Shown one piece after another: positions 1 through 64,000 of a stretch of 64,000 bases of DNA. The notes under the pieces were generated by a model. The model saw only the letters and a program-made list of their open reading frames with translations. It had not been told where the DNA came from and did no database searches. Positions within the stretch are counted from its first letter, which is position 1; each line of letters begins with the position of its first letter. The DNA is taken from positions 24,603,296 to 24,667,295 of the forward strand of contig JAJEKV010000002.1 in assembly GCA_021234155.1 (NCBI GenBank), in the 5' to 3' direction. Origin of the DNA: Isoetes taiwanensis. Taxonomy: Eukaryota > Streptophyta > Lycopodiopsida > Isoetales > Isoetaceae. Both the position numbers and the translations under genes were made by a program.

Positions 1-2030
1 CCAACAAAAAGTAAAACCTATATAGGAGAGGCGAGGGAGGGGGAACTCCGGTGACAACAACAAGATTCAAATTTCAGAGGGAAACATGAGGAATTTTGCG
101 GAGAAAGATCAAAGAAAGCATGCTATAGCAAAGCCAGGCTAAAGAAAGCTTGGATCCAAAAGCAGAGTTGGCGCTTAAATCGGCGTCTCCTTTCCTAGAA
201 TGATGGTTCTCTTCTATATAAGAAGAAAAACCGTTGCATTCTTCTAGGAAAGGTCCTTATGCACAAATATTTCAACATCCCACACAAAGAGGAACCTCCC
301 TCAAACCCCATCATCATAGATTGAGACCACGAGATTGTGGCGCACACCGCTGCTAGGGAAAGCGTAATCCACTATGATGAGGTGGATGCCAATGCAAATA
401 GAGGGAAGCGGGCTCAAGAAACCCTTGAGACAACTAGACTGCGATAAGGCAAAGAAGGCATGAAAATCAACACGCAAACAAGATCTATACCACTCACCAA
501 AGCACATGAAATCAAAATTGTGGTGGAACCAACGCATCTAACAAAATACCGAGAATACCTAAATCTACAAGACGCTTTAAGTGGAAGTAAGAGAACAAAC
601 ATACCTAAGTTATATTATTCATGCGTAAATGCACTCGCTTAACTTTCGAAGACAATGTAAACCCCTAATAAGAAAAGATCAAAACCATGCACCAAGGAAT
701 GACATAAAAGAGAAGACATCAAGACCTAGACATAGTCAACAAGTTAACAAAGAGCACCGAACTAAAAATTCAAGAATCAACGCACTGTGTAAGTGAACTA
801 CAATGAATACTATAATGACAAAAACACTACAACAACAAGACCTAAACCTAAAACATATACGCCACGATAACCGCCTGCTAAACAAACTTTAAAAATAATA
901 GACGAAGGGACCCCCGACACAAGAACAAAAGGTTTCATAAGGCGACGTAACAATTATGCAATTGAGAACACCGAAGAGATGACGCCACTGTGCAGTCACC
1001 GAGATGGATCAATGCCAAGATGAGGAATGGATGAAGAAAACTGAGGGCAACCTCAAACAAGAACCATTTTACTTAATGCAAGACAACGCGACCACAAGAA
1101 CCACTACAACATGCACGACCGCTGGAAGATGCAACCGCAGATTTTGAAATTTAAACTACAGGCCAAAAGGAGAATACCGAAAAGGGAACACCAAACAACC
1201 TTTAGTCTTGAGAGGTCATCACTTAAAAGGCATGACGACCGGACTAACAAGGCAAGAAGAACTACGCCAAATCATAGCGCATAAAGGAGGGAATCAAGAC
1301 AATAGCGAGCAAAGATGTATTTAAGGATAACCGGAAACAAGAGGAAAGGAATAAACATAGGGTGAAAAAAGACAAACAGAGACCGTAATGCAATGGATAG
1401 AAAAAAGGGATCTAGAATAGCAAACAAAGCAAAAAAATGGTCGAGGACACAAAATGGAAATAACCTAAGGCCCCTCTAAAAGGCAATCTGCTAATGAGAC
1501 ATTAAGAATCAATGACAAAGAGCAAGTGATAGGCCCCCATAAGGGCATCCATGAGAACCATCGAGAAATCATATGAGAATATTGAAATAAAAGAACAAGT
1601 AGAGCAACAACAATAAATGGGGCTAGAAGGACTAAAATCATGAATGTATACCCACATACATCACTGGATCCAAGCAATTCAACGTAGTAACCAACGATAG
1701 GGACCTTGAGATTCAAGAACAACTGCAGGATCGGACCAAAGCAACCCATTATAGAAAAAATGGAGAAAAGATGGGTGCTATATGACATCACGGACGGCAA
1801 GCAGAGTGAAGAGAATAACTCCTGAACAACATGCAACTTGGTTGACGAGGTAACCCGACCAATCGAGACCAACAAGAATAAAAAAGGCTAAGCAAGGTGG
1901 ATACAACAACCGGGGTCAACATAGTAAACGACATAATGATTGGACACCGCCAGGGCAAAAAAGCACTATGATGAGACAAGAGGCGGGCAAAGGAGGGAGT
2001 CAAGACAATAGAAGAGCCAAGACGTTTCAA
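1..2030. other. Purine-rich intergenic stretch, no recognised gene
   Basis: The plus strand is strongly A/G-rich and T-poor for about 2 kb, unlike the more balanced DNA to the right. Open frames of 60-136 codons exist, mostly on the minus strand, but none has a recognisable motif, and their hydrophobic composition is what a T-rich complement of purine-rich DNA would give. Strand asymmetry of this kind occurs in the internal part of LTR retrotransposons, but I could not find gag, protease or reverse-transcriptase motifs on the plus strand, so the origin stays open. Confidence 0.4.
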
Positions 2031-2267
2031 GAGATAAAATGAACAAACAAAGAGGAAAGGGACAATATAGAAAAAGAGAAAGGACCATGGCCTACGTTTA
2101 AAAAGAAATTTGAGTGCCTCAGTTGCGTATTCTAGTAGTCACTAGATCAAGCGGCTTTTATTCTAATCGCAGAAGCTATATTCTGGATCGTATAGAGATA
2201 ATCATGGATAGGGAAGCGTGTGAAGTGCAGCGTACGACTTTTTGCATTGCTAGATCCTAATTCTTAG

Positions 2268-2695
2268 TCTAGAATACACATTTACCTCTCTGTGATTGGC
2301 AAAAGTGTATTCCGGAATGCTATCTTGCCTACAGTCTTAGGGCAAAGTGTATTCCGCATCACACTACTTTGTCCTATAAAAGTGTATTCCATCACACTTT
2401 TAAGTCTCTACATTGCCTTAGATAATCTGCAAAGTGCGTATTCCTGAATACACTTTGGCTCCTTTATCGCCCCGTAGGGTAAGTTTCAGATGAATACACT
2501 TTTGCCTTTGCCCTACAAGCAAAGCAGTATCGAATACACTTTTCTTTGTCTCTTTAGGCAAGTATCTCATCACACTTTGCCTTTTATCCTAAGGTAAAGT
2601 GTATTTGTATTCCGACTCATTTGTTTTTTTGTCCCCAGTCTAATTCCATCAAGTCTTTCAAATCTTTAAAAGTGTATTCTGCATCTTTGCCTCTA
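2268..2695. repeat. Cluster of GAATACACTTT inverted and direct repeats
   Basis: About ten copies of an 11-12 bp word, AAAGTGTATTC or its reverse complement GAATACACTTT, lie within about 430 bp. Forward copies begin near 2312, 2344, 2378, 2431, 2591 and 2670; reverse copies near 2272, 2443, 2492 and 2533. Degenerate CATCACACTTT forms lie between them. Each word is usually followed by a short GGCAAA or TTTGCC word, so neighbouring copies can pair into hairpins. The left part is mostly forward and the middle mostly reverse. This looks like a nested or tandem MITE-type palindromic repeat; the family is not recognised. Confidence 0.7.
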
Positions 2696-3099
2696 ACATG
2701 TTGGGCCTCTACAAATTCAGGTTCTTCTGCTCCAGACGCCTCTTAGAACTTGGAATAATCTCAGTTGATGCCTTCCTCTTGTTTTTGTCATTAGAAGTCA
2801 AATTGGAAGGTTGCCGAGGTGAAATAGGCATTACCAATTTTCGCAGACAACCTGGATGATCGTCTTTCTGCTGCAACTAGCTTCGACATTGCAAAATCGA
2901 CTTAGAGAATTGGATAGGAAGAAAATTTGGGTAGCAAGGAAGCTTTGTTCGAGCTCAAACGCGGCAAGAAGGAACTCCAATCTATTTTGGGATAATAATA
3001 ATAATGGGCTACTATCATAACGCCTACTCAATAATAATTTCGTAAAAATTAGATACATTGTGCATAATTTATGTACAATGTATTTCCATTTTTTTATAC

Positions 3100-4300
3100 A
3101 CCCTACCTGGCTTTTATCCCTTCTAGCTTGTTGTCATTCATAGCCGGATGGAAGTGTCCCACTGCATAGTAGAAGGAAATTCCACTATTGTTAATGGGTG
3201 CTACTTCCACATTTTCCCCCCGGTAACTGAAGGAGGGGGTTTCGCTGGCATTAGGATGATATGAGGACCACCTTAGCCTTGGCCAAGTTGATACACATAT
3301 CGATTGCCTGGCAAAATGTGTCCAGGGCATCAAGATGGCGATGCATGTCCACCGGAGTGTGTTTTCAGAATATCCACATCATCGCGATATATTAGTCACC
3401 GATGATCTATTGCGTATGAGCCCATCGCCCCATTACCGCCAGCTATCTCCAATTGATCAATGTAATGTCCAAACAGTGTTGGCAAGAGAGGGCATTCCTG
3501 ATGGACCCCGATATTGCTATCGAATGGTTAGCTCTCTACCGCACTGACCCGGTGCATATCTCATATAGCCTATGCATCAAGATTTCTCCGGCAGATTTGT
3601 AAGAATCCCCAACCGTTTAATCTTGACCATAGCCTTCCTCGGCGCAATGCTGTCAAAGGCCTCGAATTTAAGTCCACGGCTAACAATACGATCCTAATCA
3701 CCCCGCTATTTCAATTAGAGTTTGCAGCATGAAGATGTGATCACGGTTGAGTTCCGTGGCCCCAATCTTTGTCCGATGAAGGCCCGCGACCTATGCTCAC
3801 CGCCACCGCCGCCGAATCCGACAAGCGCTTTGAAACACCGACTGACCATGATTATTTGGTAATTGGCTGGGAGGTGCGGGTCATCTGCCTTGTAGGTGGG
3901 AACAACTCTGTTAGTGGTCCACTGCGAGGAAAAACCTGCCTGTAATGCTCCGTTGAGTAAGGGGCTGGTACTATAGATGGCCTGTCCATTTGAGCAACTC
4001 TGCCTGCATACCATCCAGGTTTGGCCATTGGCAAGACACTGGAAACCCTGGTCCACATATGCCTGCGGATTTCTAGTACCTGAGCCTAGGGGAGGGGGCT
4101 AATGTTGCTTTGTGCACTCGAAAGTATCATATAGTCAGCCGCGAAGTATTGCCCCCACTACTCGAGAATGATGTTCCCTGTGGGTTGTACTGGCTTTTCA
4201 AGTGCCCTTTGCCAAAAGGTTCTGGGATGACGATGCAGGAGGTGGAACATTTCCCATTGATGTGATGCGATGTACCTGGTGTTGTTAGCTTTAAGAAAGA
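3100..4300 (-). pseudogene. LINE reverse transcriptase remnant
   Basis: Several reverse-transcriptase blocks appear in order on the minus strand in shifting frames. The first is WTTNRVVPTYKADDPHLPAN, equivalent to the family's W-T-x-x-x-x-V-P-x-x-K-x-G-D-P-x-x-x-x-N-Y-R. Then come FIGQRLG, AFDSIAPRKAMVKIKRLGIL (the A-F-D-x-V block) and GVHQECPLLPTLFGHYIDQL (the G-V-R-Q-G-C-P-L-S-P block). A damaged YADD block reads SRDDVDIL, and a LAKAKVV block follows. The upstream piece near 4130-4300 resembles the linker of the same elements. At least four frame changes and several stops show it is inactive. The block set fits plant LINE ORF2; the clade is not resolved. Confidence 0.8.
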
Positions 4301-4751
4301 TGCATTTGTCCGATTAAGTGGTTGGCATAGAGCGTAACTGTGGACTGACCTGAGGTACCATTTTGTATTTCTTTGCACCCCATCAAACCACCGACACGAG
4401 AAAGGTTGGGCGTCCCCGGTGGTCCATCGCCTTCTACCAAAGCATCTTTCCACCATAGTCCCGAGCATGTCAATCACCGATCTTCAAGGTTCTATAGTGT
4501 AGGGTACCGTAGTACCCTATCAAGTCATCCTCAGGAGCATCCGGCATAAGCCTCTCAGATTTTCATAATCCACTGCGCTCGAGGCATGCAAGGAGTTGCT
4601 GCACAGGGGGGTTCGAACAGCCTTTCAAGCTAGCTGCAAGTCAAGTGGCAGGTGATCTGGGTCAACTTCCTCATCCATATTATGTGTTCTCACCTGGAAG
4701 TGTTTGACGACATGAATATCCTGTTCAGGCACCAGCACATAATCCACCATA

Positions 4752-5033
4752 CTAGATTTGCAGCCCTAGTTTTCCTACCCGCAAGTGCTCTTGCGAGAGG
4801 ATGGCCATTGTGCCAGTCCATTGCCAATTACCAGTCAAAGATATCACAGAGCAAAAGCAATGCCTACCATAGCACATGTTATTATCATCTGATGCCTGTG
4901 GCCAAGCTCCTTTTGCAGGACGTAACTGCAACACATCATCAGTCAAGGGGTCAAATTTCATGAGTTGTTCTGCCCCAGTACGTGCATCAAAGTCTCCAAG
5001 GAGTATGATATTGTCCAACTGCTTGTGCTGCAT
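4752..5033 (-). pseudogene. LINE AP-like endonuclease fragment
   Basis: The minus-strand frame contains NIILLGDFDARTG, matching the conserved ILLGDFNARTG block of the exonuclease-endonuclease-phosphatase domain of plant LINEs (Asn replaced by Asp). It is followed by LTDDVL at the expected spacing. A few codons later the family's N-G-R-x-L-L-x-x-C region is recognisable as YGRH plus frame-shifted sequence. In intact elements this domain nicks target DNA to prime reverse transcription. Only the central part of the domain remains and the frame is lost on both sides. Confidence 0.75.
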
Positions 5034-5205
5034 AGGGGTCTAGCCTATCCACATCAAAGTGAGTGTGGGGTGTTTTTTGCCAGTGGTGTACAAAAAAACG
5101 ACATTCAAGCACTAAATCATCACCTTCATAGATAACATGTGTGATCAGGGCTTCACATTGTGCTCATTATGTTATATCTAACTAAAGAACATCCCAATAT
5201 TTTTT

Positions 5206-5258
5206 GAAGGGCAATGAAGGGCAAGGGAAGGGCAATGAAGGGTAGCTTGAAGGGCAAT
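5206..5258. repeat. Short tandem repeat, GAAGGGCAA units
   Basis: The word GAAGGGCAA(T) occurs several times with slight variants (GCAAGGGAAGGGCAATGAAG, GGTAGCTTGAAGGGCAATC). It sits just upstream of the LINE remnant (in the LINE's reading direction), where a 5' UTR repeat could lie. Confidence 0.65.
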
Positions 5259-5599
5259 CATAAACCAGCACCTGTGTTGCGACATGCTAAAGTGTACATC
5301 ACTAGTAAAAAAAGACCCTGTGATAGAAGTTGCTCTCTGCATGTGGGAAGTAGCAAGCTGCTACAGTTTTGACCGCACCCCCAAAGATACTGGTTGTGCC
5401 TGTCCGTCTTGCACAGGGAGATTGACTGTGCTAAGGCTATCCGGTAGTAGCAGGCGACCCCCGATGTCCCTGCTTTGCAGGAAGCCACACGAAAAGAAGC
5501 CACGAGCATCCATAAAAAGGAAGGCAAGGGAAGAGGAAACAAACAGGCAAAGGGGAGACAACGGTGAAAGGGAAAAAAAATCTAGAAAGGCTAAGAAAA

Positions 5600-6460
5600 A
5601 TAAAAAATAAATAAAGAGTAACCGTCCAAACAATTTTTAGATGGCAAAAAACACTCAACAAAAGACAGCTCTAGTTGTAAAGATTTGGCAGGTTGCTAAG
5701 AACACAATGTACAGTATACTAGACAATGTGCCAATGTTTGTGACATATAAATCCCGATACGTGACATGCCTAGAAAACGTTTTCTGGGTATAGTGTTTAT
5801 AGAAATACACATGTTTCGATGGCCAATCATATCAGTAAGACATCCATGGATCTATAAAGTTATTTCGTGGATTAAATTAGGTAAAAAATACAGTTCCTGT
5901 CAAAACCGTGCTTATGCTTTGTATTTTAGGACTCTGTTACTGTTTTACGTTACAAAAACCAAGAATTGTATTATCATTATTGCTCTAATGTTCAGATTTT
6001 TAATTCAAAGGGATTATTATATAGATTGTACATCATATGTTGTGATCATCATTTGTGTGTGCTAAGCAAAGTTTTTCGCTATATATGATGACCCGGATTA
6101 ATTTGTTCTCGTGATATAATGATTGAATTAACCACCTTGGCCGATACTAGATGACCACACCTTTTTGGTAGGATTAACCACATCCGGGATTACATATATG
6201 GGCTTCCTTCAAGACGAGTCCTTGTGAAGAAAAAATCCTTATATAAAGATACCAATTCATGTACACTTTAATTTGCATATACCAACAATTTTACTATAAT
6301 ATTCTTTGATATTTGAAACCATAAACTCTAGACATGCCAAATTATGAAATTAAAAACGTTATCCCCAATGCCAGACAAATGACATAGGGACAATCTATAG
6401 TGGCTTGGCACCTTGTGTTCAAGAAGTTTTATAAAAGCATCATAGCATTGCTAGAAAAGG
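5600..6460. other. AT-rich intergenic DNA, nothing recognised
   Basis: I see no open frame with recognisable content, no repeat of note and no RNA gene between the LINE remnant and the duplicated 3' end of the dioxygenase gene. A 99-codon plus-strand frame (5766-6065) has no recognisable motif and biased AT-rich codons; I regard it as chance. Confidence 0.4.
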
Positions 6461-6461
6461 T

Positions 6462-6757
6462 TTTATATATGTCAAACTTAATATCACATTATTAATATCA
6501 TTTTTATTGTAAAGATTACTACAACTTATTTATGCAGACGAAGGCTAGGAAGTGATCTTGTTCTCTCATAAGGAGCTGACTGAGATTCTTGCATCTAGCT
6601 TATAGGCATTTATATTATGTATATCAAACTTAATATGACATTATTAATATCATTTTTATTGTGTGCATTACCACTTCTATTTATGCGCACGGCTAGAAGT
6701 GATCTATTCCTCATAAGGAGCTGACTGAGATTTTGCATCTAGCTTATAAGCATTTAC
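6462..6757. repeat. Tandem duplication (about 150 bp) at dioxygenase 3' end
   Basis: Two adjacent copies of about 150 bp, offset 145-152 bp, both contain ATTAATATCATTTTTATTGT, TCATAAGGAGCTGACTGAGA and GCATCTAGCTTATA. The right copy includes the last codons and stop of the dioxygenase gene (from 6704). The left copy therefore carries a second, damaged version of the C-terminal codons just downstream of the real stop. Confidence 0.85.
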
Positions 6758-8084
6758 ATGAGTTTTGTCCTTAATTTCTTCAGATAAGTAACTCTTTCGA
6801 TACTCTCTAAATACCACCTCTTTGTAGATGGGAGGATGAGAGCTGTCAAGTAGAGAAGGAAGAGGTGCTATTGTGGCATCCAATGCAGGTGACATCAAAG
6901 TGGCAATGGAAATCCTAGATTCCAATGTACTGATGACACGATGTTGAATGCTTTTGTACTTTTCATTAGTTAAAATCTGTAAGAAAAAAAAAAAGATGAA
7001 AGATGAGCTAATCGGTAAAAAAAATTGGAACATTTCATAGATGAAGTTATGGATACTTGGATTTGATCTCCCAGGTTGATGACCAAAGCATTTGCAATTG
7101 GTTTTATGCGGATCCATTTGCCATCGTGATAAACTTCTAATGCTTCTACTTGACTTTGAAGCAGAATCGTGAGGCATCCTGCATCTGAATGACTATATTG
7201 TCCAATTGTAAGTTCTGGATTTGGACAGGGGGGATAATGATTTGCAAGACAGGTTAACCAAGTCTTGCCAAAAGCCATGTTTAAACAATTTGATGTTAGG
7301 CCTAAGCTCTCTGAGATAGCAGCCATGAGACAAGATGACAATTTATTCATATGATCACCATACTCTTTTGCAGCTTCTCTGTTTTCAAAACACCAATACT
7401 AATTAGTGGTTAGGCAGACAAGGAGGATCATTTTTTTCTGCACAATTAGTGTATGACACATCAACAAATAAAACGAGAAAAATGGAAGCGTACTTGTAAC
7501 AAGTTGGTTTATGAGGTAGTACATCTACTTGCATGGGAACAAGAGGATGCTTGAGATAATCTCGCCAGTCGAGATGAGATTCTCGTTTTGAATTAAAACT
7601 GGAACCAAACTTGGCAAATCCAAAAGCATCTTCCGAGTACATGGTTACCTTGTCTTCAAATGGCAAGTCAAAGAACTGCTCTACTGCTTGCATCATTCCA
7701 CGCAAGATTGAAGGAGGTACTCCATGGTTAATCACCTGAAGCCAAGTCAAGTAAAATGGAATGAAAAAACTATATTATATTGACTAAAGCCTAAGAATAG
7801 AATAGATTAAGAAGACCAACTTGAAAGAAACCCCATTCTTTGCAAGCAGCTCCAATTGCTTGGATAACTTCTACATGAGATGAAGTGTAAAGGTTTGAAA
7901 GATCGATGAGAGGCACTTGGGGGTAGATTTGGGAGTGAAGAGATGTATGTAGGGGCCTGAGAGAGGGAGGCAAGACATAGCATTGAGGGATTTTTTCAAG
8001 GGTTCCATTAGCAGAATCGAGCAAGGCCTTCACTCCCTTAGCATGTTGCTTGGATTCAAAAAGAGGAATTTGGAGGTTTGCCAT
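6704..8084 (-). CDS. 2-oxoglutarate/Fe(II)-dependent dioxygenase (DOXC class)
   Basis: Four exons (8084-7821, 7735-7494, 7378-7057, 6976-6704) join in phase at GT-AG introns into a 366-residue protein, the usual length for plant DOXC enzymes. The N-terminal DIOX_N half carries the WGFFQ/VINHGVP block across the first junction. The C-terminal jelly-roll half carries NHYPPCPNPELTIG, the iron ligands His232 and Asp234 (HSD) and His288 (QHRV), and the 2-oxoglutarate-binding Arg297-x-Ser299. All catalytic residues are present, so the enzyme should couple 2-oxoglutarate decarboxylation to oxidation of a small molecule, probably in the cytosol. After HSD the usual D-P-G reads D-A-G. The substrate cannot be told from sequence; this class includes hormone, flavonoid and specialised-metabolite oxygenases. 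The ATG at 8084 opens the first exon at the expected N-terminus. Confidence 0.92.
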
Positions 8085-8120
8085 GGCTTAACGCTTTGTT
8101 CCACTTTGCACGAGATATGT

Positions 8121-8133
8121 CATTTATAAATAG
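8121..8133 (-). promoter_or_regulatory. Candidate TATA box of the dioxygenase gene
   Basis: On the minus strand CTATTTATAAATG lies about 37-50 bp upstream of the start codon at 8084. If used, the 5' UTR would be only 10-20 nt, which is short, so a more distal promoter cannot be excluded. Confidence 0.35.
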
Positions 8134-8150
8134 TCACAAGATTTCATGAC

Positions 8151-8376
8151 ATAAAATACTCCAACGTTGATGTTAGGATGGGCAATAGTCCAAAAAAGAG
8201 AGTATATCCAATGTGGATATGTTAGAAGATATCAAAATAAACATGTTAGTCGTGTATTATAAAATACTTCAATATTGACATCAAGATGGGCAATCGTTCA
8301 GAACAATAGTCCAAGAAAGAAAGTATATCCAACATCCATATGTTTTTAGTTGTGTATTATAAAATACTTCAATAGT
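8151..8376. repeat. Two-and-a-half tandem repeats in dioxygenase promoter
   Basis: Units begin near 8151 and 8259, and a truncated third near 8359. Each starts ATAAAATACTTCAA (or ATAAAATACTCCAA). The two full units continue through GATGGGCAAT, a CAATAGTCCAA-type word and AGTATATCCAA to a CATATGTT-like end. The period is about 100-108 bp. They lie within 300 bp upstream of the dioxygenase start and could alter its regulation; that is inference. Confidence 0.8.
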
Positions 8377-8713
8377 TGTTCGAGAGACTATTTTTGCTAC
8401 TTAGATCCAGGTATCTAACAAAAGAAATTTTTATTTTATAATATAACACCATCTTTTGAATTTTAAATTGATGCTTAATGACTTATGAGGATTTTATGAT
8501 AAATGGATTCACCATATGTTGTGATGATTTTTCAAGCTTTAGTAAGATTGTCAATTTTTCCACCAAAACATTGATAAAGTAATGCACATTGTGTGAATCA
8601 CTGTAAAATTAGGCATGTTTTAAAATGCTTAATGTTTTGTAGCCGTGCCGCTACACATCGCCGCTCTGTTGTTTCTTGAAAGCAAAACATCTTGCACATA
8701 TGTTGAAGGTACT

Positions 8714-9154
8714 TCATTGTTCCTTTGCCGAGCAAAGCTTAGGTGCCCAGTTCAAGTCCGGTGGCCAAATCTGTAGCTTTTGCATATCTGTGGTTTTCAT
8801 TCTTTTGGTTCTACAAAGCCAATAGACTAACTTAGCTTGTGCAAGAATTAGGAAGAGGAGAAGGGAACATGCCCCTATCTGTAGCTTTCTCATGATTTTC
8901 ACATGATTCTCATAAGGCCTGTAACTCACAAGAACTGTCACTCCAAGTGACTTCAAGAACTTGTTGCATTTGGCCGAATCTCCAAGAACTTGTTGCATTT
9001 GAATCCCTGCAAAGCGAAGGGAAAAGGGATTCTGAACCTGGAACGATGTCTTGCAGGATGGGAAGGAGTTTAGGCAATTCCATTCACTGGCCGCGTAAGA
9101 TAAAGCTACCATAGCCAATAAAATTTCCAAACGCCGACTAAAAAGTGCCGACAT
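8714..9154 (-). CDS. Hypothetical small membrane protein
   Basis: A single open frame of 146 codons, not recognised. The first 20-25 residues look like a signal peptide (basic start, then LEILLAMVALSYA, then SEW). A cysteine-containing segment follows (WNCLNSFPSC, later AKCNKF). A hydrophobic span near residues 90-113 (IGACSLLLFLILAQAKLVYW) could cross the membrane, followed by a basic RTKRMK patch that would face the cytosol. An 18-bp direct repeat (AAGAACTTGTTGCATTTG) sits inside the frame. No intron is needed and the next gene is more than 1 kb away. It may be a real small gene, an exon of a receptor-type gene whose other exons are lost, or chance. Confidence 0.35.
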   Translation of the reverse strand: MSALFSRRLEILLAMVALSYAASEWNCLNSFPSCKTSFQVQNPFSLRFAGIQMQQVLGDSAKCNKFLKSLGVTVLVSYRPYENHVKIMRKLQIGACSLLLFLILAQAKLVYWLCRTKRMKTTDMQKLQIWPPDLNWAPKLCSAKEQ

Positions 9155-10559
9155 TCCCTAAAAACGTGAAAGTATCTTGTTCTCTTGACTGCGGCAAAGA
9201 TTTGATGCTCCGGAATGTAGCTCACTTCAAAACAGAGTATGGAATGTAATTTATTCAACAAAGTTGCATTACGTCCGATAATGCATGCCGAGATACAATT
9301 TTCTACAAGACACTGCGGCTCATTGGCCAGGGCACACCATTTAATCCGTGAGTCAGTCTCGAAAAATTATATGCCGGAATCTCTTCGAAGCATGCATTAC
9401 CTAGTACATATATTGAGTTGCATGTTTCTAATTTGGCGGCTATCATTTGCACACATCTCCTCACGAAAGTAATACAAACTATATCAATAGCAATCTACAA
9501 GCAAAACACAAGGCTTGAGATGCAACAAGTAAAAGTAAAGTAAGATGATTTACTCTGGTTGCACTTAAGATTACCTAAGAAATTTCATACGACAAGATGC
9601 TTCAAATTTCTCATCGGCATTTCATTAAAAATGTGTTTACTGTGCTTTGCTATTATTATAATTGTAAAGTAGAAACCCAATTTGAAATTAGAAGCCCACG
9701 AAAACTCTTCTATTCCCTGCCCGTTGAATATATAATATACCTGGGATATCCATAGTATATCTATAGTATACGTCAAATATATACTCCCATCCAGCAAGCT
9801 TGACGAATGGTTGAAGTCAAAGTGCAATAGACAACCACCTGTTGCCTTCTAACACTTTTTTTAGGTAAAGGAAACTTGTTAGATGATCCATTCAAGGCAG
9901 TTCATCAATTTGGATTGGACGCCTGCCCTTTAACAGTCCAATTGGATCCCGATTGTTCTTAAAACCAGAACCTGCCAGCATCCTCCTGAGCAGATATCAT
10001 CTTTTATTTTGAAGCTCACTTCTCAACAGCCTTAGTTGAAAACTCGGGTTATAAGCGAAGTCAAGATAGCAAACTTTTTGCTCAATTCCCCAGCTGATCT
10101 GTGGATCGCATGTTGCAGCAATTCTGTGCAAGTTGTTTCTTTCTTGCTACAGATGTTAGTTGCTAACTATTCTCATCCTATTATAAAGACTGCTAGTCAT
10201 AACAGTTCCCAAATTCCCAGCTGTGTATTACACCAAAGATCTGAAGCAATTGATAAGAGCTCATAAGGAAATGCTTTTTGGATTTGATAATTTCATATAC
10301 AACATATGTGCCTGCAACCTTGTAATAATGCTCTTCTACCTTAGTCGGTTGTTTTGTTCTTGCTAGTGTTCTGATGTACAAAAGTTTTCAAATTTTAGAG
10401 CTCGATCACCACACTTCTACCACATGTGTCCTCAACAGCACTATTAATCCAAACCTAAAGGTCATTGGCCTGTTGTCTCAGGACCACAGCCTTCCCTCCT
10501 GAAAATATATAAGCAGCATAACCAGCAGTCAACTTCCTGATAATTATAAAATTCCTGTC
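9155..10559. other. Intergenic, nothing recognised
   Basis: There are only short open frames without motifs. The DNA is moderately AT-rich and no clear repeat, RNA gene or conserved block is visible. The right part is 3' flank and 3' UTR of the NNF1 gene on the minus strand. Confidence 0.4.
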
Positions 10560-11979
10560 TTACAAATATAACCTCAATACCAGAACACGCCTTCCATTAG
10601 ATAACGTTTTTGAAGCTAGATAAAAGTTCAAATTCTTAACACCGGGCTCAATGGGAAAAGTTGGCAGCTTGTCCTCGTGTCTTAGTATTTCTTTATGCAA
10701 GCTCCCAAGATGTATCTTCAAATCTGCCTTCTCCTCCTCTTCCTAAATATTACTGATTATTAGGTCATTAGAATTGATTCTACGACATCCATATAACGTT
10801 GGTCAAACACATTCATCATACCTGCTGTAAAAGTTGCCTCATCTTATCTGCTTCATTGGATTTTGCATTCAATTGCTCCTTAAGCACAAAAATAGCAGGA
10901 GCGAGTCCTTGCTGGGGGATCCTGCAAAACAAATTAGCCTTTTCTATGAAAGTGTAATGCAAACAGACTTCTTTTAAAAATAATGAAAAATCATATAAAT
11001 TAATAGCCAACATATATTTATAAGAAACTTAAATGTCATACCCATATTTATCAGCATTGACATCTTCCAACTGCTCCTCCTCAAGAATGTCCAAATCATC
11101 CAACAGTTCTCTAATCTGAAACATTCCTTTCATCCATTGTATTTGAAATACAGAAAAAGAAAAAACAAGAAATCGATTACACAAAGTTTCGACACATTAA
11201 TACAGCAACCAGAACAAAGAACAAAACCTTTGGGAAGGTCATTTTTAAAACCTGAAGCAGTCTTCAATTTCATGTCTTGCTTGAACAAAATATAAAACAA
11301 GGAAAGATGACCAGACGCTTTATATGCCATGCTCACTTTGTGAAGTTAACATTGAAATAGAAGACTATCTAATGATTTTCCATCTAGTGTTGGCGAGAGA
11401 CCCACGCCTATGCTGGAAGCTAAATTAATGCTAGTCATGAAATAATGCTGGTCAATAAAATGATGATAAACCAAATATTGATAATTAGCAAAACTTGCAT
11501 TACCTTCCTTTCTCTGCATATCGTTTCAAACTCAATCTGAAGCCAATAGAGAACATTAAGATTTCCAAAAACGCGGCCGATCACTCTATATATGCTTAAA
11601 TTCAAACAAAGTTACCTGTACTGATTTGTGAACCGCTGCAACCACCTTTGGCAACGGAGTATAGTGGGCATTAGACAATCAAGTACTGGATATTTAGAAA
11701 GTAAAATAAGCTTGTAATCCATCAAGCGGTACCTTTCCATACAGCGCGTAAAGCTTTTTCTGCTTCTCACTTTCTATGAATGAAAATTGTCCCATGAACT
11801 CCTGCAAGTAGATATGTAGTAAGCACTCTATACAATTAACACAAAAATGAGAATAGAATCAGATATAAGTTACTTGCCTCTTGAGGACAGGCAGTGAGCA
11901 AAGCATGAGTTGCTAAGCCGAAAGCCTGCTTCATGCGATCGAATCGACATGAGGCCTTGTCATCCTCTTGCTCCGCCAT
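10560..11979 (-). CDS. NNF1: Kinetochore protein NNF1/PMF1 family
   Basis: Seven small exons (11979-11878, 11801-11733, 11645-11616, 11536-11504, 11115-11042, 10921-10822, 10742-10560) splice in phase to 196 residues, close to plant NNF1 proteins. The N-terminal RFDRMKQAFGLATHALLTAC corresponds to the family's helix ending in a T-A-C-S/P-x-E-E-F motif. Next come the FIESEKQKKLYALYGKV helix, EFETICRER, an acidic LLDDLDILEEEQLED segment, and a coiled-coil-like tail (VLKEQLNAKSNEADKMRQLL, EEEEKADLKIHL). NNF1 is a MIS12-complex subunit linking centromere chromatin to the outer kinetochore. The first intron has a GC donor (GAG then GCAAGT). An in-frame ATG at 12102 would add 41 residues, but the MAEQ start at 11979 fits the family better. 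The last intron has an ordinary GT donor. Confidence 0.88.
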
Positions 11980-12296
11980 AGCCAGATCTCCGAGCGCGGG
12001 AAAGCAAATCTGTTTCGTGATTTTGTTCGTGAAGAATATTGTTTTGTTTCGAAAGGGTATAAGAAAATTTAAAGTGGTGCGGTTCCTCTTTTCTATATGC
12101 ACTATGGGGGAATTTGCCTTTGGAACTGGGCACGATGCTTTACCTCAGATTGAACAGTTTTATCTCAAAGTGTCTCAAACTGGGATTCAAAATTCGACAT
12201 TCACGTGGGAAGTTTATTTGTGTTTTGGAAGACCTTAAAAGGACATGTATAAATCTAAGCAAAATTCCATTTTAGTGCTCAAGTTCTTATTGAGAT

Positions 12297-12487
12297 TGGG
12301 AGTTTGGTCTAGTGGTAACACACTGGTTCCTTAGCAATGTGGTCTCGAGTTCGAGACCGCCTTTAATCAAGACTCTGCATCAAGTAGCTGGGTCAAATCC
12401 TAAATGCATCTAATGTAAGGTGGTTGGGTCCATTGATGTCGCCTACATGGACGCTAAAAATAATAATACTATCTATCTATCTATCTT
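12297..12487 (+). mobile_element. tRNA-derived SINE
   Basis: The head is tRNA-like with both internal RNA polymerase III promoter parts: box A TGGTCTAGTGG at 12305-12315 and box B AGTTCGAGACC at 12348-12358, about 32 bp apart. A tRNA-unrelated body of about 100 bp follows, ending in GCCTACATGGACGCTAAAAA and an (ATCT)n tail at about 12471-12487. The length (about 190 bp) and simple-repeat tail are typical of plant SINEs. Similar tails occur elsewhere in the window (near 16859, 18020, 20870, 51580, 51920 and 56490), so a family is present. It lies about 320 bp upstream of NNF1 in the opposite orientation. Confidence 0.82.
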
Positions 12488-13968
12488 TAATCACGTATTT
12501 GATCAAACCAAGAGGCTATTTTGCATGTATGCTAGAAAAGTTATAGCCCATGTTTTGCATATGCATTGTCCACATTAAAGCCAAGTTCAGGGGCAGCATC
12601 TACAATACGTAATGACTAGCATGTTCCCTGAAATGATAGCATACCTTATTATATGTAGATTTTCAAAGTGCATGAAATTATAACATATCTTATTATATCT
12701 AAATTTCAAAGTGCAAGAATTAACAGGCTGATGCTTTTAGCTCCCCTCTACTGCATAGCAGTGCTAAAGTAATTATTTCAATAATTGGTATCTTATTTTA
12801 GAATTATTTCTTATGCAAAATGAGGGCTAGATTCACACATCAATAAAGCAACTAGCACTAATGCAGGCTTGGGGAATGGGGTGGATTAAATTTCGTAGTT
12901 GCCATCACATGTAGAGGTACAATTATGATTCCAATTTTAAAGTTTTGTTGGATATATTATCGAATTCATTCTCTTTTTTAAGATGAATCATGTGGGATAG
13001 GATGACATCTTCCAGTTAATTATGTCGAGATCTTCATTTACAAGAATTGGAGAAAGGAAAATCACACATTTCCAAATCTCTAGGCTTTATTACACAATGA
13101 TAGGAGCTAGATATGAAAAATTATAAAGATGGTTTTGTATCATCTAAAATGGTGTCAAAGGTAATTAAAAACCTTGTTATTCCACTTTTGTAGTGTTCAA
13201 AATAGACATTGCAATAGTGTCTCGATTGGCTAGATCCAACCAATAAAAGGTATTACTAGCTACAAATAAGAAGTGCATATCTTAGCAAAGAAGATATATC
13301 TTAGCGTGTTTTATAGTGTGCTTTAGGAGATCTCTATCAAGCTTACTTATAAAGTGCAAATACAAAAATTTTATCATACATACAAGGTAAAAATTGAAAG
13401 TTGAAGCTAATCCACAAGACTAGACTTAGGATGATCATAATGAGGGCTCTTATGACTAGAAGGCTCCTTATTAGAACAAGTCCTATACTTTGCAGCCACA
13501 CAAAGTTCTTCAACTGATTGAGTCAAGTTTTGTACTCTAGCTGCAACTTCTATAACAAAGACATGAAGGCGGCCAATGAATTGGAACTTCCAATAAACCT
13601 TTGAGATTTTATGGTGCAGGATCTTGGAATGCTTATGTTGTTGCTATACTCCTAAGGATACTTGGTTTTTGCACAGAATTCATCCTTGAATAACTTGGAT
13701 ATACAGCTATGTCCCCTTGCACAAAGAGATGTGAGCTTTGGTCTATGCTTAGTTGAGCCTCTGACGCAGCATTTAACTACTGCATCAAAATATGAGCTGG
13801 TCTTGTCTTTTCAAAAAAATTGATGTTTTCTGCCAATTCTTTAAGCAACTTCTTGACTTCCAAACATGCATGTTCTATGTTTCCATCATAAAAGCATTGC
13901 GAAAAATGGGTTTAAGTGCCCTACATTCCTTTCTAATAATAAGAACGATTTAGAATAAGATTTTAACA
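12488..13968. other. AT-rich intergenic, nothing recognised
   Basis: No open frame with recognisable content is present. Two approximate direct repeats, CATACCTTATTATATGTAGA and ACATATCTTATTATATCTAA, lie near 12640-12705. I see no RNA gene. Confidence 0.4.
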
Positions 13969-14546
13969 CTAACATACTTGAGCTTCTATCCATAGGCATC
14001 CAAGCATTGCCATGGAGGTATAAGAACAATGCCTGGTTAATATATTCCACAAACCCACATTAATATATTCCTTCCATGCATACCTAAACATCTTGAACTT
14101 TCTATGTAGGGGCAGTGCTTCACTTCTGCTGCTCGAGACCGTCTTAAGAATAGTGGACAACACCAGCTTATTTATATAGTGGGCGATGTACTTATAAAGG
14201 CGTTGAGGCTGCACGTTGACCAACTTAAAATAAGCTTCATCGAGAACGATGTAGCCTTGTGAGGTCTTGAAGGACAATCTTGCATGTTGCTTCGAATCGT
14301 ACGCCAATCGCACTCCACTGTTGTATCAGCCCATCTGCGTCTCGTGGCTTCCTCATATATCTCCTCATTTCGCCAACAACATCCTTTGTTACTCCTAGAC
14401 GATTCTCCGGGGTCCAACACACAACAGACCGCCACCTCACCTTCCAACAATACCGAAGCCCCTTTAAGGAGTAGGTTGCCTCTCCCCTTCTGCTCCATCT
14501 CCACTCCATACACGAGGGCTACCACCTCCTTTGTGACTATCACCAA
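13969..14546 (-). other. Unrecognised coding-like region, two overlapping frames
   Basis: On the minus strand a frame from about 14509 reads EMRRYMRKPRDADGLIQQWS and ends near 14237. A second frame, 14313-13969, contains GYIVLDEAYFKLVNVQPQ and continues to the end of the region. The composition is unlike the surrounding non-coding DNA: balanced, GC-rich and with few stops. A one-base frameshift around 14240-14310 would join them into about 190 codons. I do not recognise the family. It could be a decayed gene, an exon of a host gene or a transposon ORF. Confidence 0.3.
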
Positions 14547-14649
14547 GCTGCAGATGCCGCGACCATAATGTGTGTTTCGAAGAGATCACTCTACCCATTT
14601 GTAGCTTCTCCTCCAATAGGGAAGAAGTACAAGGCACGCTAACACAATC

Positions 14650-16150
14650 CACAAGAATGAAGTTTTAATCACTTTCTCACCATGACTTGTCTACAAATGA
14701 AGACGATGTCAGAAGGTCCCCACCTCTTCCCACAACCTATGATACATGGGCAAGTACATGGCTCAGAATTTCAAAACAAGAATAAGAGAAATGTTTTGAT
14801 AGGACACTCCATCAACATAATCCTTAATAACTTCAAGACTCCACAACATCCACTTCATCATCATCATCTACATTTAACATTGTTCCTCCAATTTTCCGTA
14901 TTTCGCGTCACGCGGGTCTATTTCCTCCGTAAACACACCACTAAGGAAGAGAGGAGTCACTCCTGTAGTGGAACTCTCATCGTGAGGATGAAGACCCTCA
15001 AGGAACAACGAGATTACATGTTCTAACCAATCTTCAAAGAAATTCAAAGTGGATTTCAAATTATGGTTATGTTCCTTGTAAGAAGAAGAAATCATTGGAC
15101 GAGCGTAAAAATGAGAAAAATTCTAAGGACTCCTATGTCGTCATTGGGTTTCAACAAAATATATTGTATCTCATAAAGATCAATGATTCATCTGGTAAAA
15201 CACTAAATGATGCATCATGCCAATTCCTCCATGCACCATTATCTCGATAAAAAATAAATCTTCGTAAGTGAAAAGTATCCTGCTAATTTCATTTCCAATG
15301 TGTAACATAGCAGTAAGTGCAAAATGTCCAAGGGTCTCTCGAATATCCACTAGTAGAAGAATTCATTTGGAACATGCAAGAAAATAAACCATCAGTAGCA
15401 ACAGTTTTACAATACGCACATAGCAAGGGGGCGTCACTTTGTTGAAAAAATCGCATTAATGGAGGGGTGGTTTTTACCCTTCTATAATACGTATACTAAG
15501 GGTCATAGTAGTTTCTCGGATAAGTTCATTCTAGTTATAAAACCATACGGAAGGCCACTCATTTATCGTAAAACACGTATACTAAGGGTTTTCGGCTACC
15601 TTATGCACGTAGGTGGCATGTCCTATATAAAGAAGGTGGATCCCCCAGGGCACATAGAGCAATACTGACCAATTTCCAGTAAGCCAATCTGTAATAAGAC
15701 ATTATATTAGATGCTGGCCAACACAATGTGAAGAATAGGCATGCTATTTCAACCATAGAATACTGCCACAAGGATGGTCCAGGTTGTACAAATAGTTTTG
15801 TATAAGAAAATGACCTTGTGGACTATTTTCTGGTCCAAGAAAAGGGTGCAATGCTATTAGTTGAAGAGCTCTTCAACTTGGCCAGAAAATGGCCCTAACG
15901 GCATTGGGCCATTTGATTGGATCAAAACAAGGCTCAGAGGGCAATTCATCTAGCATGAAGGACAGGCAGACTACTTTCAGCCATAGAACACTGCCGTATT
16001 GACGTTTTAGATTGTGCTTGTTGCAAAAATCTATATTAGCAGCAGTAGACCAAATAGACCAGCAACGACAACAATAACCATGGGAAAAATCCACAAAAAT
16101 AATTGTTAACACGTGTCAACGTCCTATTGGCTCATATCATTGAAAGTAGC
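14650..16150. other. Intergenic, nothing firm
   Basis: Short motif-free open frames only. Two word pairs repeat: CGTATACTAAGGGT near 15488 and 15575, and CCATAGAA(T/C)ACTGCC near 15753 and 15980. These hint at further old local duplication. No RNA gene is seen. Confidence 0.35.
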
Positions 16151-16158
16151 CTGGAAGT

Positions 16159-16853
16159 CCTTTTCATGTAACTTTATGTAAGGGCGATACGATTGAAAAC
16201 TTGAAATATCAATTGTTTAGGTAAAGATTAGGAGATTTTCAGAAAGTTTCTCCACACTTGACATGGACATTTCTCCAACAAACGTATAGAAACTTCCTAG
16301 ACTATTTGGATAGAAGACCTAGAATGTTGGGAAATGTGGCTGTTAGCAAGCCACTGACTCCATATTTGTTTTTTGTTAATTATACCCTTGTCTGCTCCAA
16401 TTCATGTTGTTGAATGCTCGTCCTTAGCGTAAGTCCTTGTAAACTCTATTTTTATAGCTATGACTTCCTGTGGATGTTAACACAACATCCGTCCATCCAT
16501 TATACAAAGAACATGGACCATTTAGGAGAATTGTGGGGTAAAATAAGTTTTCTAGATTCAAAAACGGAACTGCTTTGGTTGAGCATGGAAGGCAATTGTG
16601 CGAAAGACTTTTTCATGTATGTTTATGTAAGGGCAGTAGGATTGAAAACTTGAAATATCAAATGTTTAGGGTTGAAAACTTGAAATATCAAACATGAGAT
16701 TCTTTTAAAAGTTTCTCGACACTTTGACATGGACATTTCTCCAACAAAAGCAGCAGAAACTTCCTAGACTAGTTGGGGAGAAGACCTAGGACGTTGGGAA
16801 ATGTGGCTATTAGCAAGAGACTGACTCCAGATTTGTCGTATGTTAATTATACC
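16159..16853. repeat. Tandem repeat upstream of LHT gene (period about 450 bp)
   Basis: The segment 16159-16386 is repeated at 16609-16853. Shared words include TTATGTAAGGGC, GATTGAAAACTTGAAATATC, GACATGGACATTTCTCCAAC, AGAAACTTCCTAGACTA and GTTGGGAAATGTGGCT. The right unit also has an internal doubling of GTTGAAAACTTGAAATATCA. A third version starts the duplicated block at 49313. The repeats lie 0.4-1.1 kb upstream of the transporter coding start. Confidence 0.85.
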
Positions 16854-16858
16854 GTTAA

Positions 16859-16898
16859 AGAAGAAGAAGAAGAGATTTTAACTTCACGCCACAAGGCC
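16859..16898 (-). mobile_element. SINE 3'-end fragment
   Basis: On the minus strand the fragment reads GGCCTTGTGGCGTGAAGTTA then AAATCTCTTCTTC. It matches the 3' end of the SINE-like sequence at 56480-56530 (TTTGTGGCGTGGACGTTAAA then ATCTCTTC). It is absent from the equivalent place in copy 2 (near 49545), so it was either inserted in copy 1 or deleted in copy 2. Confidence 0.55.
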
Positions 16899-17271
16899 AA
16901 AATTGGAAGAGCTGAACCACACGATGCATTGTCCGAGAGCAACTTCAATGCATGCTGAATGCTGAGTCAAAATGAAGTCAATGTAAACTCCGTGTGGATA
17001 CTCAGCCTTTGGGAATTATAAAATGCCATGAGAATTATGGTTGCAGCAGAGCAAACAAATCTGTGTATGCAATGACCACAGCAACGATTTCACCACTTCC
17101 ATTTCCGACGGAAGAAGGAACTGATTTTTCGGACGCCCCATTCGTTCAGAACGAGGTCGTCCTCTTGCTTTTCACAAATAAGAAGCACATGCATAATCCT
17201 TCTCTTCGACTCTATAACAAGCCTTTTCTCTGCATTACAGAGACGCACATTTGCAATCTGCAAGGGCTTCC

Positions 17272-19495
17272 ATGCACTTAAATGTTTCGTGGACTCACAG
17301 ATGGTGGTATTCCACAGTCCACAACGTGACTGCCATGATCGGAGCCGGAGTTTTATCCCTGCCAGCAGCTATGGTGTTTCTGACTTGGTACTTAACTTAA
17401 ACTAAAACCCATCTCTTTTTTCATGTCAGAAAATGCTTTTCAGCTCATACTACTAAAATTGCATTGCCCAGGTCCCCTGGTATTCTGATATTGATGCTTT
17501 TGTGGCTCATAAGCTTGATAACATTGTGGCAAATGATCCAAATGCATGAAGACAACCAAGGGCGCCGTTTTGATCGATACCATGAACTGGGGCAGCACCT
17601 TCTTGGCAAAAGATTGGGACTTTGGATTATTGCCCCTTTGCAGCTCCTGGTAGAAATTGGAGCAGATACAGTGTACGCTTTAACAGCTGCAAACTCCATG
17701 AAAAAGATTAGCGCCATGCTTCATACCTCCTCTTATCTAAAGGTGAAACACTGGGTTTTGGTGTTTGGGTTTATTCAACTATTCCTTAGCCAATTCCAGC
17801 AGCTTACATCCATCACTTGGATTTCTATTATAGCCACATTCACTGCCATTGGGTAATTTTCTCTCCTCCCAATTTCCCCTTTTTGCTTTTCAGGTGTTTT
17901 GTCTTGTCTTTTATGTTGGTGAGTGTCTTTCATGTGTTGTCTTTATGGACATGTTAATGCTCTTGAGAAGGACATCCCACCAGTATTAAAATTTTTATTT
18001 TTATTTTTTGCTTTCTATTTATAGATAGATAGATAGAGTTTTTAATGTCTTTCGGAATTCAAAACTCATGGACGCGCACTCAAATCCTTTTCACTGTACA
18101 TAGGGTATTGCTCAATACAAAGAGCATAATGCAATCACAACTGTGAGTGCTGATCGCCCCCACAATTGTACATGGCTAAAATGGGTCCTTCCCCACTAAC
18201 TTTATAATGATCATGACCACTTCCCCCACTAACTTTATAAATGACTACGCATCACTTTCTCGTAATCGTAAAGACAAGCTAGGATGATCATTATAAGTGC
18301 AGCAAACACACACACGTCAGATATAGGCGTTTGCACTCACCCATTTCTCCCTCCAAAATATAGAATGAAAGGGGTAGTTTTATGATATCACAGTCAAGAT
18401 AGAGCTCATTATTTCCACTTTCGAAAAGATGAATGTTGTAGGATCCATATTCTTGTTGTATTTGTGTGTGCCTCTAATAGATCACTTAGATTCTGTACAT
18501 TTTGACATATTTTTTATTTTTGTCATTTTGCATCATATTTTGATAAATGGCACAGGTACTCTACCATAGCTTGGTGGGCAACACTATACAGAGGGAAATC
18601 TAGATCTCAACAAGTGAGTTATGATTTTCCACATGTCTCTATGGCCAACTCTATCTTTGGCATCTTTGATGCAATGGGACAAATGGCATTTGCCACTGTA
18701 GGGCACAATGTGGTTATGGAGATTCAATCCACCATCCCATCTACCTCGGAGATGCCTTCAAAAATAGCAATGTGGCGTGGTACCCTATTATCGTATATAA
18801 TAATTGCACTATGCTATTTTCCTTGTGCATCTATTGGCTATTGGGTTTATGGAAATCAACAAAATGAGAAAGACCTAAATTGGGTTTTTGGGTCACATGA
18901 AAATGGGAATATGATGCTTGTTCTTAAAGACCCGTCCTTTCTTGTTGTTATAGCCAATGTCATGGTGGTCCTTCATATGTTTGGTGGATATCAGGTGCCC
19001 ATTTTGTCATTTCTTTTCTTTATTATTTATGAGCGACTCTGATATGTTTCTATCATCATCAACAGATCTATGCAATGCCGTTATTTGATCAAATAGAAAC
19101 CTTCTTGAATTGCAAATTTGAGATTGAATTTAACTTTAAAACTCGTTTGGTCGTCCGATCTCTCTATGTAGGTAAGTGATCTGGTTATACATTGTGTAGT
19201 TTAAGTGCAAATGCTAACTTTTTCTTCTCTTTAGGTTTTACATGTTTTCTTGCGGTGACCTTTCCTTTCTTTGGAGATTTGCAAAGCTTTTTTGGAGGTT
19301 TTGCAACTGTTCTCACTACATTTGTGGTAGGCAATATAATTCCCTCTTCTTATAATTATATTTTAATATCTTATTCTATATTGTCTTGGGTTATAGATTC
19401 CAGGAATATTGTGGCATATCCATCGCAAACCAACACCTTTTGGCCTATCATGGCTTGCAAATATGGTTTATTTCTTACCTATAGACTTACAGTAG
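17272..19495 (+). CDS. Amino acid transporter, lysine/histidine transporter (LHT) type
   Basis: Six exons (17272-17387, 17472-17852, 18556-18994, 19066-19171, 19235-19323, 19397-19495) join in phase to 409 codons. Family blocks appear in order: [130 protein letters not shown] and [15 protein letters not shown] proteins (AAAP superfamily) import neutral and basic amino acids with protons across the plasma membrane through 10-11 helices. The N-terminal leader (about 40 residues before WWY in LHT1) is not clearly present. An upstream acidic segment near 17070-17154 could be a first exon, but phases do not fit simply. The C-terminus lacks the last helix and ends at a TAG shortly after LSWLANM. 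It may be a truncated protein, or an early-decaying gene. Confidence 0.78.
18000..18110 (-). mobile_element. SINE-like tail in LHT intron 2
   Basis: ATAGATAGATAGATAGAGTT followed by TTTAATGTC and CATGGACGC is the reverse complement of the SINE 3' end seen at 12446-12487 (CATGGACGC, TAAAAA, then ATCT repeats). No box A or box B is visible, so only the 3' part is supported. The equivalent lies in copy 2 near 51575, with a second copy near 51915. Confidence 0.45.
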
Positions 19496-21528
19496 AATAT
19501 ATATGAGCATGAAGGGGCATTCAAATAGTTTTAGTTGTATAAACAAGGAGAATGACCCAAAAATGGTTTTTTTTCCCAAAGGGGCTTTTGTCAGCCCCTT
19601 ACATGCACATGGCACACCCCCATGGGATGTGTAACCTTCGAGGTATGAAGTTGTAGAAATGGAGTTTCATATTCCAATGACCTCATTGCGAATGAATCCC
19701 ATCCAGCATAAATGGGGGTGTGTTGGATGGGTGTGTGTGCTATGTGTGCTCGCGCGCGCTCATGTGCTTTGTGCTGGGAGAGGGGGAGAGAGAGACTTCT
19801 ATAATGCCATTAAAGATAAAGCAAGTAGAATCTACCAGATTTCCGCACTTCTACCGCCAATTACATAGCATTCAAAGTTAAGTGTACACAATGATCTAGC
19901 TAGTGAAACTAGATGGCCATTATAGCGATGAAGCCTCTTTATAAGGACTGTGACAAGGTCAAAATCTAGGATCCCCTAATGGCACCTTATCAAATGCTTC
20001 TCATTCGATAAAGAATGCAAACCATAATTGTGGGTGATATAATAAGTATATAATTGTCTCAAACAGCTTTTACAAAGTTCAATATGATAGTATGAATTTC
20101 TTCATCTTAGAATTCATTAATGTTTGCATTTCTACAGTAACTATAAACATCTTAATGTAATATTATTATTGTGTATGTGATATTTTGATATGAGATGAAG
20201 GCATTAATAAAGTTATGCCATAGGTCTCCATTGTGATTGGGATCATCTTAACTACCACATCTGGAGTTGGCGCAATGAGGAACATTTTTGTGAAGGCATC
20301 AACGTATAAATTTTATAGTTGACATTCTTTAGATTATAATACAAAATCAAGTAGAGGAATAAATTCGCTATTATTTTGTTGCTGGTGCTAAAGCATCTCA
20401 TAAAGTCATCATATGTTCTGGGTTTAGACACATGATGTGGATCAAACAATAGAATTTGCAATAATTACATTTTGCAGTTGTTAATGATATATTATTTCTA
20501 GGCCGATGGGCTATTACTTGCATTTCAAAATATAGGGAAACAAAACAAAATAAAAAGTATTAGAAACAAAGGGACGAAGAGGAGGATTGTGTTGTCAGTT
20601 TTCCATTTTTTATTAGTATCAATTCTTTAAAGATCTACATCAATCTTAGGCGTTGCAATTACTTTGGGCTTCCTTTTGCTATATTGTTAAGGGGCAATCA
20701 CATAATCAGGGATGCACTCTGCTGGACCAAGGATAGGTTCAATACTTGAAAGGTATAATATTCAAAAGTATGCTAAGTTGCTAAGTTCTATAACTAGTCA
20801 TTTGAGGTGTAATACTTCAAAAGGACTTGTGAAAAAAATCCAGCAATCGAAAAAATTTTGCTTAAGATAGATAAATAGAGTTTTAACGTCCACGAAGACC
20901 AAATTGGCCATAGGACACAAAGTCATAAATTGTGTAAGGAATTTCTTTTTTCTGTACGTAGTTACTTCAGTTTTGCGTAAAAGAAAATCTTCGTGTATGC
21001 AATTTATGGACTTTTCTTATGCATTTTTTTCGATATGCAATTCCTTTAGGTTGTGCACATAATCTGGGCTTGCATATGCAAAATAGAACACTTTTTCTGA
21101 GAGTTAGAAGAAAATATACATATTGAACTTTATACGTCTGATTGCTAGCGTTTGTACATACAGAACTTATCTTTGATTTAGATTATGGTCCTCGGATCCG
21201 TTGATCCTATCGCCCAGTACAATATAGTTATACTTTAGTCTAATATGGTTTCATATGATTTAGAGGATATATATTAAGGGGTGTCTAATTGTGTAAGTGC
21301 GCGTACTAACATTACTTTTTTTTGTCGTGCTTTTATAAGTACTTTTTTTCCTAATAAGATAAGGTGTTAACACACTATGGGTTGCGCTTACAACTATTTC
21401 TAGATATAAACTAATGATATATGGAAGATGCTTAAGCTAAGGAAGGCGGCTAAAAACAAGGTCTATCTAGAATAATGCACAAATACGTCATATATCTGAA
21501 AATGTGAGGTACTTAGGTTGTTAAATTG

Positions 21529-23060
21529 AGCATATCTAACTGGAAGAGAAAACTACAAATGGTTTGACATTCTCTTAATAGCATTCAAACACCCTATTTG
21601 CAGTCACCAATTACCAGATTACCCATGATACTACATTTGGGGGTACTCAATAAATTCTCAACTACATGCAACATTCCTAGAAACGATGGTCACCATTGAA
21701 AATAATACCTCAGAATCGAGCTCTCCCATTTATAGCATTCCATAATCTTTGATTACTAGCAGCACTTCATGCATCGCCTATTACTCTCGTGATTAGAAAC
21801 TTTTCTGGCCGTAGCTGCCACAGCTTTATTTAGTAAATGATTCGTAATTTATAACAAAGGTAGAACAAGATTAGAGAGGGAACTAATCAAGGTTTGCTAA
21901 GCACTACAACGCATGGGGAAGATGCAGTGGATTTGCATAATAGAATTACAGGCCAGCTCAAAAGAAAAGGATAAGAATCTTATTCTAGGCATATGAAAGT
22001 GTAAGTTATTTTTTGTCGTTTTAAGGACATCTAATGTTGCTCTCTAGAAACATATATGGAAAACAAATAATGTACTGAGTGAAGACTAGATGTACAAAGA
22101 TATTGTACTTTAGATACACACAAAATACTTTTTTTTTTCAAAGTTAATGCTGGTGGAACTTGCAGGCACCAACTTGTCCCAGTCGATGGTAGCCGATACA
22201 CAAAATTTTCTGAGGATGCCATATGTAATAGTGTCTTCCTCTTGAAACATTTGATTGCATAAGACACGGTTTCAGAAGAGGGGGTTGATATGGATTGAAG
22301 GAAAAATCAGTCCAACACGCGGAGGATGCCATGGGTTTCAATTGATAGGAAGCTAGAACCCCTCTATGGGTACTTTGAGATAGGCAATCAAATTCTCTTT
22401 AAGCTTGAAAGAAAGGGTTAGATTCTAATTTACTATTGTATCATGGGAATGGAGTATACCCCAACTCCATGAATGGTCGAACCATCTGTCTCGGAGGCTA
22501 TACTCAATGTGAAGCTCCCATATTGTAGACTCCAAAGCTGCAATCAAAATGGGCATCAAGTAAATTAGCTTGAAGGTGGGCTATGTCTATGGAATACATT
22601 TGGGAAACTGGTAGTGGACAGATACGCATAATGGGCAGTTAGATGGCACCCTACACCAACTCACATGAGTGGACGTGAAGGAAGGCATTTGATCAGTTGG
22701 CTAACGCGCCTCCACTTTTCAATCTGGATCGTCCAAACAACACATCGAGCATCAAATGGCATGTACCACCAACGCACTAGCCAAGAATTTTCCCTTCCGG
22801 CAACCCAAAAATGGAAAACTACAAAATACCCTTAACAAAAACTAATTACATAAGTGTATAAAACAAATTGATTGAATAATACTTTTGATTATCACTTTTT
22901 TTGACATTAACATTAGGAGACTCTCCCTTCTCTGTCGTTATTTCACAACCCGTCCTTTAGATATTGTAATGTATGTTTGCCAAAATGTTTTCAGCAATGT
23001 ATCAAAAACTTCTGAAATCAAATTGCAAAGGCTTCAATGTCAATATGCCAATATAATGCC
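21529..23060. other. Intergenic, nothing recognised
   Basis: Short open frames without recognisable motifs and no clear repeats. The boundary of the 16.6-21.5 kb duplicated block lies at its left edge. Confidence 0.35.
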
Positions 23061-23074
23061 CTACTAGAAAACGG

Positions 23075-23515
23075 CCCGACTTTTCAGATTGATTCTACTT
23101 TGGCGCCGACTTGAATTTGCACTAATTCTGGCCGAGGCCTCTATTGAAGATGTAAATTACACTCTAACCCATATGCCTTAGCTAACTAAGACCGGGTTTC
23201 ACGCTTATGAGTCGCCGTCACCATTTATGCCGTTGTCTCGACGCGGGCACCAAGATCCACTGAGCGGTCTCCATTGGTCCGGCATAATTCCCACTAGAAC
23301 TATGCCTCGGCCCTCGAAAGTATCATAAACCATAGATCACACTATCCTGCAGGTTCAAGACTGTCATGACTGCTATCCAATCCGCGATTCTCAAGATCAT
23401 ACTTGGCATTCCCCATGGAGACTGGGAACTCGAGCCCCGCCTCGACACTAAATGTAACGCCTTAACCGACATGCCCTTAACCAACTGGGTGAAACCATCT
23501 AGACATTTGCGAGTA
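23075..23515 (-). mobile_element. Dimeric tRNA-like (SINE-type) element
   Basis: On the minus strand the right half contains a box-A-like CCAGTTGGTTAAGGGCATG (about 23472-23490) and, about 40 bp on, a box-B-like GGCTCGAGTTCCC (about 23424-23436). A second box-A-like segment, TTAGTTAGCTAAGGCATATG (about 23170-23190), aligns with the first, followed in both by G-T-(A/T)-A-(C/T)-(A/T)-TT-type sequence and a GAGGC word. Two related tRNA-like heads therefore lie in the same orientation about 305 bp apart. The region is GC-richer than its surroundings. No cloverleaf can be folded well enough to call a functional tRNA. Confidence 0.5.
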
Positions 23516-23519
23516 GTCG

Positions 23520-25890
23520 CTTCTAACGCATTTTATGCCTAGATCTCCTCGAATGAGCTGCCTCCCCGTAATATCCGCAGGATGTAAGATATGCACTTCA
23601 TTACATGCACACATATATTATATTTGCCATCTTTTTTAGGAGTACTAATTCCTTGGCCTCGGCCTACGACCAAGGCCTCGACCTTCCTTGGAGATATGTA
23701 TGCCCATGCACACACATCCATCAAGACAGACAAATGTGTTGTTGCCAGGCTGTTAGCATTACAAAATGAACTTCACATGGCCACTATAATATTGTTGGAA
23801 TATGCTCTGCTCTCGCATTGCTATTTCCTGTTGTTTCTACTTTTAGATATAAGCTATTTCTCATCATGCATAGTGGGTACCGATTTCTGCATTTAGAAAG
23901 ATCTAGAAAGATTGTTAATGTATTTCTTCATGTCAAAAAATGTTATACCTCCAATTATCATTATGCAAGTCTCATTTTCCGAAGCAAACTCAGTCTCTTA
24001 TGTACTTTGCCATGTCATGTCCTTTGGAAGGATAATTCATCATCAAAATATCTTACTACTATTCTAGCTATGTCATTGCTTAAATAGCGACATCTTATAC
24101 AAGTTTACGCGAGAACTAAATTGCACATCTATTGCAAATGAGATGTAATCACTTTCATGTTGTTTGTAGCATACAAACAATATGCAATTCACCTAAAATT
24201 CAGATGCTTACAACGTAGAGCCATCATTGATATGTTTTAAGTGCAAAATCTCCAAATCTTGATATCAAAAAGCAATCTCCTAACCATCATCCATATTTTA
24301 AGCTAAACATATATACACCCTGATAAACTCCACACTATCAACGTTGAGTTATATGTGAAATCTTAGCCATAAGCAAACACATCTTTTGCTACAACCAACA
24401 AACAAATTAAACCCTTGCCTACTAAATTTCTTTCTTTCGATAAATTTACACCCTTGCCTACTAGCATGTAGCTAAAGCTCGACATTATGTGTACATCTTC
24501 GCTAGCTCAAACAAATACGAATAATGGCAACATTACAGTGCAAACAAACTTGCAACATGTTCTTAGAACAAGAGATTCTTAATTCTCATGAACAATGGAT
24601 ATTATACATGCTAAACACTTGAAATTCTTCTACAACCAAAATGTATTTCCTCTAAAGGCATAGGACATTATTGCAAAAATCACAACATCCAAACAAAACA
24701 CTATTCTCAAGAGCATAAATGCTACTCATGTTCCACAAGGCCCCCAAAACTGAATCAGTATGATTTTGTTCTAATGATTTCTTAGTGAAAACCAACTCTT
24801 AAAATCAATACCGGTATGTGGGCCAAAAAGTTTACAAAACCATGTCTAGTTATAGAATGTAGTTCATCAATGCAATTTAATAATGCGACAAACAAATATT
24901 GTTTCTTCAAATGGTATTGAAAGATGATAATTTATAGCTAGTTTTTATGACAACTTAGATATATGGTATGTATTACTACTTAATATATAAAGTTTATCAG
25001 AATGGTATTTGATCACATCTATTAGCCTTGGTTTATTGATATTATAATTTTACATGCATAATAGGTATGATATTTTACAATGATTAATCATCTTTGTAAT
25101 TTTATGTGCATAGTTATTATGATATTTTATAGTGATTAATTATCAATCAAAATATATGGTTTAGATTTACTAATATGTTTTTTCAATACCAATGCGATTA
25201 AAGAATGTTGTAAATATATCTAATTTTGAATGTGAAAAGCTAGTATGTTTTTTGTTTCATGATATCAATACGATTATAGAAGGTTGTAGGTATTCGTGAT
25301 TTTATCTAACGGTGCTTCATGTAGCAAGTTTGATGATCGATAAAAGACCATAATATTCCACCTTAATGTATTAGCTCAGTAAGTTTGAGGGCTCAAACAT
25401 GATTTTTTCCACGTGGTTCCAAATTGTGATATCAATTGGCATATGGTTCATCTGAACATTTTTTTTTTAATCAATATTTTCTTATTGTTAATATTTTTAT
25501 TTATGAGTTACAAAAGCAAAAGCAAAGATTACATAAGATAAAAAGATGCCCAAATTTTTTTTCCATTGAATTTTGTTATCATAGTACAACAATATTAGGC
25601 TTGCAAAAGGTAGACTTGAGTTATCAATTTTTTCTGGAATTACATTAGGTTCAGATTTATTTCCAACAACAATACCCTCTTGATTGGAGTCAAAGCATAT
25701 ATTTATTCTCCTTCATTGGCTCTGTCACATGGTAGCTACAACGAGCACCTGAAATATAAGAGAAGAATAGGTTACCAATTGGACAATTACTTCCTTCAAT
25801 CTCGTATACAGATATGTATTCCTCTGTGTTCGTTAATAGTAAGAAAAACAAATGCTAAGTAGAAACTTAATAGTTGTCCAAAGAAACTGG
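23520..25890. other. AT-rich intergenic, nothing recognised
   Basis: Long AT-rich stretch with only short open frames of biased composition. A locally repeated phrase, TGATATTTTA(C/T)A(A/G)TGATTAAT, occurs near 25069 and 25119. No RNA gene or transposon domain is seen. Confidence 0.4.
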
Positions 25891-25939
25891 CTGGATGCAG
25901 TGGGCTCACATCACGAGGTTGAACCAATTTTAAAAATTA

Positions 25940-26032
25940 ATCTAGTATTGAAGCTACCTTTCTAGTTGTTGCATGTTCAAGCTCACGAAGTTTCCTCACC
26001 AACAATGGCAATCTCTGCAAACCGTGTTTCTA
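25940..26032 (-). other. Isolated exon-like segment, unrecognised
   Basis: On the minus strand, after a good acceptor (GTTTGCTTAG), the frame reads KHGLQRLPLLVRKLRELEHA then TTRK before a GTAGCT donor. It has a heptad-like, charged, helix-forming composition. It lies 0.6 kb downstream of the phosphorylase exons on the same strand, but I cannot match it to that enzyme. It may be another gene's exon remnant or chance. Confidence 0.2.
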
Positions 26033-26652
26033 AGCAAACAAAACGTAATAAAAACATGAGCCCTCTTCCAGTTGCGCTACCATTTAAAAGTTAGAATCTT
26101 ATTTTAACTATAAATACGCTCGGAGCATAAATTTGGACATAGTACCGATCTATTCCTAAGAAACTGTTTTTTCCTACGAATAGATAGGATGCCTAGATTG
26201 AAGGCATGCATATACGCATGCCTATCATTAATGGGGTGCATTCTTGGACTTTATTTAATGAACACCACTAATTCTTCTTAACATGTGCACCAAACTTAAT
26301 ATACCTCTGAGGCTACATAATGTGTGGCAAGCTTAAGGCAAGCATATGTGCTCCATCAAGTCGCTCCTTAGTAAGCCCTATGTATTCCCTATATGCATGA
26401 ACAATGAAATCTTATGAAATCCAACATGCAAGCAACTTTGTGCAATTAGTTGAGTATTACCCATGTGACCCGGCAGATGAGACAAGAAATAGGATGCACC
26501 AACATCAGCGTGGAGCCCTTCCGTTTAAGATGTTCGAGGAAGTAGTAATGCATCCAATAGATAACCTGACCAATTTTAACAACCACAAATTAGAGATTAG
26601 GTTCAATCTCTAACTAATTTTATGAAAGAAACCAGAGATGCAAAGGAAGAAC

Positions 26653-27083
26653 CTTCATATGTCCTGGAAGCACATTTTCCAACAACTCTATAGGATACTT
26701 TTCCAGATTTTCTCTTATCACAGCGTGAATCGTGAAAGAAATACACCTTAGTTGTGATATCCCAAGGCTTCTTCCAATCCAAACTTTCCTCATTAACAAG
26801 TATTCACATTAACTCTATAACTCCAATTGTTGGGTGTGTGTCATTTAGATGAAATGCCACCTGTAAATAATGCCATATACAAACAACTCAAAAGTAATAG
26901 CATGAGAAGAATTAAAATATCATGCCATGATGAGCTGGCTGAAGTGAAATTCATATTCCTATTCTTAGTGGCACTGCAACATTAAATCTTAATATGGGCA
27001 AACCTTGTCTGCAAAGCAATCTAAAGTGGAATAACGCTCCTTAAATCTTCGAATAACATCTTGTAAAGATGTTGAAAACCACT
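26653..27083 (-). pseudogene. Alpha-glucan (starch) phosphorylase fragment
   Basis: Two consecutive exons are visible on the minus strand. Exon 27083-27004 ends STSLQDVIRRFKERYSTLDC FADK and has a GT donor. Exon 26860-26653 begins VAFHLNDTHPTIGVIELM and continues ILVNEESLDWKK, DITTKV, TIHAVIRENLEKYPIELLEN and VLPGHMK. This is the Q-L-N-D-T-H-P core of glycogen/starch phosphorylases, which release glucose-1-phosphate from alpha-1,4-glucans. Only about 95 of 800-1000 residues are present, far from the PLP site. An in-frame TGA at 26806-26804 replaces the conserved Arg of E-L-M-R (a CGA to TGA change), and one extra base near 26738 shifts the frame. No other phosphorylase exons were found nearby. 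It is a dispersed fragment, not a working gene. Confidence 0.82.
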
Positions 27084-27099
27084 AAATCATTATTTTAAA

Positions 27100-30000
27100 G
27101 ACTATCACCTTCTTAGAACATGGTCATAGAACACATAGAATATCTTCTTTTTTAAAACGAGAAGGTGTTGGTTTTCGTGTCAGGACGCCAGATGTAACGC
27201 CGCGATGCTGCCTCTCCCTCCCTCGCGGGCGCTTTCTTATTTTAGTCGTGATATGTCTCCTCGTCCCTTCACCTAACCTCGCCTAAACTCGAGAGGGAAG
27301 AGAGCAGCCGGGCGATTCCTCACTGACCTCCGATGGAAAGAAAAGATACATTACATCGCGGAAGTCATCGACCGTGGCCATCGGAAGCCATTGAATGTCA
27401 AGATGTTAAAAGTTTAAGCTTTACATTGCTTGGCCTGAATTGTCTAAGCTTGATGCCTTTGTAAGACTATCTCGACATAATGGCGCTTCGAACCGCTTAG
27501 GTTTCATTGGCAAATGAGCAGGAATCGCAATGCAGGAGTTACTTCAATACAAGCCGGTTAACCCTATATCCTGTACTTTATCTCGCTTTTGCAATGGTCA
27601 AGACTTCATTTGCTTTTACTCTCGCGATGTTCCGTAACCCTCGATTTTGTTGATGCTTGAAAAAGAGCTTACAAAATAGCTTACACGTCTTTCATTTGAG
27701 GTAGCACGCTTAGAAGCTGTGTAGCAAGCCAGGGCTTTGAAATCATCTAATGTTTTATGGTTCCAAAAGAGGAGGTTTCTAATAATTCTCCTCGACTCCT
27801 TTGTTTGCTCCTCTCTACAAGATTTGGGGAATGCAATTTTGTGGCTAATGCATTATTATGGAGTTAACCTATTGTCGCAAGAACCGGACAACAAGATAAT
27901 CGGAGATAGAAGAAATAAAGTGAGTTCAATAGAGCTCTGGTACAATCCAAACGCTTCAATAGAGCACGAATACGTTGTAACTTTTATCAAGCATCTCATG
28001 TAATTTTTACAAGAGACTCACAATGAGAAGGGACAAATTCCTTGGCTCCATGCATAGCCCAACTCAGAGGGAATGCATTACGCAAGGTTCGCCATGAGGT
28101 ATGGTAACAATTCAAATTGAAAAATTTTTGCCGCTGTCTCTGGGCTGTTGTTGCCGCAAACATTCATCATTTAGCAATGGCAACCAAATTGATTTAGATT
28201 ATCATTGTATGTGGCTGTAGATTGTGGATTTAGGATCTCCAAAAGCGTTACACCCTTACATTTTAATATGCTTAACTATCATTGTAGGTCCATGCCATCA
28301 ATGTGGAACCTAAAGTCAAAGACTAGAGGCAGATCACACTTGAGATCGCTAAGCAACTTGCATCTTCTTATCAGATCCGATGGTGATGGTGCATGGATTT
28401 GTGGTGTAAATTGTATATTCTAGGAATCAATAGATTCATCCGCATTGGCATCGTAGCAAACCTTCCAATTTGTTCATTTCTCTGCAAATATGTTCTTTGA
28501 TATAGGCCCTGCCAGAATACAAGCTAGCGTATCATATTGCCCCCATCAGCCATTGGTTACTTTGTTTTACCGATTAGAGAAAGAAGGCATTGATTTTGTC
28601 CAAAGATTGTTAGACCTCTTCAAGCAAAAGCTAGCACATGCAAATATATAGCCGCAGCTTGCAACATGGCTTTTCCTTGATTTTGTGCCTCCTCGCACAA
28701 CAAATTTCTCAATCGCTAAACTACATCATCACTCTGCATATGGTGTAACCAATTGACAATGCTAGCTAGATATCGCTTGGAAAGATCCTCAATTTTGTTT
28801 CTCCTCGCTTATGTGGTTGATATATGCTTTATAGGTAATGGAGATCCCAATGGAGATCCTCGCAACAAAGTCATTCCACAGAAAATGCCTGCTTAATATT
28901 CACCGGCCAACGCTTTTCCGTAATTTTTTTGAAGTCAGCATCAATTCGACTTGCCATTCCGTACTTCTTCTTTTTTGTGGAGGTAAGGGCCATCTGTATG
29001 GGTATGTCAACCAGCTTTCGAATGCTATTGATGGTTGACTCGTATATTGTTATTAGTAATGATATAGGTAAATAGACAAATGATACAAAGATCATTTGTC
29101 TATTTTCATGTATCATTTGTCCTGCGTGCTTATATCTCGTGATCAACATCGCTTGCCATAATCAAGGAAGGTGGCCCCGGGATTTTTTCCCCTCGCGGAG
29201 CTTTCGATTCTCCTCTCGCGGAGCTTCGATCTTGAGATGCCATTGTTATAGCCCGCACGGAATGGGGAGTCATATGGGCACCGACAATGATGGAGCTCGT
29301 GATTTGGCGCTTATGATCGAGGTTCCTTCCATATGCTCGCAGCATATCGAAGGTATCGCGACCAATGTCCCTTAATTTTTGCCACAATCTTGCATTTTGA
29401 ACTTCTCTTTGTCTTGAGTGATAGATTGTAGCTCTTTTTGAACTTGAATAATCCGCATTCTCCGATTTTTTCCAACGATTTTGTGTTGTTCATACTGTGG
29501 TACGCGTATGGGGGCTTGTTTGTTTTAAAAACAGAAAAGCAAGGTTTGGAGCCTGTGATTTTACCGACAAGGTAATAGCATCATGGGATGATTCCTTCTG
29601 AAATGATTTTCATTTTGATGTCATAATTTCAATGCTTGAAATCAATAACAAGTCACTCATTTTCGCTACTTCATTTTTCAATCGCTTTTGGTAATCGCTA
29701 CTAACACCATGTTTTTCTGGCTTAGGGCATCTATTTTCACATTCAACAGCCGAGTTGAACACCAAAGATGTTTCCATCTCCATATTTATGTGCTCTCAAT
29801 CGTAATCATTTATTTGACAAGTTTGTTATGCTATATTGATTTTATATTTCTTAATTTTTTATTCTGCTTAGGAAGGGTTTGCCTCATGATCTCATTGAGT
29901 AGTGTATTCTTTTTCTAATTCCATTATAATAATGCATGTATATTTATTCCCCGTGATCCTTTTTAGTCAAGGAAGACGTGCATGGTTCTATTATTGATGT

Positions 30001-31990
30001 TTGTTTCTTTGTCTTTATTCTAGGAGACTGAAAGCAAGTCCGCCTCTCGGCTAAAGCCGCAAGGATCGCCCTGGTTATCATAGAGCCATAATTTTCAATC
30101 GAGCAATTGTGCAAGCTAAGGTTTAAGATGAACAATTTGAGATCTTTACATTTCTACATGATTAGAGTCCGACAGAATAAGCGCGTAATAAATCAAGTTT
30201 TGTTCATTGCAACTACAATGATTTAGGAAGGTGGGATTTGGGGCTGATATAACAAGTTTCTCGCGACTTGCATTAAAGCTCGAGATGTCACTGAGCCGCA
30301 TCCTTGAAGGTAAAGTAATACAACTCCATATTATTTTCTTGGATTTTTTTTTGAATTTTAAACGATGGACAAGGAAAAAAAGCAATGTAGAAGTTTCATC
30401 GTAGTTGATTCAAAGATGTTGGTATGTTCAGACGATCTACTATTTCTAAATGTTGAGGAAGAAAGCAGAGCTAGAAACCCAACATTACCGGAGATTTCTT
30501 TGTCCAGCCCTAATTTGTTTCCCAGTTTGAATAGATTTTAAGTTATGCTTCATATTGTATCGCTTTCAAAGATTTAAACAAAGATGCAAAGATGCAGAAT
30601 TATGGTATCATACGTATATGAGATATATCAACCAAAACTACCTCTACCATCGTGGTTTTGCAAAGCTTATGAGGTTAAATTATAGGCAAGCTTCCTCGGA
30701 TCTCTCCCTTTGAGTAAGATTTTATTTTTGTTTTCCTTTCCGAATTGGTAGCTTTTCTCATGCGCTTGCTTGATTAGAACAAAGGCCCAAGAGGAGAGCA
30801 TCTTCGCCAGACTTCGGATGGCCGAAGAAGTGGACCTCAAATTTTAATGGCCAACGCTAAGTTTCATGAGACTCTAGATGAGACCTTTCGAAACTTGATC
30901 TCTTAAGATTTAAGAGAATCTGGCCTCGGCCATAGAAAAGGAACTCCGGCATGAATCGCCACCACCCCTCGCATCTTACACCTCCCCAAGCATCTTGGGT
31001 TCCGCATCCCACCACAAACATGCTTTGTTTTCCCGCTAAGCTTGGTCATATATTTTTTTTAATCTTGGTTGCTAGCACCTCGCTTGGCATGTTCTTCACA
31101 TAAATCCCGCATGGTCTCCGTGACTGGTCTTGGAAAAATGTAGACTAAGTATTAAGCAAGCCTAAAAAGGCGCATTGCATTCAAGCCATCTCTCTCGCTA
31201 TGTTTTGTTTTTCTCGCTTTTCATCTCTATGTTTTCCGGATTAACTTTGTTTGATTCTAATTGCTAACACGCTTGTCGTGATCCATAGGGTTCACGATTT
31301 GTTCCATCTCGTAAAAGCTTGGATCATCTTAGTCAGCTTTCCCATTTTACAAGCAACAAAAGGGTATGATCCCCGCACTTCCGCTAGTCATCTTAGAATG
31401 CCTTCTAATAAGCCGTGGGCCATCCTCTTTGATTCTCTTTTCTTTCATCATTGGAACACCGAGTTTGTTCCCCTCCATTAGCACTATTTTTCACTTTCTC
31501 TCACACATTTCCATTAGCAGATTAGTCGCCTTCTTTTCTTTTGGCAATTGTGTATTCCGTGGTTTGCGTAACAAAATTAAAGAGATGATGTCAAAATAGA
31601 GCTCATCCAATAATGCATCATATTAAAATGAATATGCTATTCATGCCCCATCTATGAATCTTTCAATACACGTTTCGAAAATATCGATGTAATCTAAGGG
31701 TTTAGATACCTTACTGTTTCACATATGGATTTTAGCTTAGATGTCATAATATGTATTATTGAAGAGACTTGCTTGCTTTCAAGTTTGTATGGGACCCGTG
31801 ATGTTACACTAGAGCCGATATCTCGATGGATGCTTTTCATACGCTTAAAAGTACATGATATTAAGTGTTTTGCATTGATATATTTTGTTTAGAACTTGAA
31901 AGGACCATTTTACAATGTTGTCGGGACTAATCACGTGATACTATATATATAGGCCAACATTCAATACGCTCTAATAAGCCTTTATTATTC
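27100..31990. other. Intergenic with unrecognised coding-like scraps
   Basis: Around 27195 the sequence TGTAACGCCGCGATGCTGCC resembles the start of some plant LTRs, but no partner LTR was found. Between 28.6 and 29.4 kb minus-strand frames have protein-like composition but no motif I can name. A near-duplicate pair, CTCGCGGAGCTTTCGATTCT and CTCGCGGAGCTTCGATCTTG, lies at about 29190-29235. The rest shows nothing. Confidence 0.3.
29070..29105. repeat. Perfect 15-bp inverted repeat (hairpin)
   Basis: AAATAGACAAATGAT (29070-29084), a 6-nt spacer ACAAAG and its exact complement ATCATTTGTCTATTT (29091-29105). A third half-copy, ATCATTTGTC, follows at 29112. It could be a foldback remnant or a transcript hairpin. 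Confidence 0.9.
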
Positions 31991-32007
31991 CTGATTTTGT
32001 AAAAAGA

Positions 32008-32245
32008 AATGTAACCTCTAGCCCACTCAAGCAATTTTCCATGAAGTTTCATGTGCATCAAAAATTGCATAAAAAATGCTGCTAAGCATCAAGGCTTAAC
32101 AAATTTGATCTCAAAGATTGGGCTTCATGCAAGAAGAAAAGTTTTGATTTGTAAACGTAAAATGTAACCTCTAGCCCGTACTCATGCAAATTTCCATCAA
32201 GGATCAATGCGGCATCAAAAATTGCACAAAAAATGTTACATTGCT
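32008..32245. repeat. Direct duplication, offset about 152 bp
   Basis: AAATGTAACCTCTAGCCC at about 32008 recurs at about 32160. Both copies continue with CTCA(A/T)GCAA, TTTCCATGAAG or TTTCCATCAAG, GCATCAAAAATTGCA and AAAAAATG. The second copy also ends in an AATGTTAC word. Confidence 0.85.
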
Positions 32246-32249
32246 TAAT

Positions 32250-35200
32250 GCTTTAAGCATGCTATTTTCACATTCCGTGCTTCTTTGGAAGTAGCACTGT
32301 GAGCTTTGTAATCATGCTTTTGTGTATTAACTCGTGGAGGGTTTAGGAAGGTTCTTTTGTTTGTTTGAAGTAGCAATGGTGAGCTTTTAGCATGGGTTTC
32401 CTCGTGGATTATTATTCCCGAGGGTTTGTGGACTTTTTTTTTTAATTTTACAATATTGTATTGGATTTGGTATACCTAAGTGAAGGGTGACAACAATGCA
32501 TTGTATATGGATTGCGAAAAGCAAACCTTAATGCAAATAATTGCTTAACCTCGGTACAAGTTTCTTTCTCCTCTTTGAAATTCTTTTTGCCCATTATCCT
32601 CAATTCCTTTCGCATTGGCCAATCCATATGGATTATATTTTGAAAGATGTTACTCGAAAGTGGCAACTTGAGTACCTTTGGGCTTTCTATGTTGTATCAA
32701 TTTGAATTTCTTTAAAAATAAAAAAATTATTTCACTTTAAAATCACTTTAAATAATTATACATCCGCATGAAAAGTCACATGTTAGGCATAGGGTTTATG
32801 GTTTTAGTAGTCTAGAGTTTAGAGTTGGTTCAAGGGCTTATCACATCATTAAACTTGAAGAACTGAAAAGGATGTAACATAAATGAGCATGCAATGCTAT
32901 TGATCATGTCATCACACATCATCACTAAAGCATCTTTTAGATATGGAGACAATTTCCCAATGGTGGATCCGCCAAACTATATTTTTCTCGAGGAATTTAA
33001 CCTAAGATTGCATTTTATGTTAGGAGGCCCTACTCGCAGTAAGTAGTAAGGGCATTTCATGTTAGGGATGCACGCTTATTATGTCTACGATTCGCTCAAT
33101 TCCTACATCGCCTATTGTTCCTACCTATCCTCGCCTAATGCCCCATTAATTCTTTTACATCTATGCATTACCTAATACATTTAGTGCTTATAGTTCCACC
33201 CTTTACTAACCCCTGCTATATATCTATTCATTCCATTATGTGATAAAAAATGGGTGATCGGGCCGCACACACGTTTCTAGGTTTGAAAGTGAAATCATAA
33301 GTATTTAATTTCCTAAACCCGTATCACACTCATCCATTTTGCCCAAAGGTGACTCTTTACAAGAAAGAAATGGAGTTAATAAACAAAGTTTGCAGTCGTA
33401 ACAAAGAACTCCTGTTACTTTTAAACATAATATGCCTAGTCATGCCACAAGCATCCAAGGCTTAAAAATAAATATGTGGCGTGTTTTAAATAACCGATGT
33501 TTAGACATGCGACAAGCATCCTAACATTACAAATTTGTGGTATTGACCAGATAACACAAACTAGTAAATCCTTATCTTGCGTAAGGCTTACACCACACGT
33601 GCATTCCAAGATCTATATTTGTGATCTATCTCTAAAACTTTTACAAAGCCAAAATCATCATAGAACTTTACGATCAGACCATGGATATACCTCCCATGCT
33701 GGAATTATAAGCAATACCATACACAATATCCATAAATATTTATGGTAACAAGCACAACAAGTTTGACTTTTACAACACAAGTTTTAAATCTGCTATATTA
33801 CTTAGCTGCCTTTTATTGATCTTGTAAGCAATACGTATAAAAATATAAAAATGAGCAAAACCTGTTTGAAAGCTCATCTATCACAGCATCTTGTTTTGAA
33901 TCATCACCATTCGGTCCTTGCCATAATAGTATCCTTCAAATTTCTTGTTGGAAGATTCTTTAGATTACTGTAGAACTAACTACTAAACTCTAATGACGCC
34001 AACAGTTCAAACGCAAAGATCCAAGCACCCATATTGTGATCCTGCACTTGATCCTGTATTTTTGCTAAGGAACAATGTAATGCTGCAGGCCGTTTATAGT
34101 TTTCAACAAAGAGCAGAGAAAAATCCCAGATAAACAATCTCTCGCCCTGAAATCTATATGTACAGCGCTGAGCTAAGTACATCTATTGAGCACACAAAAC
34201 GATTTCTGTAAACGTCTCTTTGCAAAACGATTTCGCAACGCCCCTTTGTATCCTCGATTTAGGCAACATGCACAAGCCCTTTTTGCAAGCAACAAGCTCA
34301 GACCATTTTTGCAGGTAGAAACTATGTATCCAAAGCTTTATACAACTCAGGGCAAATTAAAGCTATTTTCACATACCGGATTCTGTAGCAGCTGATTCTT
34401 GTAGCAGACTAGTGTTCATCAGTTCTTTTTTGGCATACCCAATGCCTTCTAATCCGCTTTTTCATAGCCTGGGACTTATCTGTGCATAAACCATCTACTG
34501 TATAGCCACGAACCATAGTCTTCCAGACATCGGTATGTAGTATCAGAGCATAGGCGACAGTTTAGGCGCCAAAGCCAAAAGCCCCAAATGCTTTGGCTAT
34601 AATTCATGTGCCACAATATTTTCTTCATAGAAAACTCTTAGAAAGGAAAAAGCATAAGAGAATATTGTTTACAGGAAAATCCTTACGGGGATGCTCGGAA
34701 TGTACATTCTTTAAACTACATGTCTTGCGGAAGTATTTGATGTCATCGGCACCGTGCACCAACATTGTAATAGTTCCATTTTTTCTATGCAAAGAAATAC
34801 CTTCACAAAAATAACAAGTACAGATATTTCTTTTTCTACCATCATTTTTCGCCCTATAGCAAACATAATAATAACAACCGTACCAACCCTTGTACATGGT
34901 TATTTTTCAACTTTCTCATTTGCCAAATGGTATCCCTTAGAGACAAGCTTTCAAAAAAGGTCAAATGACAACATGTGTACAACAAGATCTAGTTGTCCAA
35001 CTTGTATTTTTACATTCTTGCATAGTTTTCCATCACAGGGTGTAAATATGGTAATGCTACCCAAAACGCTGTTACCTTAGCACCTAAGTAAAAGCACCTC
35101 ATTCCTCACCAAGCTTCAATTTCACAAGTTTATCTCGGCAGAGTTTGAAATCCTTTAGCGAGTTTCTTTTCAAATTCCTTTCCCACACAATATAGATTGC

Positions 35201-36650
35201 TTATCCTAACTAATCGCCGGAATCAAGCCAAATATGGTAGAAGAAGTAGTAATAAATGAGGATTTTGTTGAGATGCACGGTTGTTAAAATGAGGCCCCAT
35301 GTTCCCCATATGAAATTCACCCGGCTAGCAACCTAAATCACAAAGGAACAACAATGGGAACTGGCTTGGCAGGAAAGTTTTAATTCAAAGTCAAGTCCGT
35401 GAATCAAGGCCTTTGTTCAACCACATTTGAGGAGAAATTGAAAGCTTATTGAGTGTGTTTTTACTTTGTGATGGTGTTTCTAATAAATTAAAGCGTAAGA
35501 AACAATTGGCTCTTTGCCTCAGATGGGAAATTCGCCCTCAAGGACCGCTTGATCCCCGGCGTCATCGATAAATTGGGCTTCATATGGGCAATACGTTATG
35601 ATGTAAAGAAATGCAGGTCAAAAAAAAAAGTTCAAAAGCAAAGCTGAAATTGATTCAAAGCCCGCTATTTCAAAAGGTATTCCTGCTTCACTTGATCGTG
35701 ACTAATTTGAAGCATAACCCGCAAATTAGTGATGTAAAACTTAGGGAAGCTTGAGAATAAAAGGCGTAGATGGGAAAAGGAAATGCAAGATACGTTATAA
35801 CCGGCTGGCGAGAAATCCAATGATAAAATATTTAAACCTTGTCCAAAAAGAAGCAAGATGGAAAAGCTAAAGTCCACGCTGGCTGCTTGCATGTTTCCAC
35901 AAACAAGCCGGGAAACGCTTATCAAAAAGAAACACTGCTCAAATAAATACGGAGTCCTTGGGAGTCTGCTTTTGGTAAAACCCGGGAGGGATCCCGGATC
36001 GCCTTGTGAAGAAGGGAGGCACTGTGCTCTAATTAATTCACCGATGTTGAGATAAATGTAAGAAAAGAACATGCAAGCAACCTTAAATTCTCGAGGCAAA
36101 TCACCAAAATTTCCTCCTTTCTCGAATCAACACCACCTCTCAAAAAAGAAGGTTTCCGTGTTTTGCAGTTATTGTAGTGCTTGTGGTTTATTTTCATAAT
36201 AATCAAGATGTCTCAGAGTTCTTGAATGCTAACATGAATATCATGTAATGTGTGCCGCATTGTTCAAAGAGGGCGATGTTTGAAATGTGAATGTAACATT
36301 CCCCAAGACCTTTTATATTGAACTTGGTATGAGTACTCCAACAGAATTGAGCAAGGTTTCTTTGATCCTAAAGTAACTCTCAAAGCCTCTACCATTTGGA
36401 TCAAAGCCACTTCCTACTGGATAAGTTGAAGATGTTTTGTTTCGAAGTACTTGAAGTCCCTTCTACTAGCACAAAGAGAAGGTTGAGACATGCAAGGGAT
36501 GAGCCAAAATTGTCCAAGATAAGTCTATGATGGTAAGCCCAAGACAATTGAGAAGCAAGTGGGTAAATTGAGAGGATTCAGAGGCGTGTCTAAATATTTC
36601 AGTGGAAGTTGAGTGTCAAATATTAGACACTCCGTACCAAGAAAAACAAA
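32250..36650. other. Intergenic, nothing recognised
   Basis: There are many short frames and none carries a known motif. A 144-codon minus-strand frame at 35665-36099 has a hydrophobic, low-information composition and no recognisable domain; I do not call it a gene. Confidence 0.3.
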
Positions 36651-36659
36651 ATAGGATAT

Positions 36660-39600
36660 GCCAAAGAAGGATGAGTTAATTAGCAAAAAAGAAAGGGAAC
36701 TCAAGTAGCAAGAAGGTCACCGGGTTGGGACCAAAGAAGAAGAAAGGGCCGAGAACTAATGAAGAAAAAAAGTTGTGGAGGCTAGAAAGTATCCATCGAA
36801 AAAGAATGCAATAATTGATTTGAATGAAGAAGGGGAGGAAAACTTCTGCGTGAATGAAAAGGATGTTGAAAAGGACATTATGGAAATATAATGTCAACCC
36901 CTTACGATATTGCAAGTGTAGATCCTTAATCGGGTAAAAATGTGTGAAGTACAGAGGCTTCCAATATCAGCAGCTAATAACCGTACACAATGAAGGTATA
37001 AATACTCCATTTGGCAAGAATTGATGCTCTTAGAGGAAATTCAAACATCTCTTTGAGAGCACTAATCATAAATGATGTTTTAAATGTTCGTGGTTTAAGA
37101 AAGTAGTCCCAAGTGATGAGGGACTTAGATGTTTCCAATTTAACTTCCGTGTTTAGCGGACTTTAATTTGAATTCACATTTGTGGAACCATTGAAGCCGA
37201 TTCACTTAATTAATTTTATGATCACAGTTCCATCGAGTTGCAAAGTACAAATGTAACTCGAGGTTAATAATTCTACATTTCAATTTTGTACCTTCTTTGA
37301 TTCATTGATTTGATTGAATGTTCTTTTACTTAATAGGTGTATTGAATTGCAAGTCGCACTTTATGAAAAAGAAACTATTAATACTAGATCCGAATGGCGT
37401 ATTCTCAAAAAGACTTATAGGAAGAACCAATCAATTAAGAGAAGACTAAGAAGGCCGAGCTCCTCGCCATTGAGATCATCTATAACTAACAAAATGGTTG
37501 TGTTGAGGCCAGGTGTGCATAGGTTCTGCAAGAAGCTTCCGTAAAGTTGTTTGACCTAGCAATTTGGTCCTTCATGAACAACTTCAATGTTCATGAAGTT
37601 ATTGATATTCTATGTCCCATGAACAAAAGATTTTGCATTTGTTTGGGACTTCAAAATATTGTGATTTTTAAGGTTCCCTTTAGGGGGCAAACCCTCGCTT
37701 ATGTGGGTATGTGGGCATTATCTGGCATATACCGCATATACCTAGCATATGCCGACATGATCGCTAAAACTGGCACCAGAAATGGTATTCGCCATCTTCT
37801 CGTGCCGATTCGGCTAAGCCGAAATAAGCTTGGTGCTCCATGCTCGAAAGTGCTTTGGCATGGCCCAGGGTTCTAGCAAGGCTTCGTATGGCATGATGCG
37901 ACGAGGGAAGGTCATAGCTTCGCGGTCTTTCCGTTTTTCGATGGGTTTCCTTCTTCTTCCATTTGATAGTGCCGAAGAGAGCTCAAAATGCAAACTCCGC
38001 AGTTGCTCCTCGTGGATTTTCCTCGTGGGTTCTTTGCAACTCTAATTTCGCAATTTGAGGGTGAACCTTTGAGTTGTACCGCCCGCTGTATAAATCGAAG
38101 TTCTTCCATACTCCGCCGCTTCCATAATCGCAACCATATCGCTCTAAGCCAAGTCCTAACTCTAGCCATGTCATGGGCATGCCGCGGGTTTAGGATATGC
38201 AGATGCCCCCAAGGTTATCCCTTACGAAAGCGTAGCCATCGAAAGCTCGAACAGTATGGTAAAAGGAATCCTCAGAAGAAAAAGAAAGAGGTCATACATG
38301 AAAATGAAATGCGTGAGAAAGTAACCTCGCTATGGTCTTGCAAAAATGACTCTTCTTGCCTTATTTTTGCCTTCGCTGGGTTTTTCCTTCTTTGTTGTTT
38401 TTGATCGCCAAGATTGGTGCAGTTCCGATGCATGCAAGTTATGTCCGCCTCAACACCCATATGACAAAATTCGGTATCTTTGTAGCAGACCTTTCTTTGC
38501 ATTTTGCCTTGATGGTTTAACTGGTTTCTCAGACTATCGCATTGTCAGAAAGTAATTAGCAAAACAGGGGGGAATCCAATCCAATTTTGTCGCGACGTAT
38601 CCTTTCAAGTAGATGAAGAGGTAGTTTGAAATCTGAATTGGAACATCGATGGACAAGTGGTGCCGAAGCTTTGCATATATTTTGTCATGACCATTGTGCT
38701 TTTCAAACTCTTATGGATATGGGATTCTCTGCTTTTGTCCGCCCGCATTATGGGATATTTGGGAGCCTGGAGTCGCAGTGTATAACCGCGATCAATTTTA
38801 ATATCCGTGGTTACCAACTACTTAGGGACATTCTTGCATTAGGATCTTTGTAATCAAGGGTAAGTAATGTTTCTCCATGAATTGTATGCTTGTCCTGAAA
38901 ATAGTATCACCTGCTAATACTACATGTGATGCATGCCTCCGCTATGGAATAGCTTAAAAGATTGTATCCCAAGAGTTGGGAATACATTGCAAATCTTCAG
39001 CTTGTATTTCATTGATTATTATTCCAACCTCGCCTTTTGCATTGATAGTTTACATTGCGTCGATTGTGGTCTCACTGTGCCAATTTGGCATGTGACCAAA
39101 TTCATTGCATCTTTAGAAAATCCGTATATGATAGTAGTCCTATCTCAATTAGATTCAACAAGTAGTTTTCAAGTTGTGGAAAGGGACGCAGGAACTCAGA
39201 TTTTATTTGGTTTAAATTGGGCAGACCCCTCAAGCTGTGATCTCACAATAAAATGGACCAAAAGGTTGTTTTTCTATCTTGTGAAGTGGTTCATGCTTGA
39301 CAACAATGCATCCCAGCTTTGTTGTAATTCGGCGATGCTAATTTTGACTCCCTCTTCCTCCCTTCTCCCAAGGTCTTCAAAAACACTTGACATCTTGGAG
39401 AGACATTGAAAGCAAAAGCTTCCATGACTTGAACCTGAAAATTGGTTCTTCACAATCAGAAGATGGGTAAATGGTTTCAACTATGAGACACTTCCTAAAA
39501 ACCTTATCTCTAAGCACATTCTTTTCATAATCACCGAGAATCATTTCTAACAATCATTTCTACATGGACATCTACTGAACACTTCAAATGAGGTAAGTCC

Positions 39601-40760
39601 GTGATACATTATGCCAGCTTAAAACAAATAAGTACACTTGGGAGTTTAACTATCGCTAATGTCATGCTTCTACACATCTTTTTGATCACAAGATAATCAT
39701 CATAGATTAAAACACACTATCCATTCGATGTGTCTATGCATGTTCCAAAAGTTCATGACTATGTGCCACATTAGCCCTCCTTCTTTCATATTCGGGAATG
39801 TACCGCGGCACCGGCTTTGTGGTCTCCTATGGAAGAAGAAATAAATTTAAATAGATCTACGAACAAGGCACACTTGAAACCCCCAACCATGGGTCAGCAT
39901 TATGTGTGGTAGTTACTACAGATACACATGGTCCAGATGAGCAGAGAACCTGATCCGTGACATACAAAGAACGCCAAGACATTACGAAAGCATCAGCTTT
40001 TAAATGCATCCTGGGCCATTGTCATCGCCTCGTGCAAAGAGAATTTGGAAAAGAATAGATCTAAGATAAAGTTTCACTTCCATTGCAGCTCTTTTTGAAC
40101 CCAGTAGTAGTAGCCATATTTCAAGTGTGTAGTTTTGCTAACGCGTTACTAAAGATCTTTGCACGATTAATAACATCAATATGAGGGCTCTCGCTTGCTC
40201 ATCATGCCTCAGGTATACTATATTCTTAGAGGACTGCATTAATCGTGATCCGTTGTGCCATTTTAATGTCTTCGGCCCCATTATGAATGCTTAGAAATTT
40301 TAATGTCCAATTTCAACACTCAAAGGCATGAACCCTCAATAGAGCAAGATCATCCAAATACCAAGGGCATGAACCTCAATAGAGAAGGCCATATAGATCT
40401 AAACAATGGAATAAAGCAAGGGCATAGACAATAAAGAAAAAAATTATAGAAATACATTGCGATTCTTTTAGTGTAGAAGTCTCTCTAAAAGTAAAGTGGA
40501 TACGTGAAAGGTTAAGGTTTAGCATCTTTTTAGGAAATTATTCTTAAAAATAGGCCAATATCAATATCAAGTCATGAAACCTTTTAGGACATGGGCCCCA
40601 AGGGCTATATCATGTTCTATGAGTTGAATCAGAACCAAGACTCCAGTGTTCTAATATTGGATTTGTTGTCAAAAGAATTTATGTTGCAATGTTGGAATAT
40701 TTTAATGGTTAGCATTGATTTCAAAGAAATCCATTTAAAAGGCTAATTTTTTATTTATTT
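36660..40760. other. Unrecognised region with protein-like scraps
   Basis: Short plus-strand stretches such as AIIDLNEEGEENF (about 36809) look coding. The 37.7-38.4 kb region is GC-richer, with open frames on both strands. A 158-codon plus-strand frame (38933-39409) also exists. None shows a motif I can name, and splice-linked exons could not be assembled. This may be a decayed gene or transposon; no function is proposed. Confidence 0.2.
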
Positions 40761-41289
40761 ATCTAAACATGTATAAGATTATAGACTCTCTCAGAAAGAT
40801 CCTGCGACACAAGGATGTGATTTATGTGAGACATGAAACCATCTATATTTTGGGTCAAAACCGCATTAATCGAAGTTTTATTATTATTGAGCTTGTTGAT
40901 TTTAAGGTATGTAGAGCATACTACTTTTTACACGAAATTTTAATATTGAAATAAGTTGGGAGAACCTCTCACTATTCAAATAAAGTTATAATATCGAGAT
41001 GAGATGCACAATGATATAACTTTAACCAAAAAAGAGCAAGTAGAACATCATTGAGAAGAGCCAAATGCAGCTAATTTAAAAGTGCAGAATCACACTCAGG
41101 GAGAAAGCAATGCTAGAAAATTAGTCGTATGATCCTAGAGATCTAGAGATCTGGATAATGAGGAAAATCAATCCTAATCAAAACATGTCAAGATTTAAGT
41201 TGATTGAATAAAAGGCACATTTTTCCTATATATGCTTTCAAATAATAAGCATTATAGTGTAGATTTACTCTAAGAGTTGATTACAAATC

Positions 41290-43390
41290 ATGTAATGGAA
41301 TTTCTCCGTATTCTCAACAATTTCATGCCATTAAGCATGTGAGTATCAACCAAAGTCATTTCATTCCTTGCAAAAACTATACTATCTAATGCCTTAATTC
41401 GAGTTGTCATTTCTGTCACGAGGGCAACCCTCCGCAAGCAAAGACCTTGTTTTTCTTCTTCTTCTTCTTTTTTCATCCTCCTCGTAGGTTATATGCACTA
41501 AAATTGACACTGGTCGTAAGATGCCAATGATGTGATCGAGCTTCTTGTTGGATCTTAAATCCATAATTTTCAGCAAAAATCTATGACAAAACAATAGTAT
41601 CATCTTGAAGTGTTGCCAAGCATTTCCTATATTCCTTTGGCTTGCCAATGAGCTCTATAATTATGTGATACAAAAGATTTCATAGCCTTCTTGCATGCTC
41701 ATTAAATTCAAAAAGGACTACCCAATTTGTGGTAGGCCAATTTTGTAACCTTTGGAGGTTTCTAGATGACTTCAATGTCTTCTTCTCCCTTTGGACTTCT
41801 ACCCTCATGTTAAGGCCAATTTATCTACCTCGATATGGAAGTCATATGATTTCGAATCATATTTAATGCTAAATGCACTTTGCAATCTAATTTGAATGTC
41901 ATTACCTTCTCAAATACTTTCCCAATTCACATTGTGTTCTGCTCTTATTCCTCTTCTTAGGACATGTTGGCACCGCAATACATTATAGCAAACATGGCAA
42001 ATAGAAAGCAAAATTATAGGTTTGAAACAGCGCGAAACCATGTACTCACTTCTTAAACCACATTTGTACAAGTCTCAAGACGTATTGACGATGCTTATGC
42101 CACTCATCACCTTTCATCCTTTTAAGTGCAGACTACCATTCTCCAATCATCACTACTTGATCTCGATGGTGTTCTCCTTTAGCCATGCACATTAGACATG
42201 GTCCACAACCTTGCACAACTTATGAACACCATAAGGATCTGTCCCTCATATTGTTGATGGCCCGGCTTCTGCAAATTTAAGTGCAAATGGTATTGGCAAC
42301 AACAAGTCTCCCTTCTTGAAGTTTTCTTACATAGCTTATTATTTCAGCTTTTCAAAAGCCTGCTGACATCTTTATATTAGGATGTTCCTTTTCTTGAAAG
42401 CAAGGTACAATTGTACCTGAACACAATTTCAATAATAAATTAAAGCTATTTTATAAAGGAATGAAAGAATTAAGGCACAACATTCCAAATTTATGGTCGA
42501 AATTATTAACTGTAATCTCTAGCAAATGAATAGGATGATCAATTTTATCATCACCCATTTTCGCCAAATGCTTCCTCACATGCTTCTTGTAAGGTGAAAC
42601 TCTAGTATTTCATCCAAAACTTCTCACCGCATATTTCTTCAGCTGAAAATGCATCACTTCTTCTTCCTTCCAAATATTGACCAAGCGGGCCACCACACTC
42701 GCAAATATACGCCTTCTAAAATGCCATGGCAATAGTTTTTCTTGGAATGTATAGGACCCTCTAAATTGCAGATTGATTAATCCCTCCTATCGAAGATGCC
42801 GCCATTTGAAGGGTGCTCTTCTGCTTGAGGACATCACTGCTCTTTGAATTTTGTGCCCGCGATTGTCTCTTAACATTCACAATCATGGTTTTCATTATAG
42901 GTACATCTCGCTTGCAATGCAATGCTTGTTTCTCTTGAAAAAGTCTTTGAAGAACTTCTTTCCCTTTGTATCCAAATCCTCGAACGCTTCGACAATGTGA
43001 TTAAAGAATCATCTAGCTCTTTGAGAGTTCCTTCCTAATCTTCTTTCACTAAGCCATTATATTCTCTTCCCCTCATTTGGTGGAATGTTTTCCTTTTCTT
43101 TCATTCTCTTCTCACTTCAAGCTTCCCTGTTGGCTTCAAATTCCAGATAAATCCTCCTATTCCGACTAACAAGGCTTTCTAATCTGGCCATAGGGTGCAA
43201 TGGAGAACTGGAATCGATTGGATTGGGATTGGGATCGAGAATTGCCGAATTTTCACATGATAATGGAGCTTGGGAAGAATGACAATCTAAGAAAGAAAAA
43301 CTTTCCTCAAGAATCCCGCCAACTTGAGATCCCGGCCAAACATGAGGTGATTGCTCGCAATTGGCACTGGACATCCATGTCATCGACCCC
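41290..43390 (-). other. Unrecognised, frame-broken coding-like region
   Basis: On the minus strand, protein-like segments follow one another in changing frames, with stops between them: ARLESLVSRNRRIYLEFEAN (near 43150), FEDLDTKGKKFFKDFFKRNK (near 42960), ARLVNIWKEEEVMHFQLKKY (near 42660) and LKRMKGDEWHKHRQYVLRLV (near 42100). The charged, helix-rich composition suggests a former protein-coding gene or transposon ORF of several hundred codons. I do not recognise the family. A (TTC)n run at about 41454-41475 lies inside it. Confidence 0.3.
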
Positions 43391-43627
43391 TCCCCAACCT
43401 AACATGCATACTACTGAGTAACAACCCCCGTGTCCTTGAACTAGTAACACCATCGAAAGTATAAAGCACCTCAAGCACCTAAAGCACTTGTCCCATCTGC
43501 TTTTTGGGTAGTACTATCATATTTACACCCCACAATTTCATAGATATGAAGATTCTAAAAGAATATTCTACCTCCTCTCTCCCCAACCCCACCCCCCGTG
43601 CACCTGCCTATTACTTGCTCCTCGCTA

Positions 43628-44640
43628 TATGCCTCAACAAGCTAGATATCGTAGATCCAAGCATGCTATAAGGTACGGAACGATAGTTAGATTGTGTGAT
43701 TGCATCTAGAAGGCTAGAATTACCCTAGGACACATGTTTGCGAGTAGAAGATCCATCAAAAGCCCAGATTGTTGACTACATGCTATACTTAGATTGTAAG
43801 TGCACTAGGCAAGGCTGGCGAGTCGAGTTTGGCTCTGTCGGTCATAATAGTTGGTCCTTAGAGTAAATTTAATGCTATGGACCCATGGGCGAACTCAAAC
43901 CACACTCCGAGCTCGCTAGACAGGCAAACTGGAGGAACACTTCATTTCCCCCTCGTGCCCATACATCAAAAAAGAGAAAATTTGGATTTGGCACATCCGT
44001 ATGGTCGACGGCCAATTTTTCTTTTCGGAGATGTTCCTTGCGAGATGAGCTACATTTGAACGGTGGGATTAGCAGATTGAGTGGTTTTGATGCACAAATA
44101 CTTAAACCCTACGAAATATGTAGGGTTTAGGTTTTGGCATCCCTCCCTAGCCTAGAGCTTGCTTACAGGGTTTCTTCTCGGGTTTGAGGAGGAGAAGAAC
44201 AAAAAAGCCCCCAATGCACGGGCGTTCCATACTTGTCCCACAGATGGCTCATAACAAGCTAGACATCATGTGACTTGGCATGTTAGAAGGTACTGAAGGA
44301 CAGTTCGACTGCATGATTGCATCTAAAAGACTAGAGTTACCCTAGGACACATGTTTGCGGAGTAGAGGATCCATTAAAAGCCTAGATTGCCGACTACATG
44401 CTATCTTTAGATTATAAGTGCACTAGGCAACGAGAGTGTGTTGAGCGAAAGGTCGGCTAGTTGCCCATAGTGAGTCGAGTTTGGATCCGTTGGTCATATT
44501 AGTTGGTCCTTAGAGCAAATTTGATGTTAAGAGACTCACGCGGGAACTCAAAACCACATAGTGGCTTAACTGGGGAATGACTTTACTTTTGCGTCCCTTT
44601 ACGGGCCATAAAGGGGAAATTTGAGGCTTCCTGGCAATAA
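43628..44640. repeat. Tandem duplication, period about 615 bp
   Basis: The segment from about 43630 to 44000 recurs from about 44245 to 44640. Shared words include ACAAGCTAGA, TTACCCTAGGACACATGTTT, ACTACATGCTAT, TAAGTGCACTAGGCAA, GAGTCGAGTTTGG and AGTTGGTCCTTAGAG. The right copy has an extra 35 bp or so after GCACTAGGCAA. The two could be a pair of short LTR-like ends or a simple duplication; no internal coding region is evident between them. Confidence 0.85.
44103..44129. repeat. 10-bp inverted repeat of the telobox word
   Basis: TAAACCCTAC (44103-44112), a 7-nt spacer GAAATAT and GTAGGGTTTA (44120-44129) form a perfect hairpin. AAACCCTA is the plant telobox motif found in promoters of translation and cell-cycle genes and in interstitial telomeric repeats. 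Whether this copy has a role is unknown. Confidence 0.8.
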
Positions 44641-44679
44641 TCCGCGGAGAAATGTCATACAAGCGAGAAATGTCATATA

Positions 44680-47650
44680 GGTGAAGCATGTTGTTCTAAG
44701 TTGTTACCTAGGTGAAGTTAATTATTTAAACATTCATCACGGACGACTGCACTGCGGGTACCAAAGCCACCTCGCGCTTCATCCCACAAACTCGAACGCC
44801 ACTAGGTGTCACTTCGCGGAGCCGGTGAAGCCATGGCTCCGTACATATACCCACCCATCGCGGTAACCTAGGAACTCCCTCAACATGCCCATTCCGAGGC
44901 ATGATTCATCGCCGTGGGCTGGAATTCACGCCAAGAAATTCCAGCCTCAATGCATGCAAAGAGGAGATGGGCAGCAAACCGGTGATTGTGGAGGAACAAG
45001 AAATTCGCGGCACAACCCTCGCCCGCTTGGGGACTCAATTGAACCCTCGCTTTGCCGGCTGGTAGACCAATGGTATCCACTCAGAGCTTCGACTTCAGAT
45101 CGATGCTACAACGCCCGCGCCAGCAGCATCGGACAAACGCTAGCAAGTTTGTACTAAAGCAAAGAAGAAGCCTCCTGTAATTCAGCTGATCGGAGCTACA
45201 AATGACGAGGGAAGCCAATAAAAGAGGCCAATGGAAGGAGGAGGAGGATCTTGTAACGTTCTAGATGAGGTGAGGAACATGGTATTTCAATTAGAGAGAA
45301 GCTTCTAGACGCATCTGATATCCTTAATCATCCATCAGAGATCGGGTTAGCGGCCGACTTCCACAAGACGCAGAGACATCCACAGATCCTAACACCGCCC
45401 CAAGAAAAGGAACTTGTGATTGGGCCATGTGATATGCACGTGGCTGGGCATGACCTCGGCTTCTAAAGGAACGCGGCCGCAGAACTGGCCAAGGAGAGCA
45501 ATCCAAAGATTCGGCTACGCCTGTGGAAAATGGTGGAAACTCTTCAAACAAAGGCCATCCCGAGATCTCCCTTAGGAGTGCGTAAAACTCTAGATGTCTC
45601 ACGCGGCCCGCTATGAATCAAAACTTGGATAGGTTCCTACTCGCTTGAAAGAAATATATGATGAGTATAACTTCCCCTTCAAGGTTCCGAAAATGCATAT
45701 GAGACCGATCCAAGCTCGGAAAGTAAAGGGCCTATAGATAATTGCAAGGAAAGGTGAGAATAGGTTAGTGAGCTGGTCATGAATACTAGGGAATGGGTTA
45801 CAATCTTAGTGTGTGTAAATGCGTATGTTTAAAATACCCAAGATGTACATTTTCAAGGGAATCCAGGATGAGGCGCGTGACAACATGGCCAGTGTGAGGA
45901 GGGGCAATTCAGCCGCCTTAGCGTCACCTTGATGACACAATTCGAACTCTTTAATAGTCTTGGTTGTCCCACTCAATGTAGAGTGCCTCGAGGAGTATCA
46001 CCTAAACGACTACATCTGATCTTTGCTTTGATGGGCATGGAAGCCATGTAGAACTGGATAAAGTCATATACCGGCAAACAAAGATATGGGAATACATTTT
46101 GCACTATTACCCGCATTACACATCACATAGGTCGCAACCACTAGATGTCTCGTGCTTCTAAGGGCAGCCTTTCAAAAAAAATTGGAGGGGGTCAATACAT
46201 GGTAAGAAAAGGCAGGTCTGAACCTAAGAGGGAAGATATAGCTGAATTGATATCTATGTCCGGTCAGAGGGGTTAACAATTTCAATATAAAGGCCGGTTT
46301 CATGGCTACAGATATGGTCGCTCAATCCAACAAGGGTAGTGCCTTGAAAGGAAGGCACAGTCTTGTCGGAGAGGAAGTTTATGCCAAAGACCACTACTTG
46401 ACCAACCAGCAGAATTGAAGATGGATTGTTATCCCCATCAGGCAACCTCCGCAGCAAAATGAGAGTGCACAAATGGATGAAGTTAATAGAGTGAACCATC
46501 GGGACATCCATGTGGACAAGGGTTGAACATGGAGGGTTTCAACATGCAAGAAGTTGACTTGGTAATGGAAGGAACATGTGCAAGCTTACATGTGACCATG
46601 CGTAAATAGTTGGGAACAATGCCAGTCCTACCCATAGGGCAAAGAAAGTGTGTCCATCTCCATGCTGTGCTAATCATCCCAGCAAAGTTGCACCAAGTCG
46701 CGGGCACCCAAGATGCAAATAAGGAGGAGGAGGGAGATTGCACCTAATCTTCAAGGCGGAAGAGTGCACATTACCAACAATGACTCGCCAAGCACTTGCG
46801 CCAGAAGGCAAGAAGAGAGAAATGAGATCAAGATCCAAAGAAGCTACCCTAAGAGTGGAGGCGCCTGTGAGGAGGACCTAAAAGGAAGAAACCAAGAGGC
46901 TGGCTGTCGCAAAATCAAAGCAGAGAGGGAAAGTAGGAAGCAAGCAGAGGCTTTGTATGAGGAGAGCACCAAGGTCGAGGGCATTTATATATATCCAAAG
47001 CAGCTAATCCAGTGAAAGCCATCTTTGGCTGCCAAAGACCATTGAATGAGGCTACAAAGGCCGTGGGTTGGCCATGAAGAGGGATGAGACAAAGGCAAGG
47101 CGTAAGGTGGCAAGGCGCCATTGGAGAGGATGACAATTGGGAGACTTGTGCCGAGGAGCTAGAATGAAGAGGTGGGGTTATGCAAGTACCTCAAACACAA
47201 ACCCCGGATAGGTTGTAGTCTTGAAGACACAATTCTTATGTGAGGTGGGAAATGGGATGCATCCTCAATCAATTAGTATAGAGGGCTGCATCTCTGGTCG
47301 CCTACACCTAACAAAGCCTACAACATCCGCTCACCTTTGAAGAGATGACCTTGCCATCAAACAAAGAACATTCAATCCTTTAGCTAACTCTTTGAGGATG
47401 GATACACAAGGCTGATAAACTATGCAAAGAACAAACACGTACATGAAATGATGAAATCGTGGCAAATTTGACAAGGCCGTATTATTATTCTGGGAGATGG
47501 CTGAGATTGGAGTTGATGCCAAAGCTCTTGCTACAGCAAGGGGCATGGACGAGGGCTTCTTTAGAGCATGGAGGTCTGCACAAGTACGCAACAGGAACTT
47601 TGCTGTAATGTTGTGCTCACTCTCCTTAACATACTTTTGGTATTGCAGGT
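44680..47650 (+). other. Possible decayed retroelement, plus strand
   Basis: Between stops and frame changes, the plus strand reads as hydrophilic, charged protein: IPKMYIFKGIQDEARDNMAS (about 45838), KREDIAELISMS (about 46233), KKREMRSRSKEATLRVEAP (about 46810) and MAEIGVDAKALATARGMDEG (about 47495). The first resembles the start of a gag-like domain, but no zinc knuckle, protease or polymerase motif is seen, so the assignment is weak. The last segment is followed by a donor-like GTACGC and, 65 bp on, by an acceptor-like TATTGCAG, and may be an exon of an unrelated gene. Confidence 0.22.
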
Positions 47651-49312
47651 AAATGAGGCAACACTAAAACTGCCTTAATTGAACACAAACACAGCAGAAA
47701 TGGTATGTAGCTTGTAGCTGTCTTTGGCATGTGGATCTGATATTTATGGGTTGACATTTAGAGTCCATTGATGCAGGATGCATATGATTCGGACGAGACC
47801 ATAGAAGAGTAGTAATGTGTGCTACCAAACATTGTGCAAAAGGAGGATGACTTCACTTGTCTTTTTAATGTCAAGCAAGCATATGGACATAAGTATCATT
47901 TTTTGTTGAATATAAAATGCCAAGTTAAATACATGAACACGCTGTCTTTGGGATGTCTTCAAGGAAATTACATTTCATAGGCACAAATTATATAACTCCA
48001 CAAAATTGCCTCATGAAGTTGGCATTACAAAATACAACAAAAAACCCTTCAAACAGATCAGAGGGCTATCAAATTAGATATACATATGTGTTTTGCTAGG
48101 ATTAGGCAGATCGTGAGGGCTATAGATTAGATATGTAAGCCGCCCATTTTGGCCGTGGCAAAGAATCGAATTATTCGATTAACCGCTCGAACTTAACCTT
48201 TATCCCCAAAGAATAAATACACTCAAGAAGGGGACTATGTCGCGGTTAATCTTGGCGGTTTCGCATCTATAGGGTGACTTCACCTAAGTTTGAACTCATC
48301 GCATCATATAAATTTCTGTGAGCGTGACTACAAGAACGTTTTTCAGAGTGAAGGAACCGAGGTCTTCAGAGGCGCCAGAGTCTTGACGCCCTTCTTCTTC
48401 ACCGGGAGTGGAGGCGTTTCCGAGTATGGGCCGGAGCCTCGGGTCTTCCTCCAACCGCCCATGGCACCGCAGAATCTAACAAGAAATCAACAATAAAACC
48501 AAATGAAGCCAAAGCCGATCAAGGGCTTATCGCAGATGATCCGGAAAGTAAACGGATATGGACGACGCTTTAGATAAGTCAGGGATATGACTCGAGCTTA
48601 GCAACCCTTTGAATCGATCCGGATTTTGATCGAATGGCATTTCTCCCCTTTAAAAGCCCCATGCCGAATGAGGCTCCCTCGGCCTAATTGTGCGCAGGTG
48701 CCGCCCACCCAAACGCGGTTCCAATCTCTGTTAGCATAAACCGAGGCCTGGGATTAGGGGTAAGTAATTGCGTTGATTTTGTTCATGATGGTGGCGCATA
48801 TGGGCTAATAGGGGCCAACCGTAGCTGGCCGATGGCTTCCGTGACGCTGGTCTGGACCATAGCCATGATGGCCATTTCGTCCCGCGACACAAGAAGTGTG
48901 TGAGGTCCATGCCGATCACGGGGCGATGAAGGGGCTTAATTGAGGGGGTCACGATGTATGGGGCAGGGACTGATGGTGTGACGAATCCTGGGACTCCTAC
49001 TTGACGTTGACCATAGTGACAAAGTGCCTTAGCTTAGGTTGGTGTGGGGGCTCGAAGCGTGGGTTCACATGGCGGTAGACAGTATTACATGTCGCTGGGG
49101 CTTCTAACCCCCAATCTTCGGCGTCTATAGCTTCGCCGACACGATTTTTCAAGGCGCTTTTTTCCATTGCATTAGTACCATTAGGTATCCGTAGACACTT
49201 TGTTGTCCGAAGTAAATTGAATTCTTAACAATTTGCCACATTCACGCTCTTGGCGCCGGTGACATGGACAATCGTGACCTATTGCTGGGGATGGGACAAT
49301 GGATATGAATAT
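47650..49312. other. Intergenic, nothing recognised
   Basis: Short frames only. The 48.3-49.1 kb part is GC-richer than its surroundings but contains no motif. It ends at the sharp left edge of the duplicated transporter block. Confidence 0.35.
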
Positions 49313-50430
49313 TGTTCATGTATGTTTATGTAAGGGCAGTAGGATTGAAAACTTGAAATATCAAATGTTTAGGGTTGAAAACTTGAAATATCAAACATGA
49401 GATTCTTTTAAAGTTTCTCGACACTTAGCGGGGACATTTCTCCAACAAAGGTAGTAGAAACTTCTTAGACTAGATGGGGAGAGACTAGTGGCTATTAGCA
49501 AGAGACTGACTCCACATTTGTCTTATGTTAATTATACCGTTAAGGCCAACTTCAATTCATGCTGAGTCAAAATGCTGAGTTAAGGCTGAGTCAAAATGAA
49601 GTCAATGTAAACCCGTGTGGATACGCAGCCTTTGGGAATTATAAAATGCCATGAGAATTATGATTGCAAAGATAGCAATCAAACTGCGGTAATGCCATGG
49701 CCACGCGAACTTAATTTCACCCTTCCATTTCCGAGGAAGAAGGAACTCGACTTCTGACGCTTCCCCATTCGCTCGTATGAGGTCATGCTCTTGCTTTTCA
49801 CAAATAAGCACATGTTTAATCCTTCTTCACTCTATAATACTTTTCTCTCGTGATACGTAGGCGATATTGATGACCGCGGCTTCCATGCATTAAATGTTTC
49901 CGCGGGATCACGATGGTGGTATTCACAGCCTGATAACGCGGATCGCCATGATCGGAGCCTGAAGTTTATCCTCGCCAAAGAGCTATGGTGTTTCAATTTG
50001 CAACTTAAACTAAAACCCATCTCTTTTTTCATGCCAGAAAATGCTTTTCAGCTCATACTACTAGAATTGCATTACCCAGGTCGTCTGGTATTCTCATACT
50101 GATGCTTTTGTGGCTCATAAGCTTGATAACATTGTGGCAAATGATCCAAATGCATGAAGACAATCAAGGGCTACCAGCTTAACGATACCATGAAGTGGGC
50201 AGCACCTTTCAAAAGATTGGGGCTTTGATTATTGCCCCTTTGCAAAATTCCCCGTAGAAATTGAGTAGATACACCGCACGCTTTTAACAAACCGCAAACC
50301 TATGAAAAGATTAGCTCATGCTTTTAACACTGGGTTTTGGTGTTTGGGTTTATTCAACTATTCCTTAGCCAATTCCAGCAGCTAACATCCATCACATGGA
50401 TTTCTATCATAGCTACATTCACTGCCATTC

Positions 50431-51398
50431 GCATCGATCCGAGACATCGAATCACCATTCTAGAATGGGACGCAGCATGCATGCTCATGCAGCATGGCGA
50501 TGCCCGCTTTGGTTGGGGTTCGCTATTTCAGCGCTAAGCCAAGATCCACGCCTCATCTACGCTTTCCTCTTCCGAGCAGCATCTTATTCTCTTTGAATTG
50601 TTTCCGCGTGGAGGGGCTTCTTCCCTCGCTCGGTTTAGCCACTGGCATATCTTTCTTGCTATCCTTAATCGCCTTTGGCCTCGGCCTCGCGGATCTTCGC
50701 CCTGATCCTGGGCTTGTAAGGAAGTTCTCTCGCAGTTCCGGCAAATATGTTTTGTCCCATTCTAGAATCGACGTATCCGGTGAGAGACACTCTGATCACC
50801 ATTCTAGAATGGACGAAAGCATGCATAGTCATGCATGCATGGCGGGCGCATGCCCGCTTTTTGGTTGGGGTTCTATTTCAGCGCCATTTCTCGCGATCCA
50901 CGCTTCACCTTTCCTCTTCTCTCGCTAGCATCTAACTTTGAACCCACCTCCCCTTCTTGTTTATTATATTTTGTTGCCCTCATGATTATGTTTTTCCCCA
51001 CCACTGGTGATGTTTTGTTCCAATTCACCGGTGATGCCATTCTCTATGTTTCTCGCTTGTTGTGTTGGTGATGCGTGCACAGTTGGCTGCGATCCGCTTC
51101 ACTTCTCCATGCTGGGTTTTGGGAGCCGCATTCTATGCTCCACGCTTGTTTATCTCTATCGGGCTTATCACTAGGGTTTTTAACCTTTGATGTTTTCTAA
51201 GCAGGTACATCAACCACTCATCTATTAGCATCAGGATTTGTTTTGGGGTCCAAAATGATATAATTGATTTTCCCTTTATTCTTTTCTCGTGGGTAGTCTT
51301 AGGTGCTGCTTACCCACGCCCACCATCAGAGAAAACTGGACAGATGAATGAGAAGCCTATGGGCGGTTTGTTGGTTTCTTGCGAGTCCCATTCTAGAA
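50431..51398. mobile_element. 968-bp insertion at LHT exon-2 splice donor (copy 2)
   Basis: Copy 1 reads GCCATT GGGTAATTTT at the exon-intron junction. Copy 2 reads GCCATT, then 968 bp, then GGGTAATTTT. The insert is GC-richer than the gene and contains four copies of the 14-bp perfect palindrome CCATTCTAGAATGG: 50455-50468, 50757-50770 (one mismatch), 50799-50812 and 51388-51401. The last overlaps the right junction. It also holds an internal direct repeat and a frame reading LLPSLGLATGISFLLSLIAF (about 50614), which resembles a membrane segment. No transposase is present. It could be a non-autonomous element or captured sequence; no clear target-site duplication beyond CCATT was found. Confidence 0.6.
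50452..50935. repeat. Direct repeat (about 140 bp) inside the insertion
   Basis: 50452-50595 and 50796-50935 match. Both start CACCATTCTAGAATGG, then GCATGCAT, GCATGCCCGCTTT or GATGCCCGCTTT, GGTTGGGGTTC, CTATTTCAGCGC, GATCCACGC and TTTCCTCTTC. Each begins with the CCATTCTAGAATGG palindrome, so the palindrome marks the start of the repeated unit. Confidence 0.85.
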
Positions 51399-54300
51399 TG
51401 GGTAATTTTCTCTCCTCGTAATTTGCTCTTTTTCACCTTTTTTCAGGTGTTTTGTTTGTCTTTTATGTGTTTTTGTCTTGCCGAGTGTCTTTTCATGTGT
51501 TGTCTTTATGGACATGTTAATGCTCTTGAGAAGGACATCCCAATCTTAGATTTTTTATTTATTTTTTTGCTTTTTATAGATAGATAGACAGAGTTTTTAA
51601 TGTCTTCCGCATCCAAACTCATGGACGCCAAGACTGATGTGGACTTGCCTGCCCATCGCATATTTTAATTAAAATGGGTCCTCCCCCACTAACTTTATAA
51701 TGATCATGACCACTTTCAGAACAAGATGTTGAACCCATGATCCTAGGCATGGCAAAGCAAACACACACCACGTCGTATTATAAGACTTACACTCACCCAT
51801 TTCTCCATCCAAAATATAGAATGAAAGAGGTGGGAAGCTCTCGCTTTATCACAGATGCAACTTATTGAGGAGGATATCCCCAAATCGATTTTAGTGTTGT
51901 TTTATTTTTGCCTTTATATAGATAAAATGAGTTTTTAATGTTCATAAGAATCTGCAACCATGACACGACTCGGAGCGGGGACTTGCCCCATCATCAGACA
52001 TAAAATGGGTCCTCCCCCACTAACTTTATAATGATCATGACCATTTCCCCTTGTAGGATCAATATTCTTGTCATATTTGTGTGTGCCTCCAATAGGACTA
52101 CCAGACTTGTTTTTTTTTTTTTTTTTATCCGTATATACATTTTGACTTATTTTTTAATTTTGTCATTTTGCATCATATTTTAAATGGCACAGGTACTCTA
52201 CTATAGCTTGGTGGGCAACACTATACAGAGGGAAATCTAGATTCTCACAAGGAAGCAAGATTTCACATGTCTCTATGGCTAACTTATCTTTGGCATCTTT
52301 TGATGTAATGGGACAAGCCTGCATTTGCCATCAGGGTACAATGGTTATGGAGATTCAATCCACTACATCCCATTCTGGCCCCTGGAGATGCTCTTCAAAT
52401 TAGCAATGTGGGTATGGTACCCTATTATCGTATATGGCTTTAAATGCACTATGTGCTATTTTCCTTGTGTGCATCTATTAAGGCTGGTTTATGGAAAATC
52501 AAAATGTCGAGAAAGACCTAAATTGGGTTTTTGGGTCAGCGCTGTTTGAAATATGATGCTTGGTTCTTGAAGACCCGTCCTTTTCTATTGTTATAGCCAA
52601 TGTCATGGTGGTCCTTCGTATGTTATGGATATCAGGTGCCCATTTTGTCATTTCTTTTCTTTATTATTTATGAGCGACTTTGATATGCTCAACAACAATA
52701 TCTATGCAATGCCATTATTTGATCAAATAGAAAACCTTCTTGAATTGCAAATTTTAGATTGAATTTGAACTTTAAAACTCGTTTGGTCGTCCTGATCTTC
52801 TATGTAGGTGCGATCTGGTTATACATCAGGTAGTTTCTAAGTGCAAATGCTAACTTTTTCTTCCCTTTAGGTTTTACATAAGTTTCTTGTGGTAATCTTC
52901 TGCTTTGGGAGATTTGAGCTTTTTTCAAGTGTGTTTCGTACTGTTCTACCATTTGTGGTAGGTAATATAATTCTTCTTATAATTATATTTTAATATCTTC
53001 TGACTTATATTAACTTGGGTTATAGATCGCAGCTGTGCATATCCATCAAGAAATCCAAATTTTGCCCGGTCATGGTTTATTTCTTACCCAGAGAGACTTA
53101 CAAGACAATATATATGAGTATGAAGGGGGATCTGGGCCAGTTTTAGTTGTACAAACAAGGAGAATGACCCAAAAATGGTTTTTTTTTTGGTTTTGTCAGC
53201 CCTCTACATGTGCACATGGCACACCTCCATGATGTGTAACCCTGAGGTGGTGGAAGTTGTAGAAATGGAGTTTCATATTCCGGTACGACCTTCTATTAAA
53301 ATGAGTCCCACTGCTGCAAATGGGGGTGTGTTAGATGGGTTTGTGTGTTACGTGTGCTCAAGGCGCCATGTGATGTGGTAGCCGGGGAGGGGAGAGAGAG
53401 AGTTCTATAATGCTGCCACGGTGAACTGCCGATTTCCGCACTTCTACTCCCAATTACATAAAGTGTTCAAAGCGGCGCGAAATAGCCAGCGAAGTAACTT
53501 AGATGGCCATTATAGCGATGGCTCTTTATAAGGACTGCGACAAGGCCGTAAAGATCCCGCGACGTGGCACCTTTTATCAAATGCTTCTCATTCATAAAGA
53601 ATGCAAACCTTAATTGTTGGCATATTATAGCATTTAATTGTCTCAAATGCCTTTTACAGTTCACATGATAGTATGATTTTCTTCATCTTAGAATTCATTA
53701 ATGCTTCGTATTTCCCTATAGTACTGGCGTTCATTCCACGCAATATTATTATTGTATGATATTTGATATGAGATATGGATTAATAAAACTTTTCGCTATA
53801 GGTCCTACCAGGGGACGGGGATCATCTTGACTACCACATCTGGTCATGCGAATGAGGAATACTTTTGCAACAACGTATAAATTTTATAGTTGACATTCTT
53901 CAGATTATAATACAAAATCAAGTAAAGGAATAAATTCGCTATTATTCGTAGCTGGTGCTAAAGCATCTCATAAAGTCATCATATGTCAGTGGGTTTAGAC
54001 ACATGATGTGGATCAAAAAATAGAATTTGCAATAATTACATTTTGCAGTTGTTAAAAATATATTATTTCTAGGTCGATGGGCTATTACTTGCATTTCAAG
54101 ATATACGGAAACAAAAACAAAATAAAAAGTATTGTAAGTCGTAATAATAGGAGGATCAGGTTGTCAGTTTTCCATTCTTATGCTTTTTAGTACAATTTTT
54201 ACATTCATATCAATTCAGCGCGGTAAATTCGCCTTTTGGGCTTCCTTTTGCTATATTGTTAAGGGGCAATCACATAATTCTGCGTACCAACGGCGGTATA

Positions 54301-55026
54301 GGTTCAATACTTTCGGTGCCGTATAATATCTAAAAGTATGCTAAGTTGGCGAGTTCTATAAAAGCCGGTTTGAGGGCTACTTCAAAAGGACTTGAAAATT
54401 CAACGATCAAAAATTCGCTTTAAAATAGATAGAGAGTTATCCACGAAGACCAAATGCCGCGATCAAACAGCAAAAAAGGGTATGTGCCCAAAGTATGCAA
54501 AAATTTAAATGCGCGTCACTATGAGTACTATATTCAGATACACAAGCTCAAAGACTATATACTTAAAAACGCATATATGCGTATCGTAATGTTTAGCAAG
54601 TGAAGAGGAAACAAATTATTTTTTCTGCATAGCCATTTGTAAAAAGTTCTAAATGCATTAAAGTCAGTAAATTGTGGAAGGAATTTTTTCCTTGCGGTGT
54701 ACATTTCTAGCCATGAAAAGAAAATTATGTATGCAAAATTTTATAATTTTCCTTATATTTTTTAATATGTACCTCAGTTTGTGTGCATTATTAAGTTGCT
54801 CGTATTACTGCAAAAATAGGTTCACTTTTCCTGTGAGTTAGAAGAAAATATCCTTATACGAAACTTTATACGCTGACGTTTTTTAGCGCTTGTTATTAGC
54901 TGTGAATCTGCTCTTTGCTTGGACTATGGTCCTTATCCATGACTCAAGTACTTAGTAATAATATAGTTATACTTAGTCTTATTTATATATGTTATGTCTA
55001 ATTCGCAATCGCGGCTCACACATACG

Positions 55027-55027
<1 letters not shown>

Positions 55028-55057
<30 letters not shown>
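55028..55057. repeat. Homopolymer run of 30 T
   Basis: The equivalent place in copy 1 (near 21317) has only a short T-run before GTCGTGCTTTT. The long run may be real slippage or a consensus artefact. Confidence 0.9.
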
Positions 55058-55058
<1 letters not shown>

Positions 55059-55879
55059 TCGTGTTTTAATAAATTATTTTTTCCCCATATGTGTTAACAT
55101 TAATCGTGGGTTGTGCTTATAAACTATTTCTAGATAAAACCAATATATGCTGAAGATGCTTGCTTAAAAGTGACGCGGCTAAACAAGGTCTATCCAGAAT
55201 AATGCACAAATATCATATCCGAAAATGTGAGGTAGTCAGTTATAAATTGATACATTCCACCCCCTAACTCTAACCTAAAATAAAGTTATTAAACTCACAA
55301 TGCCTGAATCGGTCAGATCTGGCGTAATGTACAACATAAAGATTCCATTCAGATCAAGCAAAATAATCCTCCGGCGTACCGCCCTCTCGCTTTCCCTCCG
55401 CTTAGATAGTATAGTGATCATAATCTTCCATTAATGTATGCACGCGGTAAATATCCTGGCTGCATGTATATCACCGCGCATAGCATACGGCTTCCGCGGT
55501 GTATGCAGAGTTCCGCGAGTGGTGACTGTGGGTGAGTGGTGACCACCCCAGCGACCATTAAAGAAATGTGCCACCTGCGCGTAAAACTCCACAACTTAAA
55601 CATACGTAATATGGCTCTGGGACATGTCCCCAAATGACATTTATATGTATGTTTAGAAAGAAAATTACCCTCCTCAAATCCAAACGACTCAGTACAAAAA
55701 CAAATTGGTCCAAAATGATGTGCTGACGAACAGAGTCTTCAGAATCCATGCCAAACTTGAGTTGATATCTTGAGTTCCTGCAACCTGGCTTGATCTACAC
55801 CATTGCCGCCACGCGTCAAACACAACTTTGATGTAGGATAGATCGATATTATGGAACGCCCATCCGCTTTCATGAAAAC

Positions 55880-56260
55880 GACCGCCGGCACCCAAAAGTT
55901 CGCCAAATTTAAGTGTAATTGAGCCATGCCAAATCTAAACCTCAGGGACAGCACTTCAAAAGCAAGCCCGAGATCCCGCTACCGGATTAGGCAACACCGC
56001 TTTGAAAGTACTGGCAGAAAGCTCCACCTGCAATTCCTCTTTATCAATCCAGAAATGGGCCTTCCCATGGGCTTTGAAATTTGAGTAGATGCTTCTTAGT
56101 GGTCCCGCATAACACCAATTGCCCTTCCTCAGCTTTTGATTTTAATAACCTCAGAACTTGTCTTTGATAAGCTTTACTTTCTGCTTATGCCTCATATTGA
56201 AGTCTGATGCTTCTTGTCTTATCTCTCATTAAGGTACCCAAAAATAAAACCATGGGGTTT
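55880..56260 (-). mobile_element. Possible Ty3/gypsy polyprotein C-terminal scrap
   Basis: On the minus strand, in two frames, the sequence reads KSKAEEGQLVL, then FQSPWEGPF, then ELQVELSASTFKAVLPNPVA. The pattern G-x-L-V-L, W-x-G-P-(F/Y), and L-P-x-P-(V/I) at this spacing is typical of the domain after the integrase core in gypsy-type retrotransposons. No integrase, RNase H or LTR was found nearby, so this is a fragment at best. Confidence 0.35.
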
Positions 56261-56339
56261 TTCCATGTTGCGCACAAAAAATTGATTTAAAATAACCTAT
56301 GCATCTTTTGTGTGTTTGATATCACAAAAACACAAGGCT

Positions 56340-56530
56340 AAAGTATGTCACCGTTCAACGCCAGGTGCGCCATGCAATGTAGTTGGTAGGGAAGGACCCA
56401 CTTCAAAGAATGTAAAAGCGTGGTGGGGGCAGGACCTATCCGGCAGGTGTTGTACAAAAGGTCATGTCCGATAGGACGCTTTGTGGCGTGGACGTTAAAA
56501 TCTCTTCTCTTCTTCTTCTTCTTCTTCTTA
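56340..56530 (+). mobile_element. SINE-like element with (CTT)n tail
   Basis: The 3' end reads CTTTGTGGCGTGGACGTTAA, then AATCTCTT and a (CTT/TTC)n run at about 56508-56528. The same end, reversed, lies at 16859-16898, and related ends with (ATCT)n tails lie at 12446-12487 and elsewhere. The 5' half (from about 56350) has a GTTCAACGCC word that may derive from box B, but no clear box A, so the 5' limit is uncertain. Confidence 0.5.
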
Positions 56531-58070
56531 TATGCTTTATTAATGTGGTAATTTTACAGCAATTATCAGTCTAGTTATGGTATTCAATGATATGGTTTTC
56601 TAACATGTTTATCTGTTGTTGTTTATGAATATCGTGGTCTATGTGTATAGTTTTGTAAGCGGGTATAAAAGCGGTGTAAATGAGACGCTTGATGTATGCT
56701 TATATAATGTGGTTCTAGAGTGCAAAATTAAGGTGGTTGGTGACAGATAAATTTATATAGTTTGCATTGTGTTGTTCTTTAAACAAGCTGCATATGGTTA
56801 ATGGCCCAAAGCCTCCCACTTTTATGCGTAAACTATATAGGGTTAAAGCGCAGTCATATAGGGTTGAAATGACTAAAGCTGCATATGTTTTATAGTCTAA
56901 AGCTCCTCCCATTTTTATGCATGCAAACCAGGATCTTAAATGCAAGTAATGCATTCAATGTTATGGATCAGTGCTTGTCTACCAAAAGCATTTTTAGTTT
57001 AATTTACAACATCGTATGATCTCTAAAGGATAACATGCAATGGTTCTTGTGCTAGTATAGCGTTTCTAGGCATAGTCTCTATCATTGGTAATTAGGAAAT
57101 TTGCTCACGTCATAAAATCCAACGACTAAATAGAAACGGCCATAAATGGTATTTTTCATAACAAAAATAAATAAAAGAAGCTCCAAGGATTCGAACTCGG
57201 TTAAACCATTGTCCCCATGGACATAAATAGCACAATATTCCCAAAGAAGCCACCGAAATCATCTTCAGCTTTAAATCCTCCCAAATAATTTTAAAACTAT
57301 TTGTTACCCAATTTGAAGTCTGCAAAACTAACAAGAAATAAATCAGACTCAAATTTGTATTTGCTACCAATTCATAAACTCCAAATCCCATATGCATATA
57401 CTCGCCTCCCGAAAGGCCGCACCCAACAAAATTTAGCAAAAGAAGCGGTGCGCATCAGTATTGCATAATGTCAAATCGATGAAATATGATCTCGTGGATA
57501 ATGAATCAAATGAATTTGGGTGTAAAATCTGTTATGCTCGAAGCTATGTGCTAATGCTTATTGACACATACAACAAATTTATATACATAAATGGAAGAGC
57601 TCATTTATTGTGCTAACGCAGCTTTATTGGATACGCTACAAATAGCTATATATAATCGAATTAATAAATTGCTGCTTGAAGGGTGCCGGGCCAGGCCATC
57701 CACCTACTGACTTGTGCATTAGACTCTCCATGAATGATTCTCAGAATATTGCAATGCCCGGCTAATTAACTGACTTCGCCAGCAAATCTAACATTAAACC
57801 GCTAATATATTATATATTCCACTGCATTAATCCTATATTATAAATTTTTAATGTAAGGTCTGCCTTAACGCCACCAAATGGTTTGTTTATTTTTTCAGAC
57901 ATGTGGCATCATCTCCACCTTTCTTCAAATTTACCTTTCTTTTAGGGTTTCTCCTTCACGGCGCAAAGCAGCTGCTTCCGTGATGCTGGCAATCTGCTTC
58001 GCTTTGCCCAACCCTAACGCTGGCATAACGTAGCGGAGCCGCTGCAGGCCGCAATCTCGCCGTATGGCGT
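56530..58070. other. Intergenic, nothing recognised
   Basis: AT-rich to 57.9 kb, with a local near-repeat (GTTTGCATTGTG/GCTGCATATGGTTAATGGCC and GCTGCATATGTTTTATAGTC, 56760-56895). A 109-codon minus-strand frame (57110-57439) has no recognisable motif. GC content rises sharply at about 57950. Confidence 0.35.
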
Positions 58071-58425
58071 GTGCATGGTAGTATGGGATTCAACATGTAA
58101 GGCGAAATCGTTACTCCTAGGCGTCAGAGCTTTTGAGCAGTATAGAGGCCCCGCTACAGGGATGCTATAGCCGCCCGCTGTAGCCATATATTGAGGAGGA
58201 TGATGCTTTTAACCCTAATCCGCCCTATTGTTGAATGTAGCTGGTTTCCACAGTCAAGAAATCCTCTCATATGCGTGCATGGTGAAGGATGGGGATTCAA
58301 TATAAAAAGGCTAATCTACCCTAAGTATAAGGCGCATTTGATGCGGTATAGAGGCCTGGCTACAGGATGCCATAGCCGCCCGCTGCGCCGTAGCATTATG
58401 GAGGATGATGCTTATAGATAGGGCG
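58071..58425. repeat. Tandem duplication, period about 204 bp
   Basis: GTGCATGGT at 58071 recurs at 58275. Shared words downstream are GGGATTCAA, CAGTATAGAGGC or CGGTATAGAGGC, GCTACAGG, ATAGCCGCCCGCTG and GAGGATGATGCTT. The second unit is incomplete, ending near 58425. The unit is GC-rich and unlike its AT-rich flanks. Confidence 0.85.
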
Positions 58426-58719
58426 CACGCCAGCTGGTAGGAATTAAGCAGCGTAATGAAATTTTAACTTCCTCTCGCGATTCAATAAAGATGTTGAATC
58501 AAATTACCAAGAAATATCTTCTCGTGCCAAATAGATTGATCCGATTGCAGAATCAATACATTCTCAGCGCTGATTTAAATGCTTGCACAGAGTTTCTGTT
58601 TGTATATTCTTTTCATTTTTCCCTTCCATAGCGTATCACTCAAGAGCTTTATTTGAAGCGCAGTGAAGCTACATGGAACAAGTTTTTGCATTATTACGCC
58701 GTTAAGTAAAATGTAAGTG

Positions 58720-60720
58720 TATTGGTTTTTTCCTCCCTATTTTGCAGATTTCTTAGATGTGTAAACCATGTAGGATTTTCCAAATGCAATATTATCAAAT
58801 GCAAGTTCCATGGCTGCTATCATGTTTATTAAATTTGAGTAATGAGCATAAATATAGTTTGCCGCCACGCATTTTGTAGTTGGTCCCTTGGTTTTATTTT
58901 ATTTATTTAGTTCGGTTTAAACTGAGAAATGGGGCATGTACTTTGTTTTTGCTTGTTTTTGTGCCGCAGCTTAAGAACATCTATCTATTACTCTTCGCCA
59001 AGCTGGCGCAGGAGGTAAGTACAAATCAAATTTATATCCCAGAGGTTCGTCGCAATTGCCTGGGTGAACATGGCATATTCTATTTTAATGTTGCAAGTGC
59101 TCGGCTGGCTAGCTTGATGAGATTTGTTTGCGCTGTCTTCCCGGCTCCATTTCATTTCCATTTCATTTGAATTATGTAGGTGATAGATATCCTTTGTTCG
59201 CACTCCAGCGTACCTGCAGCCATCCGTAGACCCCACATTTTTCATTTATTTATAAGTGAATGTGAGCTAACAATTTTCGCGCTGTATGTAGAGGGCTCAA
59301 GGATGTCGTAGGACTAGGTATTGGCAATTAACCTTCTCCATTCCTTTTGAAGGATCGTATCCTACCCGAATGATATTATTTTCCCTCAGAATTGCCCCAT
59401 GATATCCAACATCCGAACTAGCACTAACATCGAATCAACCCTAAAACCACTTCTGTCGAGTTCCATTAACAGTAGCACATCTGTCCTCTTTAACCTTCTT
59501 TTTCATTCATGGTAATGTCAGCTAATGCAATGCCCCAAATGCATTCTGCATGTCTAAGACTTGGTTGTATATTCTATTTGGTTATTCTAATATGGTTGCA
59601 GACTGGCTTGAAAGGGGCATATTTGCCCAATATTCTACTGATTTGCCCCAGTGGTTGCATCTAGCGGAACATTAAACCAACCCAAAACCACTTTCGAATT
59701 TGTGCATTGCTGATTGCTCAAAGCCATGTGCTGCATTGTTTTTTCCTCCTATTTTTTGCAGAGATTTCTAGATGTGAACTCATGTAGGAGCCCACGCAAT
59801 ATTATCAAATGTAGAAGTTCCAATATTGCTATCATGTTTATTAAATTTGAGTACTACAATGGGCACCCAAATTATATTTCGCTGTCAATAAGCATTGTAT
59901 GCTGGTCTCTCTTGGTTTTGGCTTTTTATTTATTTTAGTTCGCTTAAATTGCATTAATAATAATAATTTTTTTTTTGCTTGCTGCACAAGAGTGAAGAAC
60001 ATTCGTCTGGCCACGTTTTGGAGTTTGAGGTACGTGACAATCAAATTCTACACCTTAGAGGTTCGCCTTAATTCATGCTTATGAACATGGTATATTCTAT
60101 TTTAATGTTGTATGTTTGTATGGCTAGCTTTCTGATGAGATTTGTTTGCGCCTGCTCTTTCCTAATTCATTTGATTTATTTCCCTGAACAAGTGTGATGA
60201 TAGATATTCCTTGTCGCAACCATGCAACTTGCACATCCGGGTATCTCTACATTACTTTTTCTACTATTTGCAAGTAAACGAGCTAATAATTTTTCTTATG
60301 TTGTATGTAGAGGCTCAAGGATAAGGTACGGTGCGGCTTATATCGCAAATCTTCCATTCCTTTTGAAGGATCGTCTCTACTGATCGTGAGGCTATTTTCC
60401 CCAGTCAGCCCCATGATTGAGAATATTGGAACCACCCTAAACCACTTTCTACCTGTTTTCCATTAACAAGAAGCCACACATCTGTCCCTAATCCTTCCTT
60501 TTCATTCATGGCAATGCCGCCAACGCAAATGCCCCAAAATGCATCGCATGTCAAGAATTTGCTGGTGTATCTTATTTGCTATTCTAATAAGGCTTGCATC
60601 GCTTTTGAAAGGGGCATATTTAGTATTTGATTTAATGATTTGTTGCCCTGGGGCATAGACTGTTTGAATACTTTGATTTCAACCAAACCATTTTCAAATT
60701 GTGCCCATTAGTATTAATTC
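58720..60720. repeat. Tandem duplication, period about 1012 bp
   Basis: Unit 1 (58720 to about 59735) and unit 2 (59736 to about 60720) align throughout. Examples: TATCATGTTTATTAAATTTG at 58818 and 59830; CATTCCTTTTGAAGGATCGT at 59339 and 60355; GAAAGGGGCATATTT near 59610 and 60607. Each unit holds exon-like segments. In unit 1, GTGCCGCAG precedes 45 bp reading LKNIYLLLFAKLAQE before GTAAGT (58970-59014), and short TATGTAG-bounded segments follow. I do not recognise the gene. The duplication may be of a gene's exon-intron unit. Confidence 0.85.
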
Positions 60721-61019
60721 AATGGTTTAAAATTCTGTTGAAATCCAAGCGATTCAGATTGGGGTAGACATTTTTGTTGTCCCACATCTCAAAATGTTTG
60801 CTAACAGAGGGAAAACTCCCTTGTCTTTCAAAAATACTCGAATGACTGTACAGTGCTGCCTTTTCTTTTCGAAATGGCATAATCACACCACGCAAAGAAA
60901 AAACCCTTTCGCCTTTAAAGACTTTCAAATGGCTCTTGACTTTTCCCAGTTTATAAATGACCTAGAATGACTGCAGAAAAACAAAGCTACAGCTTATTCA
61001 AGAAAGAAGGTTTGCAGCC

Positions 61020-63900
61020 ATGAACGATGAAGAAAGAAGGCTTGCAACTTTGAGAGATAGGTACAGGAAGAAGCGGCTACGTAGACAACTCAAGAAATAT
61101 GAAATTCACAAAACAAAGAGAATTGGCAAGAGAAGGTGCCGCAAACGTTTATATTATGAAACGTAAAACATCGATTGGGTAAAGTATCGGCAGTAAATGC
61201 ACAATAAAATGTGATAAAGACGCCTAAAGAGCCGCCGTAAAACCCCAGAGGAGAATCAACAAAGATTATTGAACTTGCCGCATTAATCGACGCGAAAAAG
61301 CTTCGCCGCAACGTAAGTGCAACAATAACAAACATTTGATGAACTCAAGCATTGGCCTGTCGGAACGCTTCAATTGAGGTTTCGCCTCTACAGAGTAGCA
61401 AGGACTATTGAAAACATGGCTCCACCCACACCATTAGGCCCTTCAACAAGGAATGCACATGTACAGTACAGTGTCCACATCATGGCAAACTATTGCCACG
61501 ATGGGCAACTGCTGGAACCTCTACAACCACAATGCCCCACTCATTCATGGCCACAAACACCCAAAAGCTAACACTTCTACCAAAGCACCTCAGACCTGCC
61601 AACAGCGTGACGCCCGCCTTCCTTTGGCGCATATATCGAAGTGCTCAAGGCCGCGGCCCGGACTGCTTCAAGAGATCCAAGGGTAAACTTATCATAGAGT
61701 AGCCAGCTTATGCTGATGATTCTTGCACTGCACTCCCAGCCTTTATTCGGGGATGCCCACCGCGCCTATGAAACAACAGCCCTGTGAACCCCCAGACAAA
61801 AATTGCACAGCCACCCTCCCTCAAAGAACTAGATGTTGAGTCGCTAAATGCCAAACCTATGCAATTCCCGCCTAAGATGATGCATGAGGTAGAAGATCAG
61901 GCACAACGTTCGGGCTAAATATACACAAATAACACCACCAGAGTTTGTAATTTATAAGAGGTACAACCCATCATACTCAAACGAAGTAGAAGAGTCGGTA
62001 AAACCTGTGATGTGAAACCTCATTTGATAGAGACATTCCCATACAATTCAGTGGGTGGCGGTCTCAAGAAGATCCAAATCACAGACCCAAATCTTGATCC
62101 CTTATTATCTATCCCATTCTCTTTCTCCAAATGGTGATCAGGTTGAAAATAGGAATGAAGATTGCAAACATCTTTGTCTCAACATCTTCAAAGAAGTGAA
62201 AATATAAGTATGTTTCCAATTTACAATACCGTTGGCAATATGAGCCCAACCGTAACCAACGCCGCGTGCAAGCTACCACGGCCCGCTGTTGACATCTACT
62301 CGAGAGCAGCGCAAAACAATTTGAACCGATCGTATGCAAAATCAAAGCAGCAGTTTGAAGTCGGTCAAGGCTCCCATCGACTACGACCATGAAGCAGAGC
62401 TAAGAGGCTTAAGATCTCAAAAGCTTGGTCATCCTACCTTCTTCGTTCAATGGGAGCCCAAGAGCAAATGCAACAAAACTACCAGGACCTCAATGGCTTT
62501 GATAATGGATTTGGCAAAGGCGACCTTTTTGTGACATTTACCTATGTCCCCAAATTGGATAGGAGACACGCCACCCTCGCCCACAACAACTACATGATAG
62601 GTCTGACTTGATTGTACCCGTACACGTACGTCAAGGAAAATTCTTTTCCACTCACCTCGATAACGATTCAAGGTGAAGGCGACACGCACACTTATGAGTT
62701 TCGTGGTTGTGGCTTCCGCCACGCACTCCTCATGATTCTCGAGCAAGAAGACAAAATCGTGGAGGCGATGCTACTACACGCCTGTGCAAGCGAGTCCATG
62801 TCTAGAAACCCCTCGACCATGAGAGATTGTCATCAAGATATGGTCCATGGACCATGTGGCTCCACCAACTCCTAAGCCTCTGTATTGAAGTCAAGGAAGT
62901 AAAGCCTGGCCAAAGAATGCACAAAGTATTTCCAAAACCATTTAATGAGCACACTAGGAGTCAAACACAAACATATCCTGAAAATATGAGTCAGACACAT
63001 TAAAAAGCCACTTGTGAGTACGCCTGGCTGACAATAGTGATAGGTAATCTCTACAATCGATGGCTAACTCAAAAAGTAATGGGCATGCTGGGCCGTCGCA
63101 CAAGTATATCTGCGCAGAACGCACAAAGCGGCATGATCGAGCATCTATAAAGGTCATCGAGAGCCAACATGAACCCACATCCACATCCACCAAGAGATCG
63201 GAAGCAACTTTATACCGAGATATGTATCTGCACCCGGCTTCATGTGAAAGTTTATTCTGGCTAAGGATGTATGGCAACTCATTCAATATATAGGCTACCT
63301 GTTCACCTGCTCAACAACCAAGCCGCTCTACTATCAAGAAGGCCACGAAGAGTAGCCATCGAACAGGAAACAATGCTATGGTTTGAGCTTAAATAGGAAC
63401 GCCTAAATGTATATCGCGACATTTTCGGTCCAGAGATCCCACAAGATTACAAGTTCACACGCCCGCTGGAAAAGGAAGGGGAAATTAAGTCATCACATCG
63501 GATGTACAATGTATTCCAAGGACGGACTCGCTACTACCTCCGCCTCTACGCGAAGTTATTATCATACGCCACTAGCTTCAAAGACATGCTATCTTATTAA
63601 TGGAAAACTATGTTCGACCTTCAAGGAAGCTGCCAGAGCTCGCGCTTCTACCGAAGATACCCGAGTGGGAGAAAACGCCAAGACGCAGTTCTTTCTAGAT
63701 GCCGCAAGCCACGCCGCATTCGCGATTCATTTGCCCATACAATGACCCACAAGATCCACGCGGCTATGGGGTCCTTATGCATACCTTGGTTTTAAGACTA
63801 CCAACAAAAGATGGCACAAGAACAGCTTATAACCACGACTAAAGGACATCGAATGACATCTTCCATAGATGAGCGCTTCCATGCCAAAGAACTATGGAAT
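61020..63900 (+). pseudogene. Helitron replicase-helicase (Rep/Hel) remnant
   Basis: The plus strand, in shifting frames, follows the order of a plant Helitron protein. A basic N-terminus, NDEERRLATLRDRYRKKRLR, comes first (from 61020). Then come an L-x-P-N-G-D-Q block (about 62100-62145), ILPSSFNGSP plus MQQNYQD (about 62430-62488), GDLFVTFTYVPK (about 62518), TYEFRGCGFRHALLMILEQE (about 62691), MVHGPCG (62840), CTKYF (about 62917), a DMYLHPA block (about 63222), RMYNV plus RTRYYLRLYAKLLSYATSFK (about 63500), and NGKLCSTFKEAA (about 63600). These span the Helitron_like_N (rolling-circle Rep) part and the linker. The helicase would lie beyond the window. The Rep H-x-H motif (family L-P-H-C-H) is lost, and stops and frameshifts are frequent, so it cannot be active as printed. 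Confidence 0.88.
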
Positions 63901-64000
63901 AAATTACTAATTTTACATTTTAGTGTAGCCAAATAGTTTACAAACTAATTTCAAATTGGAGTTTCGACGTCATACTGAAGGCCATGTAACTGAACGAAAA

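What the first reader, a model, noticed from the sequence alone, without database searches (positions are those of the whole stretch)
16609..55245. A 4.9-kb transporter block is present twice, 33 kb apart, one copy open and one wrecked
16609-21528 and 49313-55245 are collinear through promoter, six exons, introns and 2 kb of flank, in direct orientation. The copy breaks are sharp. Copy 1 keeps a spliceable LHT frame and copy 2 has frameshifts in every exon. Direct copies this far apart could be an unequal-crossover or transposition product, or an assembly artefact joining an uncollapsed haplotig.
Basis: seen in the sequence. Interest (0 to 1): 0.6.

Follow-up and report, generated by a model that had tools for sequence, protein, structure and literature searches.

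The report
Small tandem cluster of transporter pseudogenes
A plant amino-acid transporter gene was copied locally, giving one nearly open copy and two broken ones (the second broken copy lies just outside the window); this is ordinary gene-family turnover, not a joined haplotig, although the odd clustered sequence differences hint that the assembly letters here may be partly unreliable.

Summary
The duplication is real and direct: window 16609-21544 and 49312-55250 align through promoter, exons and introns at about 80% raw identity. It is incomplete as described. A third direct copy lies 3.6 kb beyond the window. Copies 2 and 3 sit in an 18.3-kb head-to-tail repeat (homology starts at 47119 and again at 65409) and share a ~1-kb repeat insertion at the end of coding exon 3, plus several identical frame-shifting indels. 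So the ancestor of copies 2 and 3 was already broken when it duplicated. Different flanks, the shared insertion and nearby LHT-like copies argue strongly against the haplotig reading. The 33-kb spacing is mostly a ~20-kb nest of inserted repeats. Copy 1 has an open 433-codon transporter core with GT-AG introns, but its ancestral start is missing and a private 1-bp insertion separates exon 1 from the core frame.

Unexpected: differences among the copies come in multi-base clusters, as in some other repeats and 5S rRNA copies of this assembly but not in control pairs. Consensus noise is the likelier cause, so raw divergence overstates age and damage. Overall an ordinary birth-and-death cluster.

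The parts
16155..16389 (+). Extra partial copy (A0) of the first ~250 bp of the block, in direct orientation 449 bp upstream; makes the left break of copy 1
   Evidence: 81% to 16604-16856 and 73% to 49315-49564
16609..21544 (+). Copy 1 duplicated block (upstream region, LHT-like transporter gene, 3' flank)
   Evidence: Self-BLAST and comparison with the third copy
17128..17170 (+). Remnant of the short 5' coding exon of copy 1; paralogues C1103 and 24.77 have ATG where copy 1 has ACG
   Evidence: Six-frame reading and alignment with four paralogues; coordinates approximate
17272..17387 (+). Copy 1 exon 2 from the in-frame ATG; contains the private +1 base near 17278
   Evidence: Spliced alignment and DNA alignment
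17472..17852 (+). Copy 1 coding exon 3
   Evidence: Spliced alignment, GT-AG
18556..18994 (+). Copy 1 coding exon 4
   Evidence: Spliced alignment, GT-AG
19066..19171 (+). Copy 1 coding exon 5
   Evidence: Spliced alignment, GT-AG
19235..19326 (+). Copy 1 coding exon 6
   Evidence: Spliced alignment, GT-AG
19397..19465 (+). Copy 1 coding exon 7
   Evidence: Spliced alignment, GT-AG
20224..20322 (+). Copy 1 coding exon 8 with stop (ends TYKFYS*)
   Evidence: Spliced alignment
24734..44733 (.). Nest of high-copy repeats between copies 1 and 2: outer element 24734-27143 + 33282-35037 + 43661-44733; inner insertions ~27144-33281, ~35038-43660, and ~37665-41452 inside the latter
   Evidence: Breakpoints of matches to other genome copies that read through the inner elements. 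No target-site duplications found
47119..64000 (+). Left unit of the 18.3-kb head-to-tail duplication that carries copy 2; right unit begins at window-equivalent 65409 (C1018:24668704) and carries copy 3
   Evidence: Collinear matches with offset 18290-18597 from 47119 to 63771
49312..55250 (+). Copy 2 duplicated block (LHT-like pseudogene)
50430..51399 (+). High-copy ~1-kb repeat inserted 2 bp before the end of coding exon 3 of copy 2; the same insertion is in copy 3; absent from copy 1 and paralogues
   Evidence: Best-scored genome relatives 73-78%; ends aligned in 26 family members; shared site

Best explanation
This is a small local cluster of LHT-like (AAAP family, Pfam Aa_trans) amino-acid transporter genes undergoing birth and death. 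Shown: copy 1 and the ancestor of copies 2 and 3 are direct local duplicates over about 4.9 kb. The copy 2/3 ancestor carried a ~1-kb repeat insertion at the end of coding exon 3 and about five frame-shifting indels. It was then duplicated head to tail as part of an 18.3-kb unit, giving copies 2 and 3. Nested repeats of about 20 kb lie between copies 1 and 2. Copy 1 retains an open 433-codon core that has changed little. Inferred: the duplications arose by unequal crossing-over or break repair; the repeats entered after the first duplication and pushed the copies apart; copy 1, if expressed, would start at the ATG at 17272 and make a transporter with a shortened N-terminus; copies 2 and 3 make no transporter. 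Also inferred: much of the scrambled, clustered divergence of copies 2 and 3 is consensus noise of the assembly rather than age.
For: Direct collinear block. Third copy on the same contig. Head-to-tail 18.3-kb unit with period equal to offset. Shared insertion and indels of the same size at the same positions in copies 2 and 3: -4 at 17603, -8 at 17713, +2 at 18732, +1 at 18862, +1 at 17364. Tree (copy1,(copy2,copy3)) with support 94; terminal branches 0.009, 0.160, 0.227. Coding changes polarised with a paralogue: copy 1 3N/4S; copy 2 60N/21S and copy 3 116N/27S, i.e. no constraint. Copy 1 vs paralogues 24.77 and 24.58 omega 0.13. Copy 1 product hits PF01490 at 2.6e-70 over 10-417 of 433 aa. 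Spacer filled by nested repeats. Further LHT-like copies on C1018 at 24.58 Mb (open from exon 2 to stop) and 24.77 Mb, and on C1103, C1059, C919, C941.
Against: Raw distances do not follow the shared-insertion tree (1-2 0.204, 1-3 0.271, 2-3 0.298), and copies 2 and 3 changed 10-20 times faster than copy 1 in coding columns, which ordinary neutral decay does not explain. Clean columns do follow the tree (2.2%, 2.8%, 1.6%), but that measure selects for similarity. The junction of the first duplication is buried under later insertions, so its mechanism is not visible. No expression data.
Confidence: 0.86

Rival explanations
1. Uncollapsed haplotig or false join: the second block is the other allele placed in the same contig.
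For: None found beyond the sequence similarity itself; base-level noise in the assembly shows that the assembly may not be perfect.
Against: Homology ends at both sides with unrelated flanks; three copies on one 44.6-Mb contig; copies 2 and 3 share an insertion that copy 1 lacks; other dispersed paralogues exist.
Confidence: 0.04
2. Transposition or gene capture: a mobile element (for example a Helitron or MULE) carried the 4.9-kb gene block to a second place.
For: Sharp breaks at 16609/49312 and 21544/55250; the block keeps promoter and introns, which excludes retrotransposition by mRNA.
Against: Copies 2 and 3 plainly arose by an 18.3-kb tandem duplication; all three closest copies lie within 60 kb in the same orientation; the first 250 bp match only this locus, not a genome-wide family; comparing the block ends by eye showed no terminal motif (no dedicated test).
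Confidence: 0.08
3. Copies 2 and 3 are pseudogenes that really diverged by 20-30%, through a real mutation process that acts in multi-base clusters on silenced repeats. (This competes only with the noise part of the best explanation.)
For: Clusters sit preferentially at CG and CAG/CTG sites (0.64-0.78 changed against 0.39-0.47 overall); several indels are shared by copies 2 and 3, so some clusters were inherited; other repeats show the same pattern.
Against: Equal numbers of C>T/G>A and T>C/A>G isolated changes in copy 2; no CpG loss in copy 2 (122 CG against 82 in copy 1); otherwise perfect 5S rRNA copies in one array carry single scrambled patches; raw distances contradict the shared-insertion tree.
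Confidence: 0.25

Closest known systems
LHT (lysine/histidine transporter) subfamily of the plant AAAP family, Pfam PF01490
   Same: Full-length Aa_trans match; introns at the same places in paralogues; motifs such as [11 protein letters not shown] and GYSTIAW in the spliced product
   Different: An insertion around [14 protein letters not shown] relative to the LHT1 scaffold; copy 1 lacks the paralogue start; copies 2 and 3 are broken. Subfamily assignment rests on a scaffold recalled from memory and was not tested by a reference tree
Tandem and segmental expansions of AAAP/LHT genes in plants, e.g. Liriodendron chinense (PMC9100865) and foxtail millet (PMC10850487, abstract only)
   Same: Local and dispersed duplication of AAAP members; LHT members among the duplicates
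   Different: Those surveys count annotated genes; here the extra copies are pseudogenes with repeat insertions
Birth-and-death evolution of tandem gene families (general knowledge)
   Same: Duplication, one copy kept, others decaying, repeats inserted between
   Different: Nothing beyond the unusual clustered form of the differences

Membership tests
Pfam PF01490 Aa_trans | Whole-protein score above the curated cut-off | tested here: met
   Copy 1 core 237.6 bits against cut-off 25.6, profile 4-407 of 410
LHT subfamily of AAAP | Groups with LHTs, not AAP/ProT/GAT/AUX/ANT/ATL, in a reference tree | tested here: inconclusive
Functional gene (copy 1) | Open frame from a start codon to a stop with usable splice sites | tested here: inconclusive
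   Core open from ATG 17272 to 20322 with GT-AG introns, but the paralogue start is ACG and a +1 base breaks the join with exon 1
Pseudogene (copies 2, 3) | Disabling lesions and no coding constraint | tested here: met
   1-kb insertion at exon 3 end, shared frameshifts, N/S ratios 0.80 and 1.20; number of lesions may be inflated by assembly noise
Tandem duplication | Direct repeats whose period equals the unit length | tested here: met
   Copies 2 and 3: 47119-63771 matches 65409-82370 at offset ~18.3-18.6 kb. For copies 1 and 2 only the 4.9-kb block matches, so not met in the strict sense there
Haplotig duplication | Near-identical sequence with continuing homologous flanks and half read depth | tested here: not met
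   Flanks unrelated on both sides; read depth not testable

The most novel reading that the evidence does not exclude
The multi-base clusters are real mutations: in this genome silenced or repeated DNA is altered by a process that rewrites short patches (about 3-15 bp) around CG and CHG sites, far faster than point substitution, and it destroyed copies 2 and 3.
Probability: 0.12. Interest if true: 0.7.

Novelty: new member of a known kind. Interest (0 to 1): 0.2.

Why it matters
As a gene cluster it is a routine example of local duplication and decay. Its practical value is a warning: in this assembly some repeats carry scrambled short patches, so pseudogene calls, frameshift counts and ages taken from raw divergence need read-level checking. 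If the patches were real they would point to an unusual mutation process in plants.

Tried and rejected
Haplotig join: rejected (unrelated flanks, third copy, shared insertion). A premature stop in copy 1 exon 2 was suspected and rejected on reading the bases ([12 protein letters not shown]). The short intron inside exon 4 predicted against the memory scaffold was rejected because paralogues read through. A repeat end at 21528 as an element terminus was rejected: the apparent end was only the end of my query. Methylation-driven C>T decay as the cause of fast divergence: rejected for lack of C>T excess. Target-site duplications of the nested repeats: none found. Pfam scan of the longer spacer ORFs: nothing. 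PDB search with the main exon: nothing. Literature search for nanopore errors at methylated sites gave mostly general reviews and I rest nothing on it.

Full report
WHAT WAS CHECKED. The window is C1018:24603296-24667295 of a 1.66-Gb genome, a plant by its gene content. A self-comparison gives a direct, collinear pair: 16609-20904 with further pieces to 21529, against 49312-54455 with further pieces to 55250, at 78-89% identity, E = 0 for the main pieces. That is far beyond chance. Homology stops abruptly on both sides. To the left of copy 1 there is an extra partial copy of the first 250 bp (16155-16389), 449 bp upstream.

A THIRD COPY AND A LARGER UNIT. Searching the genome with each block finds a third direct copy at C1018:24670908-24676972, just right of the window. 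Adding the sequence to the right shows that copies 2 and 3 belong to a bigger repeat: window 47119-63771 matches window-equivalent 65409-82370 at an offset of 18.29-18.60 kb. The right unit starts exactly where the left one must end (47119 + 18290 = 65409), as in a head-to-tail tandem duplication. I did not fetch the far end of the right unit. Copy 1 has none of these flanks. Two further LHT-like copies lie on the same contig in inverted orientation (24.58 and 24.77 Mb), and others lie on C1103, C1059, C919 and C941.

ORDER OF EVENTS. Copies 2 and 3 share a ~1-kb insertion 2 bp before the end of coding exon 3. It is absent from copy 1 and from the paralogues. It is one of a high-copy repeat family whose members share the ends CGCATCGATCCGAGACATCGGATC ... 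GAGTCCCATTCTAGAAT. Copies 2 and 3 also share frame-shifting indels of equal size at equal positions (-4 at 17603, -8 at 17713, +2 at 18732, +1 at 18862, +1 at 17364). The tree puts copies 2 and 3 together with support 94. So the gene was broken first and the broken gene was duplicated afterwards.

THE 33-KB SPACING. Matches of the spacer to other places in the genome read through inner segments, which reveals nesting. The outer element is 24734-27143 + 33282-35037 + 43661-44733. The inner insertions are at ~27144-33281 and ~35038-43660, the latter holding a further one at ~37665-41452. About 20 kb of the spacer is therefore repeat insertion. The elements were not classified (no Pfam domain in the ORFs scanned; no target-site duplication).

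THE GENE MODELS. I first located exons with an LHT1-like sequence recalled from memory, then replaced it by an intact-looking paralogue read from this genome (24.58 Mb, open from exon 2 to its stop). Copy 1 has seven core coding exons with GT-AG introns and no stop. Its product from the ATG at 17272 is 433 aa and matches Aa_trans at 2.6e-70 over nearly the whole profile. Paralogues have a short further 5' coding exon. In copy 1 its start is ACG where C1103 and 24.77 have ATG, and a private extra base near 17278 puts exon 2 out of frame with it. Copy 1 against paralogues 24.77 and 24.58 has omega 0.13, and since the split from copies 2 and 3 it shows only 7 polarised coding changes (3 N, 4 S). 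Copy 2 shows 81 (60 N, 21 S) and copy 3 143 (116 N, 27 S), with no sign of constraint.

WHAT DOES NOT FIT. Raw distances (1-2 0.204, 1-3 0.271, 2-3 0.298) contradict the shared insertion, and the rate difference is extreme. Inspection shows why: the differences come in patches of several bases in otherwise identical sequence. In the three-copy comparisons, isolated substitutions are 0.3-0.6 of the number expected if the same changes were scattered at random. Most control pairs (24.58/C919, 24.58/C941a, 24.77/C1103, one spacer element pair) give 0.8-1.1, one control (C941a/b) gives 0.54, and several repeat pairs give 0.25-0.37. The patches favour CG and CAG/CTG sites without any excess of C>T. 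In one 5S rRNA array several copies examined are identical while others carry a single scrambled patch. Outside the patches, copies 1-2, 1-3 and 2-3 differ by 2.2%, 2.8% and 1.6%, which fits the shared-insertion tree, although this measure selects similar columns. Of 13 isolated coding differences of copy 2 from copy 1, 9 are silent. I think consensus noise in repetitive, perhaps methylated DNA is the likelier cause, but no reads were available and a real clustered mutation process is not excluded. Shared lesions (the insertion and the common indels) show that copies 2 and 3 are broken in any case, unless the small shared indels are systematic errors; the insertion is not open to that doubt.

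VERDICT. The haplotig reading is not supported; local duplication with decay and repeat insertion is. Interest is low for the cluster itself; the clustered differences deserve a read-level check.

Noticed in passing
Copies 1-3; L049 vs L053; 5S rRNA copies L071-L082: Sequence differences come in multi-base patches at CG/CHG-rich sites, in some repeats of this assembly but not in most control pairs; consensus noise or an unknown mutation process.
   Followed up: partly
window 50430-51399 and L043-L068: High-copy ~1.0-1.06-kb repeat family with constant ends (CGCATCGATCCGAGACATCGGATC ... GAGTCCCATTCTAGAAT), mostly inserted after ...AAT, without clear target-site duplication; class not determined.
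   Followed up: partly
window 6704-7774 (-): Pieces of a 2-oxoglutarate/Fe(II) dioxygenase gene (DIOX_N 5.6e-13; 2OG-FeII_Oxy 2.6e-20).
   Followed up: no
window 58725-60648 and window-equivalent 77250-79265: A ~1.0-kb internal direct repeat present in both 18.3-kb units, so it predates their duplication.
   Followed up: no
C1018:24774194-24775904 (-) and C1103:515681-517319 (+): Two LHT-like copies about 94-99% alike on different contigs, a recent dispersed duplication; C1103 has a frameshift and a stop.
   Followed up: partly
window 16155-16856: A 449-bp local direct duplication at the left edge of copy 1, next to the sharp left break there.
   Followed up: partly
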